40,366 nt of DNA from an uncultured Selenomonadaceae bacterium (GTDB taxonomy: Bacteria > Bacillota > Negativicutes > Selenomonadales > Selenomonadaceae): assembly GCA_905234195.1 (NCBI GenBank), contig CAJOFR010000020.1, positions 1 through 40,366 on the forward strand. The letters run 5' to 3'. Below the pieces are notes generated by a model. That model saw only the letters and a list, made by a program, of their open reading frames with translations, ran no database searches and was not told where the DNA came from. Below are positions 1 to 40,366 of the stretch, piece after piece. Position 1 is the stretch's first letter; each line of letters starts with the position of its first letter. Both the position numbers and the translations under genes were made by a program.

Positions 1-84
1 AGAATAAAAACTACCGTGGGACACACGGGAATTTACGCTTGTGGAGAGAGTGTAAGACGTAACCTTCGGCGCAGTTCTCTATGA
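1..84 (+). CDS. tnpB: TnpB (IS200/IS605-family) C-terminal fragment, partial at window edge
   Basis: Frame 1 from base 1 is open for 27 codons and stops at TGA 82-84. The peptide contains TVGHTGIYACGESVR, which resembles the ACG-x-x-VR tail commonly found at the C-terminus of TnpB, the RNA-guided nuclease of IS200/IS605 and IS1341-type elements. The catalytic RuvC residues and the zinc ribbon lie outside the window. The stop lies only 39 bp before the predicted element end, as expected when the omegaRNA overlaps the tnpB 3' end. The assignment rests on a short motif plus the adjacent element end, so it is an inference from two weak signals that agree. Confidence 0.6.
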   Translation, partial: RIKTTVGHTGIYACGESVRRNLRRSSL

Positions 85-123
85 AGCAAGAATCCCTCCT
101 GCTTTAGCCGTGGGGAGTGTCAA
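1..123 (+). mobile_element. Right end of an IS200/IS605-type element with omegaRNA-like 3' segment
   Basis: Downstream of the tnpB stop the sequence runs GAATCCCTCCTGCTTTAGC, then CGTGGGGAGTGTCAA (ending at 123). A CCC...GCTTTAGC...GGGG imperfect hairpin followed by a terminal TCAA is the typical shape of an IS605-group right end, where TCAA is a known cleavage site. In such elements the 3' part of the tnpB transcript is the omegaRNA, and the bases after the end act as guide. Here the flanking guide would begin at 124, in the 5' leader of waaA. The left end is outside the window. Confidence 0.6.
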
Positions 124-152
124 CCACCAAATTTTACAGAAGAGGTGCGTTC

Positions 153-2642
153 ATGCAGCTGCTTTATAATCTTGCGGCAATCTTAGTCGTAATAGTAATC
201 ATCCCGATATTTTTGATACGTTCGGTGCGAGAAAAAGGATTCGTCGAGCGAATTAAACAGAGCTTGGGATTTTTTCCGGAAGGAGCATTGGATCCCGTCG
301 CGAAAAAAAATTGCATATGGGTTCACGCGGCGTCCGTCGGTGAAATCGTCGCCACAAGCCCGCTGATAAAAGAATTTCGGCGGGAGTTCCCAAAATCGCC
401 AATACTCGTTTCAGTCGTGACAACTTCCGGCTACGAAATGGCAAACAGAATAATCAAAGACTCTGACAGCATAATTTATTTCCCGCTGGATTTGCCGTTC
501 GTAGCGGCGTCGGTTTTGCGCAGGATACACCCGCGAATTTTTTTGAACGTCGAAACGGAACTGTGGCCGAATTTTTTCATGACGGCAAGGCAAATGCATA
601 TCCCCGTTATGATGGTCAACGGGCGCATCTCTGAAAAAAGTGTCCGCCGCTACAAATACATGTTTTCTATTTTGACGGACATGATTGGCACGGTAAAATT
701 TTTCGCCATGCAGTCGCCGATTGACGCGGATTATATCAAACAGCTGGGCGCGCCTGAAGAACTCGTCACGGTGACGGGCAACACGAAATTTGATCAGACT
801 TACACGGACGTCACGCCGGAGGAGCGCGAAAAAATTTTGTCGGATATGGGCTTGAAGGACGCGGACGGAATTTTGTTGGCGGGCAGCACGCACCGCAACG
901 AAGAAAATTATATTCTGCGCGCGTTTAAAGCAATCCGCGAAACTCATCCGAAAGCGAAACTAGTCATTGCGCCGCGCGAACTCCTCCGCACCAACGAAGT
1001 CATAAATATTTGCAAGCGCACGGGTTTAAAAGTGGGCACGCGCACCGAACTCCAAAAGCGTCCGCCGAACGACGAAGATATTATCATTCTCGACACGATA
1101 GGCGAACTCGGAAAAGTTTACAGCGTCGGAGATGTGATTTATGTCGGCGGCAGTCTCGTCACTCACGGCGGGCATAATATTCTTGAACCGGCAGCTCACG
1201 GCAAGGCGATTATCGTCGGTCATCACATGGAAAATTTCAAGGACACGCACGCGCTTTTCAAAAATCGCAACGCCTGCGTAACTGTCAACAACCCTGAAGA
1301 GCTTGTCGAGGAGACGAAGAAACTTTTTGACGACCCCGCACACCGCAGACAACTTGAGGACGAAACTTTGAAAATCGTCCGCGAAAATCGAGGTGCCTCC
1401 CGAAAATCCGCAATCCTCCTGCGAAAAGTTTTGACTGAATACGAGGCGAAAGAAAATGCCCGCCACCTTCGCACGACGCAGAAAATCGAGAACATGCAGA
1501 CTTATTTTATCGACCTCGTTCACAGCACGGAATCGCACGGCATCTTCATGAAAATTTTTATGGGGCTTTTATATTTCTTCTCGCTGATTTATGAACAGCT
1601 CGTCAACATTAAATTGCTCGGCTACAAGCTGGGGATATCCGGAAAAGAAAAGCTTGACTGCTACGTTATCAGCCTGGGGAATATCACCGTCGGCGGCACC
1701 GGCAAAACTCCTACTGCCCAACGTTTGGCGCGCGATATTCGCGATTTGGGTTATCGAGTCGTGATTTTGAATCGCGGCTACCGCGCAAAGTGGCATGGCG
1801 AAGTTGGGATCGTCTCTGACGGAAAAACTTTGCAGATGGACGCGGCGGAGGCGGGTGACGAAGCGTACATGCTCGCAAAACATTTGCCGAATGTCCCCGT
1901 CTTAATCGGCGCGGAAAGGGCTGTCACCGGTCGTTATGCGATTAAACATTTCGGCGCGGAGGTTGCGATACTCGACGACGGCTATCAGCACTGGCAGTTA
2001 ATTCGCGATATGGATATTCTGCTCGTCGACGCGGTGAATGTTTTTGGCAACGGGCATTTGCTCCCGCGCGGTACTCTTCGTGAATCGATGTCGCATATCA
2101 GTCGCGCAGATGTTTGCTTGATTACGAAGATTGACCAGGCGGCGGCGGGCGCGGGCGAATATATCCGCGAAACTGTCCACAAATACAACAAGGACGCGCA
2201 GATTGTCGAGAGCATTCACCAGCCGCGTTGCTTTATCCCGCTTGCCGATTGGTTCGTGGATTTGTCGCAACCGGGCATTGACGTCGAAGACATTGCCGGC
2301 AAAAAAGTTGTCGCGGTTTCGGCTATCGGCAACCCCGCTTCCTTCGAGAGGACTTTGCGGGATCTCGGCGCGGAAATTATCGAAAGTCTTCGCTACCCCG
2401 ACCACCACGAATACACCATGAAGGAAATGCAGGACGTCCTTCAGCAGGCGGACGCTTTCGGCGCGGAGGCGATTATTATCACTGAAAAGGACGCCGTCAA
2501 AATCCCCGAAGAAGTCGGCAACGCGAATTGGAGCATTCCCATTTTTGTTATTTGTGTCGAAGTTAAATTTCAGGAGGGCGCGCAGGAATTGCAAAACGAA
2601 CTTAAACGCCGTCTTAGCGAACGACTCGGTTTAAGAGATTAG
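153..2642 (+). CDS. waaA-lpxK: Fused Kdo transferase (WaaA/KdtA) - lipid A 4'-kinase (LpxK)
   Basis: One 829-residue protein carries two consecutive Raetz-pathway enzymes. The N-terminal half has a membrane anchor (residues about 3-22) and a GT30 Kdo transferase: HAASVGE at 58-64 with the catalytic Glu64, then NVETELWPN, MQSP, GSTHRNEE and GGSLVTHGGHN. It transfers Kdo from CMP-Kdo to lipid IVA. The C-terminal half (from about residue 460) begins with a second hydrophobic stretch and has the LpxK Walker A GGTGKTPT at 514-521, DDGYQHW and ITEKDAVK. It phosphorylates the 4' position of the lipid A disaccharide. ATG 153 is chosen because GAGGTG lies 5 bp upstream; an in-frame GTG at 117 falls inside the IS end. 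The two enzymes are normally separate genes, and no stop or frameshift separates them here. The native promoter is not visible because the IS end abuts the leader. Confidence 0.95.
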   Translation: MQLLYNLAAILVVIVIIPIFLIRSVREKGFVERIKQSLGFFPEGALDPVAKKNCIWVHAASVGEIVATSPLIKEFRREFPKSPILVSVVTTSGYEMANRIIKDSDSIIYFPLDLPFVAASVLRRIHPRIFLNVETELWPNFFMTARQMHIPVMMVNGRISEKSVRRYKYMFSILTDMIGTVKFFAMQSPIDADYIKQLGAPEELVTVTGNTKFDQTYTDVTPEEREKILSDMGLKDADGILLAGSTHRNEENYILRAFKAIRETHPKAKLVIAPRELLRTNEVINICKRTGLKVGTRTELQKRPPNDEDIIILDTIGELGKVYSVGDVIYVGGSLVTHGGHNILEPAAHGKAIIVGHHMENFKDTHALFKNRNACVTVNNPEELVEETKKLFDDPAHRRQLEDETLKIVRENRGASRKSAILLRKVLTEYEAKENARHLRTTQKIENMQTYFIDLVHSTESHGIFMKIFMGLLYFFSLIYEQLVNIKLLGYKLGISGKEKLDCYVISLGNITVGGTGKTPTAQRLARDIRDLGYRVVILNRGYRAKWHGEVGIVSDGKTLQMDAAEAGDEAYMLAKHLPNVPVLIGAERAVTGRYAIKHFGAEVAILDDGYQHWQLIRDMDILLVDAVNVFGNGHLLPRGTLRESMSHISRADVCLITKIDQAAAGAGEYIRETVHKYNKDAQIVESIHQPRCFIPLADWFVDLSQPGIDVEDIAGKKVVAVSAIGNPASFERTLRDLGAEIIESLRYPDHHEYTMKEMQDVLQQADAFGAEAIIITEKDAVKIPEEVGNANWSIPIFVICVEVKFQEGAQELQNELKRRLSERLGLRD

Positions 2643-2700
2643 TGATTAGTTGATAGGGACTAGTGATTAGAAACTTTTCCCTAACCCCTAATCTCTAAAA
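2643..2700. repeat. GATTAG-rich degenerate inverted repeat
   Basis: The gap holds AGTGATTAG twice, then CCCTAACCCCTAATCTCTA, whose complement is again TAGAGATTAGGGG. The two halves can pair imperfectly. The same vocabulary recurs at 3763-3775, 11141-11168, 14967-15050, 19937-19965, 22156-22185 and 24228-24255. It has no T-tract after it and does not look like a standard terminator. Confidence 0.5.
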
Positions 2701-2711
2701 AAGGAGTGATG

Positions 2712-3746
2712 ATGATGTTAAAAAAATTTGGTACTGTGTTCTTGCTGACAACTGTCATGATTTTTTCCGCCATTGCCGGAGGTTGCGGCGGAGATACCAA
2801 CCAAAAACAAAACGCCGCGAAAAATTCTGCAAACAAACTCGTAATTTATACTTCGATGAAGGAATCTCTTATCGGCGGGATAGTCGAGGGCTTCAAGAAA
2901 CAAAATCCCGGTATCGAGGTCGATTATCAATCGGCGGGCGCGGGAAAAATTATGGCGAAACTCGCCGCCGAACGTCAAAGCGGTCATCTTTTAGCGGATA
3001 TTATTTGGACGAGCGAAGTCCCCGATTTTTACGAGATGAAAAACGACGGCTTGCTTGAAAAATTTCAGCCGGACGTTTTTAACGAGCTCCTGAATCCCTT
3101 CGACGACTATGACGGATCTTTCACGGCGGCGCGTCTCGGCACGCTAGGCATAGTGATAAACACCGACAAGGTTACAAATTTTGCAACGGATTGGCAAAAT
3201 ATCACGACAGATCCCGTTTATAAAAATTCTTTCGGTATCGCTGACCCCGCGCTCTCCGGCACTTCCTTCATGAGCGTCGCGCTCCTTGAAAAACAATTCG
3301 GCTGGGATTATTTCGTGAAGTTGCGCGAAAATGGCGCGATTAAAAGCAAGGGTTCCGGCAGGGTTGTCGACGATACTGCCGACGGAAATTTAAATGCTTG
3401 TCTCGGCGTCGACTACATTACGGCGGCGAAAATCGACAAGGGCGCGCATCTCGTTATGGTTTATCCGAAAGAATTGTTAATGGTTCCCAGCCCCGTCGCG
3501 ATTTTTAAAGACGCTCCGAATAAAGAGGCGGCGAAAAAATTCGTTAACTACCTCCTGACAAAAGAGGCGCAACAAATGGTTGCAAACGCCGGCACCGTTC
3601 CCGTGCGGACAGATGTAAAAATGCCCGACAAATATAATTTGCCGTCACCGGAGCTGACTTTGGCGACCGGTATAAAAATCGACTACAACGAAGTCTTGAA
3701 AAACAAAGAGGAGATTGTTAAAAAATTTTCCGAGCTTTTTAAATGA
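2712..3746 (+). CDS. Periplasmic solute-binding lipoprotein (ABC type, AfuA/FbpA-like)
   Basis: About 344 residues. An N-terminal signal peptide ends in a lipobox-like AGGCGG, predicting a lipid-anchored protein. The mature part starts KLVIYTSMKESL and contains SAGAGKIMAKLAAE and ADIIWTSE, a pattern of the family that binds ferric iron, phosphonates or similar anions (COG1840). Later KEAAKKFVNYLLTKEAQ is typical of the family's C-terminal lobe. Four start codons in a row (GTG ATG ATG ATG, 2706-2717) follow AAGGAG at 2701-2706; 2712 or 2715 gives the best spacing. No permease or ATPase gene is adjacent, so it is an orphan here. The ligand cannot be read from sequence. It could serve a transporter encoded elsewhere or a nearby sensor. 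Confidence 0.85.
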   Translation: MMLKKFGTVFLLTTVMIFSAIAGGCGGDTNQKQNAAKNSANKLVIYTSMKESLIGGIVEGFKKQNPGIEVDYQSAGAGKIMAKLAAERQSGHLLADIIWTSEVPDFYEMKNDGLLEKFQPDVFNELLNPFDDYDGSFTAARLGTLGIVINTDKVTNFATDWQNITTDPVYKNSFGIADPALSGTSFMSVALLEKQFGWDYFVKLRENGAIKSKGSGRVVDDTADGNLNACLGVDYITAAKIDKGAHLVMVYPKELLMVPSPVAIFKDAPNKEAAKKFVNYLLTKEAQQMVANAGTVPVRTDVKMPDKYNLPSPELTLATGIKIDYNEVLKNKEEIVKKFSELFK

Positions 3747-3788
3747 CCTCCTGCAATCAAGCCTAGAGATTAGTGGAAATAAAAAGGA

Positions 3789-3890
3789 GGCCGTCATGGA
3801 TGACGGCCCTGCCCGCATTTGGTCGCGTGATGCGACCTCTGCGGGCGATTTTTTCTTTGTTACTTTCTTTTTTCTAAAAAAAGAAAGTAA
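3789..3890 (-). repeat. Three-hairpin intergenic element, copy 1 (version A2-B-C1)
   Basis: Read on the minus strand the order is hairpin A (3890-3860, TTACTTTC...GAAAGTAA), a 13-nt linker, hairpin B (3846-3811, the invariant 36-nt core GCCCGCA...TGCGGGC with inner GGTCGC/GCGACC) and hairpin C (3808-3789, GGCCGTCAT/ATGACGGCC). It lies between the converging 3' ends of the solute-binding protein and a hybrid kinase. On the plus strand an AAGGAGG happens to precede an ATG inside C, opening a 38-codon frame; this is judged fortuitous. Confidence 0.9.
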
Positions 3891-3931
3891 ATCCAAACTA
3901 TTCGACAGATAAAAATTAAATAACTGAAAAT

Positions 3932-5995
3932 TTATTCGTTCGCGGAAATGTACGCGCTGATCGTGCCAATTAAATTCGCAATGTCGAAAGGTTTTGCAAT
4001 GTGGTCGTTCATTCCGCTTTCAATGCTCATTTTTTTATCTTCGTCGCGCGCGTTTGCACTCAACGCGATTATCGGCAAGTGTTTCGCGTCGTCACGGCTC
4101 AAGGCGCGGATAGCCCGCGTCGCCTCGTAGCCGTTCATTACCGGCATCTGAATATCCATCAAAATCAAATCGTAGTAGCCTTCAGGATTTTTCTTGACAG
4201 CGTCCACAGCGTCGCAGCCGTCGGGTACAGACTCAACCTCAAATCCAAATTCAGTCAAGACGGCTTCAGCAAGCATGCGATTAACTTCAATGTCCTCGAC
4301 GATTAAAATTTTGTGAGCTTCGTCAGATTTTTGAACTTCTGCGGCGGAAATATTCTCCTGCAAATTTTCGGCGTCGTCCGCAAATTTTAGCGGCAAGTCC
4401 ACCGTGAAAGTCGTGCCCTCTCCTTTTTTGCTCTTGACGGAAATGGAGCCGCCCATAATATCCAAAATTCTCTTCGTTATCGAAAGCCCAAGCCCCGTAC
4501 CGAGATAGCCGCTCTTCGTCGAAGTTTCTTCGCGCTCAAAAGCCTCGAACATCTTCGCGATAAATTCTTCGGACATCCCCACGCCGTTATCAATCACCGA
4601 AAATTCGTAGCGCGCATAGCCGGAATCCGAAATTTTTTTCTGCCGCGCGGTGATTGTGACTTTTCCATTTTCGGGCGTGAACTTTACGGCGTTGCTTATC
4701 AAATTTCCCATGACGCGCCGAAAACGAAGAGAATCAACGAAAATATTTTTGTTCGGTAAATTAAAATTTCTCTCCAGCGTAATTTTTTTCTCCGTCGCCT
4801 GCGGAATAAAAATATCAACAATCATATCGAGTTGCTCTTTCAGGTTGCAGACGTCCGATTTAATTTCAATGCGCTCAAAATCCAGACTGCTCATGTCAAG
4901 TAAATCGTCAATCAAGGCAAGCAAGTGGCGATTCGATTCGTCAACCTTGTCGAGATAATTTTTCAGCCGCTCCGGATTTTCCACGTACCTCTGCGCAAGT
5001 TCGGTGAAACCCATAATCGAATTCATCGGCGTCCGCAAATCGTGGGAGATATTAAAAAGAAACGCCGTCTTAATTTCGTTGGTACGTTTCTCGCGCTCAA
5101 GCTCAGTCTCCATTTTCAGCTTGGCAGTCAATTCTTTCTGAACAAGTTTAACCTGCGCGGTAATGTCGCGGTATCCAATGACGATATTATTTTTCAGGAG
5201 GTCGTCTTCAATTTTCACGATAGACATTTCAAGATAAATAATGTCGCCGTTTTCTTTTTGGCAACGATAATTTATGTTGTACGACGATTCATTCTTCAGG
5301 CGTTCGCGAATCCGACTCTCTTTAATCTCCTTGAAATAAAGTTCCCTGTCTTCGGGCATGACATATTTTTCAGCGTACGCCGGAAAAATTTCCAGCCAAT
5401 TGTATTCGCCGTCGCTGTTCGGAGAAAGTGTCTCGATAATCGAACGACAACGCTCCCCGCGCAGACGATACGGACGAATTCCCCCGCTGTCCAAGTTCAA
5501 AAGATAAATCGAATTAAATTCCACAGAAAGAGCCTCAATAATTTTTGCGCGGCGGTAATTTTCTTCGCTGGCAATGCGGTGAGCAGTCACGTCGTAAATG
5601 AAAACGTAAAAAATGTCGCCAAATTTTTTGTTGTGCGCAAATCTCCCGTAATCGTCAACCCAACGAATGCTACCGTCAAGCCGCTTTATGCGATACTCCA
5701 CGTAATCCAAATGCTTTTCGTTTTTGGCAATCTGATTTTTAATCGACAAGTCAACCGCCTCGTAGTCGTCGGGGTGAACCATTCCGCGAAAAGTATTGCC
5801 GGTCAGATTTTTAAATTCGTCAAGAGTTTTGCAACCGAAAATATCCAGCATGACGTCGTTCACGTAAAAAATTTCGCCCTCGTCGTCGGCGCGATAAATA
5901 AAAAATCCTCCAGGCATCTTCGCCGCCAATTCCGTTGCGCTCGGCAACATATCTTCAGTTAAAATTTGTTCGTTCGGGAAATTTTTTTCAAGCAT
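3932..5995 (-). CDS. Soluble hybrid sensor histidine kinase (PAS-PAS-HisKA-HATPase-REC)
   Basis: 687 residues without a membrane segment, so a cytoplasmic sensor. Order: PAS about 20-140 (FFIYRADDEGEIFYVND, then FIYDVTAHR), a second PAS-like domain about 150-285, a short coiled coil, HisKA with phospho-acceptor His318 in NISHDLRTPMN, HATPase with N-box MGNLISNAVKF, G1 DNGVGM and G2 GTGLGLS, and a receiver about 565-687 with Asp614 in LMDIQMPVMNGYEAT. It autophosphorylates on His and passes phosphate to its own receiver; an HPt partner would be needed for further relay and none is nearby. The start is supported by AAAGGAGC seven bases upstream. It follows the other kinase on the same strand with a 23-bp gap, so the two are probably co-transcribed. 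The signal is unknown. Confidence 0.93.
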   Translation of the reverse strand: MLEKNFPNEQILTEDMLPSATELAAKMPGGFFIYRADDEGEIFYVNDVMLDIFGCKTLDEFKNLTGNTFRGMVHPDDYEAVDLSIKNQIAKNEKHLDYVEYRIKRLDGSIRWVDDYGRFAHNKKFGDIFYVFIYDVTAHRIASEENYRRAKIIEALSVEFNSIYLLNLDSGGIRPYRLRGERCRSIIETLSPNSDGEYNWLEIFPAYAEKYVMPEDRELYFKEIKESRIRERLKNESSYNINYRCQKENGDIIYLEMSIVKIEDDLLKNNIVIGYRDITAQVKLVQKELTAKLKMETELEREKRTNEIKTAFLFNISHDLRTPMNSIMGFTELAQRYVENPERLKNYLDKVDESNRHLLALIDDLLDMSSLDFERIEIKSDVCNLKEQLDMIVDIFIPQATEKKITLERNFNLPNKNIFVDSLRFRRVMGNLISNAVKFTPENGKVTITARQKKISDSGYARYEFSVIDNGVGMSEEFIAKMFEAFEREETSTKSGYLGTGLGLSITKRILDIMGGSISVKSKKGEGTTFTVDLPLKFADDAENLQENISAAEVQKSDEAHKILIVEDIEVNRMLAEAVLTEFGFEVESVPDGCDAVDAVKKNPEGYYDLILMDIQMPVMNGYEATRAIRALSRDDAKHLPIIALSANARDEDKKMSIESGMNDHIAKPFDIANLIGTISAYISANE

Positions 5996-6018
5996 CTTTT
6001 TGCTCCTTTGGAGAAAAT

Positions 6019-8280
6019 TTAGTTGGGATTGCCGATAATTTTTTGCAGAGTCTCAATCAGCTGATTAATGTCAATCGGTTTCGCAACGTGCGCATTCATT
6101 CCCGCCCTGCGCGCCGCCTGCACGTCTTCGCTGAAAGCATTCGCCGTCATTGCGATAATCGGAATTTTTGCAAGCCGCGCGTCCGCAAGAGCGCGAATAT
6201 TTTTCGTGGCTTCGTAGCCGTTCATAATAGGCATTTGGATATCCATCAAAACGGCGTCGTATTCCCCAGCCTTCGACGCGGCAACTTTTTCGACCGCCTC
6301 TTTTCCGTCCGCCGCCATATCCACGACAAACCCCACGCTCGACAAAAGCATCGCGGCAATTTCACGATTAACTTCAATGTCGTCAACCAAAAGCAATTTT
6401 TTCCCGCTGAAGTCAATTTCATTTTCCGCAGAATCTTTTTCCTCTTCGTCGTCTTGAATTTCTTCGGCAAGCCGAAATTTCACGTCGATAATAAATTCCG
6501 TGCCCTTGTTCAGCTCGGTGAAAACTTTAATGTCACCTTTCATAAGGTCGACGATACTTTTTGTTATCGCCATGCCCAGCCCCGTGCCCTGAATTTTGCT
6601 GACGGTGGAAGTCCTCTCGCGCTCGAACGCCTCGAAAACTTTTTTCGCAAACTCCTGCGTCATTCCAATCCCCGTATCCTTGACGCGAATTTCATATTCG
6701 CCAAAACCGTTGGAGCCGTCATTTTTTTGTACAAGGGTGACGGAAATTTTCCCGCCTTCCGGAGTAAATTTGTAAGCGTTGCTGATAAGATTTAACAGCA
6801 CACGATTTAACCGGTGTTCGTCGCAAATGACGAACTTGTTTTTTATTTGGGAGTCGTCGACGATAAAATTAATAGTCTTCGTCTGCATTTGCGTGGCGAA
6901 CATATCACGGACGTCGACGAAAATTTGATGGATATTCGCGGGAATTTCTTCGAGCTCCATTTTTCCGTTCTCAATGCGGCTCATCTCAAGGACGTCATTA
7001 ATCAGCGAAAGAAGATGCTGGCTGGAGGCGTCGATTTTTTTCATGAACTCATGTACTCTTTTCGGAACCTCGTCGGGACAATGCGGGCGCGTACAATTTT
7101 CGCAGAGGGTGTAAAGAGATTTCGACAGCTCGACGTAACCGATAATCGCATTCATCGGCGTGCGAATGTCGTGCGAAATATTAAACAGGAACGCGGTTTT
7201 CGCCTTGCTGCTCTGTTCGGCGCGGGTCTTCGCGGTGATAAGTTCCGTCTGCTGATTTTTTAACTCTTCGCGCTGGGAAGCAATGATATCCAATTTTTCT
7301 TGAAGTTGTTTTGTGTGGAGCTTGCCGATTTTTTCATTGCGGTACTGAAAAACCGTGAACACCATTAGCACAAAAACGAACAGCACCGAAAAAATTATCA
7401 GCGCGACAATTTGCGGGCGGCTCTCCAACATTTCGGCGAAAGTCATGTTTTCGTAGCGGTGACTGATCCATTTTTTGTGGAGTTCCTCCAGGCGTCCCTC
7501 CTGTTGCATTTGGATTAGGACGGCGTTCAAATTCACGCGGAGCATCGTGTCTTCGGGGTGGAGCACCATTGAGCCGAAAACGTGGGTGACGGCGTAGCTG
7601 GGGTGGACGTCTTCGATATCAAATTCCTCAATGAAATTGTAACCGACTTGAATGGGGCAAATGGCAAATTCGTATTCGCCCGCCTTGAGTGCTTTGAAAA
7701 TAGTTTCGTAGGAATTTATGTAGCTGATTTCGTCGTCGAGACCGAGCCCGGGTACCTGGTGGAAGGAGGCGACGCGCCGCCCGTACAGATCCGCCACAGA
7801 AGAAATGCTGTTCCTCCCGTAAACGACGTACTGTTTTTCAGTCGTCGGTATCGTCGCGATAATGTCGGGGTTGTTCACGATTAAATCGGACTCCATGTTC
7901 ATGATAACTTGAAACTCGTCTTTTTCAAAAGCTCTGTTCGCCTCCGTCCATTCCATTAATTTTAAATCGAGATTCATTTGAAGGCGGTTGGCAACTTCGT
8001 TAATCAGTTCGACGTCAAGCCCCGCATATTCGCCGTTTTCGTCGACGTAGGAATAAGGTTTATAATCTATATCCGAAACAACGTGCAGAGTTTTTTTGAA
8101 ACGATTCTCCGCTTTTATTTCAACCTTCGGCGGCTCTTTGAACGTGTCAGAAGCATAGAGGTAAAAAAATACAAAAACCCCGGTCAAAATTACCGGCAAA
8201 GATATTAAAACCGAAACAGCGTTACTTTTTTTGCTGAAGAACCTCGTTTTCTCTTCCATCGTCGTCGATCGGTTATCCAT
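6019..8280 (-). CDS. Membrane hybrid histidine kinase with periplasmic SBP_bac_3 sensor
   Basis: 753 residues. A transmembrane segment (about 21-43) precedes a bacterial solute-binding family 3 domain (about 62-275: LHVVSDIDYKPYSYVDENG, GLDVELINEVANRL), the fold used to sense amino acids and similar small ligands. A second membrane helix (about 290-312) and a coiled coil lead to HisKA with His370 in NISHDIRTPMN, then HATPase (NLISNAYKFTPEGG, GTGLGMA) and a receiver with Asp680 in LMDIQMPIMNGYEAT. Between the two HisKA helices there is an insertion holding CENCTRPHC (Cys393, Cys396, Cys401, with His400), a possible metal or redox site. AAAGGAAAGG precedes the ATG. It is divergent from kdsB and is the first gene of a two-kinase unit. 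No separate response regulator lies nearby. Confidence 0.93.
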   Translation of the reverse strand: MDNRSTTMEEKTRFFSKKSNAVSVLISLPVILTGVFVFFYLYASDTFKEPPKVEIKAENRFKKTLHVVSDIDYKPYSYVDENGEYAGLDVELINEVANRLQMNLDLKLMEWTEANRAFEKDEFQVIMNMESDLIVNNPDIIATIPTTEKQYVVYGRNSISSVADLYGRRVASFHQVPGLGLDDEISYINSYETIFKALKAGEYEFAICPIQVGYNFIEEFDIEDVHPSYAVTHVFGSMVLHPEDTMLRVNLNAVLIQMQQEGRLEELHKKWISHRYENMTFAEMLESRPQIVALIIFSVLFVFVLMVFTVFQYRNEKIGKLHTKQLQEKLDIIASQREELKNQQTELITAKTRAEQSSKAKTAFLFNISHDIRTPMNAIIGYVELSKSLYTLCENCTRPHCPDEVPKRVHEFMKKIDASSQHLLSLINDVLEMSRIENGKMELEEIPANIHQIFVDVRDMFATQMQTKTINFIVDDSQIKNKFVICDEHRLNRVLLNLISNAYKFTPEGGKISVTLVQKNDGSNGFGEYEIRVKDTGIGMTQEFAKKVFEAFERERTSTVSKIQGTGLGMAITKSIVDLMKGDIKVFTELNKGTEFIIDVKFRLAEEIQDDEEEKDSAENEIDFSGKKLLLVDDIEVNREIAAMLLSSVGFVVDMAADGKEAVEKVAASKAGEYDAVLMDIQMPIMNGYEATKNIRALADARLAKIPIIAMTANAFSEDVQAARRAGMNAHVAKPIDINQLIETLQKIIGNPN

Positions 8281-8313
8281 GTTCGCCTTTCCTTTCTCAA
8301 CTTCGATTTGAAT

Positions 8314-8340
8314 ATTATAGCAGTTTTCTGTAGATTGTGC
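8314..8340 (-). promoter_or_regulatory. Probable promoter of the two-kinase unit
   Basis: On the minus strand a perfect TATAAT lies at 8319-8314, 34-39 bases upstream of the kinase ATG, preceded at about 17 nt by a poor -35 match (CTGCAC). A leader of about 25 nt with AAAGGAAAGG follows. The -10 is convincing. The weak -35 suggests an activator or an alternative factor, but this is inference. Confidence 0.5.
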
Positions 8341-8435
8341 AGAAAAAAATTAAAAGTTTTGTCAGAATAATTGCGACGTTAAAAAAGCTTGAAACATAGC
8401 CCTAAATGAAATATAATCAAATAAAAAAAAGCGAG

Positions 8436-9173
8436 ATGGAAAATTTGAAAACGATTTGCGTAATTCCCGCGCGGTATTCTTCAACGAGATTGCCGGGTAA
8501 ACCCTTGAAAGACATTTGCGGCAAGCCCATGATATGTCGTGTGTTTGAACGTGCCAAGCTTGCAAAATCTATCGCCGAAGTTATCGTGGCTACGGACGAC
8601 GAGAGAATTTTTCAGGCTGTCGAAAAAAATTTCGGGCGCTCCGTCATGACGAGAGCAGACCACAAAACGGGAACTGACAGGCTTGCCGAAGTCGCCGAAA
8701 AATTTTCTGACGTCGATTTAATTGTAAACGTGCAGGGTGACGAACCTTTAATCGAGGCGGATTTGATTGACGAGCTTGTCGCCGAGTTCGTCAAGGATGA
8801 AAATTTGCAGATGGCAACCGTCGCTACCGAGCTGCGCGAAGAAGACGAGATGAAAAATCCGAATAACGTTAAAGTTGTCGTCGACAAGTCCAATAACGCG
8901 CTTTACTTTTCGCGCTCGTTGATTCCTTATCCGCGCAACGCGGGCAGGGCGAAAGTTTTTAAACATATCGGGATTTACGCTTATCGCAGAAATTTTTTGC
9001 TTAGCTACTCTAAAATGGAGCCGACGCCGCTTGAGCAAACTGAATCGCTTGAGCAACTTCGCGCACTCGAAAACGGTTTTAAAATTCGCGTGATTAAAAG
9101 TGATTGCCGGTTCGTCGGCGTCGATACCGAAGAGGATTTGAAACTTGTCAATGAAATTTATCGCGGGCTGTAG
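8436..9173 (+). CDS. kdsB: 3-deoxy-manno-octulosonate cytidylyltransferase
   Basis: KdsB activates Kdo with CTP to CMP-Kdo, the donor for WaaA. The 245-residue product has the full family signature: VIPARYSSTRLPGKPL near the start, ATDDERI, NVQGDEPL, ALYFSRSLIPYPR, KHIGIYAYRR and the end motif GVDTEEDL. ATG 8436 gives the usual short N-terminus before VIPARY; an in-frame ATG at 8406 would add ten residues unlike the family, and neither start has a good ribosome binding site. It opens the Kdo/Lpt cluster and is divergent from the kinases. A 168-bp gap with a three-hairpin element separates it from kdsA. Confidence 0.95.
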   Translation: MENLKTICVIPARYSSTRLPGKPLKDICGKPMICRVFERAKLAKSIAEVIVATDDERIFQAVEKNFGRSVMTRADHKTGTDRLAEVAEKFSDVDLIVNVQGDEPLIEADLIDELVAEFVKDENLQMATVATELREEDEMKNPNNVKVVVDKSNNALYFSRSLIPYPRNAGRAKVFKHIGIYAYRRNFLLSYSKMEPTPLEQTESLEQLRALENGFKIRVIKSDCRFVGVDTEEDLKLVNEIYRGL

Positions 9174-9200
9174 ATTTTTTCTATTTGAAAACTTTTTAAT

Positions 9201-9303
9201 CTTCTTTTCTTTTGACCGCAAAAGAAAAGAAGCAAAAGAAAACTCGCCCGCAGAGGTCGCATCACGCGACCAAATGCGGGCAAGGCCGTCATCCATGACG
9301 GCC
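9201..9303 (+). repeat. Three-hairpin intergenic element, copy 2 (A1-B-C1)
   Basis: Hairpin A 9201-9232 (CTTCTTTTCTTTT ... AAAAGAAAAGAAG; loop variant ACCG), linker 9233-9245, invariant hairpin B 9246-9281, two-base spacer, hairpin C 9284-9303 (GGCCGTCAT/ATGACGGCC). It starts 28 nt after the kdsB stop and ends 38 nt before the kdsA start, leaving room for the kdsA ribosome binding site. Confidence 0.93.
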
Positions 9304-9335
9304 ACCCCCCTCTTGAAAAATTTTTTTGGGAGTGA

Positions 9336-10163
<828 letters not shown>

Positions 10164-10171
10164 GGTCGAAT

Positions 10172-11140
10172 ATGATTAAGGACAGAGCGATTGAAACTTT
10201 GAAGATAGAGGCGGCGGCGATTGAAAATCTGATTCCGCGCATAGACGACGAGTTTGTCAACGCGGTGCAGGAGATTTTGAAGTGTCGCAGCCGTGTCGTC
10301 GTCACGGGTATGGGAAAATCCGGACATGTCGGCAGAAAAATCGCCGCGACTTTTGCGTCGACGGGGACGCCCGCTTTTTTCATGCACCCCGCCGAAGCTT
10401 ATCACGGGGATTTGGGAATGATAACCGAAAACGATATTGTTATCGCGATTTCAAATAGCGGGGAGTCTTCGGAGATTGTAAACATTCTTCCGATAATTCG
10501 CAGGATAGGCGCGAAAATTATTGCCATGTGCGGAAGAAAAACTTCTTCGCTCGGCAAGAACGCGGATTACTTTATTAACATTGGCGTTGAGCGCGAAGCG
10601 TGTTCGTTCGGTCTGGCTCCCACCGCCTCGACGACTGCGACTCTTGCAATGGGCGACGCGATTGCTATGGCGTTGATGGACAAAAAAAATTTTACTTCGC
10701 AGGATTACGCGCTGTTTCATCCGGGCGGCGCGCTCGGCAGAAAACTTTTGCTCACTGTCGGCGACATCATGCACAAGGACGAGGAAAACCCGATTGTCAA
10801 AGTTGGTGCGACTGTCAAAGACGCGCTCTTCGAGATGACGGCTAAAGGATTGGGCGCGGTATCTGTCGTCGACGAGAAAAATAAATTCGTCGGGATTGTC
10901 ACGGACGGAATTATTCGCCGCGCGCTGGAGAAGGACAAAAATTTTATCGACGAACCTGTTGAACATATCATGCACAGGGACGCTTTGATTATCAGCGCGG
11001 AAAAACTTGCGGCGGCGGCTCTTTCCGTCATGGAAAAACACAAGCCGCGTCCTGTTACTGTTTTGCCGGTCATTGACGAAAAAAATATTCCGGTCGGCAT
11101 GATTCACTTGACGGATCTTTTGCGGCAAGGCGTTGTCTAG
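10172..11140 (+). CDS. kdsD: Arabinose-5-phosphate isomerase (SIS + two CBS domains)
   Basis: KdsD/KpsF converts ribulose-5-phosphate to arabinose-5-phosphate, the substrate of KdsA. The 322-residue product has a SIS sugar-isomerase domain (VVVTGMGKSGHVGRKIAATFASTG, HPAEAYHGDLG, ISNSGESSEI, FGLAPTASTT, FHPGGALGRKL) and two C-terminal CBS domains (VGDIMHKDEENP and EHIMHRDALI). ATG 10172 has GAGGT five bases upstream, overlapping the kdsA stop region; an in-frame GTG at 10160 lies inside kdsA. Tight packing with kdsA implies one transcript. Confidence 0.95.
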   Translation: MIKDRAIETLKIEAAAIENLIPRIDDEFVNAVQEILKCRSRVVVTGMGKSGHVGRKIAATFASTGTPAFFMHPAEAYHGDLGMITENDIVIAISNSGESSEIVNILPIIRRIGAKIIAMCGRKTSSLGKNADYFINIGVEREACSFGLAPTASTTATLAMGDAIAMALMDKKNFTSQDYALFHPGGALGRKLLLTVGDIMHKDEENPIVKVGATVKDALFEMTAKGLGAVSVVDEKNKFVGIVTDGIIRRALEKDKNFIDEPVEHIMHRDALIISAEKLAAAALSVMEKHKPRPVTVLPVIDEKNIPVGMIHLTDLLRQGVV

Positions 11141-11180
11141 AGATTAGTGGTTAGTGGTTAGGGTTAGGGAAAAATTTTTC
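11141..11180. repeat. GATTAG/GGTTAG-rich spacer with palindrome
   Basis: Tandem degenerate units (GATTAGT, GGTTAGT, GGTTAGG, GTTAGGG) run from 11143 to 11168, followed by the perfect palindrome GGAAAAATTTTTCC (11167-11180). The gap lies between kdsD and kdsC. Confidence 0.5.
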
Positions 11181-11208
11181 CGGCCGCTGAAATAGGAAGG
11201 AAGTTAAA

Positions 11209-11781
11209 ATGAAAATATCGGGAGATGCAATTGACAGAGCTAAAAAAATTAAGCTGGTGATTTTTGATGTCGACGGAGTTTTGACGGACAGCGGAATTTA
11301 TATCGGGGAGCACGGAGAAATTTTCAAGGCGTTTAATTGCCGCGACGGTTTCGGAATTACAATCGCGCAAAAGTTCGGAATTAAGACGGCGATTATCACC
11401 GGACGCGAATCCGTCTGCACTGCCAACCGCGCACGCGAGCTGGGAATTTCCGTCGTCAAGCAGGGGCAAATGAACAAGCGCAATGCTTACAAAGAAATTA
11501 AAGCTGAATTTAATCTCGACGACGAAGAAATTGCCTACGTTGCCGACGACGTGATTGACTTGCCGGTTTTCGTGCAGGTAGGTTTTCGCGCGGCTGTCGG
11601 CGACGCAAAACCCGAAGTCAAGGAACGCGCCCATTTTATCGCGGAAAATCCCGGCGGGCGCGGTGCCGTCCGTGAAGTCATGGAGTTTATTTTGAAAGTT
11701 CAAGGCAAGTGGGCTGAAATTATTCGACAATACACGACGGTTGAAGACGTCGAAAAAAATTCTGATTCGATTAATCAATGA
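11209..11781 (+). CDS. kdsC: 3-deoxy-D-manno-octulosonate 8-phosphate phosphatase (HAD family)
   Basis: KdsC removes phosphate from Kdo-8-phosphate to give Kdo. The 190-residue HAD protein has the nucleophile motif FDVDGVLTDSG (Asp20, acid/base Asp22), the KdsC-type FNCRDGFGI, ITGRES and VADDVIDLPVF in place of the more usual GDDxxDLP. It has no cap domain, as expected for the tetrameric KdsC group. ATG 11209 has AGGAAGG eight bases upstream. Its position directly after kdsD and 13 bp before the acyltransferase supports the call. Confidence 0.94.
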   Translation: MKISGDAIDRAKKIKLVIFDVDGVLTDSGIYIGEHGEIFKAFNCRDGFGITIAQKFGIKTAIITGRESVCTANRARELGISVVKQGQMNKRNAYKEIKAEFNLDDEEIAYVADDVIDLPVFVQVGFRAAVGDAKPEVKERAHFIAENPGGRGAVREVMEFILKVQGKWAEIIRQYTTVEDVEKNSDSINQ

Positions 11782-11794
11782 GTAGGGGAGCAAA

Positions 11795-12706
11795 ATGTTA
11801 TATAACGCGCTGATGATTTTAAGTCGGCTGGTAAGATTTTTGCCGTACGGCGTGCTACTTTTTCTCGGAAGGATTTTAGGGAACTTGTATTATTTATTCG
11901 TGAAGAAACAAAGAGAACGCGCGGTGGCTCAAATGATGCCGGCTCTGCAAATTTCTGACGGGGAGGCTCGAAAAATTGTTCGGGCGTCGTTCGTCAATTT
12001 GGCGCGCAATATGTTGGACATTTTGTACATGCCGAACTTGAACGAGAAAAATTTATCGGACTACATTGAAATTGATCACCTCGAAAGAATGAAAGACGCG
12101 CTTGCCGAAAAACACGGCGTCGTTGTTTTGACGGGACATATCGGAACGTGGGAATGGCTGTCGGCGGCGTTCACCCTGAACGGGATGCCGGTGACTGCCA
12201 TTGCGAAACTTCAACCGAACGCTGAATATTCTCGTGCCCTTGACGATTTGCGCGCGACGATTAACGTGGAGATTTTTACGCGCGGGACGAGCGAATTACT
12301 TGCGGCAGGGCGCGCCTTGAAGAAGGGAAAAATTTTGGGGTTCCTCGCTGACCAAGACGGAGGACCGGGCGGAGCGTTTATAAATTTTCTCGGCAAGGTT
12401 GCGTCCACGCCAATGGGCCCGGCGGTTTTCGCGAAGAAATTTAATTCGCCGGTGTTGCCCGCGTTTATTTTGCGCAAGCCGAACGGTCGACACCTGGTAA
12501 AAATTTTTGAAGTGATGCACTTCGAGGACACGGGAGACCCCGACGGCGATTTGTTTAGGTTCACGGAAAAGATGACGCGGATTCTTGAACAGGTCATTCG
12601 CGAAAATCCGACGCAGTGGCTTTGGTTTCAAAAACGCTGGAATACGCCGCCAGAGATGCGCAAGCAAAATAAACACCACACGGCTGGAAGAGAGCAGGCT
12701 AAATAA
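11795..12706 (+). CDS. lpxL: Lipid A late acyltransferase (LpxL/HtrB family)
   Basis: 303 residues with an N-terminal hydrophobic segment and the acyltransferase motif HIGTWE (His115, Glu120; HX4E form). KFNSPVLPAFILRKPNG and the end motif ENPTQWLWFQKRW are typical of LpxL/LpxM. These inner-membrane enzymes add a secondary acyl chain to Kdo2-lipid IVA. Only one such gene is in the window, so which chain it adds cannot be told. GGGGAG precedes the ATG, and its stop overlaps the lptC start (TAATG), showing translational coupling. Confidence 0.9.
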   Translation: MLYNALMILSRLVRFLPYGVLLFLGRILGNLYYLFVKKQRERAVAQMMPALQISDGEARKIVRASFVNLARNMLDILYMPNLNEKNLSDYIEIDHLERMKDALAEKHGVVVLTGHIGTWEWLSAAFTLNGMPVTAIAKLQPNAEYSRALDDLRATINVEIFTRGTSELLAAGRALKKGKILGFLADQDGGPGGAFINFLGKVASTPMGPAVFAKKFNSPVLPAFILRKPNGRHLVKIFEVMHFEDTGDPDGDLFRFTEKMTRILEQVIRENPTQWLWFQKRWNTPPEMRKQNKHHTAGREQAK

Positions 12707-13320
12707 TGGACAACAAAATAAAAATTTTAATCGTTGCGCTTGTGGTTGCTTTCGCGGGGGTTGTCGTGTGGGCGGTGGGCACCGCGCCGGATCCCCCGCC
12801 GCCAATCGAAAGAATTGAGCCGCCAAAAGTCATGGAGTACGAAGGCAACACGATAACCGAAGAAAAAAACGGCGTCAAACTTTGGGAGCTCGTTTCCGAA
12901 AAATCGACTGTCAATATCGAAACGCAGATGCTGGAGTTTGAAAAAATTCAGGGCAAGTTTTACAAGGAAGACGGAAAAATTTTGGAGCTCCACGCGAATT
13001 ACGGCAATTACAATCAGAAAACAAAAGATGTTCACGTCGAAGGGGATATTCTCTTGCTTGACGGCGAGGGCGGGCAACTTACCTGCGAAACTATTGATTG
13101 GCTGAACGCGAGCGAAATTATTGTTGCGGACAACAACGTTAAAATTTCTAAGGACGATATGCGCGCTTTCGCTGACCGCGCCGAAGTCAAAAGCGGCTTT
13201 CGACATTTTTCCTTGAAGGGAAATGCGCGCGTGCTCAAGGGCGTTAAAAGCGACAAGGAGATTATTCCCGACGCCGATATCTGGAACACGGAAGCTTTGA
13301 AAATTAAATCGGGGGGCTGA
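12706..13320 (+). CDS. lptC: LPS export bitopic protein LptC
   Basis: 204 residues: one N-terminal transmembrane helix (about 5-25) and a periplasmic beta-jellyroll-type domain (LWELVSEKSTVNIETQ, then LLDGEGGQLTCETIDW). LptC receives LPS from the LptB2FG extractor and hands it to LptA. It overlaps the preceding stop by one base and is followed two bases later by lptA. LptC is poorly conserved in sequence; the call relies on the YrbK-like fold pattern and on the lptC-lptA-lptB order. Confidence 0.88.
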   Translation: MDNKIKILIVALVVAFAGVVVWAVGTAPDPPPPIERIEPPKVMEYEGNTITEEKNGVKLWELVSEKSTVNIETQMLEFEKIQGKFYKEDGKILELHANYGNYNQKTKDVHVEGDILLLDGEGGQLTCETIDWLNASEIIVADNNVKISKDDMRAFADRAEVKSGFRHFSLKGNARVLKGVKSDKEIIPDADIWNTEALKIKSGG

Positions 13321-13322
13321 TT

Positions 13323-14237
13323 ATGAAGAGATGGAAAAAATTTTGTGTGATTGCCGCCGCGACTTTCGCAGTGACTTCGACAACTTTTTCTGCGGGCGGT
13401 GAAGGCGAGCCGTCCGAAGTAAAAGCAGAAACGATTGATTACGATATGGACAGCGGCGTTGTTTCGGCGGCGGGAAATGTTTTTGTTAAGCACACCGCCA
13501 CAGAAAAAAGTAGCACGTCGAAAAATGACAATGTTCCTTCCGAAGTCACGGCGGACGACGTGCAGTACGACATGAATAACGGAACCGTCACGGCAAACGG
13601 CAATGTGATTTTGAAGTACGGCGACGGGCGAGCGACGGGCGGGCGCGCAATGTACAACACAAACACGCAGGAGGCTTACCTTTTGGATAATGTCACCGTC
13701 ACGCGCAACGACTTAAAAATTACTTGTGGCAGTCTTCGCAACGACGGGCAAGGGCACATGCAAGCTGACGGAAATGTTTACGTCGTGCAGACTGTCCCGC
13801 CGAATGAAAAATATCCAAACGGAGACACGCGGACTTTTCGCGGCGAACATGTCGATTATTATCCGAACGACAGAGGGCACGTTTTTATTTCGACGGGCGG
13901 GATTATCACCAACAGCGACGGAACTTTCACCGCAGACCAAATGGAGGCGTGGCTGGACGAAGAACACTACGTCGGCACGGGCAATGCCCACGTAGTAAAT
14001 CCCCCGCGTCAACTTGAAGCGGGCGGCGATAGAATTGACTATTACGCCGGCGAAGATGGCAAGGCTGTCCTTAGCGGCAATGCGTGGGCTAATCAAAATA
14101 ATAACACCATGCGTGGAAATCGCTTGACGGTTTATCTGGCCGACGATAATAATTTGAAGGTGACGCCTTCCGCCCCGAAAGCTACAGAGCTGCCCGGCGA
14201 GGACAAACCTTTTGCTGACAAAGCGGGCAAGGTGTAA
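13323..14237 (+). CDS. lptA: LPS periplasmic bridge protein LptA (OstA-like), long form
   Basis: 304 residues with a signal peptide (about 1-24) and OstA/LptA modules. Two near copies of a unit are visible at residues 30-57 and 72-99, sharing the pattern PSEV-x-A ... YDM-x2-G-x-V-x-A-x-GNV. Further VDYYPND and IDYYAGED repeats follow. LptA polymerises into the bridge carrying LPS across the periplasm. The length is clearly above the roughly 185 residues of the enterobacterial protein, so this version may span more of the bridge with fewer copies. No LptD gene is in the window. Confidence 0.9.
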   Translation: MKRWKKFCVIAAATFAVTSTTFSAGGEGEPSEVKAETIDYDMDSGVVSAAGNVFVKHTATEKSSTSKNDNVPSEVTADDVQYDMNNGTVTANGNVILKYGDGRATGGRAMYNTNTQEAYLLDNVTVTRNDLKITCGSLRNDGQGHMQADGNVYVVQTVPPNEKYPNGDTRTFRGEHVDYYPNDRGHVFISTGGIITNSDGTFTADQMEAWLDEEHYVGTGNAHVVNPPRQLEAGGDRIDYYAGEDGKAVLSGNAWANQNNNTMRGNRLTVYLADDNNLKVTPSAPKATELPGEDKPFADKAGKV

Positions 14238-14240
14238 ATT

Positions 14241-14966
14241 TTGGCGACGAATATTGAGGCAAGGAGACTTGTCAAGGCTTTTAAAAATCGCGTCGTCGTC
14301 AATGAAGTTTCGCTGAAGGTGGAGAAGGGGGAAATTGTCGGGCTGTTGGGTCCGAACGGCGCGGGCAAGACGACTTCCTTTTATATGATTGTCGGGCTTG
14401 AGTGTCCGGATTCCGGCGACGTGTACATTTCCGACGTGAACATTTCCAGACTTCCCATGTATCGCCGCGCGCAGCTGGGGATTAGTTATCTCACGCAGGA
14501 GGCGTCGATTTTTCGCAAGCTGACTGTTGAAGAAAATATCCTGGCGATTCTTGAGACGACGGACTTGCCGAAGGAAAAGGCGCGCGATAAACTTGAGCAA
14601 CTGCTTGACGAATTTAATATTCGGCACGTGCGGGAGCGGAAGGGCACGGAACTTTCTGGAGGCGAGCGGCGGCGCGTCGAAATTGCGCGTTGTTTGGCGT
14701 TAGAGCCGCAGTTTATTTTGCTCGACGAACCTTTTGCCGGCGTCGACCCTCTTGCCGTTGCGGATATTCAGGCGATAGTCAGGTATCTGCGCGAACGCGG
14801 CATGGGGATTTTGATAACGGATCACAATGTCCGCGAGACGCTGAATATTGTTGACCGCGCGTATATTTTGAATGAGGGGAAAATTTTGGTTGAGGGAAGT
14901 GCGTCGGAAATTGCCGAAAGCCCTATCGCGAAAAAGTTTTATCTCGGCGACAATTTCAGACTATAG
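14241..14966 (+). CDS. lptB: LPS export ATPase LptB
   Basis: 241-residue ABC ATPase: Walker [10 protein letters not shown] (37-45), Q-loop region [17 protein letters not shown], signature [13 protein letters not shown], Walker [13 protein letters not shown] and switch His in [10 protein letters not shown]. The [10 protein letters not shown] and FAGVDPLAV wording is typical of LptB rather than other ABC ATPases. It powers extraction of LPS from the inner membrane. TTG 14241 is the start, with AAGGTG six bases upstream overlapping the lptA end. Confidence 0.95.
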
Positions 14967-15055
14967 TTTTAAGTGGCGAATGGCAAGGGGGTAAGTGGTA
15001 AGAAACTTTCCTTCTCCCTTAACTCTTTTCCCCTTAACCCTTGTTCCTAAAAAAC
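14967..15055. repeat. AAGGG/GTAAG-rich imperfect inverted repeat
   Basis: The lptB-lptF gap holds GCAAGGGGGTAAGTGGTAAG, then CTCCCTTAACTC and CCCCTTAACCCTTG, which are roughly its complement. It belongs to the same degenerate class as the spacer at 2643-2700. No promoter is clear. Confidence 0.4.
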
Positions 15056-15075
15056 CGAAGGGAGCGTAGTTTTGG

Positions 15076-16170
15076 TTGCGCCTTAGAATTTTAGACATTT
15101 ATATTTTTCGGGAAGTAGTCTTTTCATTTTTTTTCGGAATATGCGCATTTTCGGCGGTGTTTATCGGTTCGGGAATGCTTTTCAAAATCGCGAGGTATAT
15201 CACGGATTACGGCGCGTCTTTTTCTTCGGTTGTAAAAATTTTCGTCTACGGTATGCCTGGAATTATAATTTGGACTTTTCCGATGTCGATGCTTCTTTCG
15301 ACACTTCTGACTTTCGGGCGGCTTTCCAGCTCCAGCGAAATTACCGCAATGAAGTCTTGCGGAATAAGTTTCGGGAGAATTTCCGCGCCCGCAATTTTTC
15401 TTGGATTTGTGGTCAGCGTCGTCGCGATTCTGTTTAACGAACACGTCGTGCCCTGGGCGAACACGGCAAGCAATAATGTTTTTTATTACGAGATTGAAGG
15501 AAATACCGAAATGAAGTCGCAGGATCACATTATCGTTAAAGAAATTGTCGAAGATAAAATTCAGCGGCTGGTCTACGCGCGCGAATACCGTGCCAGCGAT
15601 GAAACTTTGCAGGGCGTGACGTTGCAAGAGTTTAACGACGAAGGGAAAGTTGTTCATGTGGAAAATGCAGCCTTCGCTGAATGGAAGGACAGCGCGTGGA
15701 TTATGCACGAGGGAGTTATTTACGATATTTCCGACGACGAACGAACTCACAGCATGAGATTTGATAAACAGATCCTGCCGATTCAAGCAAGCCCGAAACA
15801 AATTGTCCGCGAACAGAAAAAGCCAAACGAATTGACGATGCGCGAACTGCAAGCGCAAATTCAAATTATGAAGACGCAATACGTAAGCACGAATAAACTT
15901 GAAACTGAACTTTATCAGCGGATAACAGTCCCTATGGCAAGTTTGGTTTTCGCGTTAATCGGGGTGCCGCTCGGTCTTCAGCCGACGAGAAACAGTTCGT
16001 CAATGGGTTTTGCGTTGAGCGTCATAATTATTTTTATTTATTACGCCGTCATGACTTTGGCGAATGCGCTCGGCAACAGCGGGGCGATTACTCCAATGTA
16101 TGCCGTTTGGATTCCGAACATTATCGGGCTGGCTTTCGGGGTTATTCTGATTAATCGCGCGTCCCGTTGA
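15076..16170 (+). CDS. lptF: LPS export permease, LptF/LptG (YjgP/YjgQ) family
   Basis: 364 residues: three N-terminal membrane helices (FREVVFSFFFGICAFSAVFI; the segment near 55-78; the segment near 100-120), a periplasmic domain of about 140 residues, and three C-terminal helices ending in PMYAVWIPNIIGLAFGVILI. This is the LptF/G layout. It pairs with LptB to extract LPS. Only one permease gene is present; most didermal bacteria have both, so the partner is elsewhere or this protein acts as a homodimer. The start is TTG 15076, with GGGAG 12 bases upstream. Whether it is F or G cannot be settled here. Confidence 0.88.
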   Translation: MRLRILDIYIFREVVFSFFFGICAFSAVFIGSGMLFKIARYITDYGASFSSVVKIFVYGMPGIIIWTFPMSMLLSTLLTFGRLSSSSEITAMKSCGISFGRISAPAIFLGFVVSVVAILFNEHVVPWANTASNNVFYYEIEGNTEMKSQDHIIVKEIVEDKIQRLVYAREYRASDETLQGVTLQEFNDEGKVVHVENAAFAEWKDSAWIMHEGVIYDISDDERTHSMRFDKQILPIQASPKQIVREQKKPNELTMRELQAQIQIMKTQYVSTNKLETELYQRITVPMASLVFALIGVPLGLQPTRNSSSMGFALSVIIIFIYYAVMTLANALGNSGAITPMYAVWIPNIIGLAFGVILINRASR

Positions 16171-16198
16171 GATTATTTTTTTAATCATAATTGTTGGA

Positions 16199-16299
16199 CT
16201 TCTTTTCTTTTGGCGCAAAAGAAAAGAAGCAAAAGAAAACTGCCCGCAGAGGTCGCATCACGCGACCAAATGCGGGCAAGGCCGTCATCCATGACGGCC
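16199..16299 (+). repeat. Three-hairpin intergenic element, copy 3 (A1-B-C1)
   Basis: Hairpin A 16199-16229 (loop GGCG), 12-nt linker, invariant hairpin B 16242-16277, two-base spacer, hairpin C 16280-16299. It lies 29 nt after the permease stop and 53 nt before the murC-ddl start. Confidence 0.93.
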
Positions 16300-16352
16300 A
16301 CCCCAACGATAAAATTGGAGAAGTTTATAGAATTTTTTGGGAGGAAAAAAGT

Positions 16353-18683
16353 TTGAAACTTAGCGACATTAAAAATTTGAAGAAATTTCACTTCGTCGGT
16401 ATCGGCGGCGCAGGTATGAGCGCGCTCGCAAAAATTTTGATTGAGGCGGGCTACGAAATTACCGGCTCCGATTGCGCGGATTCTTCGGCGGTAAAAATGT
16501 TGAAAGGTCTCGGCGCAAAAATTTCTGTCGGTCACGACGAAAAAAATATTTTGACTGAAGACGGCAAGCCCGCAGTCGACGCGATTGTTTGTTCTTCGGC
16601 GATACCGCCCGAAAATCCCGAAGTCGTAAAAGCCGCCGCGCTTAAAATTCCTAAGCTGCACCGCTCCGACATAAACGCAATGCTCGTGAATTACAAGCAG
16701 GGTATCGCCGTCGCGGGCGCGCACGGAAAAACTACAACGACTTCGATGATTGGTTTCGTCCTCCACAACGCGGGCGTCGACCCGACAATTATTATCGGCG
16801 GCGAATCCGTCGACCTGGACACCGGCGCGATTCTCGGCAAAAGCGATTGGCTCGTTTCCGAAGCGGACGAAAGCGACGGCTCTTTTATCAAGCTTAAGCC
16901 CGCAGTTGCTGTCGTCACGAACGTGGAGGACGACCACCTTGATTTTTACGGCACCGTCGAAAAAATTCGCGCGGCCTTCAAAATTTTTATCGAGAATGTG
17001 AAAAAAGATGGCGTTGCCGTTCTCTGCTACGACAATGAAAATCTGCGCGCCATTGCCGCCGAAGTCAAACGCAAAATTATTTCCTACGCGATTGATAACG
17101 ACGCCGACTTCACCGCGAAAAATATTTTGTCGAATGTAAATGGCGTGAGTTTTGAAGTTTTTAACCGCGAAAAATTTTTGGGCAAGGTTCAGCTGGCGAT
17201 TCACGGGCGGCATAATGTTTTGAATGCGCTTGCCACGATTGCGACTGCCCTGCACGTTGGCGTTGACTTCGAGAAAATTGCTAAGGGCTTGAGAAATTTT
17301 CATGGGGCGAAGCGTCGTTTTCAGACGAAGGGTTATTTTAAGGACGTTTGGATTGTCGACGACTACGGACACCACCCGACGGAAATTGCCGCAACTCTCA
17401 AGGCGGCGCACGAAACGAACGCGAAGAGAATCATTTGCGTTTTTCAGCCGCACAGATACACGCGCACGAAACTTTTGCTGAAAGAATTTGGCACCGCTTT
17501 CGTCGACGCTGATTCTCTTGTGTTGACGGACATTTATTCCGCCGGCGAAGAGAAAATCGAAGGCGTCAGCGGCGAATCAATTTTCGAGGAGGTTTTGAGC
17601 GTCTCCAACCAGGAAGTTTCTTACATTCCCGACCGCGAAAAAATTGCCGAATATCTGATTGACCACGTTGCGCCGGGAGATTTAGTTATAACGATGGGCG
17701 CGGGCGATATTTACAAGACCGGCGAGGAACTGATTCAACTTTTGAACAGGCACGACAACAGAAAAATCGTCGTCGTTATGGGCGGCTCTTCCACAGAGGC
17801 GGAAGTTTCGCGCAGGACAGGCAAGGCGATTGTCGACGCCCTCAAGTCAAAAAATTACAACGTCGAGCCAATGGAACTCAACCCACAAACTTTTGCGGCG
17901 GACATTAGAAATAAAAATTGCGCGATAGTTTTTAATGCGGTTCACGGGCTTTACGGCGAAGACGGTTTGATTCAAGGCACGCTGCAAATGCTGGATATTC
18001 CCTGCACCGGTTCGGACGTCCTTTCTTCCGCGCTGACCATGAATAAAATTATGACGAAACGTGTCTTGAATTTTGCGAAAATCACCACGCCGAAATTTGC
18101 CGTGTACCGCGCCGCGCAGAAGAGTAGCGAGCTTGCCGCGCAGATTGAAAAAAATTTCGGCTTGCCCGTCGTGATTAAGGCGTCGTCTCAAGGCTCAAGT
18201 ATCGGCGTCGAAATTGTCGAGCGAGCTGAAGATATTGCCTCCGCTATCGAAATTTCTTTCAAGTACGGCGATGAAATTCTTGTTGAAGAGTTTATCAGGG
18301 GGCGCGAACTTACCGTTGCTGTTCTCGGCGACGAGGACGACGCGCAGGCTTTGCCGATTATCGAAATTACGACTGTCACCGGTCGCTACGATTACGAGAC
18401 GAAATATAAAAAGGGAGCGTCGACGCATATTTGTCCCGCCGAAATTTCCGACGAGCTTACGGAAAAAGTTCAAGCCCTTGCGATTGCCGCGTTTAAAATT
18501 TGCAAATGCGCGGGCGTGGCGCGCGTCGATATGATGCTTTCTGAAGAGAATGTTCCCTATGTCATCGAAGTCAATTCCGTGCCGGGCATGACTGAAACTT
18601 CTCTTGTGCCGGATGCCGCGCGCGCCGCCGGTATCGAATTTCCCGAACTCTGCGAAAAAATTTTAAGGCTTGCGAATTTTTGA
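16353..18683 (+). CDS. murC-ddl: Fused UDP-MurNAc-L-alanine ligase - D-Ala-D-Ala ligase (MurC-Ddl)
   Basis: 776 residues. The MurC half (1 to about 465) has FVGIGGAGMSALA, the ATP loop AGAHGKTTTTS, EADESDGSF, HGRHNVLNALA and DDYGHHPTEI; it adds L-Ala to UDP-MurNAc. The Ddl half (about 470-776) is a full-length ATP-grasp ligase: VVMGGSSTEAEVS, VIKASSQGSSIGV, VARVDMM and VIEVNSVPGMTETSLVP; it makes D-Ala-D-Ala. Tyr685 in YETKY sits where D-Ala-D-lactate ligases have Phe, so a D-Ala-D-Ala product is predicted. The start is TTG 16353 with GGGAGG eight bases upstream; an in-frame start at 16191 would read through the hairpin element. A MurC-Ddl fusion is known from Chlamydiae. Confidence 0.95.
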   Translation: MKLSDIKNLKKFHFVGIGGAGMSALAKILIEAGYEITGSDCADSSAVKMLKGLGAKISVGHDEKNILTEDGKPAVDAIVCSSAIPPENPEVVKAAALKIPKLHRSDINAMLVNYKQGIAVAGAHGKTTTTSMIGFVLHNAGVDPTIIIGGESVDLDTGAILGKSDWLVSEADESDGSFIKLKPAVAVVTNVEDDHLDFYGTVEKIRAAFKIFIENVKKDGVAVLCYDNENLRAIAAEVKRKIISYAIDNDADFTAKNILSNVNGVSFEVFNREKFLGKVQLAIHGRHNVLNALATIATALHVGVDFEKIAKGLRNFHGAKRRFQTKGYFKDVWIVDDYGHHPTEIAATLKAAHETNAKRIICVFQPHRYTRTKLLLKEFGTAFVDADSLVLTDIYSAGEEKIEGVSGESIFEEVLSVSNQEVSYIPDREKIAEYLIDHVAPGDLVITMGAGDIYKTGEELIQLLNRHDNRKIVVVMGGSSTEAEVSRRTGKAIVDALKSKNYNVEPMELNPQTFAADIRNKNCAIVFNAVHGLYGEDGLIQGTLQMLDIPCTGSDVLSSALTMNKIMTKRVLNFAKITTPKFAVYRAAQKSSELAAQIEKNFGLPVVIKASSQGSSIGVEIVERAEDIASAIEISFKYGDEILVEEFIRGRELTVAVLGDEDDAQALPIIEITTVTGRYDYETKYKKGASTHICPAEISDELTEKVQALAIAAFKICKCAGVARVDMMLSEENVPYVIEVNSVPGMTETSLVPDAARAAGIEFPELCEKILRLANF

Positions 18684-18697
18684 CGGGGGGTTTTTAA

Positions 18698-19936
18698 ATG
18701 AAAAAGACAATAGCAGTTGCGGGGCTCGGTTACGTCGGGCTGTCGCTTGCCACACTGCTTGCGCAGAAGAATAAAATTTTGGCGGTGGACGTCTCGCCGG
18801 AAAAAATTAATCTCGTCAACGCCCGCCAATCTCCCATTCGTGATGAATATATCGAAAAATATTTCGCTGAAAAAAATTTAGACTTGACGGCGACGGCTGA
18901 CGCGCAGGAGGCTTACCGCGCGGCTGACTTCGTTATTATCGCCGTCCCGACGAACTACGACCCGCGCAAAAATTATTTCGACACTTCCGTTGTTCAGTCC
19001 GTCATTAAGCTCGTCACAAAGATTAATCCCGCCGCGCAGATGATTATTAAAAGCACGATACCCGTTGGTTTCACGAAGACCATGCGCGAAAAATTTTCCA
19101 CTACAAAAATTATGTTCAGTCCGGAGTTTCTGCGCGAATCAAAAGCTTTGTACGATAACCTTTACCCTTCGCGAATCATTGTCGGCACGGATTTAAATGA
19201 CGCCGCACAAGTTGCCGCCGCAGAAAATTTTGCCGCGCTCCTGCAAGAAAATTCCTTGAAAGAAAATGTTCCCATTCTCGTTATGGGTCTCACCGAAGCG
19301 GAGGCGGTTAAACTTTTCGCGAATACTTATCTTGCGTTGCGCGTCGCTTACTTCAACGAGCTGGACACTTATGCCGAAATGAAGGGGCTGGATACACAGA
19401 GCATTATCAAAGGAATTTGTTTTGATCCGCGTATCGGCGACCACTACAATAATCCTTCCTTCGGCTACGGCGGCTACTGCCTCCCGAAGGACACGAAACA
19501 ACTTCTTGCAAATTATCAAGACGTGCCGGAAAATTTAATTGAGGCTATAGTCAACAGCAACCGCACTCGAAAAGATTTTATTGCCGGCAGAGTTCTGGAG
19601 TTGTCGGGGGCTTACGAGCTGAATGAAAATTATTCCGCCGAACGCGAACACGAAGTTATTGTCGGCGTTTATCGTCTCGCCATGAAAACCGGTAGCGATA
19701 ATTTTCGGCAGTCTTCCATTCAGGGGATTATGAAGAGAATCAAATCGAAGGGCGCGACTGTCATTATTTACGAGCCTTCGCTGAAAGACGGCACGACTTT
19801 TTTTGGGAGCAGGGTCGTGAATAATCTTGAAGAGTTTAAAAAATTAAGCCGCTGTATAATTACCAATCGTTACGAGAGCGCGCTGGACGATGTTGCCGAA
19901 AAAGTTTACACGCGCGATCTTTTCCGCCGCGACTAA
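18698..19936 (+). CDS. ugd: UDP-glucose 6-dehydrogenase family protein
   Basis: 412 residues. The N-terminal NAD-binding fold has [17 protein letters not shown] and [10 protein letters not shown]; the middle has [24 protein letters not shown] and the central helix [15 protein letters not shown]; the catalytic Cys261 is in [10 protein letters not shown]; the UDP-binding C-terminal domain follows. The enzyme oxidises UDP-glucose to UDP-glucuronate for capsule, O-antigen or other surface sugars. It follows murC-ddl by 14 bp with a GGGGGG ribosome binding site and closes the envelope cluster. Other nucleotide-sugar dehydrogenases share these motifs, so the exact substrate is probable rather than certain. 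Confidence 0.9.
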
Positions 19937-19999
19937 TTTAGTGGCAAGGGACAAGGGATTAGAAAAATTCGCTCGTCACTAAAAAAAGGAGTGATTAAA

Positions 20000-20275
20000 A
20001 TGAAAGACATGCCCGCAAATGCAATAAGGGACGCCGTCGAAAGTTATCGCCGCCCGCCCGGAAAAATGCGCTCGCAACAGGAAATTCTTGCGCGCTATAA
20101 TCAGGCGTTGATGTCTTATCGTGAACTTTGTTTTTCTTCCGGCGACGTTCATCAGCAAAAACTTTCGACGTATGCAGAAATAAAAGTTCTCGGTTGGGTG
20201 CTCGGCAAGCCCGAAAAAGATATTATTAAGGACGTCAGCGAAAATTCCAACAGGATGCCTTTTGGAACTTTTTAG
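20000..20275 (+). CDS. Unrecognised small soluble protein (91 aa)
   Basis: ATG 20000 has AAAGGAG eight bases upstream, a strong translation signal. The product is charged, has no signal peptide or membrane segment, and is predicted largely helical (IRDAVESYRRPPGKMRSQQE, then ARYNQALMSYRELCF). A VLGKPEKDIIKDV segment near the end could pack as a helix. I do not recognise a family. It sits after a GATTAG-type spacer and 15 bp before another unknown gene, with which it is probably co-transcribed. Confidence 0.7.
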   Translation: MKDMPANAIRDAVESYRRPPGKMRSQQEILARYNQALMSYRELCFSSGDVHQQKLSTYAEIKVLGWVLGKPEKDIIKDVSENSNRMPFGTF

Positions 20276-20290
20276 CCGAAAAATTTTGTC

Positions 20291-20815
20291 ATGGATAATT
20301 TCAAACTTACCGAGAGCGAAGAAAAAAATTCCCAGCCGTTTTCTTACGGATTTTATGCGGCGGTCGCACTGATTTTTTTCGTTATGGCTTTTGCGTCTGT
20401 GGAACTTTTTAAATCGGACGTCGCGCCGAGTTTTCACGCGGAAATTTTTCCCACCGACGCGATAAGTTTCATAAAGGACGACGCGCCGATTAGACTTGCT
20501 GACGGAGATTACGAACTTGCCATGCCCGCGCAGGGAACTTTCGTCAAGGGTATCGCGCCGATGATGCTCGTCGAAGTCGACGGCGAACTTTATCCGCTGA
20601 ACATTGCGGACGATTCTGTTTTGCCACGACAGGGAAAAGTTTTGCCGGCAAGAATTTTGTTTGGTTTCACTTCCCCGCACGCCGAAAATAAATTGACTTA
20701 CGACGAAAAGCACGGAGAAGACCCCGTCGAATCTTACAGCAAGAAGGCGCGATATTATTTGCATGTCGAAAATGGATTCGGGCAGGTTCAGCGCAGATAC
20801 ATTGTGCAAAAATAA
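20291..20815 (+). CDS. Unrecognised single-pass membrane protein (174 aa)
   Basis: The product has a short cytoplasmic N-terminus, one transmembrane helix (about 18-37, YGFYAAVALIFFVMAFASVE) and a C-terminal extracytoplasmic domain rich in beta-type sequence (LADGDYELAMPAQGTFVKGI, LVEVDGELYPLN). This suggests a periplasmic domain anchored in the inner membrane. The ATG lacks a good ribosome binding site, so translation may be coupled to the gene just upstream. No family is recognised and no function is proposed. Confidence 0.7.
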   Translation: MDNFKLTESEEKNSQPFSYGFYAAVALIFFVMAFASVELFKSDVAPSFHAEIFPTDAISFIKDDAPIRLADGDYELAMPAQGTFVKGIAPMMLVEVDGELYPLNIADDSVLPRQGKVLPARILFGFTSPHAENKLTYDEKHGEDPVESYSKKARYYLHVENGFGQVQRRYIVQK

Positions 20816-20840
20816 AAGTGCCCGCGAAAAAAAATTTTAC

Positions 20841-20869
20841 TTGACGTATTTAAAAACATATGATAAACT
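20841..20869 (+). promoter_or_regulatory. Promoter of the tRNA cluster
   Basis: TTGACG at 20841-20846 and TAAACT at 20864-20869 are separated by exactly 17 bases, placing transcription start near 20876, about 37 bases before the first tRNA. Confidence 0.65.
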
Positions 20870-20912
20870 TTGCAACTGTCAGCCGGATTGCCGGAAGGCG
20901 AAAAGGTAATGA

Positions 20913-20988
<76 letters not shown>

Positions 20989-20991
20989 AAT

Positions 20992-21067
20992 GCTGATGTA
21001 GCTCAGTCGGCAGAGCGTATCCTTGGTAAGGATAAGGTCACCAGTTCAATCCTGGTCATCAGCTCCA
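20992..21067 (+). tRNA. tRNA-Thr (GGT)
   Basis: Acceptor stem GCTGATG/CATCAGC, anticodon stem TATCC/GGATA with loop TTGGTAA (anticodon GGT), T arm ACCAG-TTCAATC-CTGGT, and encoded CCA. It begins three bases after the initiator tRNA. Confidence 0.95.
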
Positions 21068-21069
21068 CC

Positions 21070-21143
21070 GGCGGCATAGCTCAGTTGGCTAGAGCATTCG
21101 GTTCATACCCGGAGTGTCCCTGGTTCAAATCCAGGTGCCGCCA
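21070..21143 (+). tRNA. tRNA-Met elongator-type (CAT)
   Basis: Acceptor GGCGGCA/TGCCGCC, loop TTCATAC (anticodon CAT), T arm CCTGG-TTCAAAT-CCAGG. The GGTTCATACCC anticodon arm resembles the Bacillus elongator Met tRNA; a lysidine-modified Ile tRNA is less likely but not excluded. CCA is not encoded (the genome reads CTA after the discriminator), unlike the two upstream tRNAs. Confidence 0.92.
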
Positions 21144-21162
21144 CTAATTCTAGAAGTTGACT

Positions 21163-21186
21163 CCCCTGTTGCAGGGGTTTTATTTT
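21163..21186 (+). terminator. Intrinsic terminator after the tRNA cluster
   Basis: CCCCTG (21163-21168), a 3-base loop, CAGGGG (21172-21177), then TTTTATTTTT. It ends just before the rpmG ribosome binding site (AAGGAGG), so it is likely to be leaky and to let some transcripts reach rpmG. Confidence 0.75.
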
Positions 21187-21201
21187 TAAGGAGGTCGGAA
21201 G

Positions 21202-21351
21202 ATGCGTACTAATATCACGCTGTCCTGCACTGTGTGCAAAAATCGCAACTACAGGACGAACAAAAACAAAAAGAATACCCCTGACAGGATCGAATTGAAA
21301 AAATATTGCAAGTTCTGCAAGAAACACACCGCGCACAAGGAAACTAAATAA
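21202..21351 (+). CDS. rpmG: 50S ribosomal protein L33
   Basis: 49 residues with the L33 zinc-ribbon cysteines (Cys9, Cys12, Cys36, Cys39) and the family core [27 protein letters not shown] lies upstream of the ATG. The rpmG-secE-nusG order matches most bacteria. Confidence 0.97.
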
Positions 21352-21369
21352 TTTTGTAAGGGGCGTTGG

Positions 21370-21582
21370 GTGTTGGCAGAAAAAAATGACACTGTCGAAA
21401 AAAAAGGCGCAATGCAATTTTTGAGGGAAGTCCGCACGGAACTGAATAAGGTTTCATGGCCCACAAAAAATGAGTTGATTTCTTACACGAGCGTCGTCGG
21501 ATTGACTGTGGTTATAGTTTGCGCACTGATTTGGGGGTGTGACACTGCTTTTGCAAAGTTGTTTCGCGTGATACTCGGCTGA
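21370..21582 (+). CDS. secE: Preprotein translocase subunit SecE
   Basis: 70 residues with the short one-helix form of SecE: an amphipathic segment FLREVRTELNKVSWPTKNEL, then a transmembrane helix (SVVGLTVVIVCALIWG). It clamps SecY in the Sec translocon. Start is GTG 21370 or the adjacent TTG 21373, after AAGGGG at 21358-21363. Confidence 0.95.
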   Translation: MLAEKNDTVEKKGAMQFLREVRTELNKVSWPTKNELISYTSVVGLTVVIVCALIWGCDTAFAKLFRVILG

Positions 21583-21596
21583 AAGGAAATTTTTTT

Positions 21597-22145
21597 ATGG
21601 AACAGAAAGCAAACGATTCGGATAGGAAGACTAAGCGGGCGTGGTACGTCATTCACACTTATTCCGGTTACGAAAATAAAGTCAAAGCCAATCTTGATAA
21701 AAAAGTTGTCGCGCAGGATCTTGGCGACGTTATTTTTGATGTCGTGGTGCCAATGCGTATGGAGTCCGAGTTTAAAGACGGCAAGCGCAGGACTGTTCAG
21801 AGAAAAATTTTCCCCGGTTACGTCATGATTGATATGATTGTCAATAACTATTCGTGGTTTGTTGTCAGGAATACGCAGGGTGTCACCGGATTTGTCGGCG
21901 CGGAAAAGGAGCCTATTCCTTTGACGAAGGAGGAGGCTGAAAGGGTTTTGATTGAACTTTCGGAGAGCCGCCCCGAAGATGCGCCTATCGGTTTTGAAAT
22001 CAACGACCGTGTAAGGATTATTTCCGGTTTGTTTGAAAATCGCGTCGCTATCGTTAAAAGTATTGATAATGAGAGAAGGCGCGTTAAGGTTTTGGTTGAA
22101 AATGCTCCCGTCGATTTGGACGTGAGCCAGCTTGAAAAGATGTAA
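21597..22145 (+). CDS. nusG: Transcription termination/antitermination factor NusG
   Basis: 182 residues: NGN domain (RAWYVIHTYSGYENKVKANL, FPGYVMIDM, VRNTQGVTGFVG) and a C-terminal KOW domain (INDRVRIISGLFENRVAIVKS). It binds RNA polymerase to aid elongation and links to ribosomes or Rho. AAAGGA precedes the ATG, 14 bp after secE. Confidence 0.97.
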   Translation: MEQKANDSDRKTKRAWYVIHTYSGYENKVKANLDKKVVAQDLGDVIFDVVVPMRMESEFKDGKRRTVQRKIFPGYVMIDMIVNNYSWFVVRNTQGVTGFVGAEKEPIPLTKEEAERVLIELSESRPEDAPIGFEINDRVRIISGLFENRVAIVKSIDNERRRVKVLVENAPVDLDVSQLEKM

Positions 22146-22155
22146 ATTTCTTTTC

Positions 22156-22190
22156 TAGGGATTAGTTTTTGGGGACAAGGGTTTAGAGAA
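22156..22190. repeat. GATTAG-type spacer
   Basis: CTAGGGATTAG, then GGGGACAAGGGTTTAGAG, resembling the other GATTAG/AAGGG spacers. It lies between nusG and hairpin element copy 4. Confidence 0.4.
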
Positions 22191-22231
22191 TTCTTTCTTC
22201 TAAAAAATTCTTTCCTCTTTTGAATGAACAT

Positions 22232-22322
22232 CTTCTTTTCTTTTGGCGCAAAAGAAAAGAAGCAAAAGAAAACTGCCCGCAGAGGTCGCATCACGCGACC
22301 AAATGCGGGCCCATCCTTGGGC
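22232..22322 (+). repeat. Three-hairpin intergenic element, copy 4 (A1-B-shortened C2)
   Basis: Hairpin A 22232-22262, 12-nt linker, invariant hairpin B 22275-22310. C is the second version, with its 5' arm cut back so that a short GCCCA/TGGGC stem (22309-22322) overlaps the end of B by two bases. The element splits nusG from rplK, genes that are usually close together. Confidence 0.9.
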
Positions 22323-22374
22323 GGCGGCAGTACCTTAATTTGAGTTTGTGATAATATCGAAAGGAGGTGTGAAC

Positions 22375-22800
22375 GTGGCAAAAAAAGTTACTAAGGTTGT
22401 GAAGTTGCAAGTTCCGGCAGGTAAGGCTACACCCGCGCCGCCGGTAGGTCCTGCGCTCGGTCAGGCGGGCGTGAATATCATGGCGTTCGTCAAAGAGTTC
22501 AACGACCGTACCGCGTCGCAGGCAGGTTTGATTATTCCTGTCGAAATTTCGGTTTACGAGGACAGATCTTTTACTTTCATAACGAAGACTCCGCCGGCTC
22601 CGGTGTTGTTGAAAAAAGCGGCAGGTATCGAAAAAGGTTCGGGAGAGCCCAATAAAAATAAAGTCGCTAAACTTCCGCGCGCCAAAGCTCAGGAAATCGC
22701 CGAATTGAAAATGAAAGACCTTAACGCCGGTTCAATCGAGGCGGCTACCCGCATGATTGAAGGCACCGCGCGTAGCATGGGCATTGAGATTGTCGCTTAA
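22375..22800 (+). CDS. rplK: 50S ribosomal protein L11
   Basis: 141 residues with [23 protein letters not shown] at the N-terminus (binding the GTPase centre and factors) and the C-terminal RNA-binding domain [23 protein letters not shown] 22375 is the start, with AAGGAGG seven bases upstream; an in-frame start at 22348 lies ahead of the ribosome binding site. Confidence 0.97.
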
Positions 22801-22857
22801 GGCGGCGGGACAATGTGGGAGATTCTTTCGTTTGTACCACGAGGAGGAATTTTTTTA

Positions 22858-23541
22858 ATGGCTAAAAGAGGTAAAAAGTATCGCGCGGCGGCAGAACAAA
22901 TCGAAGCCGGCAAGATTTACGAAGTCGACGGGGCTATTGAGTTGGTCAAGAAGACCGCGACGGCGAAATTTGACGAGACGATTGAAATGCATGTTCGTCT
23001 TGGCGTCGACCCGAAATACAATGACCAGCAAGTTCGCGGCGCAGTCGTCCTGCCGAACGGCACCGGCAAGTCTAAGCGCGTTTTGGTTTTTGCTAAGGGC
23101 GAAAAAGTTCAGGACGCCGAACAGGCGGGCGCGGATTATGTCGGCTCTGATGATCTCGTTGAAAAAATCAAGGGTGGCTGGTTTGATTTCGACGTTGCGA
23201 TTGCCACGCCGGATATGATGGGCGTCGTCGGGCGTCTCGGTAAACTTTTGGGACCGCGCGGGCTCATGCCGAACCCGAAACTCGGTACCGTTACGCCGGA
23301 TCTTCCGAAGGCTATCGCCGAACAAAAAGCCGGTAAGATTGAGTACCGTACCGACAAGGCGGGAAATATTCATTGCCCAATCGGCAAGGCTTCGTTTGAA
23401 GATGCGAAACTCAAGGAAAATTATCAGACGTTGCTTGATACGTTGATTCGCGTCAAGCCGGCGGCAGCTAAGGGGCAATACGTCAAGGCTATCACTCTTA
23501 GCGCGACAATGGGACCCGGCGTGCCGGTCGTCCTTCCTTGA
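22858..23541 (+). CDS. rplA: 50S ribosomal protein L1
   Basis: 227 residues: [21 protein letters not shown], the domain II block [21 protein letters not shown] and [14 protein letters not shown], ending [15 protein letters not shown]1 forms the mobile stalk near the E site and often represses its own operon; no specific operator could be picked out here. GAGGAGG lies upstream of ATG 22858. Confidence 0.97.
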
Positions 23542-23562
23542 TTTGAAAATTTGAAAATAATT

Positions 23563-23667
23563 TTGACTGTAGACAACAGGTTCGGCTTGCCGATTAAATT
23601 ACCTGTCGAGGTCGGGATTTTACCGTTAGGAAATTTCTCCGATTGTCTATGGTCGGGGATTTTTTTG
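23563..23667 (+). ncRNA. L10 leader with transcription attenuator
   Basis: The rplA-rplJ gap carries the Firmicutes L10-leader pattern: TGTAGACAACAGG, then a nested perfect hairpin TCGGC-TT-GCCGA (23582-23593), then ACCTGTCGAGGT. The outer stem is ACAGGT (23576-23581) with ACCTGT (23601-23606). It is followed by an intrinsic terminator: CTCCGAT (23637-23643) with GTCGGGG (23652-23658) and a run of T. In this leader class, binding of the L10-L7/L12 complex switches off rplJL; here termination is the likely mechanism. Confidence 0.85.
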
Positions 23668-23681
23668 TGGGAGGTGAAATT

Positions 23682-24227
23682 GTGGGAGTTACTCCGAAAA
23701 AAGAGGCTGTAGTTGCCGAAATTAAAGGTTGGTTGGCAGATGCAAAAGTCGTCGTCGTGACGAGCTACAAAGGTTTGAATGTTGCTACCGATACTGAAAT
23801 GCGTCGTGAGATGCGCGCCGCCGGTGTTACTTATAAAGTCGTGAAAAATACGATGCTTAGAATCGCCGCGAAGGAACTCAATATCGAAGGGCTTGAAACT
23901 CATCTCGAAGGCACAACGGCTATTGCTTTTTCTGCTGAAGATGCCGTCACTCCGGCGAAAGTTCTCTGCGACTTCATTAAGAAAAATAAACTCGAAGATC
24001 CCGGGATTTTGACGATTAAAGCCGGTATCCTTGACGGGAAAATTATTGAACCGAAGGACGTTAAGGCTCTTGCCGCGTTGCCCAGCCGCGAAGAACTTAT
24101 CGCGAAACTGCTTGGCAGCATGAACGCTCCGATTGCTAACACCGTCGGTACTCTGTCCGCGATTATTCGTAATGCCGTTGGCGTTATCGATGCTCTTCGT
24201 GAAAAGAAGGCAAAGGAAGCGGCTTGA
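23682..24227 (+). CDS. rplJ: 50S ribosomal protein L10
   Basis: 181 residues: VTPKKEAVVAEIKGWLADA, VVTSYKGLNVATDTEMRREM, YKVVKNTMLRIAAKE, and a C-terminal helix for L7/L12 dimers. L10 anchors the stalk and is the sensor protein for the upstream leader. GTG 23682 is the start, with GGAGGTG five bases upstream; an earlier in-frame ATG at 23649 lies inside the attenuator. Confidence 0.96.
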   Translation: MGVTPKKEAVVAEIKGWLADAKVVVVTSYKGLNVATDTEMRREMRAAGVTYKVVKNTMLRIAAKELNIEGLETHLEGTTAIAFSAEDAVTPAKVLCDFIKKNKLEDPGILTIKAGILDGKIIEPKDVKALAALPSREELIAKLLGSMNAPIANTVGTLSAIIRNAVGVIDALREKKAKEAA

Positions 24228-24256
24228 CTAGGGATTAGGGATTAGAGATTAGTTTT
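24228..24256. repeat. GATTAG tandem spacer
   Basis: Three near-tandem units (GGGATTAG, GGGATTAG, AGATTAG) directly after the rplJ stop and next to hairpin element copy 5. Confidence 0.5.
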
Positions 24257-24262
24257 TTTGAT

Positions 24263-24364
24263 TTACTTTCTTTTTTTAGAAAAAAGAAAGTAACAAAGAA
24301 AAAATCGCCCGCAGAGGTCGCATCACGCGACCAAATGCGGGCAAGGCCGTCATCCATGACGGCC
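24263..24364 (+). repeat. Three-hairpin intergenic element, copy 5 (A2-B-C1)
   Basis: Hairpin A in the second version 24263-24293 (TTACTTTC...GAAAGTAA), 13-nt linker, invariant hairpin B 24307-24342, two-base spacer, hairpin C 24345-24364. It separates rplJ and rplL, whose products are needed in a roughly 1:4 ratio, by 178 bp. Confidence 0.93.
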
Positions 24365-24405
24365 ACCGTGCAAACTCATTTGAAATTTTTGGAGGTAAAT
24401 TTGTA

Positions 24406-24777
24406 ATGACTAAAGAAGAAATTATTGAAGCTATAGGCTCAATGACTGTTTTGGAACTTTCCGAACTCGTGAAAGCTATGGAAGAAAAATTCGGCGTGTC
24501 CGCAGCGGCTCCTGTTGCTGTGGCGGCGGCGGCTCCTGTCGCTGAAGCGGCGGCTGAAGAAGAAAAAACCGAATTCGATGTTATCCTTGCTGAAATCGGT
24601 CAAGAAAAAATTAAGGTTATTAAGGCTGTCCGTGAGGCAACCGGTCTCGGCTTGAAAGAGGCTAAAGCTCTCGTCGACGGCGCGCCCGCTCCCGTCAAAG
24701 AAAAAATTTCTAAAGCTGACGCTGAAGCTCTCAAAGCGAAACTCGAAGAAGTCGGCGCGAAAGTCGAGATTAAATAA
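24406..24777 (+). CDS. rplL: 50S ribosomal protein L7/L12
   Basis: 123 residues: N-terminal dimerisation helix pair ([20 protein letters not shown]), Ala-rich hinge, and the C-terminal factor-binding domain [20 protein letters not shown] with [18 protein letters not shown] lies upstream of ATG 24406. The next gene is miaB instead of rpoB. Confidence 0.97.
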
Positions 24778-24805
24778 TTCAGTAGCGAATAAAATTTTTG
24801 ATAAG

Positions 24806-24840
24806 GTGGTGTCGGTTGAAAAATCGACGCCGCTTTTTGT
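24806..24840 (+). terminator. Strong intrinsic terminator after rplL
   Basis: A 12-bp stem GTGGTGTCGGTT/AATCGACGCCGC with G-U pairs, closed by a GAAA tetraloop (24818-24821), followed by TTTTTGTTT. It ends the ribosomal-protein transcript immediately before miaB. Confidence 0.85.
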
Positions 24841-24849
24841 TTGAAGACT

Positions 24850-26169
24850 ATGGATAAAAAACTTAAAATTTTAACTTACGGTTGCCAAATGAATGTCGCC
24901 GAGTCCGAACGAATGGCGGGACAACTCCAGGCTATCGGCTACAGCTTGACGGAAGATTTTGCGGCGGCGGATTTAATTTTGCTGAACACCTGTTGCGTTC
25001 GCGGCACCGCCGAAGAAAAAATTTACGGGAAAATCGGTGAAATTAAACGCCTCAAAATGCAAAAGCCCTCCTTGATTATCGGCGTCGTCGGTTGCCTTGC
25101 TCAAAAGGACGGCGAAAATTTAATCAGTCGTTCGCCGCATTTGGATTTTGTTTTGGGCACGGGGCAGCGCGGCGAATTGGCTAACGTCGTGAAAAGTCTT
25201 GAGGAGGAGCGTCGTCATTTCGTCGACGTTTCGAATGTCAGCGGCGTGGTTGACGACGAGAATATTTTTCCGATTCGCGCGGGCAGTGTTTCGACGTTCG
25301 TGCCGATTATGTACGGCTGTAATAATTTTTGCACGTATTGCATTGTTCCTTACGTGCGCGGCAGGGAGCGCAGTCGTCTACCCGAAGAAATTTTCGCCGA
25401 AATTAAAAACGCCGTCGCCTCCGGTTTTAAGGAAGTCACCTTGCTTGGGCAAAACGTGAATTCTTACGGAAGAGATCACCGGCTGAAAAATTTTGCCGAG
25501 CTTCTGAACGACGTCAATAAAATTTCCGGACTTGAGCGCGTTCGTTTCATGACGAGCCACCCGAAAGATTTATCCGACGAGCTGATTGACGCCATTGCCG
25601 GCGGAGAAAAAATTTGTGAGCACATACATTTGCCGATTCAGCACGGCAGCAACAAAATTTTGCAAAAGATGAATCGCAGCTACACCGTCGAAAAATATCT
25701 TGCGCTTGTCGAAAAATTGCGCGCGGCCGTCCCCGATATAAGCTTGACGACAGATTTAATTGTGGGCTTTCCGGACGAGACTGAAGAAGATTTTCAGACG
25801 ATGCTGGATTTTTTGCGCGAAGTTAAATTCGACGCGGCGTTCACTTTCATTTACTCGAAGAGGAGCGGCACTCCTGCGGCGAAGTTCCCGAATCAAGTCG
25901 ACGAGGAAATTAAACACCGCCGCATTTACGAGCTGATTGAGTTGCAGAATAAAATCAGCCTTGAAAAAAATTTGGAGTTAGACGGAAAAATTTTTGAAGT
26001 TCTCGTCGAAGGCGCGAGCAAGACCGACAAAAATATTTTCACGGGGCGGACGCGGCAGAATAAGCTTGTACTTTTTCCGCACGGCTCGGAAAAAATTGGT
26101 GACTTGATTCGCGTCAAGATAACTCAAGCTCAAACTTGGCTCTTAAAAGGGATTAGAGATTTTATTTGA
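24850..26169 (+). CDS. miaB: tRNA-2-methylthio-N6-dimethylallyladenosine synthase MiaB
   Basis: 439 residues. The UPF0004 domain supplies three cysteines for an auxiliary iron-sulfur cluster (Cys12 in YGCQMN, Cys48 in NTCC, Cys82 in VVGC). The radical SAM domain has the CxxxCxxC motif at Cys157, Cys161 and Cys164 (YGCNNFCTYC), then VRGRERSR and LLGQNVNSYG, and a C-terminal TRAM domain follows. It adds the methylthio group to i6A37 of tRNAs. ATG 24850 is preferred over in-frame TTG 24841, which abuts the terminator's T-run; neither has a strong ribosome binding site. mutS/mutL, which often follow, are absent. Confidence 0.93.
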   Translation: MDKKLKILTYGCQMNVAESERMAGQLQAIGYSLTEDFAAADLILLNTCCVRGTAEEKIYGKIGEIKRLKMQKPSLIIGVVGCLAQKDGENLISRSPHLDFVLGTGQRGELANVVKSLEEERRHFVDVSNVSGVVDDENIFPIRAGSVSTFVPIMYGCNNFCTYCIVPYVRGRERSRLPEEIFAEIKNAVASGFKEVTLLGQNVNSYGRDHRLKNFAELLNDVNKISGLERVRFMTSHPKDLSDELIDAIAGGEKICEHIHLPIQHGSNKILQKMNRSYTVEKYLALVEKLRAAVPDISLTTDLIVGFPDETEEDFQTMLDFLREVKFDAAFTFIYSKRSGTPAAKFPNQVDEEIKHRRIYELIELQNKISLEKNLELDGKIFEVLVEGASKTDKNIFTGRTRQNKLVLFPHGSEKIGDLIRVKITQAQTWLLKGIRDFI

Positions 26170-26179
26170 AGAGGAAAGT

Positions 26180-26275
26180 GGCCGCCCAAGGATGGGCGGC
26201 CGCCCGCATTTGGTCGCGTGATGCGACCTCTGCGGGCAGTTTTCTTTTGCTTCTTTTCTTTTGCGCCAAAAGAAA
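26180..26275 (-). repeat. Three-hairpin intergenic element, copy 6 (eroded A1-B-C2)
   Basis: On the minus strand: hairpin A (26275-26250) whose outer arm is degraded, 12-nt linker, invariant hairpin B (26237-26202), then directly hairpin C in the full second version (26201-26180, GGCCGCCCATCC...GGGCGGCC). It lies between the converging ends of miaB and the araC-type gene. Confidence 0.9.
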
Positions 26276-26342
26276 TGCTAGATTCAAAAGAGGAAAAAAT
26301 TTTGGAAGAAAAAAAATCTTACCGCTTATCCCTTGAAAGCCG

Positions 26343-27203
26343 TCAGTAATTTGTAATGCCCGTAAATTTACGCCCCTTCTTTAAAAATCTTTTGCGAAAC
26401 TCTCCGGGGCTTATGTCATATCTTTTGCTGAACGCCTTAGTAAAAGTTTCCGATTTTAAATAGCCGCAAGAGTAGGCAATTTCGGCGATAGTCAAAGACG
26501 AAGACTCCAGCATGTGGCGCGCCTTAGTCAGCCTGCAATTTTGAATATAATCCTTCAGTGAAATTTTTGTCTGTTGCGTAAAAATTGTGGTGGCGTAGCT
26601 GCGCGTCAGGTTTACATAATCGGCGACATCTTGCACGGAAATATTTTCCTCTATGTGGCTGTGAATATATTGCATCATGTGCGAAACGTAAGTATTGACT
26701 TCGACTTTCGGCATGAAATTTTTTTGCGCGTCCGCCAACACCGAAATAAATTCAAAGAGCAATCCCCAACGGTAATAAATATCCGAAAGAGCAAAATTAT
26801 TTCTCTCCAGCATCTCCATTACGCATTCTTTAAGCTTTTCTCCGCTTTCGCGATCGCAAGAATAAATCGGGTTGTCTTGAGAAAGACCTAAGGAGTCGAC
26901 AATATTTTTCGCCTGCCGCCCGCCGAACGCCACCCAAATATACGTCCACGGGTCATCAATGTCGCTGGAATAAACCGTGTGCACATCCGGCTCAATTAAA
27001 AAGCCCTGCCCCTCGTGCAATTTATAAGTTCGTTGGTTTGCCTTGAAGGTTCCTCTTCCGGCAAGAATATAATGGATGAGATAGTACGAACGAGTGGCAG
27101 GACCGTAGGTATGTCCAGGGTAAGTCACGGAATGCCCGAAAGTCGCGAGGAAAAATTCTTTTTCGTTAAAAGTCGGCATGTAAATGGATCTGATATCCTC
27201 CAC
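26343..27203 (-). CDS. AraC-family transcriptional regulator, probable activator of the galactoside operon
   Basis: 286 residues: an N-terminal cupin-type ligand domain (SYYLIHYILAGRGTFKANQ, GQGFLIEPDVHTVYSSD) and a C-terminal double helix-turn-helix (ISVQDVADYVNLTRSYATTIF, then LTIAEIAYSCGYLKSETFTKAF, RYDISPGEFRK). The GTG start at 27203 has AAGGAGG eight bases upstream on the minus strand; a longer frame to 27311 reads through that site. It is divergent from the galactoside operon across 319 bp, the common arrangement for MsmR/RafR-type regulators of alpha-galactoside genes. The ligand (a galactoside or galactose) is inferred from context. Confidence 0.9.
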   Translation of the reverse strand: MEDIRSIYMPTFNEKEFFLATFGHSVTYPGHTYGPATRSYYLIHYILAGRGTFKANQRTYKLHEGQGFLIEPDVHTVYSSDIDDPWTYIWVAFGGRQAKNIVDSLGLSQDNPIYSCDRESGEKLKECVMEMLERNNFALSDIYYRWGLLFEFISVLADAQKNFMPKVEVNTYVSHMMQYIHSHIEENISVQDVADYVNLTRSYATTIFTQQTKISLKDYIQNCRLTKARHMLESSSLTIAEIAYSCGYLKSETFTKAFSKRYDISPGEFRKRFLKKGRKFTGITNY

Positions 27204-27522
27204 ATTGTTCACCTCCTTAGGGGGGGTTTTTTTATTTATTCTACTTGACGAAAAAACTTCCTTGCGACGGATAAGTATTTTAACAAAAAAATCAAACAAA
27301 ATTACGTGCAAAAAATTTTAAGCCTTTTTGTTTTTGGAATATCACGGCGAATACCCTAAAAACTATTTGCGCATTCCGGGTAATTTTGCATAATGCAAAT
27401 TTTTTCCCCGTCTTCAGCAAAAAAATCACAATAGAATTCAGAATATTTTAGACGAAACACAAAACAAAATTATAGTAGATAAAGTTTATAATGAATCCAG
27501 ATTTTTTTAGGAGGGTAAACGT
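27204..27522. promoter_or_regulatory. Divergent control region of the araC-type gene and galactoside operon
   Basis: A 319-bp AT-rich gap without a gene. Towards the operon, TATAAT at 27487-27492 lies 31 bases before the ATG; the -35 position (about 27464-27469) reads ACAAAA, a poor match, as expected for an activator-dependent promoter. A perfect palindrome TTTGCAT-A-ATGCAAA spans 27385-27399, about 90 bp upstream of the -10. Towards araC a TTAAAATAC stretch (minus strand, near 27280) could be a -10. No catabolite-repression (cre) site was seen. Confidence 0.55.
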
Positions 27523-28134
27523 ATGAGCAAGAACAATTTGGTTATTACCGTGAGTCGGCGTTACGGCTGCGGGGGGCGCGAGCTTGCCGGGATCCTGGCG
27601 CAAAAACTCGACGTAAAACTTTATGACCGGCAACTTGTACATATCGCGGCGGCAAAACTTTCGATAGACGATTTGCCGGATCAAGATCTTTACGAGCTGG
27701 AGAACACGGTGCCGCCGATGGAAATGATTTTTATGCCGTTCCATTCGTTTGGCGTCAAACTCGGTTCAGATCAGTACAGTCGTGGGATTTTTATCGCTGA
27801 ATCGAACGTGATTTTAAAACTTGCCGCGCAAAAATCTTGTGTGATTCTCGGACGCTGTGCGGATTATGTCCTGCGCGAACACAAAAATAAATTTTCAATC
27901 TTTGTCACCGCTGACGACGAGTTCAGAGACAAACGCGGCTTGACGGTTTACGAAGGGAAGACCGTGCCGGAATTGGACAAGGAAAATAAAAAGCGCGCGA
28001 GGTATTACGAATACTACACGAACCAGACTTGGGGCGAAGGCTCGAATTATGATTTGATAGTGAATACGAGCAAGACGCCGCTGGATAAAATCGCGGACGG
28101 AATTATTTCTTACATTGAGTCGGTGAAAAAATGA
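27523..28134 (+). CDS. Cytidylate-kinase-like protein (Cytidylate_kin2 family)
   Basis: 203 residues. Near the N-terminus TVSRRYGCGGRELAGILAQ resembles the family's degenerate P-loop, followed by LYDRQLVHIAA, then SCVILGRCADYVLR and a C-terminal YYTNQTWGEGSNYDLIVNTS. This is the pattern of the Pfam Cytidylate_kin2 group, related to CMP kinases but with no established substrate. AGGAGG precedes the ATG and it is the first gene of the galactoside operon. The role there is unknown; nucleotide supply for sugar-nucleotide exchange is one possibility. Confidence 0.85.
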   Translation: MSKNNLVITVSRRYGCGGRELAGILAQKLDVKLYDRQLVHIAAAKLSIDDLPDQDLYELENTVPPMEMIFMPFHSFGVKLGSDQYSRGIFIAESNVILKLAAQKSCVILGRCADYVLREHKNKFSIFVTADDEFRDKRGLTVYEGKTVPELDKENKKRARYYEYYTNQTWGEGSNYDLIVNTSKTPLDKIADGIISYIESVKK

Positions 28135-28149
28135 GGGAGGTTTGTTTTT

Positions 28150-29571
28150 ATGAGCAGCAAATTCGTTCAGCGTGTGGCTTATGCTTGCGGCACGTTCGGG
28201 CATGATATTTTTTATGCGATGCTGGGCAGTTACTTCATGATTTTTGTCACGAGTAACCTGTTCAATTCTCCGGACACGGAAGGGAAATTGCACGACGCCT
28301 ACATGATTGGAGTTGTCACCACAATTATTTTGGTGTTGCGTGTCGGTGAACTTTTGATAGATCCTTTTATCGGGAACATGATTGACAAGACGAAAACCCG
28401 CTGGGGAAAATTCAAGCCCTGGGTTTTGGTCGGCGGCGTCGTCGGCGCGATATGTTTGGCGATTTTGTTCACGGATTTTGGCGGAGCCGCCTCTCAAAGC
28501 CCGATGACTTATCTAATCGGTTTTGCGGTAGTTTATTTGATAATGGACGTTTTCTATTCGGCAAAAGACGTGGCAATTTGGTCAATGATTCCGGCGTTGA
28601 GTTTTGACAGCCGCGAACGTGAAATTACTGCGACCTACGCGCGTATCGGTTCGGTTTTCGGCGGGCAGCTCGTAACAATCATGGTTATGCCGTTGGTTTT
28701 GTATTTCTCCATAAATCAAAACGGCGGCGCGGGTGATCCTCAAGGTTGGTTTGCGTTCGCTTGCATTGGCGGCGCAATTTCTGTTTTGGGCGCAATTATT
28801 TTGGGTCTCGGCACGAAGGAGCAAGAATCAGCTCTGCGCGAAAATAAAGAGGAAACCGGTTTCGCGGACGTCTTCAAAGTTCTTTCGCAAAACGACCAGC
28901 TCATGTGGATAGCCTTCACTTATTTAATCTTCGGTCTCGGTCAAAATATCGTCAACAATTTTAATTTGTACTACTTCATTTACATTTTAGGGGATTCGAC
29001 GCAATTTTCTTTCTTGGGAATTATCAACGTCGTAATAGGTTTGGCGGCGGTTGCTCTTTTCCCGACGTTGACGCAAAAATTTTCCCGCAGAAAATTATTT
29101 TTCGCATCGATAACAATAATGATAGTCGGTTTGGTTTTCTACGCAATGGCAGGCAAAAACGTCATGATGACACTTTTCGCGGCGGGTCTCTTCGCCCTTC
29201 CGCAGCCGCTGATTTTCTTGGTCGTCTTAATGACAATCACGGACACAGTCGAATACGGGCAATTAAAGTTGGGGCATCGCGATGAAGCGTTGGTGCTCTG
29301 CGTGCGTCCTCTTATCGACAAACTTGCGGGCGCAATTACAAGCGCAATGGTCGGCTACACTGCAGTTTGGGTAGGAATGACTTCAGGAGCGACGGCGGAT
29401 TCAATTTCTCCGGAAGGTGTTTTCAATTTCAAGCTGATAATGTTCGCCGCGCCTATTGCCTTGATAATCATTGCAGGATTTTTCTATCGCACTAAAGTAA
29501 AACTGACTGAAGAAGAACACGCAAGAATCGTCAAAGAGCTCGAAGAAAAATGGGCTGAAATGAATAAATAA
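28150..29571 (+). CDS. Galactoside:cation symporter (GPH/MelB-LacS family)
   Basis: 473 residues with about twelve membrane helices. The GPH signatures are visible: RVGELLIDPFIGNMIDKTKTRWGKFKPW near residues 60-85, with the MelB-like Asp residues, and EYGQLKLGHRDEALVL in the second half. It imports glycosides with Na+ or H+. It lacks the C-terminal IIA-like regulatory domain of LacS from streptococci, so that route of PTS control is absent. The neighbours (beta- and alpha-galactosidase, Leloir enzymes) point to lactose, melibiose or raffinose-type sugars. GGGAGG precedes the ATG. Confidence 0.92.
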   Translation: MSSKFVQRVAYACGTFGHDIFYAMLGSYFMIFVTSNLFNSPDTEGKLHDAYMIGVVTTIILVLRVGELLIDPFIGNMIDKTKTRWGKFKPWVLVGGVVGAICLAILFTDFGGAASQSPMTYLIGFAVVYLIMDVFYSAKDVAIWSMIPALSFDSREREITATYARIGSVFGGQLVTIMVMPLVLYFSINQNGGAGDPQGWFAFACIGGAISVLGAIILGLGTKEQESALRENKEETGFADVFKVLSQNDQLMWIAFTYLIFGLGQNIVNNFNLYYFIYILGDSTQFSFLGIINVVIGLAAVALFPTLTQKFSRRKLFFASITIMIVGLVFYAMAGKNVMMTLFAAGLFALPQPLIFLVVLMTITDTVEYGQLKLGHRDEALVLCVRPLIDKLAGAITSAMVGYTAVWVGMTSGATADSISPEGVFNFKLIMFAAPIALIIIAGFFYRTKVKLTEEEHARIVKELEEKWAEMNK

Positions 29572-29600
29572 TTTTCGGGAGTCTGAAGGAGGTTTTATAC

Positions 29601-30773
29601 ATGCAGATTTTTGACGACATGCAAAAAGTTTTTGAGGAAAAGTTTGGAGCGGCGGCAGATGTTCAAAAATATTTTTCGCCCGGCCGCGTCAATCTTATCG
29701 GCGAACACACGGATTACAACGGCGGTAATGTTTTTCCCTGCGCTATTTCGCTCGGCACCTACGCGCTCGTTTCTCCGCGCAACGATAACAAAACTCGCGT
29801 CTACTCCATGAATCTTGCCGACAAGGGTATAATAGAATTTGAAATGAACGGCTTGAAATACAAATCCGACTACGATTGGGCGAACTACGTCGCGGGAACT
29901 ATTGCCACTTTGGAGCAGGCGGGTAGCAGGGCAAGTCACGGTTTCGACATTGTAATTTACGGAACATTACCGGCGGGCGCGGGCTTGAGTTCCTCCGCGT
30001 CGTTGGAGGTTTTGACGGCGGTTATCTTGAACGAAAATTTTAATTTCGGTCTGGATATGGTCGAGATGGTAAAACTTTCGCAGAAGGCGGAAAATGAATT
30101 TGTCGGAATGAATTGCGGGATAATGGATCAATTTGCTGTGGGTATGGGCAAAAAAGATTGCGCGATTCTTTTGGACTGCAACACCTTGAAATATCGTTAC
30201 AGCAAAATTAAATTGGACGGCGCGTCTATTGTTATCACGAACACAAATAAACCTCATTCGCTGGTTACTTCCGCTTACAACGAACGCCGCCAACAATGTG
30301 AACACGCTTTGAAGGAAGTGCAGGCAGTCAAGCCCGAATTGAAAAATTGGGGTGAACTGACGAACGCGGAATTTGACGAGCTTGTAAAATATATCACGGA
30401 TCCGCTCGAAAAACTTCGTGCGCGTCATGCCGTTCGTGAAAATCAACGTACGCTTGAAGCTGTCGCCGCTCTCGAAAATAATGACCTGCAAAAATTTGGG
30501 AAACTCATGCACGATTCCCATGTTTCGCTTTGCGAAGATTATGACGTGACCGGAGTTGAGTTGGATACGTTGGCTGAATTGGCGTGGAAGGTCAAAGGCT
30601 GTATCGGTTCCAGAATGACGGGCGCGGGGTTCGGCGGCTCGACTGTCAGCATCGTTGAAAATTCTGCGATTGAAGAATTTAAATCCGTTATCGAAAACGG
30701 CTACACGAAGAGAATCGGATATGCTCCCAGTTTTTATGTTGCCGATATTTCTGACGGCACGCATAAGGTGTAG
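29601..30773 (+). CDS. galK: Galactokinase
   Basis: 390 residues of the GHMP kinase family: PGRVNLIGEHTDYNGG (galactokinase signature), ATP loop LPAGAGLSSSASLEV, MDQFAVGMG, and the C-terminal GSRMTGAGFGGSTVSIV. It phosphorylates alpha-D-galactose to galactose-1-phosphate. AAGGAGG lies upstream of the ATG. It is the first Leloir gene in the order galK-lacA-galE-galT. Confidence 0.97.
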   Translation: MQIFDDMQKVFEEKFGAAADVQKYFSPGRVNLIGEHTDYNGGNVFPCAISLGTYALVSPRNDNKTRVYSMNLADKGIIEFEMNGLKYKSDYDWANYVAGTIATLEQAGSRASHGFDIVIYGTLPAGAGLSSSASLEVLTAVILNENFNFGLDMVEMVKLSQKAENEFVGMNCGIMDQFAVGMGKKDCAILLDCNTLKYRYSKIKLDGASIVITNTNKPHSLVTSAYNERRQQCEHALKEVQAVKPELKNWGELTNAEFDELVKYITDPLEKLRARHAVRENQRTLEAVAALENNDLQKFGKLMHDSHVSLCEDYDVTGVELDTLAELAWKVKGCIGSRMTGAGFGGSTVSIVENSAIEEFKSVIENGYTKRIGYAPSFYVADISDGTHKV

Positions 30774-30779
30774 AAAGTC

Positions 30780-31364
30780 ATGACTGAACTGGAATTGAAA
30801 GACGCGGGCAAAATTTATGACCCGATGGACGCTGAAATTATGGCGTTGCAAAAAAATTGCATGAAGGCAATGGACGCTTTCAACGCGACTGATTCCACGC
30901 AGGGCGAATTGAGGCAAAAACTTTTGAAAGAAATGCTCGGCGCGGTCGGCGAAAATTGTTACATTGAGCCGCCTTTTCACGCTAATTGGGGCGGCAAGAA
31001 TTTGTTTTTCGGCGATAACGTCTACGCGAATTTTAATTTGACTGCGGTTGACGACGTTGAAATTATCGTCGGGAATAACGTTTTGTTCGCGCCGAATGTA
31101 ACTTTGACGACGGCGAATCACCCCATTGCTCCGAAGTTGCGCGGCAGGGGGTTGCAGTACTGCAAGAAAATTGTTATCAAGGACAATGTTTGGATTTGTA
31201 GCGGCGTGATAATTTGTGCGGGCGTGACGATAGGAGAAAATTCTGTGATTGCGGCGGGCAGCGTCGTCACGAAAGATATTCCCGCAAATGTTGTGGCTAT
31301 GGGTGTTCCCTGCAGAGTCCAACGAGAAATTTCAGAGGAAGAATTAAATTTGGAAAGGCGGTAA
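30780..31364 (+). CDS. lacA: Galactoside/maltose O-acetyltransferase (LacA/Maa type)
   Basis: 194 residues with a left-handed beta-helix hexapeptide acyltransferase: N-terminal Mac domain (YDPMDAEIMALQKNCMKAMD), GGKNLFFGDNVYANFN, catalytic His114 in TTANHPI, and the acetyl-CoA site NVWICSGVIICAGVTIG...AAGSVVTKDIPANVVAMGVPC. It acetylates sugars; placement beside lacZ and the permease recalls the lac operon, where LacA may detoxify non-metabolised galactosides. Maltose specificity cannot be excluded. It begins six bases after galK, without a strong ribosome binding site. Confidence 0.88.
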   Translation: MTELELKDAGKIYDPMDAEIMALQKNCMKAMDAFNATDSTQGELRQKLLKEMLGAVGENCYIEPPFHANWGGKNLFFGDNVYANFNLTAVDDVEIIVGNNVLFAPNVTLTTANHPIAPKLRGRGLQYCKKIVIKDNVWICSGVIICAGVTIGENSVIAAGSVVTKDIPANVVAMGVPCRVQREISEEELNLERR

Positions 31365-31368
31365 AAAT

Positions 31369-32358
31369 ATGGCGGTTTTAGTTTGCGGCGGCGCGGGCTA
31401 TATCGGTTCGCACACGGTTTATCAGCTCGTCAAGTCCGGTGAAAAAGTTGTGATTGTCGATAATCTTCAGACAGGACACCGCGACGCGATTAACAAGGAA
31501 GCAAAATTTTATGAGGGCGATATTAGAAATTCCGAAGTCCTCGACAAAATTTTTACGGAAAATGAAATTGAGGCAGTGATACATTTTGCGGCAAACTCAC
31601 TCGTCGGCGAGAGTGTCGAAAAGCCTTTAATGTACTTCAATAATAATGTTTACGGCATGCAAATTTTGTTGGAGTCTATGGTCAAAAACGGCGTCGGCAA
31701 AATTGTTTTCAGTTCGACGGCGGCGACGTATGGCGAGCCGGAAAAAATTCCCATTGAAGAGAATGACAGGACCGCGCCCACCAATCCTTACGGCGAATCG
31801 AAATTGATAATGGAAAAAATGATGAAGTGGGTTAGCCGCGCGAACGGCGTAAATTTTGTCAGCTTGAGATATTTTAACGCGGCGGGGGCTGTCGAAAGCG
31901 GCGCGATTGGTGAAGACCACCACCCCGAAACGCATTTGATTCCGCTGATTTTGCAGGTGCCGCTCGGCAAGCGCGACCACATTACTATTTTTGGTGACGA
32001 TTATCCCACGCCGGACGGAACTTGTCTGCGCGATTACATTCATGTTTTGGATTTGGCGGACGCGCATATTTTGGCGTTGAATTATTTGAGAGACGGCGGC
32101 GAAAGTAATGTTTTCAATCTCGGCAACGGGCAGGGCTTTTCGGTAAAAGAAATGATTGTTGCCGCAGAAAAAGTCACCGGTCAAAAAATTAAAACCGAAA
32201 TGGGTACGCGGCGCGCAGGAGATCCCGCGCAGTTGATTGCTTCGAGCGACAAGGCGAAAAAGATTTTGAAGTGGACGCCGAAATTTACGAACGTCGAAAA
32301 AATTATTGAGACGGCGTGGACATGGCACAAAAATAATCCCGACGGCTACAAGAACTAG
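31369..32358 (+). CDS. galE: UDP-glucose 4-epimerase
   Basis: 329 residues of the short-chain dehydrogenase type: NAD-binding GGAGYIGSH, VDNLQTGH, FSSTAATYGEP, the catalytic YGESK, SLRYFNAAGA and GDDYPTPDGTCLRDYIHV. It interconverts UDP-galactose and UDP-glucose, completing the Leloir cycle and supplying UDP-galactose for surface sugars. GAAAGGCGG precedes the ATG, and galT follows 12 bp later. Confidence 0.97.
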   Translation: MAVLVCGGAGYIGSHTVYQLVKSGEKVVIVDNLQTGHRDAINKEAKFYEGDIRNSEVLDKIFTENEIEAVIHFAANSLVGESVEKPLMYFNNNVYGMQILLESMVKNGVGKIVFSSTAATYGEPEKIPIEENDRTAPTNPYGESKLIMEKMMKWVSRANGVNFVSLRYFNAAGAVESGAIGEDHHPETHLIPLILQVPLGKRDHITIFGDDYPTPDGTCLRDYIHVLDLADAHILALNYLRDGGESNVFNLGNGQGFSVKEMIVAAEKVTGQKIKTEMGTRRAGDPAQLIASSDKAKKILKWTPKFTNVEKIIETAWTWHKNNPDGYKN

Positions 32359-32370
32359 GAGGCGCGAAAT

Positions 32371-33864
32371 ATGTCAATTAACACCGAAATTAATCGGCTT
32401 TTGAATTTTGCCGTACAACAAAATTTGATGACACCGGCTGACGAATTTTACGCGGCTAACAGATTGATTGACTTGCTTCACGTCGCGGAGTTTGTTCCGG
32501 AAAAAATTTCCGAGACCCTCGAAACGGCGATGCCTGTCTTGGAAAATATGCTCGACTACGCCGCCGCAGAAAACCTTATCGAAAATACGATTAACGAGCG
32601 GGATCTTTTCGACACGAGAATTATGGATTGTGTGATGCCGCGTCCGAGTGAAGTCATTCGCAAATTCAGGAGTGACTACGAAAAATCTCCGCAGCTCGCC
32701 ACAGATAATTACTACAAGCTTAGTATCGCGTCGAATTATATTCGCAAAGACCGTATCGATAAAAATGTTGTGTGGAAATCTGAAACTGAATACGGCGCGC
32801 TTGATTTGACGATAAATTTGAGCAAGCCGGAAAAAGATCCGCGCGACATTGCGAAGGCCAAAACCGTGAAGGCGACCGGTTATCCGAAATGTCTGCTTTG
32901 CCGCGAAAATGAAGGATTCGCCGGGCACGCCGGGCACCCCGCGCGGGAAACTCACAGGATTATTCCCTTGAACTTTCGCGGGCACGAATGGTTCTTGCAG
33001 TATTCGCCTTACACCTACTACAACGAACACTGCATCGTTTTGAACAGCGACCATATCCCCATGAAAATTAATCGCGATACCTTCGAGAATATTTGCGATT
33101 TCATTACGGAATTTCCGCATTACTTCGTGGGCTCCAACGCGGATTTGCCGATTGTCGGCGGCTCCATTCTTTCGCACGACCATTATCAAGGCGGACATTA
33201 TACTTTCGCGATGGCAAAAGCCGAGATTGAAAAAAAATATAGTTTCGCCGGTTTCCCCGAAGTCGAGGCGGGCAGAGTGAAATGGCCAATGTCAACTTTG
33301 CGACTGCGCTCCGAAAATCGCAAGCAGCTGATAGATCTTGCCGAAAAAATTTTGGCGGCGTGGAGAGGTTACAGCGATGAATCTGTAGAAATTTTTGCGG
33401 AGACTGACGCGCCTCATAACACGATAACACCTATTGGCAGGAGACGCGGCGCGGCTTACGAATTGGATTTGGTTTTCAGGAACAACCGCACGAACGAAAA
33501 ACATCCGCTGGGAATTTTTCACCCGCATGACGAAGTTCACCATATCAAGAAAGAAAATATCGGCTTGATTGAAGTTATGGGGCTTGCCGTCCTTCCCGCG
33601 CGCTTGAAATCCGAAATGGCGCAGGTCAAGGAAAATTTGCTCAAGGGCACTGAAGATATTTCCGGAATCGCCGAAATTGAAAAGCATGCCGATTGGTACA
33701 AAAAAATCCGCGCGAAGTACAAGGATATTTCTGCGGAAAATGTTGACGAGATTTTGAAAACCGAAATTGGAATTGTTTTCAGCATCGTCCTTGAGCACGC
33801 CGGAGTTTTCAAACGCAACGAACAAGGGGCGGCGGCCTTCGATAAATTTATCGCGAGTGTGTAA
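32371..33864 (+). CDS. galT: Galactose-1-phosphate uridylyltransferase, class II
   Basis: 497 residues, the long Firmicutes-type GalT (the enterobacterial form has about 350). Visible motifs: MPRPSEVIRKF, CLLCRENEGFAGH, GHEWFLQYSPYTYYNEHCIVLN, the His-rich GGSILSHDHYQGG and HNTITPIGRR. It exchanges UMP between UDP-glucose and galactose-1-phosphate. TAGGAGG at the galE stop serves as its ribosome binding site. Confidence 0.96.
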   Translation: MSINTEINRLLNFAVQQNLMTPADEFYAANRLIDLLHVAEFVPEKISETLETAMPVLENMLDYAAAENLIENTINERDLFDTRIMDCVMPRPSEVIRKFRSDYEKSPQLATDNYYKLSIASNYIRKDRIDKNVVWKSETEYGALDLTINLSKPEKDPRDIAKAKTVKATGYPKCLLCRENEGFAGHAGHPARETHRIIPLNFRGHEWFLQYSPYTYYNEHCIVLNSDHIPMKINRDTFENICDFITEFPHYFVGSNADLPIVGGSILSHDHYQGGHYTFAMAKAEIEKKYSFAGFPEVEAGRVKWPMSTLRLRSENRKQLIDLAEKILAAWRGYSDESVEIFAETDAPHNTITPIGRRRGAAYELDLVFRNNRTNEKHPLGIFHPHDEVHHIKKENIGLIEVMGLAVLPARLKSEMAQVKENLLKGTEDISGIAEIEKHADWYKKIRAKYKDISAENVDEILKTEIGIVFSIVLEHAGVFKRNEQGAAAFDKFIASV

Positions 33865-33865
33865 T

Positions 33866-34489
33866 ATGGAAAATCAAGACAGAATTTTGAATTGGGCGGC
33901 AGAACTCCAGAGTCTGGCTCAAGCCGGCTTGCACTACGGCAGGGATAAATTTGATATTGAGCGTTTTCAAAGAATCAGGGAAATTGCCGCCGAGATGGTC
34001 GCACTGAAAACCGATTCGTCGCTCGAAAAAGTTGGGGAATGGTTTTGCGCTGAAGAAGGTTATCAGACGCCGAAGATAGACACGCGCGGAGCGATATTCA
34101 AGGACGAAAAAATTTTGCTTGTCCGCGAAAGTGACGGGCGTTGGACTTTGCCCGGGGGCTGGTGCGATTTTAATTTGTCCCCTGCTGAAAATGTCGTCAA
34201 GGAAGTCAAGGAAGAGGCAGGGCTGGACGTTATCGTTAATAAGTTGGTGGCGGTGCACGACCGCGCGCGCAGAAATGCCGGTACGTATCTTTTTGGCGTG
34301 GCGAAAATTTTTTTCCTGTGCAGTGAAATCGGCGGGGCTTTCCAAAAAAATATCGAGACTGTCGAATCAAAATATTTTTCCGAAAATGAACTGCCCGATA
34401 ATTTCGCCGCAGAAAAATGCACGCACGAACAAGTTAGACTTTGTTTCGCGGCTTATCGTTCAAAATTTTGGGAGACTCAATTTGATTGA
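33866..34489 (+). CDS. Nudix hydrolase with N-terminal Nudix_N_2-type domain
   Basis: 207 residues. An N-terminal helical domain (LNWAAELQSLAQAGLHYGRD, RFQRIREIAAEMV) precedes a Nudix domain. The Nudix box reads GGWCDFNLSPAENVVKEVK, then EEAGL, with Lys in place of the usual Arg of REUxEE. Such proteins hydrolyse nucleoside diphosphates linked to another group; ADP-ribose and UDP-sugars are candidate substrates, unproven here. ATG 33866 begins one base after the galT stop (TAAT-ATG), so translation is coupled. A longer in-frame start at 33767 lies within galT. Confidence 0.88.
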   Translation: MENQDRILNWAAELQSLAQAGLHYGRDKFDIERFQRIREIAAEMVALKTDSSLEKVGEWFCAEEGYQTPKIDTRGAIFKDEKILLVRESDGRWTLPGGWCDFNLSPAENVVKEVKEEAGLDVIVNKLVAVHDRARRNAGTYLFGVAKIFFLCSEIGGAFQKNIETVESKYFSENELPDNFAAEKCTHEQVRLCFAAYRSKFWETQFD

Positions 34490-34493
34490 AATA

Positions 34494-34545
34494 GGGAACG
34501 GGAAAATTTTTATCACCTTCAATTTTCCTGTTCTCTTTTATTTTT
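34494..34545 (+). terminator. Intrinsic terminator/attenuator between the Nudix gene and lacZ
   Basis: A 15-bp stem (34494-34508 GGGAACGGGAAAATT with 34521-34535 AATTTTCCTGTTCTC, two G-U pairs), a 12-nt loop and TTTTATTTTT at 34536-34545. The lacZ ribosome binding site (AGGAAGGAG) follows at once. It would cut expression of the hydrolase half of the operon relative to the Leloir half unless read through. Confidence 0.7.
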
Positions 34546-34564
34546 GCAGGAAGGAGAAATTTTT

Positions 34565-37500
34565 ATGGCATTTGATTTAAAAAATTTGGCGAACCCCGAA
34601 TATTTTCAAGAAAACAGACTTCCAGCACATTCCGACCACAAATATTTTGCAAGCATCGAGGAACTTGCGGGCTGGCAGTCTAAATTTTTTCTTTCGCTCA
34701 GCGGACTTTGGCATTTTGCGTACGCGCCGAATCTGAATTTTATTCCGCAAGACTTCCAGGCGGAAAATTTTGATTGTCACGACTGGCAGACAATCCGAGT
34801 GCCCGCGCATATTCAGACGGAAAATTTCGGCAAGCCGCATTACACGAACACGACTTACCCTTGGGACGGACACGAAGTCATAAAGCCCGGCGAAATTCCC
34901 CGCCGCGATAATCCTGTTGCCTGCTACGTGAAATATTTTGACGCGCCCGCCGATTGGAAAAATTTTTTCGTGAGTTTTCAGGGCGCAGAATCCGGAATCG
35001 CGGTTTGGTTGAACGGAAATTTTGTCGGTTACAGCGAAGACAGTTTTACGCCGAGCGATTTTGATTTGACGCCGTTCATCAAGGCGCGCGAAAATAAATT
35101 GGCGGTCGCGGTTTTCAGGTACACTAGCGGTAGCTGGCTGGAGGATCAAGATTTTTGGCGGTTCAGCGGAATTTTTAGGGACGTCATTCTTTACAGCAAG
35201 CCGGAAATCCATTGCGAAGATATTTTCGTACACGCCGCGCCGATTAATAATTACACCGACGGAAATTTGAAGATTGAGACGCGCTGGAATTCCGACGCCG
35301 AAAAAATTATCGAGCTGAAAATTTTTGATGAGAATAAATCTTGCGTGCTGGACGAGACGAAAAATTTCAGCGGCAGTGAATTTATTTTCAACTTCGAGCT
35401 GAAAAATATTTTGCTGTGGAGCGCGGAAAAACCTAACCTCTATCGCGCGATTTTCTTCGTGAAAAATTCTGCCGGCGCAGTCGTCGAAGTCATCCCGCAA
35501 AATATCGGCTTCAGGGAAATTAAACTTGAGGACACCTTGATTAAAATCAACGGCAAGCGAATTGTTTTCAAGGGCGTGAATCGTCATGAGTTCGATTGTT
35601 TCAACGGGCGCGCCTGCAACCCCGCCGACATTGAGCAGGATATTATCGCGCTGAAAAGAAATAACGTCAACGCAATTCGTACTTCGCATTATCCGAATCC
35701 TTCGCGGCTTTACGAACTCTGCGATATTTACGGGCTGTACATGATAGACGAGACGAATTTGGAGACGCACGGCGCGTGGATGAGAAACGGCGGCTGTTTC
35801 TACGACGAAAACACAGTGCCAGGCGATAATCCGAAGTGGCTGGCGGCGGTTATCGACAGGGCAAAATCGATGCTGGAGCGCGATAAAAATCACCCCGCGA
35901 TTTTAATTTGGAGCTGCGGGAATGAATCTTGCGGAGGCAAAAATATTTTCGAGATGCACGAGTTTTTCAGGCAAAGGGATCCGAGCCGCCTTGTCCATTA
36001 CGAAAGTATTTTTTGGGACAGAAGATTTAACGCCACTTCAGATTTTGAAAGTCAAATGTATCCGCCCGTTGCGAAGATTAAAGAATTTCTTGCCGCGCAC
36101 CGCGATAAACCTTTCGTCTGCTGTGAATATTCGCACGCCATGGGAAATTCTTGCGGCGGCTTGAGCAAGTACACGAGGCTTGCCGACGAGGAGATTTTAT
36201 ATCAAGGCGGTTTCATTTGGGATTTTGCAGACCAGGCAATTTTTACCGACGAGGGCTTGAAATACGGAGGCGACTTCGGCGACAGACCGAGCGATTATAA
36301 TTTTAGCGGCGACGGTTTATTTTTCGCGAATCGTATTCCCACGACGAAGTTGCAGGAAGTTAAATTCTGCTACCAAAATTTTGAATTGCTCCCGAACGAA
36401 AAGACAATCAAAATTATCAACAGGAGTCTTTTCACGAACGTCGAAGAGTTTGACTTAAAATTGCAACTCCTGCGCGACGGCGTGGAGGTCTGGGAAAAAA
36501 TTTATGGCGCGCCGAATATTTTGCCCGGCGAAAGTTCAGAAATTAAAATTGATTTGCCGAACTACGGCGCGGGCGAATATGTCGTGACGGCGTCTTTGTG
36601 CTTGAAGGCTGAAAATATTTTCGCGGAGCGCGGTTTTGAAGTTGCGTTTGGTCAAGGCGTTTTCAAAAAATCTGATTCAAGCGCAAGTATTTCCGCGTGG
36701 CTGGAGAAGAAAAATATTTATTCGCCGGAGAAAAAAATTTCCGCCGGCAGAAAATTGCGCGTCGTTCAGAGCGATATTAATTTGGGCGTGCAGGGCGAAG
36801 GTTTTTCGTTTATGTTTTCGAGCGCGGCGGGAAGTTTGACGAGCTACAAATTTAACGGCGAAGAGTTTATTTCAAATTTCCCTGCGCCGAATTTTTGGCG
36901 CGCGCCGGTTGATAACGACTACGGCAACGGGCAACACATTGCCGCCGCCCAATGGAAACTTGCCAGCGTCTACAAAAAATGCGTCAAGATTGAGTATCGC
37001 ACCGACGAAAAAAATTTTGTTGCCGTCGAGAGATATTTTGGCGAAAAATTTAACGGCGAGTTCGCGGCGGACTTCGTCGAGGTAAAATTTACTTACGAGT
37101 TGCAGACGACGCCGAAGAGTTTTTGTGTCGTGACCTACAAAGTTGAGAGTGACGGCGCGCTGAAAATTTCGCAGGATTATAAAAAAGTCGAAGGGCTTGG
37201 AGATTTGCCGGACTTCGGAATTTTGTTTACGTTGCCGAAAAAATTCAGTCGCATAAAATTTTATGGCTTGGGTCCTCTTGATAACTACTGCGACAGATCG
37301 GAGGGCGCGCGGCTGGGAATTTTCGAGACAGATATTTTTGAAGAGGTTGAGCCGTATTTGAATCCTCAAGAGTGCGGAAATCATTGCGGCTTGCGTTGGT
37401 TTGAAGTGCTTGACAATCGCGGGCGCGGCTTGAAAATTTCTGCCGTCGAGAAAAATTTTGAGGCGTCGGCTCTTCCTTACAGCCCGCACGAAATTGAAAA

Positions 37501-37666
37501 TGCTCGTCACCAGGAAGAATTGCCGGAACAAAATTATACGTTCTTGAAAATTTCTTCGGGGCAGTGCGGAGTCGGCGGCGACGATACTTGGGGTAGCCCC
37601 ACGCTTGAGGAATATAAAATTAAAAACGCCGATAAACATTTGGAATTTTATTTGGAGGGGGTTTAA
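34565..37666 (+). CDS. lacZ: Beta-galactosidase, glycoside hydrolase family 2
   Basis: 1033 residues, the usual length of LacZ, with no signal peptide, so cytoplasmic. Order: sugar-binding jellyroll (HIQTENFGKPHYTNTTYPWDG), Ig-like domains, a TIM barrel with acid/base Glu454 in WSCGNES and nucleophile Glu521 in CCEYSHAMGNS, and a C-terminal beta-galactosidase small-chain domain (FWRAPVDNDYGNG, FYGLGPLDNYCDR). It hydrolyses lactose and other beta-galactosides. ATG 34565 has AAGGAG nine bases upstream; an earlier in-frame start at 34544 lies in the terminator region. Confidence 0.97.
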   Translation: MAFDLKNLANPEYFQENRLPAHSDHKYFASIEELAGWQSKFFLSLSGLWHFAYAPNLNFIPQDFQAENFDCHDWQTIRVPAHIQTENFGKPHYTNTTYPWDGHEVIKPGEIPRRDNPVACYVKYFDAPADWKNFFVSFQGAESGIAVWLNGNFVGYSEDSFTPSDFDLTPFIKARENKLAVAVFRYTSGSWLEDQDFWRFSGIFRDVILYSKPEIHCEDIFVHAAPINNYTDGNLKIETRWNSDAEKIIELKIFDENKSCVLDETKNFSGSEFIFNFELKNILLWSAEKPNLYRAIFFVKNSAGAVVEVIPQNIGFREIKLEDTLIKINGKRIVFKGVNRHEFDCFNGRACNPADIEQDIIALKRNNVNAIRTSHYPNPSRLYELCDIYGLYMIDETNLETHGAWMRNGGCFYDENTVPGDNPKWLAAVIDRAKSMLERDKNHPAILIWSCGNESCGGKNIFEMHEFFRQRDPSRLVHYESIFWDRRFNATSDFESQMYPPVAKIKEFLAAHRDKPFVCCEYSHAMGNSCGGLSKYTRLADEEILYQGGFIWDFADQAIFTDEGLKYGGDFGDRPSDYNFSGDGLFFANRIPTTKLQEVKFCYQNFELLPNEKTIKIINRSLFTNVEEFDLKLQLLRDGVEVWEKIYGAPNILPGESSEIKIDLPNYGAGEYVVTASLCLKAENIFAERGFEVAFGQGVFKKSDSSASISAWLEKKNIYSPEKKISAGRKLRVVQSDINLGVQGEGFSFMFSSAAGSLTSYKFNGEEFISNFPAPNFWRAPVDNDYGNGQHIAAAQWKLASVYKKCVKIEYRTDEKNFVAVERYFGEKFNGEFAADFVEVKFTYELQTTPKSFCVVTYKVESDGALKISQDYKKVEGLGDLPDFGILFTLPKKFSRIKFYGLGPLDNYCDRSEGARLGIFETDIFEEVEPYLNPQECGNHCGLRWFEVLDNRGRGLKISAVEKNFEASALPYSPHEIENARHQEELPEQNYTFLKISSGQCGVGGDDTWGSPTLEEYKIKNADKHLEFYLEGV

Positions 37667-37669
37667 ACC

Positions 37670-39880
37670 TTGATAAATTTTGAGAATGAGCGTTTTCACC
37701 TGCGTAATAAATTTTTCAGCTACGTCCTGGAAATTTCGCGCGGCAAGCATCTTCTGCACCGCTACTGGGGAAAATCTTTGAGGGAGTTCAGAGATTCCGC
37801 GCCGTTGCAAAAAATTGACAGGGGATTCAGCGGGCAGCTGAAGGATTTTGAAAATGAGCGCACCTATTCGCTTGACGTCCTGCCGCAAGAATATCCTGTG
37901 CGCGGTCACACTGATTTTAGGATCCCCGCGTATTCCGTCGAGCTGGAAAACGGCACGAACATTTCCGAATTAAATTATTCGTCGTACAAAATTTTTGACG
38001 GCAAGCCGATTTTGAAGGGGTTGCCCGCAAGTTTCGGCGAGTGTCAAACTTTGGAGATTGAGCTTGTCGACGCGGCTAAAAATTTCACGGTTTTTTTGAA
38101 CTACACGATTTTTGAAGACGTCCCGATTTTGGCGCGGTCTGCAAAATTTTTGAACACCGGCGGCAAAAAAATTAAAATCCAAAGTGCGGCGAGCGCGGCG
38201 ATAGATTTTTCCGACAACGATTTTGAAATTATAAATCTGTACGGCGGGCACGCGGCGGAGAGGACAATTCAACGTCAAAAAATTTCGCGCGGGATTTTTG
38301 AAATTTCTTCGGCGCGCGGCGCGAGTTCCCATCAGCATTCGCCTTTTATCGCGCTTGCAAGACCTGACGCCACAGAATTTTTCGGCGAAGTTTATGCGGC
38401 AAGTCTGATTTACAGCGGAAGTTTTTCCGCGAAAGTGGAGGCCGAACAATTCGGGACGACGCGCCTTGTTGTCGGACTGAATCCCGAAGTTTTCAGCTGG
38501 ACGCTTGAGCCGCAGGAAGAATTTCAGACGCCCGAAGTTATTTTGAATTATTCTTCGTCCGGTCTGAACGGGATGTCTCAAGCTTTCCACAAATTTTATC
38601 GCGAACATTTGATTAGGGGCAAGTTTAAAAATCAGATCCGCCCGATTTTGATAAACAATTGGGAGGCGACTTACTTCGACTTCAACGAGGAGAAAATTAT
38701 TTCTCTTGCGGATTGCGCGAAGGATTTGGGCTTGGAGCTTTTGGTTTTGGACGACGGATGGTTCGGCAAGCGCAACGACGATAATTCTTCTCTCGGTGAT
38801 TGGTTTGTGAATACGGAAAAACTTCCGCGCGGTCTTAAGGGATTGGCGGACGAAGTTCACAAGCGCGAATTAAAGTTCGGAATTTGGGTTGAGCCGGAGA
38901 TGACGAATTTTGACAGCGAACTTTACCGCGCCCACCCTGATTGGATTTTGCATGTGCCGGATTATCAGCCGAGCTGCGGGCGTCACCAACTTGTTTTGGA
39001 TTTGTCGCGCGCAGATGTCCGCGAATATATTTTGGACGCGATGAGAAAAATTTTCTCTTCCGCGCCGATTGACTACGTGAAATGGGATATGAATCGCCAC
39101 ATGACGGAATCTTTCAGCGCGAAACTTCCGGCGGAGCGTCAGCCGGAAACGCAACACAGATATATTCTCGGCTTGTATGAAATTATGGAGAAGTTGACGG
39201 CGGAATTTCCGGACATTTTGTTTGAAAGTTGCAGCGGCGGCGGCGGGCGTTTCGACGCGGGAATTTTGTACTACATGCCGCAGACGTGGACGAGCGACAA
39301 TACCGACGCGGTTTGCAGACTTTCGATACAGGCGGGCACCGGTCTTGCTTTCCCGATAATTTCACAGGGCGCGCACGTTTCTGTTACACCCAATCATCAA
39401 GTCGGAAGAGTGACGCCGTTGCAAATGAGAACCTTCGTTGCGATGGCGGGCACCTTCGGCTACGAACTCGATATCACAAAAATGAGCGACGCCGAAAAAT
39501 CCGAAGTCAGAAATTATGTTGAGCTTTACAAGGAGATTCGTCCGACGATTCAGCTTGGAAAATTTACGCGGCTTTTGACCGGTGGCAACGAGTATGCTTG
39601 GCAGTTTTCGGACGACAAAAAAATTATCGTGATGTATTTCAAAATTTTGTCGAAGCCGGCGGAGCCTATCAGGATTTTAAAACTTGCCGGACTCGACGCC
39701 GAAAAACTTTATACGCTGAAAAAATATCTCCCGCCGAAAAAATTGAGCGTCGACGGCGGTCCGCAAAAAATTTCTTTTGAGGAAAAATCTTTTTACGGCG
39801 ATGAGCTTATGAATTTTGGAATTGCCGTCGAAAAAATCGAAACGGACTTCGCCGCGTACATGTGGATTTTTGAAAAGTAG
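37670..39880 (+). CDS. Alpha-galactosidase, glycoside hydrolase family 36
   Basis: 736 residues, no signal peptide. The N-terminal beta-supersandwich is followed by a TIM barrel: LVLDDGWFGKRNDD, FGIWVEPEM, nucleophile Asp473 in YVKWDMNRHM, SCSGGGGRFDAG, and acid/base Asp543 in WTSDNTDA, then SVTPNHQ. It releases galactose from melibiose, raffinose and stachyose in the cytoplasm (AgaA/RafA group). The start is TTG 37670, with GGAGGGG nine bases upstream and only three bases after the lacZ stop. Confidence 0.96.
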   Translation: MINFENERFHLRNKFFSYVLEISRGKHLLHRYWGKSLREFRDSAPLQKIDRGFSGQLKDFENERTYSLDVLPQEYPVRGHTDFRIPAYSVELENGTNISELNYSSYKIFDGKPILKGLPASFGECQTLEIELVDAAKNFTVFLNYTIFEDVPILARSAKFLNTGGKKIKIQSAASAAIDFSDNDFEIINLYGGHAAERTIQRQKISRGIFEISSARGASSHQHSPFIALARPDATEFFGEVYAASLIYSGSFSAKVEAEQFGTTRLVVGLNPEVFSWTLEPQEEFQTPEVILNYSSSGLNGMSQAFHKFYREHLIRGKFKNQIRPILINNWEATYFDFNEEKIISLADCAKDLGLELLVLDDGWFGKRNDDNSSLGDWFVNTEKLPRGLKGLADEVHKRELKFGIWVEPEMTNFDSELYRAHPDWILHVPDYQPSCGRHQLVLDLSRADVREYILDAMRKIFSSAPIDYVKWDMNRHMTESFSAKLPAERQPETQHRYILGLYEIMEKLTAEFPDILFESCSGGGGRFDAGILYYMPQTWTSDNTDAVCRLSIQAGTGLAFPIISQGAHVSVTPNHQVGRVTPLQMRTFVAMAGTFGYELDITKMSDAEKSEVRNYVELYKEIRPTIQLGKFTRLLTGGNEYAWQFSDDKKIIVMYFKILSKPAEPIRILKLAGLDAEKLYTLKKYLPPKKLSVDGGPQKISFEEKSFYGDELMNFGIAVEKIETDFAAYMWIFEK

Positions 39881-39895
39881 AAGGCTGATGAAAAA

Positions 39896-40312
39896 ATGAT
39901 AACTAAAAAATTTTTCGGCAAGACCGCTGACGGGAAAAGCGTCGACGTCTACGAATTGAAAAATTCTGCCGGCACGACGGCGAAAATTATTACTTACGGC
40001 GCGCGGCTGGCGAGCTGGATTTTTGGCGGCGTGGAAATTGTTCTGGGCTACGACACAATCGCGGAGTACGAGGCGGACGACAGCTACAAGGGCGCGGTTG
40101 TCGGACGCTGTGCAAACAGAATCGGCGGCGCAAAATTTGAGCTGAACGGAAAAGTTTTTAATCTCGACAAAAACGACGGCGGAAAAAATCATCTGCACGG
40201 AGGTTTTAACGGTTTCGAGAAAAAAATTTGGGCGGCTGAAATTATCAAAGAGCGGCGTAAGACCCCTAGCTTTAGCTATAGGGATATAAGCCGCAACAAG
40301 GTAAGCGCATAG
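39896..40312 (+). pseudogene. galM: Aldose 1-epimerase, truncated by a mobile element end
   Basis: The first about 118 residues are a normal GalM N-terminus (ITYGARLASWIFGGVEIVLGY, GRCANRIGGAKFELNGK, NHLHGGFNGFEKKIWAAEI). GalM converts beta- to alpha-galactose for GalK and is usually about 340 residues. After about base 40250 the similarity stops and a foreign tail of about 20 codons runs to TAG 40310-40312, coinciding with a hairpin-bearing sequence. The second half, including the catalytic Glu, is missing. Either an element has inserted, or the window crosses an assembly junction at an element copy. Confidence 0.8.
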
Positions 40313-40366
40313 AGAAATTTGTGCGTAGAGAGGACTTGCAATCCTCCCCTACTGCCTGAATTGCTG
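40255..40366. mobile_element. Putative IS200/IS605-like element end (edge of window)
   Basis: From about 40255 the sequence is GTAAGACCCC, then an imperfect hairpin CCCTAGCTTTAGCTATAGGG (40264-40283) and GATATAAGCCGC. The GCTTTAGC loop resembles that of the element end at the left edge of the window. On the minus strand a frame from the window edge to a TAG near 40278 is open and could be the C-terminus of a TnpB, but carries no motif I can recognise. The orientation and exact boundary are uncertain. Confidence 0.4.

Follow-up and report, generated by a model that had tools for sequence, protein, structure and literature searches.

The window, that is, the whole stretch of 40,366 nucleotides that was analysed, carries six copies of an intergenic element made of three hairpins (A, B and C) with a linker between A and B. 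All six were present where they had first been predicted, and a covariance model recovered the same six with 83 to 105 bits, together with six weak opposite-strand matches of 16 to 25 bits. Three of the copies were folded, one of them on both strands, and gave z-scores of -7.6 to -10. The copies and their parts are listed below.

Copy 1: 3789..3890, minus strand (A-first on minus); C 3789-3808, B 3811-3846, linker 3847-3859, A 3860-3890; convergent genes on either side
Copy 2: 9201..9303, plus strand; A 9201-9232, linker 9233-9245, B 9246-9281, C 9284-9303; co-directional flanks
Copy 3: 16199..16299, plus strand; A 16199-16229, linker 16230-16241, B 16242-16277, C 16280-16299
Copy 4: 22232..22322, plus strand; A 22232-22262, linker 22263-22274, B 22275-22310, C remnant 22311-22322, 5' arm of C missing
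Copy 5: 24263..24364, plus strand; A 24263-24293, linker 24294-24306, B 24307-24342, C 24345-24364; in the rplJ/rplL gap
Copy 6: 26180..26275, minus strand (A-first on minus); C 26180-26201, B 26202-26237, linker 26238-26249, A 26250-26275 without its outer end; convergent genes

The 36-nt hairpin B (GCCCGCA...TGCGGGC, with the inner stem GGTCGC/GCGACC) was identical in the six copies, in agreement with the original prediction. The flanking genes had been called unrelated; they were indeed unlike in position and frame, and a family search put names on only two of them, rplJ and rplL. With the open reading frame start called at 16191, copy 3 would fall inside the gene, and this start is probably placed too early. 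Hairpin A of copy 5 had the T-run pattern 6,3, and its mirror was 3,6.

The short ends of copy 4 (22311-22322) and copy 6 (26250-26275) are probably assembly artefacts, because 39 of the 41 damaged copies in the window's genome are broken at their high-coordinate end on the contig, no matter which module occupies it. Biological decay was dropped as an explanation of the damage, since the breaks cluster at that end. Thus, all six copies are real, and two of them have probably misassembled ends.

Copies in the genome and in the bacterial family

A search of the window's genome with model R1, in which up to 150 candidates were scored, gave 137 matches at E<=0.01, of which 12 overlapped a better match on the opposite strand, and at least 125 distinct copies (E<=7.5e-8) were counted by hand. 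The expectation of abundance was borne out, but where hundreds of copies had been suggested, the count stands at no fewer than this figure in an assembly that is 88% complete. Copies lie about 17 kb apart on average, which makes the window a dense spot. Furthermore, a second inner B stem, GATTGC/GCAATC, was found in 11 of 11 extra copies of the same genome (L189 to L199), drawn from roughly 40 copies without the exact 15-nt piece, and in other species B differed at most stem positions. The supposedly invariant 36-nt core accordingly holds within one subfamily only.

Copies were near-identical inside one genome and had species-specific stems, and the layout C–B–linker–A was kept across genera despite the changed letters. 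Far from being confined to the six loci, elements were found in 85 of 189 genomes of one bacterial family, which appears to be Selenomonadaceae, and scarcely beyond it in the class; the named strain Selenomonas ruminantium WCT3 is among the carriers. One locus, L073, was a chance coding match and was left out of the family. For the window and four further loci, Rfam gave no match at the gathering score. At E<=10, copy 5 gave only weak matches below gathering, including TwoAYGGAY over hairpin A and the linker (18.9 bits vs 43) and PrrB_RsmZ over C (9.7 bits vs 44), which were treated as chance. No description was found in the open-licence PubMed Central literature either, in line with the proposal of an unrecognised family. 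It is almost certainly a family of structured elements. The unit, of about 100 nt, is best described as family-specific, REP-like, dispersed and extragenic.

The element is short, palindromic, extragenic and of high copy number, as would be expected of a REP/BIME family moved by a RAYT, a reading that is nevertheless highly improbable. Within 6 nt of the outer hairpins of 128 elements, GTAG stood before C in 7 and before A in none, and CGTC before A in 1 and before C in none. The REP/BIME likeness noticed earlier thus extends to the intergenic placement, while these tags are not a feature. Moreover, PF01797 (Y1_Tnp) was matched in 22 of 85 element-bearing vs 50 of 104 element-free genomes (hand count), leaving 63 element-bearing genomes, many of them incomplete, with no match. 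The sole match in the window's genome was a TnpA fragment adjoining a TnpB gene on contig C37, which yielded no element. A RAYT link was not supported: the domain was matched more often in element-free genomes, and, as noted for the window, no linked RAYT was found in the assembly of its genome.

Pairing and the mirror linker

Two-sided changes were seen in 25 of 32 base pairs (377 cells; 77 sequences from 23 genomes, with kinship not removed), a result reached in 0 of 500 shuffles. The pgk-tpiA site alone, with 12 sequences, showed them in 11 of 32 pairs, again against 0 of 500 shuffles. The 77 rows of alignment A3 were all picked from copies with GGA in loop C, and therefore neither A3 nor model R2 is evidence for that loop; in alignment A5, hairpin C was shifted in three sequences and scored there as unpaired. 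The stem pairs of 148 elements comprised 3373 Watson-Crick, 7 G-T, 3 A-C and 8 other pairs. At pgk-tpiA the figures were 334 Watson-Crick, 5 G-T, 8 A-C and 15 other, the non-Watson-Crick pairs coming mostly from the shifted alignment of a few rows. The wobble pairs expected in RNA were thus almost absent, which DNA-level selection or recent copying would fit equally, and they were too few to choose a working strand by G-U asymmetry. The comparison across species suggests that the shape has been preserved by evolution despite the letter changes.

The linker was the mirror image of the pyrimidine arm of A, indicating that A is more than a hairpin. Among the 49 asymmetric loci, 35 were exact mirrors, 14 were mirrors within one base and none was direct, and the reading as a direct repeat or a strand swap was rejected on this test. 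This test could score 151 of the 166 parsed elements; about 12 of the 15 rows left out had hairpin A paired to wrong-side flank, and the 3 genuine ones had a linker or arm cut by the parser (L098 is a mirror by eye). When grouped by genome and type, 31 of 41 groups were mirrors, where 20,000 permutations gave 8.6 on average and never more than 18, and the inner runs agreed in 41 of 41 groups. By this relation, three consecutive blocks on one strand are able to form one triplex. The original layout, A-linker-B-C, was correct in its modules and had overlooked this third strand.

The mirror relation points to a foldback triple helix akin to known bacterial intrastrand triplex repeats, and such a helix is very probably under selection. 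The single-stranded unit would fold into hairpin C, hairpin B and, opposite them, a foldback triple helix with the linker lodged along the groove of A. Read in the C-first direction, the third strand would be a pyrimidine strand parallel to the purine arm of A, with triples of T/U on A-T/U and usually one C on G-C. A point against it is that C+ on G-C triples are only weakly stable at neutral pH. A third strand that shifts in register with its hairpin across many species is the type of evidence that established RNA secondary structures. Going by the open-licence PubMed Central papers searched, this three-strand covariation would be the earliest evidence of a phylogenetic kind that a bacterial repeat forms such a triplex.

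Loop sequences, csrA and genomic placement

Read on the C-first strand, hairpin C had the form C-ANGGAX-G in 124 of 129 elements and GGA in 128. These 129 stand for 26 5'-arm strings in 24 genomes, with 64 of them (half) from the window's genome; 37 of 166 elements were left out of the loop counts, as the linker was unreadable or C not intact. Elements were found with model R1, whose sequence part covers C, and the counts may therefore favour GGA loops. The loop matches the ANGGAX hexaloop sitting directly on a stem that is given as the high-affinity Csr/Rsm consensus in parts of PMC4005645. Loop B was GUGAN in 106 and NGGAN in 23 of the 129. The csrA gene of the window's genome lies directly downstream of fliW and encodes Leu4 and Arg44, which we take to be RNA-binding residues of CsrA. 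It was present in 28 of 28 complete element-bearing vs 62 of 71 element-free genomes (Fisher p 0.06, hand tally). However, 167 of the 189 family genomes have csrA, so its presence says little.

Copies favoured gene 3' ends. In the window's genome, 33 convergent vs 10 divergent gene pairs were occupied (p 0.0006, without a baseline of all intergenic regions), and seven contexts fell inside an open reading frame of a simple gene caller. A transcription terminator, possibly bidirectional, would account for the convergent pairs. In addition, GC-rich hairpin B leads into the T-rich linker when read C-first, a T run comes behind C in some copies, and element hairpins made up two terminator-like sites between 21500 and 28000, one formed by C of copy 6 and the other by A of copy 4. 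That interval, however, held 13 such sites vs 9.9 expected, and five T within 15 nt followed only 14 of 58 intact C hairpins (82 copies given, the contexts of 82 of 83 being scored). Elements also lie between the co-directional pgk-tpiA and rplJ-rplL. A consistent terminator was not supported by these site and T-run counts, and termination is a very unlikely role.

Of 40 co-directional settings in the window's genome, 27 had the A-first strand as sense (p 0.04). In genera g21 and g29, each of the seven single-copy genomes carried its element in the pgk-tpiA gap, a single-copy site where function is separable from spread. In the survey of that site, 12 of 32 genomes were empty and the 13 occupied ones, from two genera, were all A-first sense, with the element about 6 to 12 nt downstream of pgk by eye. 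The rplJ-rplL site was occupied in two genomes. Such positions and the sense bias are what an intercistronic or 3'-UTR mRNA element would show if it acted on the A-first sense strand like a REP, blocking 3' exonucleases and tuning the ratio of upstream to downstream product. This explanation is improbable, as it leaves the mirror linker and the conserved loops unexplained and pgk-tpiA is empty in those 12 surveyed genomes.

Proposed role and comparison with known systems

The best explanation of the whole, given here at somewhat less than even confidence, is a triplex-bearing C-first RNA that provides docking sites and, jointly, a sink for CsrA. It draws on the observed covariation of pairs and of three strands, the loop conservation, the placement and the csrA gene of the genome. 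The transcript at work would be the C-first one. It would present CsrA with a GGA loop of Csr/Rsm type on hairpin C, and in certain species on B too, and its 3' end would be sealed against exonucleases by the triple helix. With this seal, copies in 3' UTRs are proposed to act as stabilised CsrA docking sites. The copies, which would have spread within genomes, would jointly form a CsrA sink. Taken by itself, a Csr function judged from sequence is possible, although on the unlikely side. Still more doubtful is the full combination of a dispersed RNA with a selected triplex, the hexaloop on C, sometimes GGA on B, a 3' U-A-U seal and more than 100 copies serving as a genome-wide CsrA sink. Against the C-first Csr reading, the Csr-type strand was antisense at pgk-tpiA in 13 of 13 occupied genomes. 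The excess of A-first sense copies in co-directional settings, the scarcity of wobble pairs and a loop B that mostly lacks GGA count against it too.

The same structures may instead belong to a selfish single-stranded-DNA mobile element, whose hairpins and triplex would be recognised by a transposase or in replication-coupled copying; the host would gain nothing, and 3' ends would just be tolerated sites. Near-identical copies per genome with species-specific stems, almost purely Watson-Crick pairing and patchy occupancy of pgk-tpiA and rplJ-rplL are consistent with this. In two genomes, moreover, 12 of the 13 copies that were placed had the A-first strand leading, a count uncorrected for gene orientation (7 of 7 copies placed in G146, only 6 of 19 in G143). 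For the window's genome the bias was slight, with 25 copies leading, 17 lagging and 45 uninformative, and no target duplication or terminal repeat was seen by eye, nor was a linked gene found. As for the features of a MITE, the element ends are unrelated hairpins, and filled and empty sites were too different for a duplication to be seen by eye. The conserved loops and the retention at pgk-tpiA suggest a host role, and a purely selfish element is a possible but less than likely account. As a compact and abundant element carried by Selenomonas ruminantium WCT3, it lends itself to direct tests of the triplex, of CsrA binding and of effects at pgk-tpiA.

The element resembles REP, BIME and REPIN elements in being short, palindromic and extragenic, with tens to hundreds of copies, often 3' of genes. 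Pneumococcal BOX elements are modular (boxA-boxB-boxC). They are dispersed intergenic repeats, as the present element is; we know of no common sequence or triple-helix layout. With Csr/Rsm-binding RNAs (RsmZ; Rfam PrrB_RsmZ and TwoAYGGAY, both of clan CL00106), the ANGGAX hexaloop on a stem is common to both. Unlike them, the element would have one or two such loops per unit, judged from its sequence, many dispersed copies and no Rfam match at the gathering score.

To our knowledge, whether intrastrand triplex motifs are naturally selected as triplexes has so far been an open question. Such motifs have been listed by pattern searches of bacterial genomes and demonstrated in vitro, as parts of PMC4666352 describe, and its main text has no words beginning with Selenomonas, Negativicutes or Firmicutes. 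The A-first strand has the topology described there (TMECO of E. coli; ITxF database; PMC4666352), namely a pyrimidine stem joined by a short loop to a purine stem, and after a short turn a purine third strand; those motifs, too, are repeated many times per genome in some species. The motifs described there are G/C-rich (PMC4666352), whereas the element is A/T-rich; moreover, its triplex part is fused to two further conserved hairpins, and its three strands shift their run lengths together between species. Intrastrand triplex repeats were therefore known already, and what is new here is a linker that mirrors the pyrimidine arm of A.

Layout and occurrence of the element

The six copies of the element (about 100 nt) were found where predicted, at 3789-3890, 9201-9303, 16199-16299, 22232-22322, 24263-24364 and 26180-26275, with hairpin A first on the plus strand in four and on the minus strand in two, and the order A, linker, B, C was borne out. 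Read A-first, hairpin A consisted of a pyrimidine arm, a short loop and a purine arm, followed by the purine linker. R2, the later of two covariance models of the element (77 copies from 23 genomes, C-first orientation), recovered all six with strong scores; its further window matches, also six in number, were weak and on the opposite strand. In agreement with the prediction of an unrecognised family, none of the six matched Rfam at the gathering score. The four Rfam matches in the window were three tRNAs and one ribosomal protein L10 leader (RF00557, 23549-23674), upstream of rplJ and near copy 5.

The predicted wider occurrence was confirmed in the window's genome, an 88%-complete assembly of 2.09 Mb on 47 contigs. 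There, the earlier model, R1, gave at least 125 distinct copies, counted from at least 137 matches after removal of 12 that were outscored by an overlapping match on the opposite strand, and a 15-nt piece of B had 85 exact occurrences. The 36-nt hairpin B was identical in 6/6 window copies, but its invariance did not extend to the genome: all 11 extra copies fetched from it belonged to a second subfamily with a different inner B stem. Relatives also carried the element. Under strict filters, R2 matched 85 of 189 genomes of the family, probably Selenomonadaceae: 57/66 in the window's own genus (g1), 17 in g21, 6 in g22, 2 each in g14 and g29, and 1 in g9. Class-wide, 86/380 genomes matched, which leaves 1/191 outside the family if the 380 include every one of the 189 family genomes; this single match was weak and in a genome with 6% contamination. 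One record with a match was that of Selenomonas ruminantium WCT3.

The transposase domain Y1_Tnp (PF01797) was found in 22/85 element-bearing vs 50/104 element-free genomes, and the REP-type GTAG tag, looked for at the elements, was not a feature of them. The sole Y1_Tnp match of the window's genome was an IS200/IS605-type TnpA fragment followed by a TnpB gene (locus L075, 7073-8420). The same locus held four similar carboxylesterase-like tandem genes at 198-6581, the first matching Pfam COesterase and the others alike by eye.

Damage was scored in 84 copies of the window's genome; three more were cut by contig ends. Among 41 damaged copies, 39 were broken at the high-coordinate contig end, in hairpin C for 24 plus-strand copies and in hairpin A for 15 minus-strand copies. 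Because contig orientation should be arbitrary, the damage, including that of two window copies, is probably assembly error and a sign of faulty gap closing.

Damaged window copies
22311-22322, damage in copy 4
26250-26275, damage in copy 6

Placement relative to genes

For the 83 copies with a called gene on each side, convergent pairs outnumbered divergent ones (33 and 10, p 0.0006); in co-directional settings, the genes ran along the A-first strand in 27 and against it in 13. A single R2 match was found in 12 genomes. In 7/7 such genomes of g21 and g29 the copy lay between pgk and tpiA (identified by Pfam for locus L232); the other five (G058, G065, G076, G092, G099) belonged to g1. The pgk-tpiA survey covered 32 genomes, namely G185, G187 and the 30 with the best TPI matches. 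In 13, the element followed pgk at a distance of about 6 to 12 nt, sense A-first; in 12 it was absent and the gap measured 27 to 40 nt; and the rest comprised 3 other inserts, 3 fused genes and 1 unscorable case. When 12 of these 13 elements were aligned alone, two-sided changes were present in 11/32 pairs (0/500 shuffles).

In g1, pgk and tpiA formed one open frame in 3/3 loci read (L273, L276 and L277, from G000 (the window's genome), G077 and G059, respectively), and most of the g1 genomes listed had an open frame of about 650 codons over TPI. In g21, another family of REP-like palindromes (AAGCCTTCCCC...GGGGAAGGTGCCCC...) was seen between pgk and tpiA (L254, L257, L259, L260, L264), placed after the element, with L259 lacking the element.

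Between rplJ and rplL (named by Pfam), the element was present in 2/28 genus loci with both genes found. Many elements lay between degenerate 8-mer arrays of inverted orientation, resembling TTAGGGAT on one flank and ATCCCTAA on the other, for example at window 24228-24262 and between rplJ and rplL in L129 and L124. In 159.6 kb of loci from the window's genome they were enriched (36 vs 14.7 after shuffling), and array-like inverted repeats in relatives also occurred at a site without the element.

Base pairing and loops

Across 77 sequences, 94.9% of cells were paired, and two-sided changes affected 25/32 pairs, with 377 cells in total; shuffles averaged 99, and slid controls did not exceed 93. 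Wobble was scarce in 148 elements (3373 Watson-Crick, 7 G-T, 3 A-C, 8 other). A distinct, selected, three-module element family is well supported.

On the C-first strand, the C loop carried GGA in 128/129 elements, and C-ANGGAX-G was present at hairpin C in 124/129 (63/64 in the window's genome, 61/65 in other genomes). The B loop was GUGAN in 106/129 and NGGAN in 23/129. High-affinity Csr/Rsm sites have a published consensus in which an ANGGAX hexaloop directly caps a stem (PMC4005645). Furthermore, fliW was directly followed by csrA in the window's genome. Judged from sequence, a C-first transcript with hairpin C as a CsrA docking site would fit the loop, the csrA gene and the strand of the stronger predicted triplex. 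Against this reading, the best-conserved site holds the element in the other orientation. Two csrA matches were seen in 17/22 g21 genomes (G142 to G163), and one in most other genomes.

The linker as a putative third strand

Read C-first, the linker was approximately T4-C-T4 and the neighbouring pyrimidine arm of A approximately C-T4-C-T4. A linker that could stand in for the arm, as a copy of it, should repeat the run lengths with their order unchanged, whereas one lying along the purine arm of A as a third strand should show them mirrored. The test scored 151 of 166 parsed elements, 49 of them asymmetric: 35 were exact mirrors, 14 were one base off and none was direct. The arm-replacing copy was rejected on this count (0/49). 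The mirrored types included 6,3 / 3,6; 5,4 / 4,5; 4,5 / 5,4; 3,5 / 5,3; 3,4 / 4,3; and 4,3 / 3,4. Counted by genome and type, exact mirrors made up 31/41 (permutation mean 8.6, maximum 18 in 20,000), and the turn-adjacent runs agreed in 41/41. We know of no two-strand pairing that would explain this mirror. By this comparison, there is strong support for a foldback triplex in which the linker would be the third strand.

E. coli is among the organisms with known intrastrand triplex motifs; the one that has been studied was G/C-rich and discovered by pattern search (PMC4666352). In topology, these motifs are the same as the putative triplex of hairpin A plus linker in the present element.
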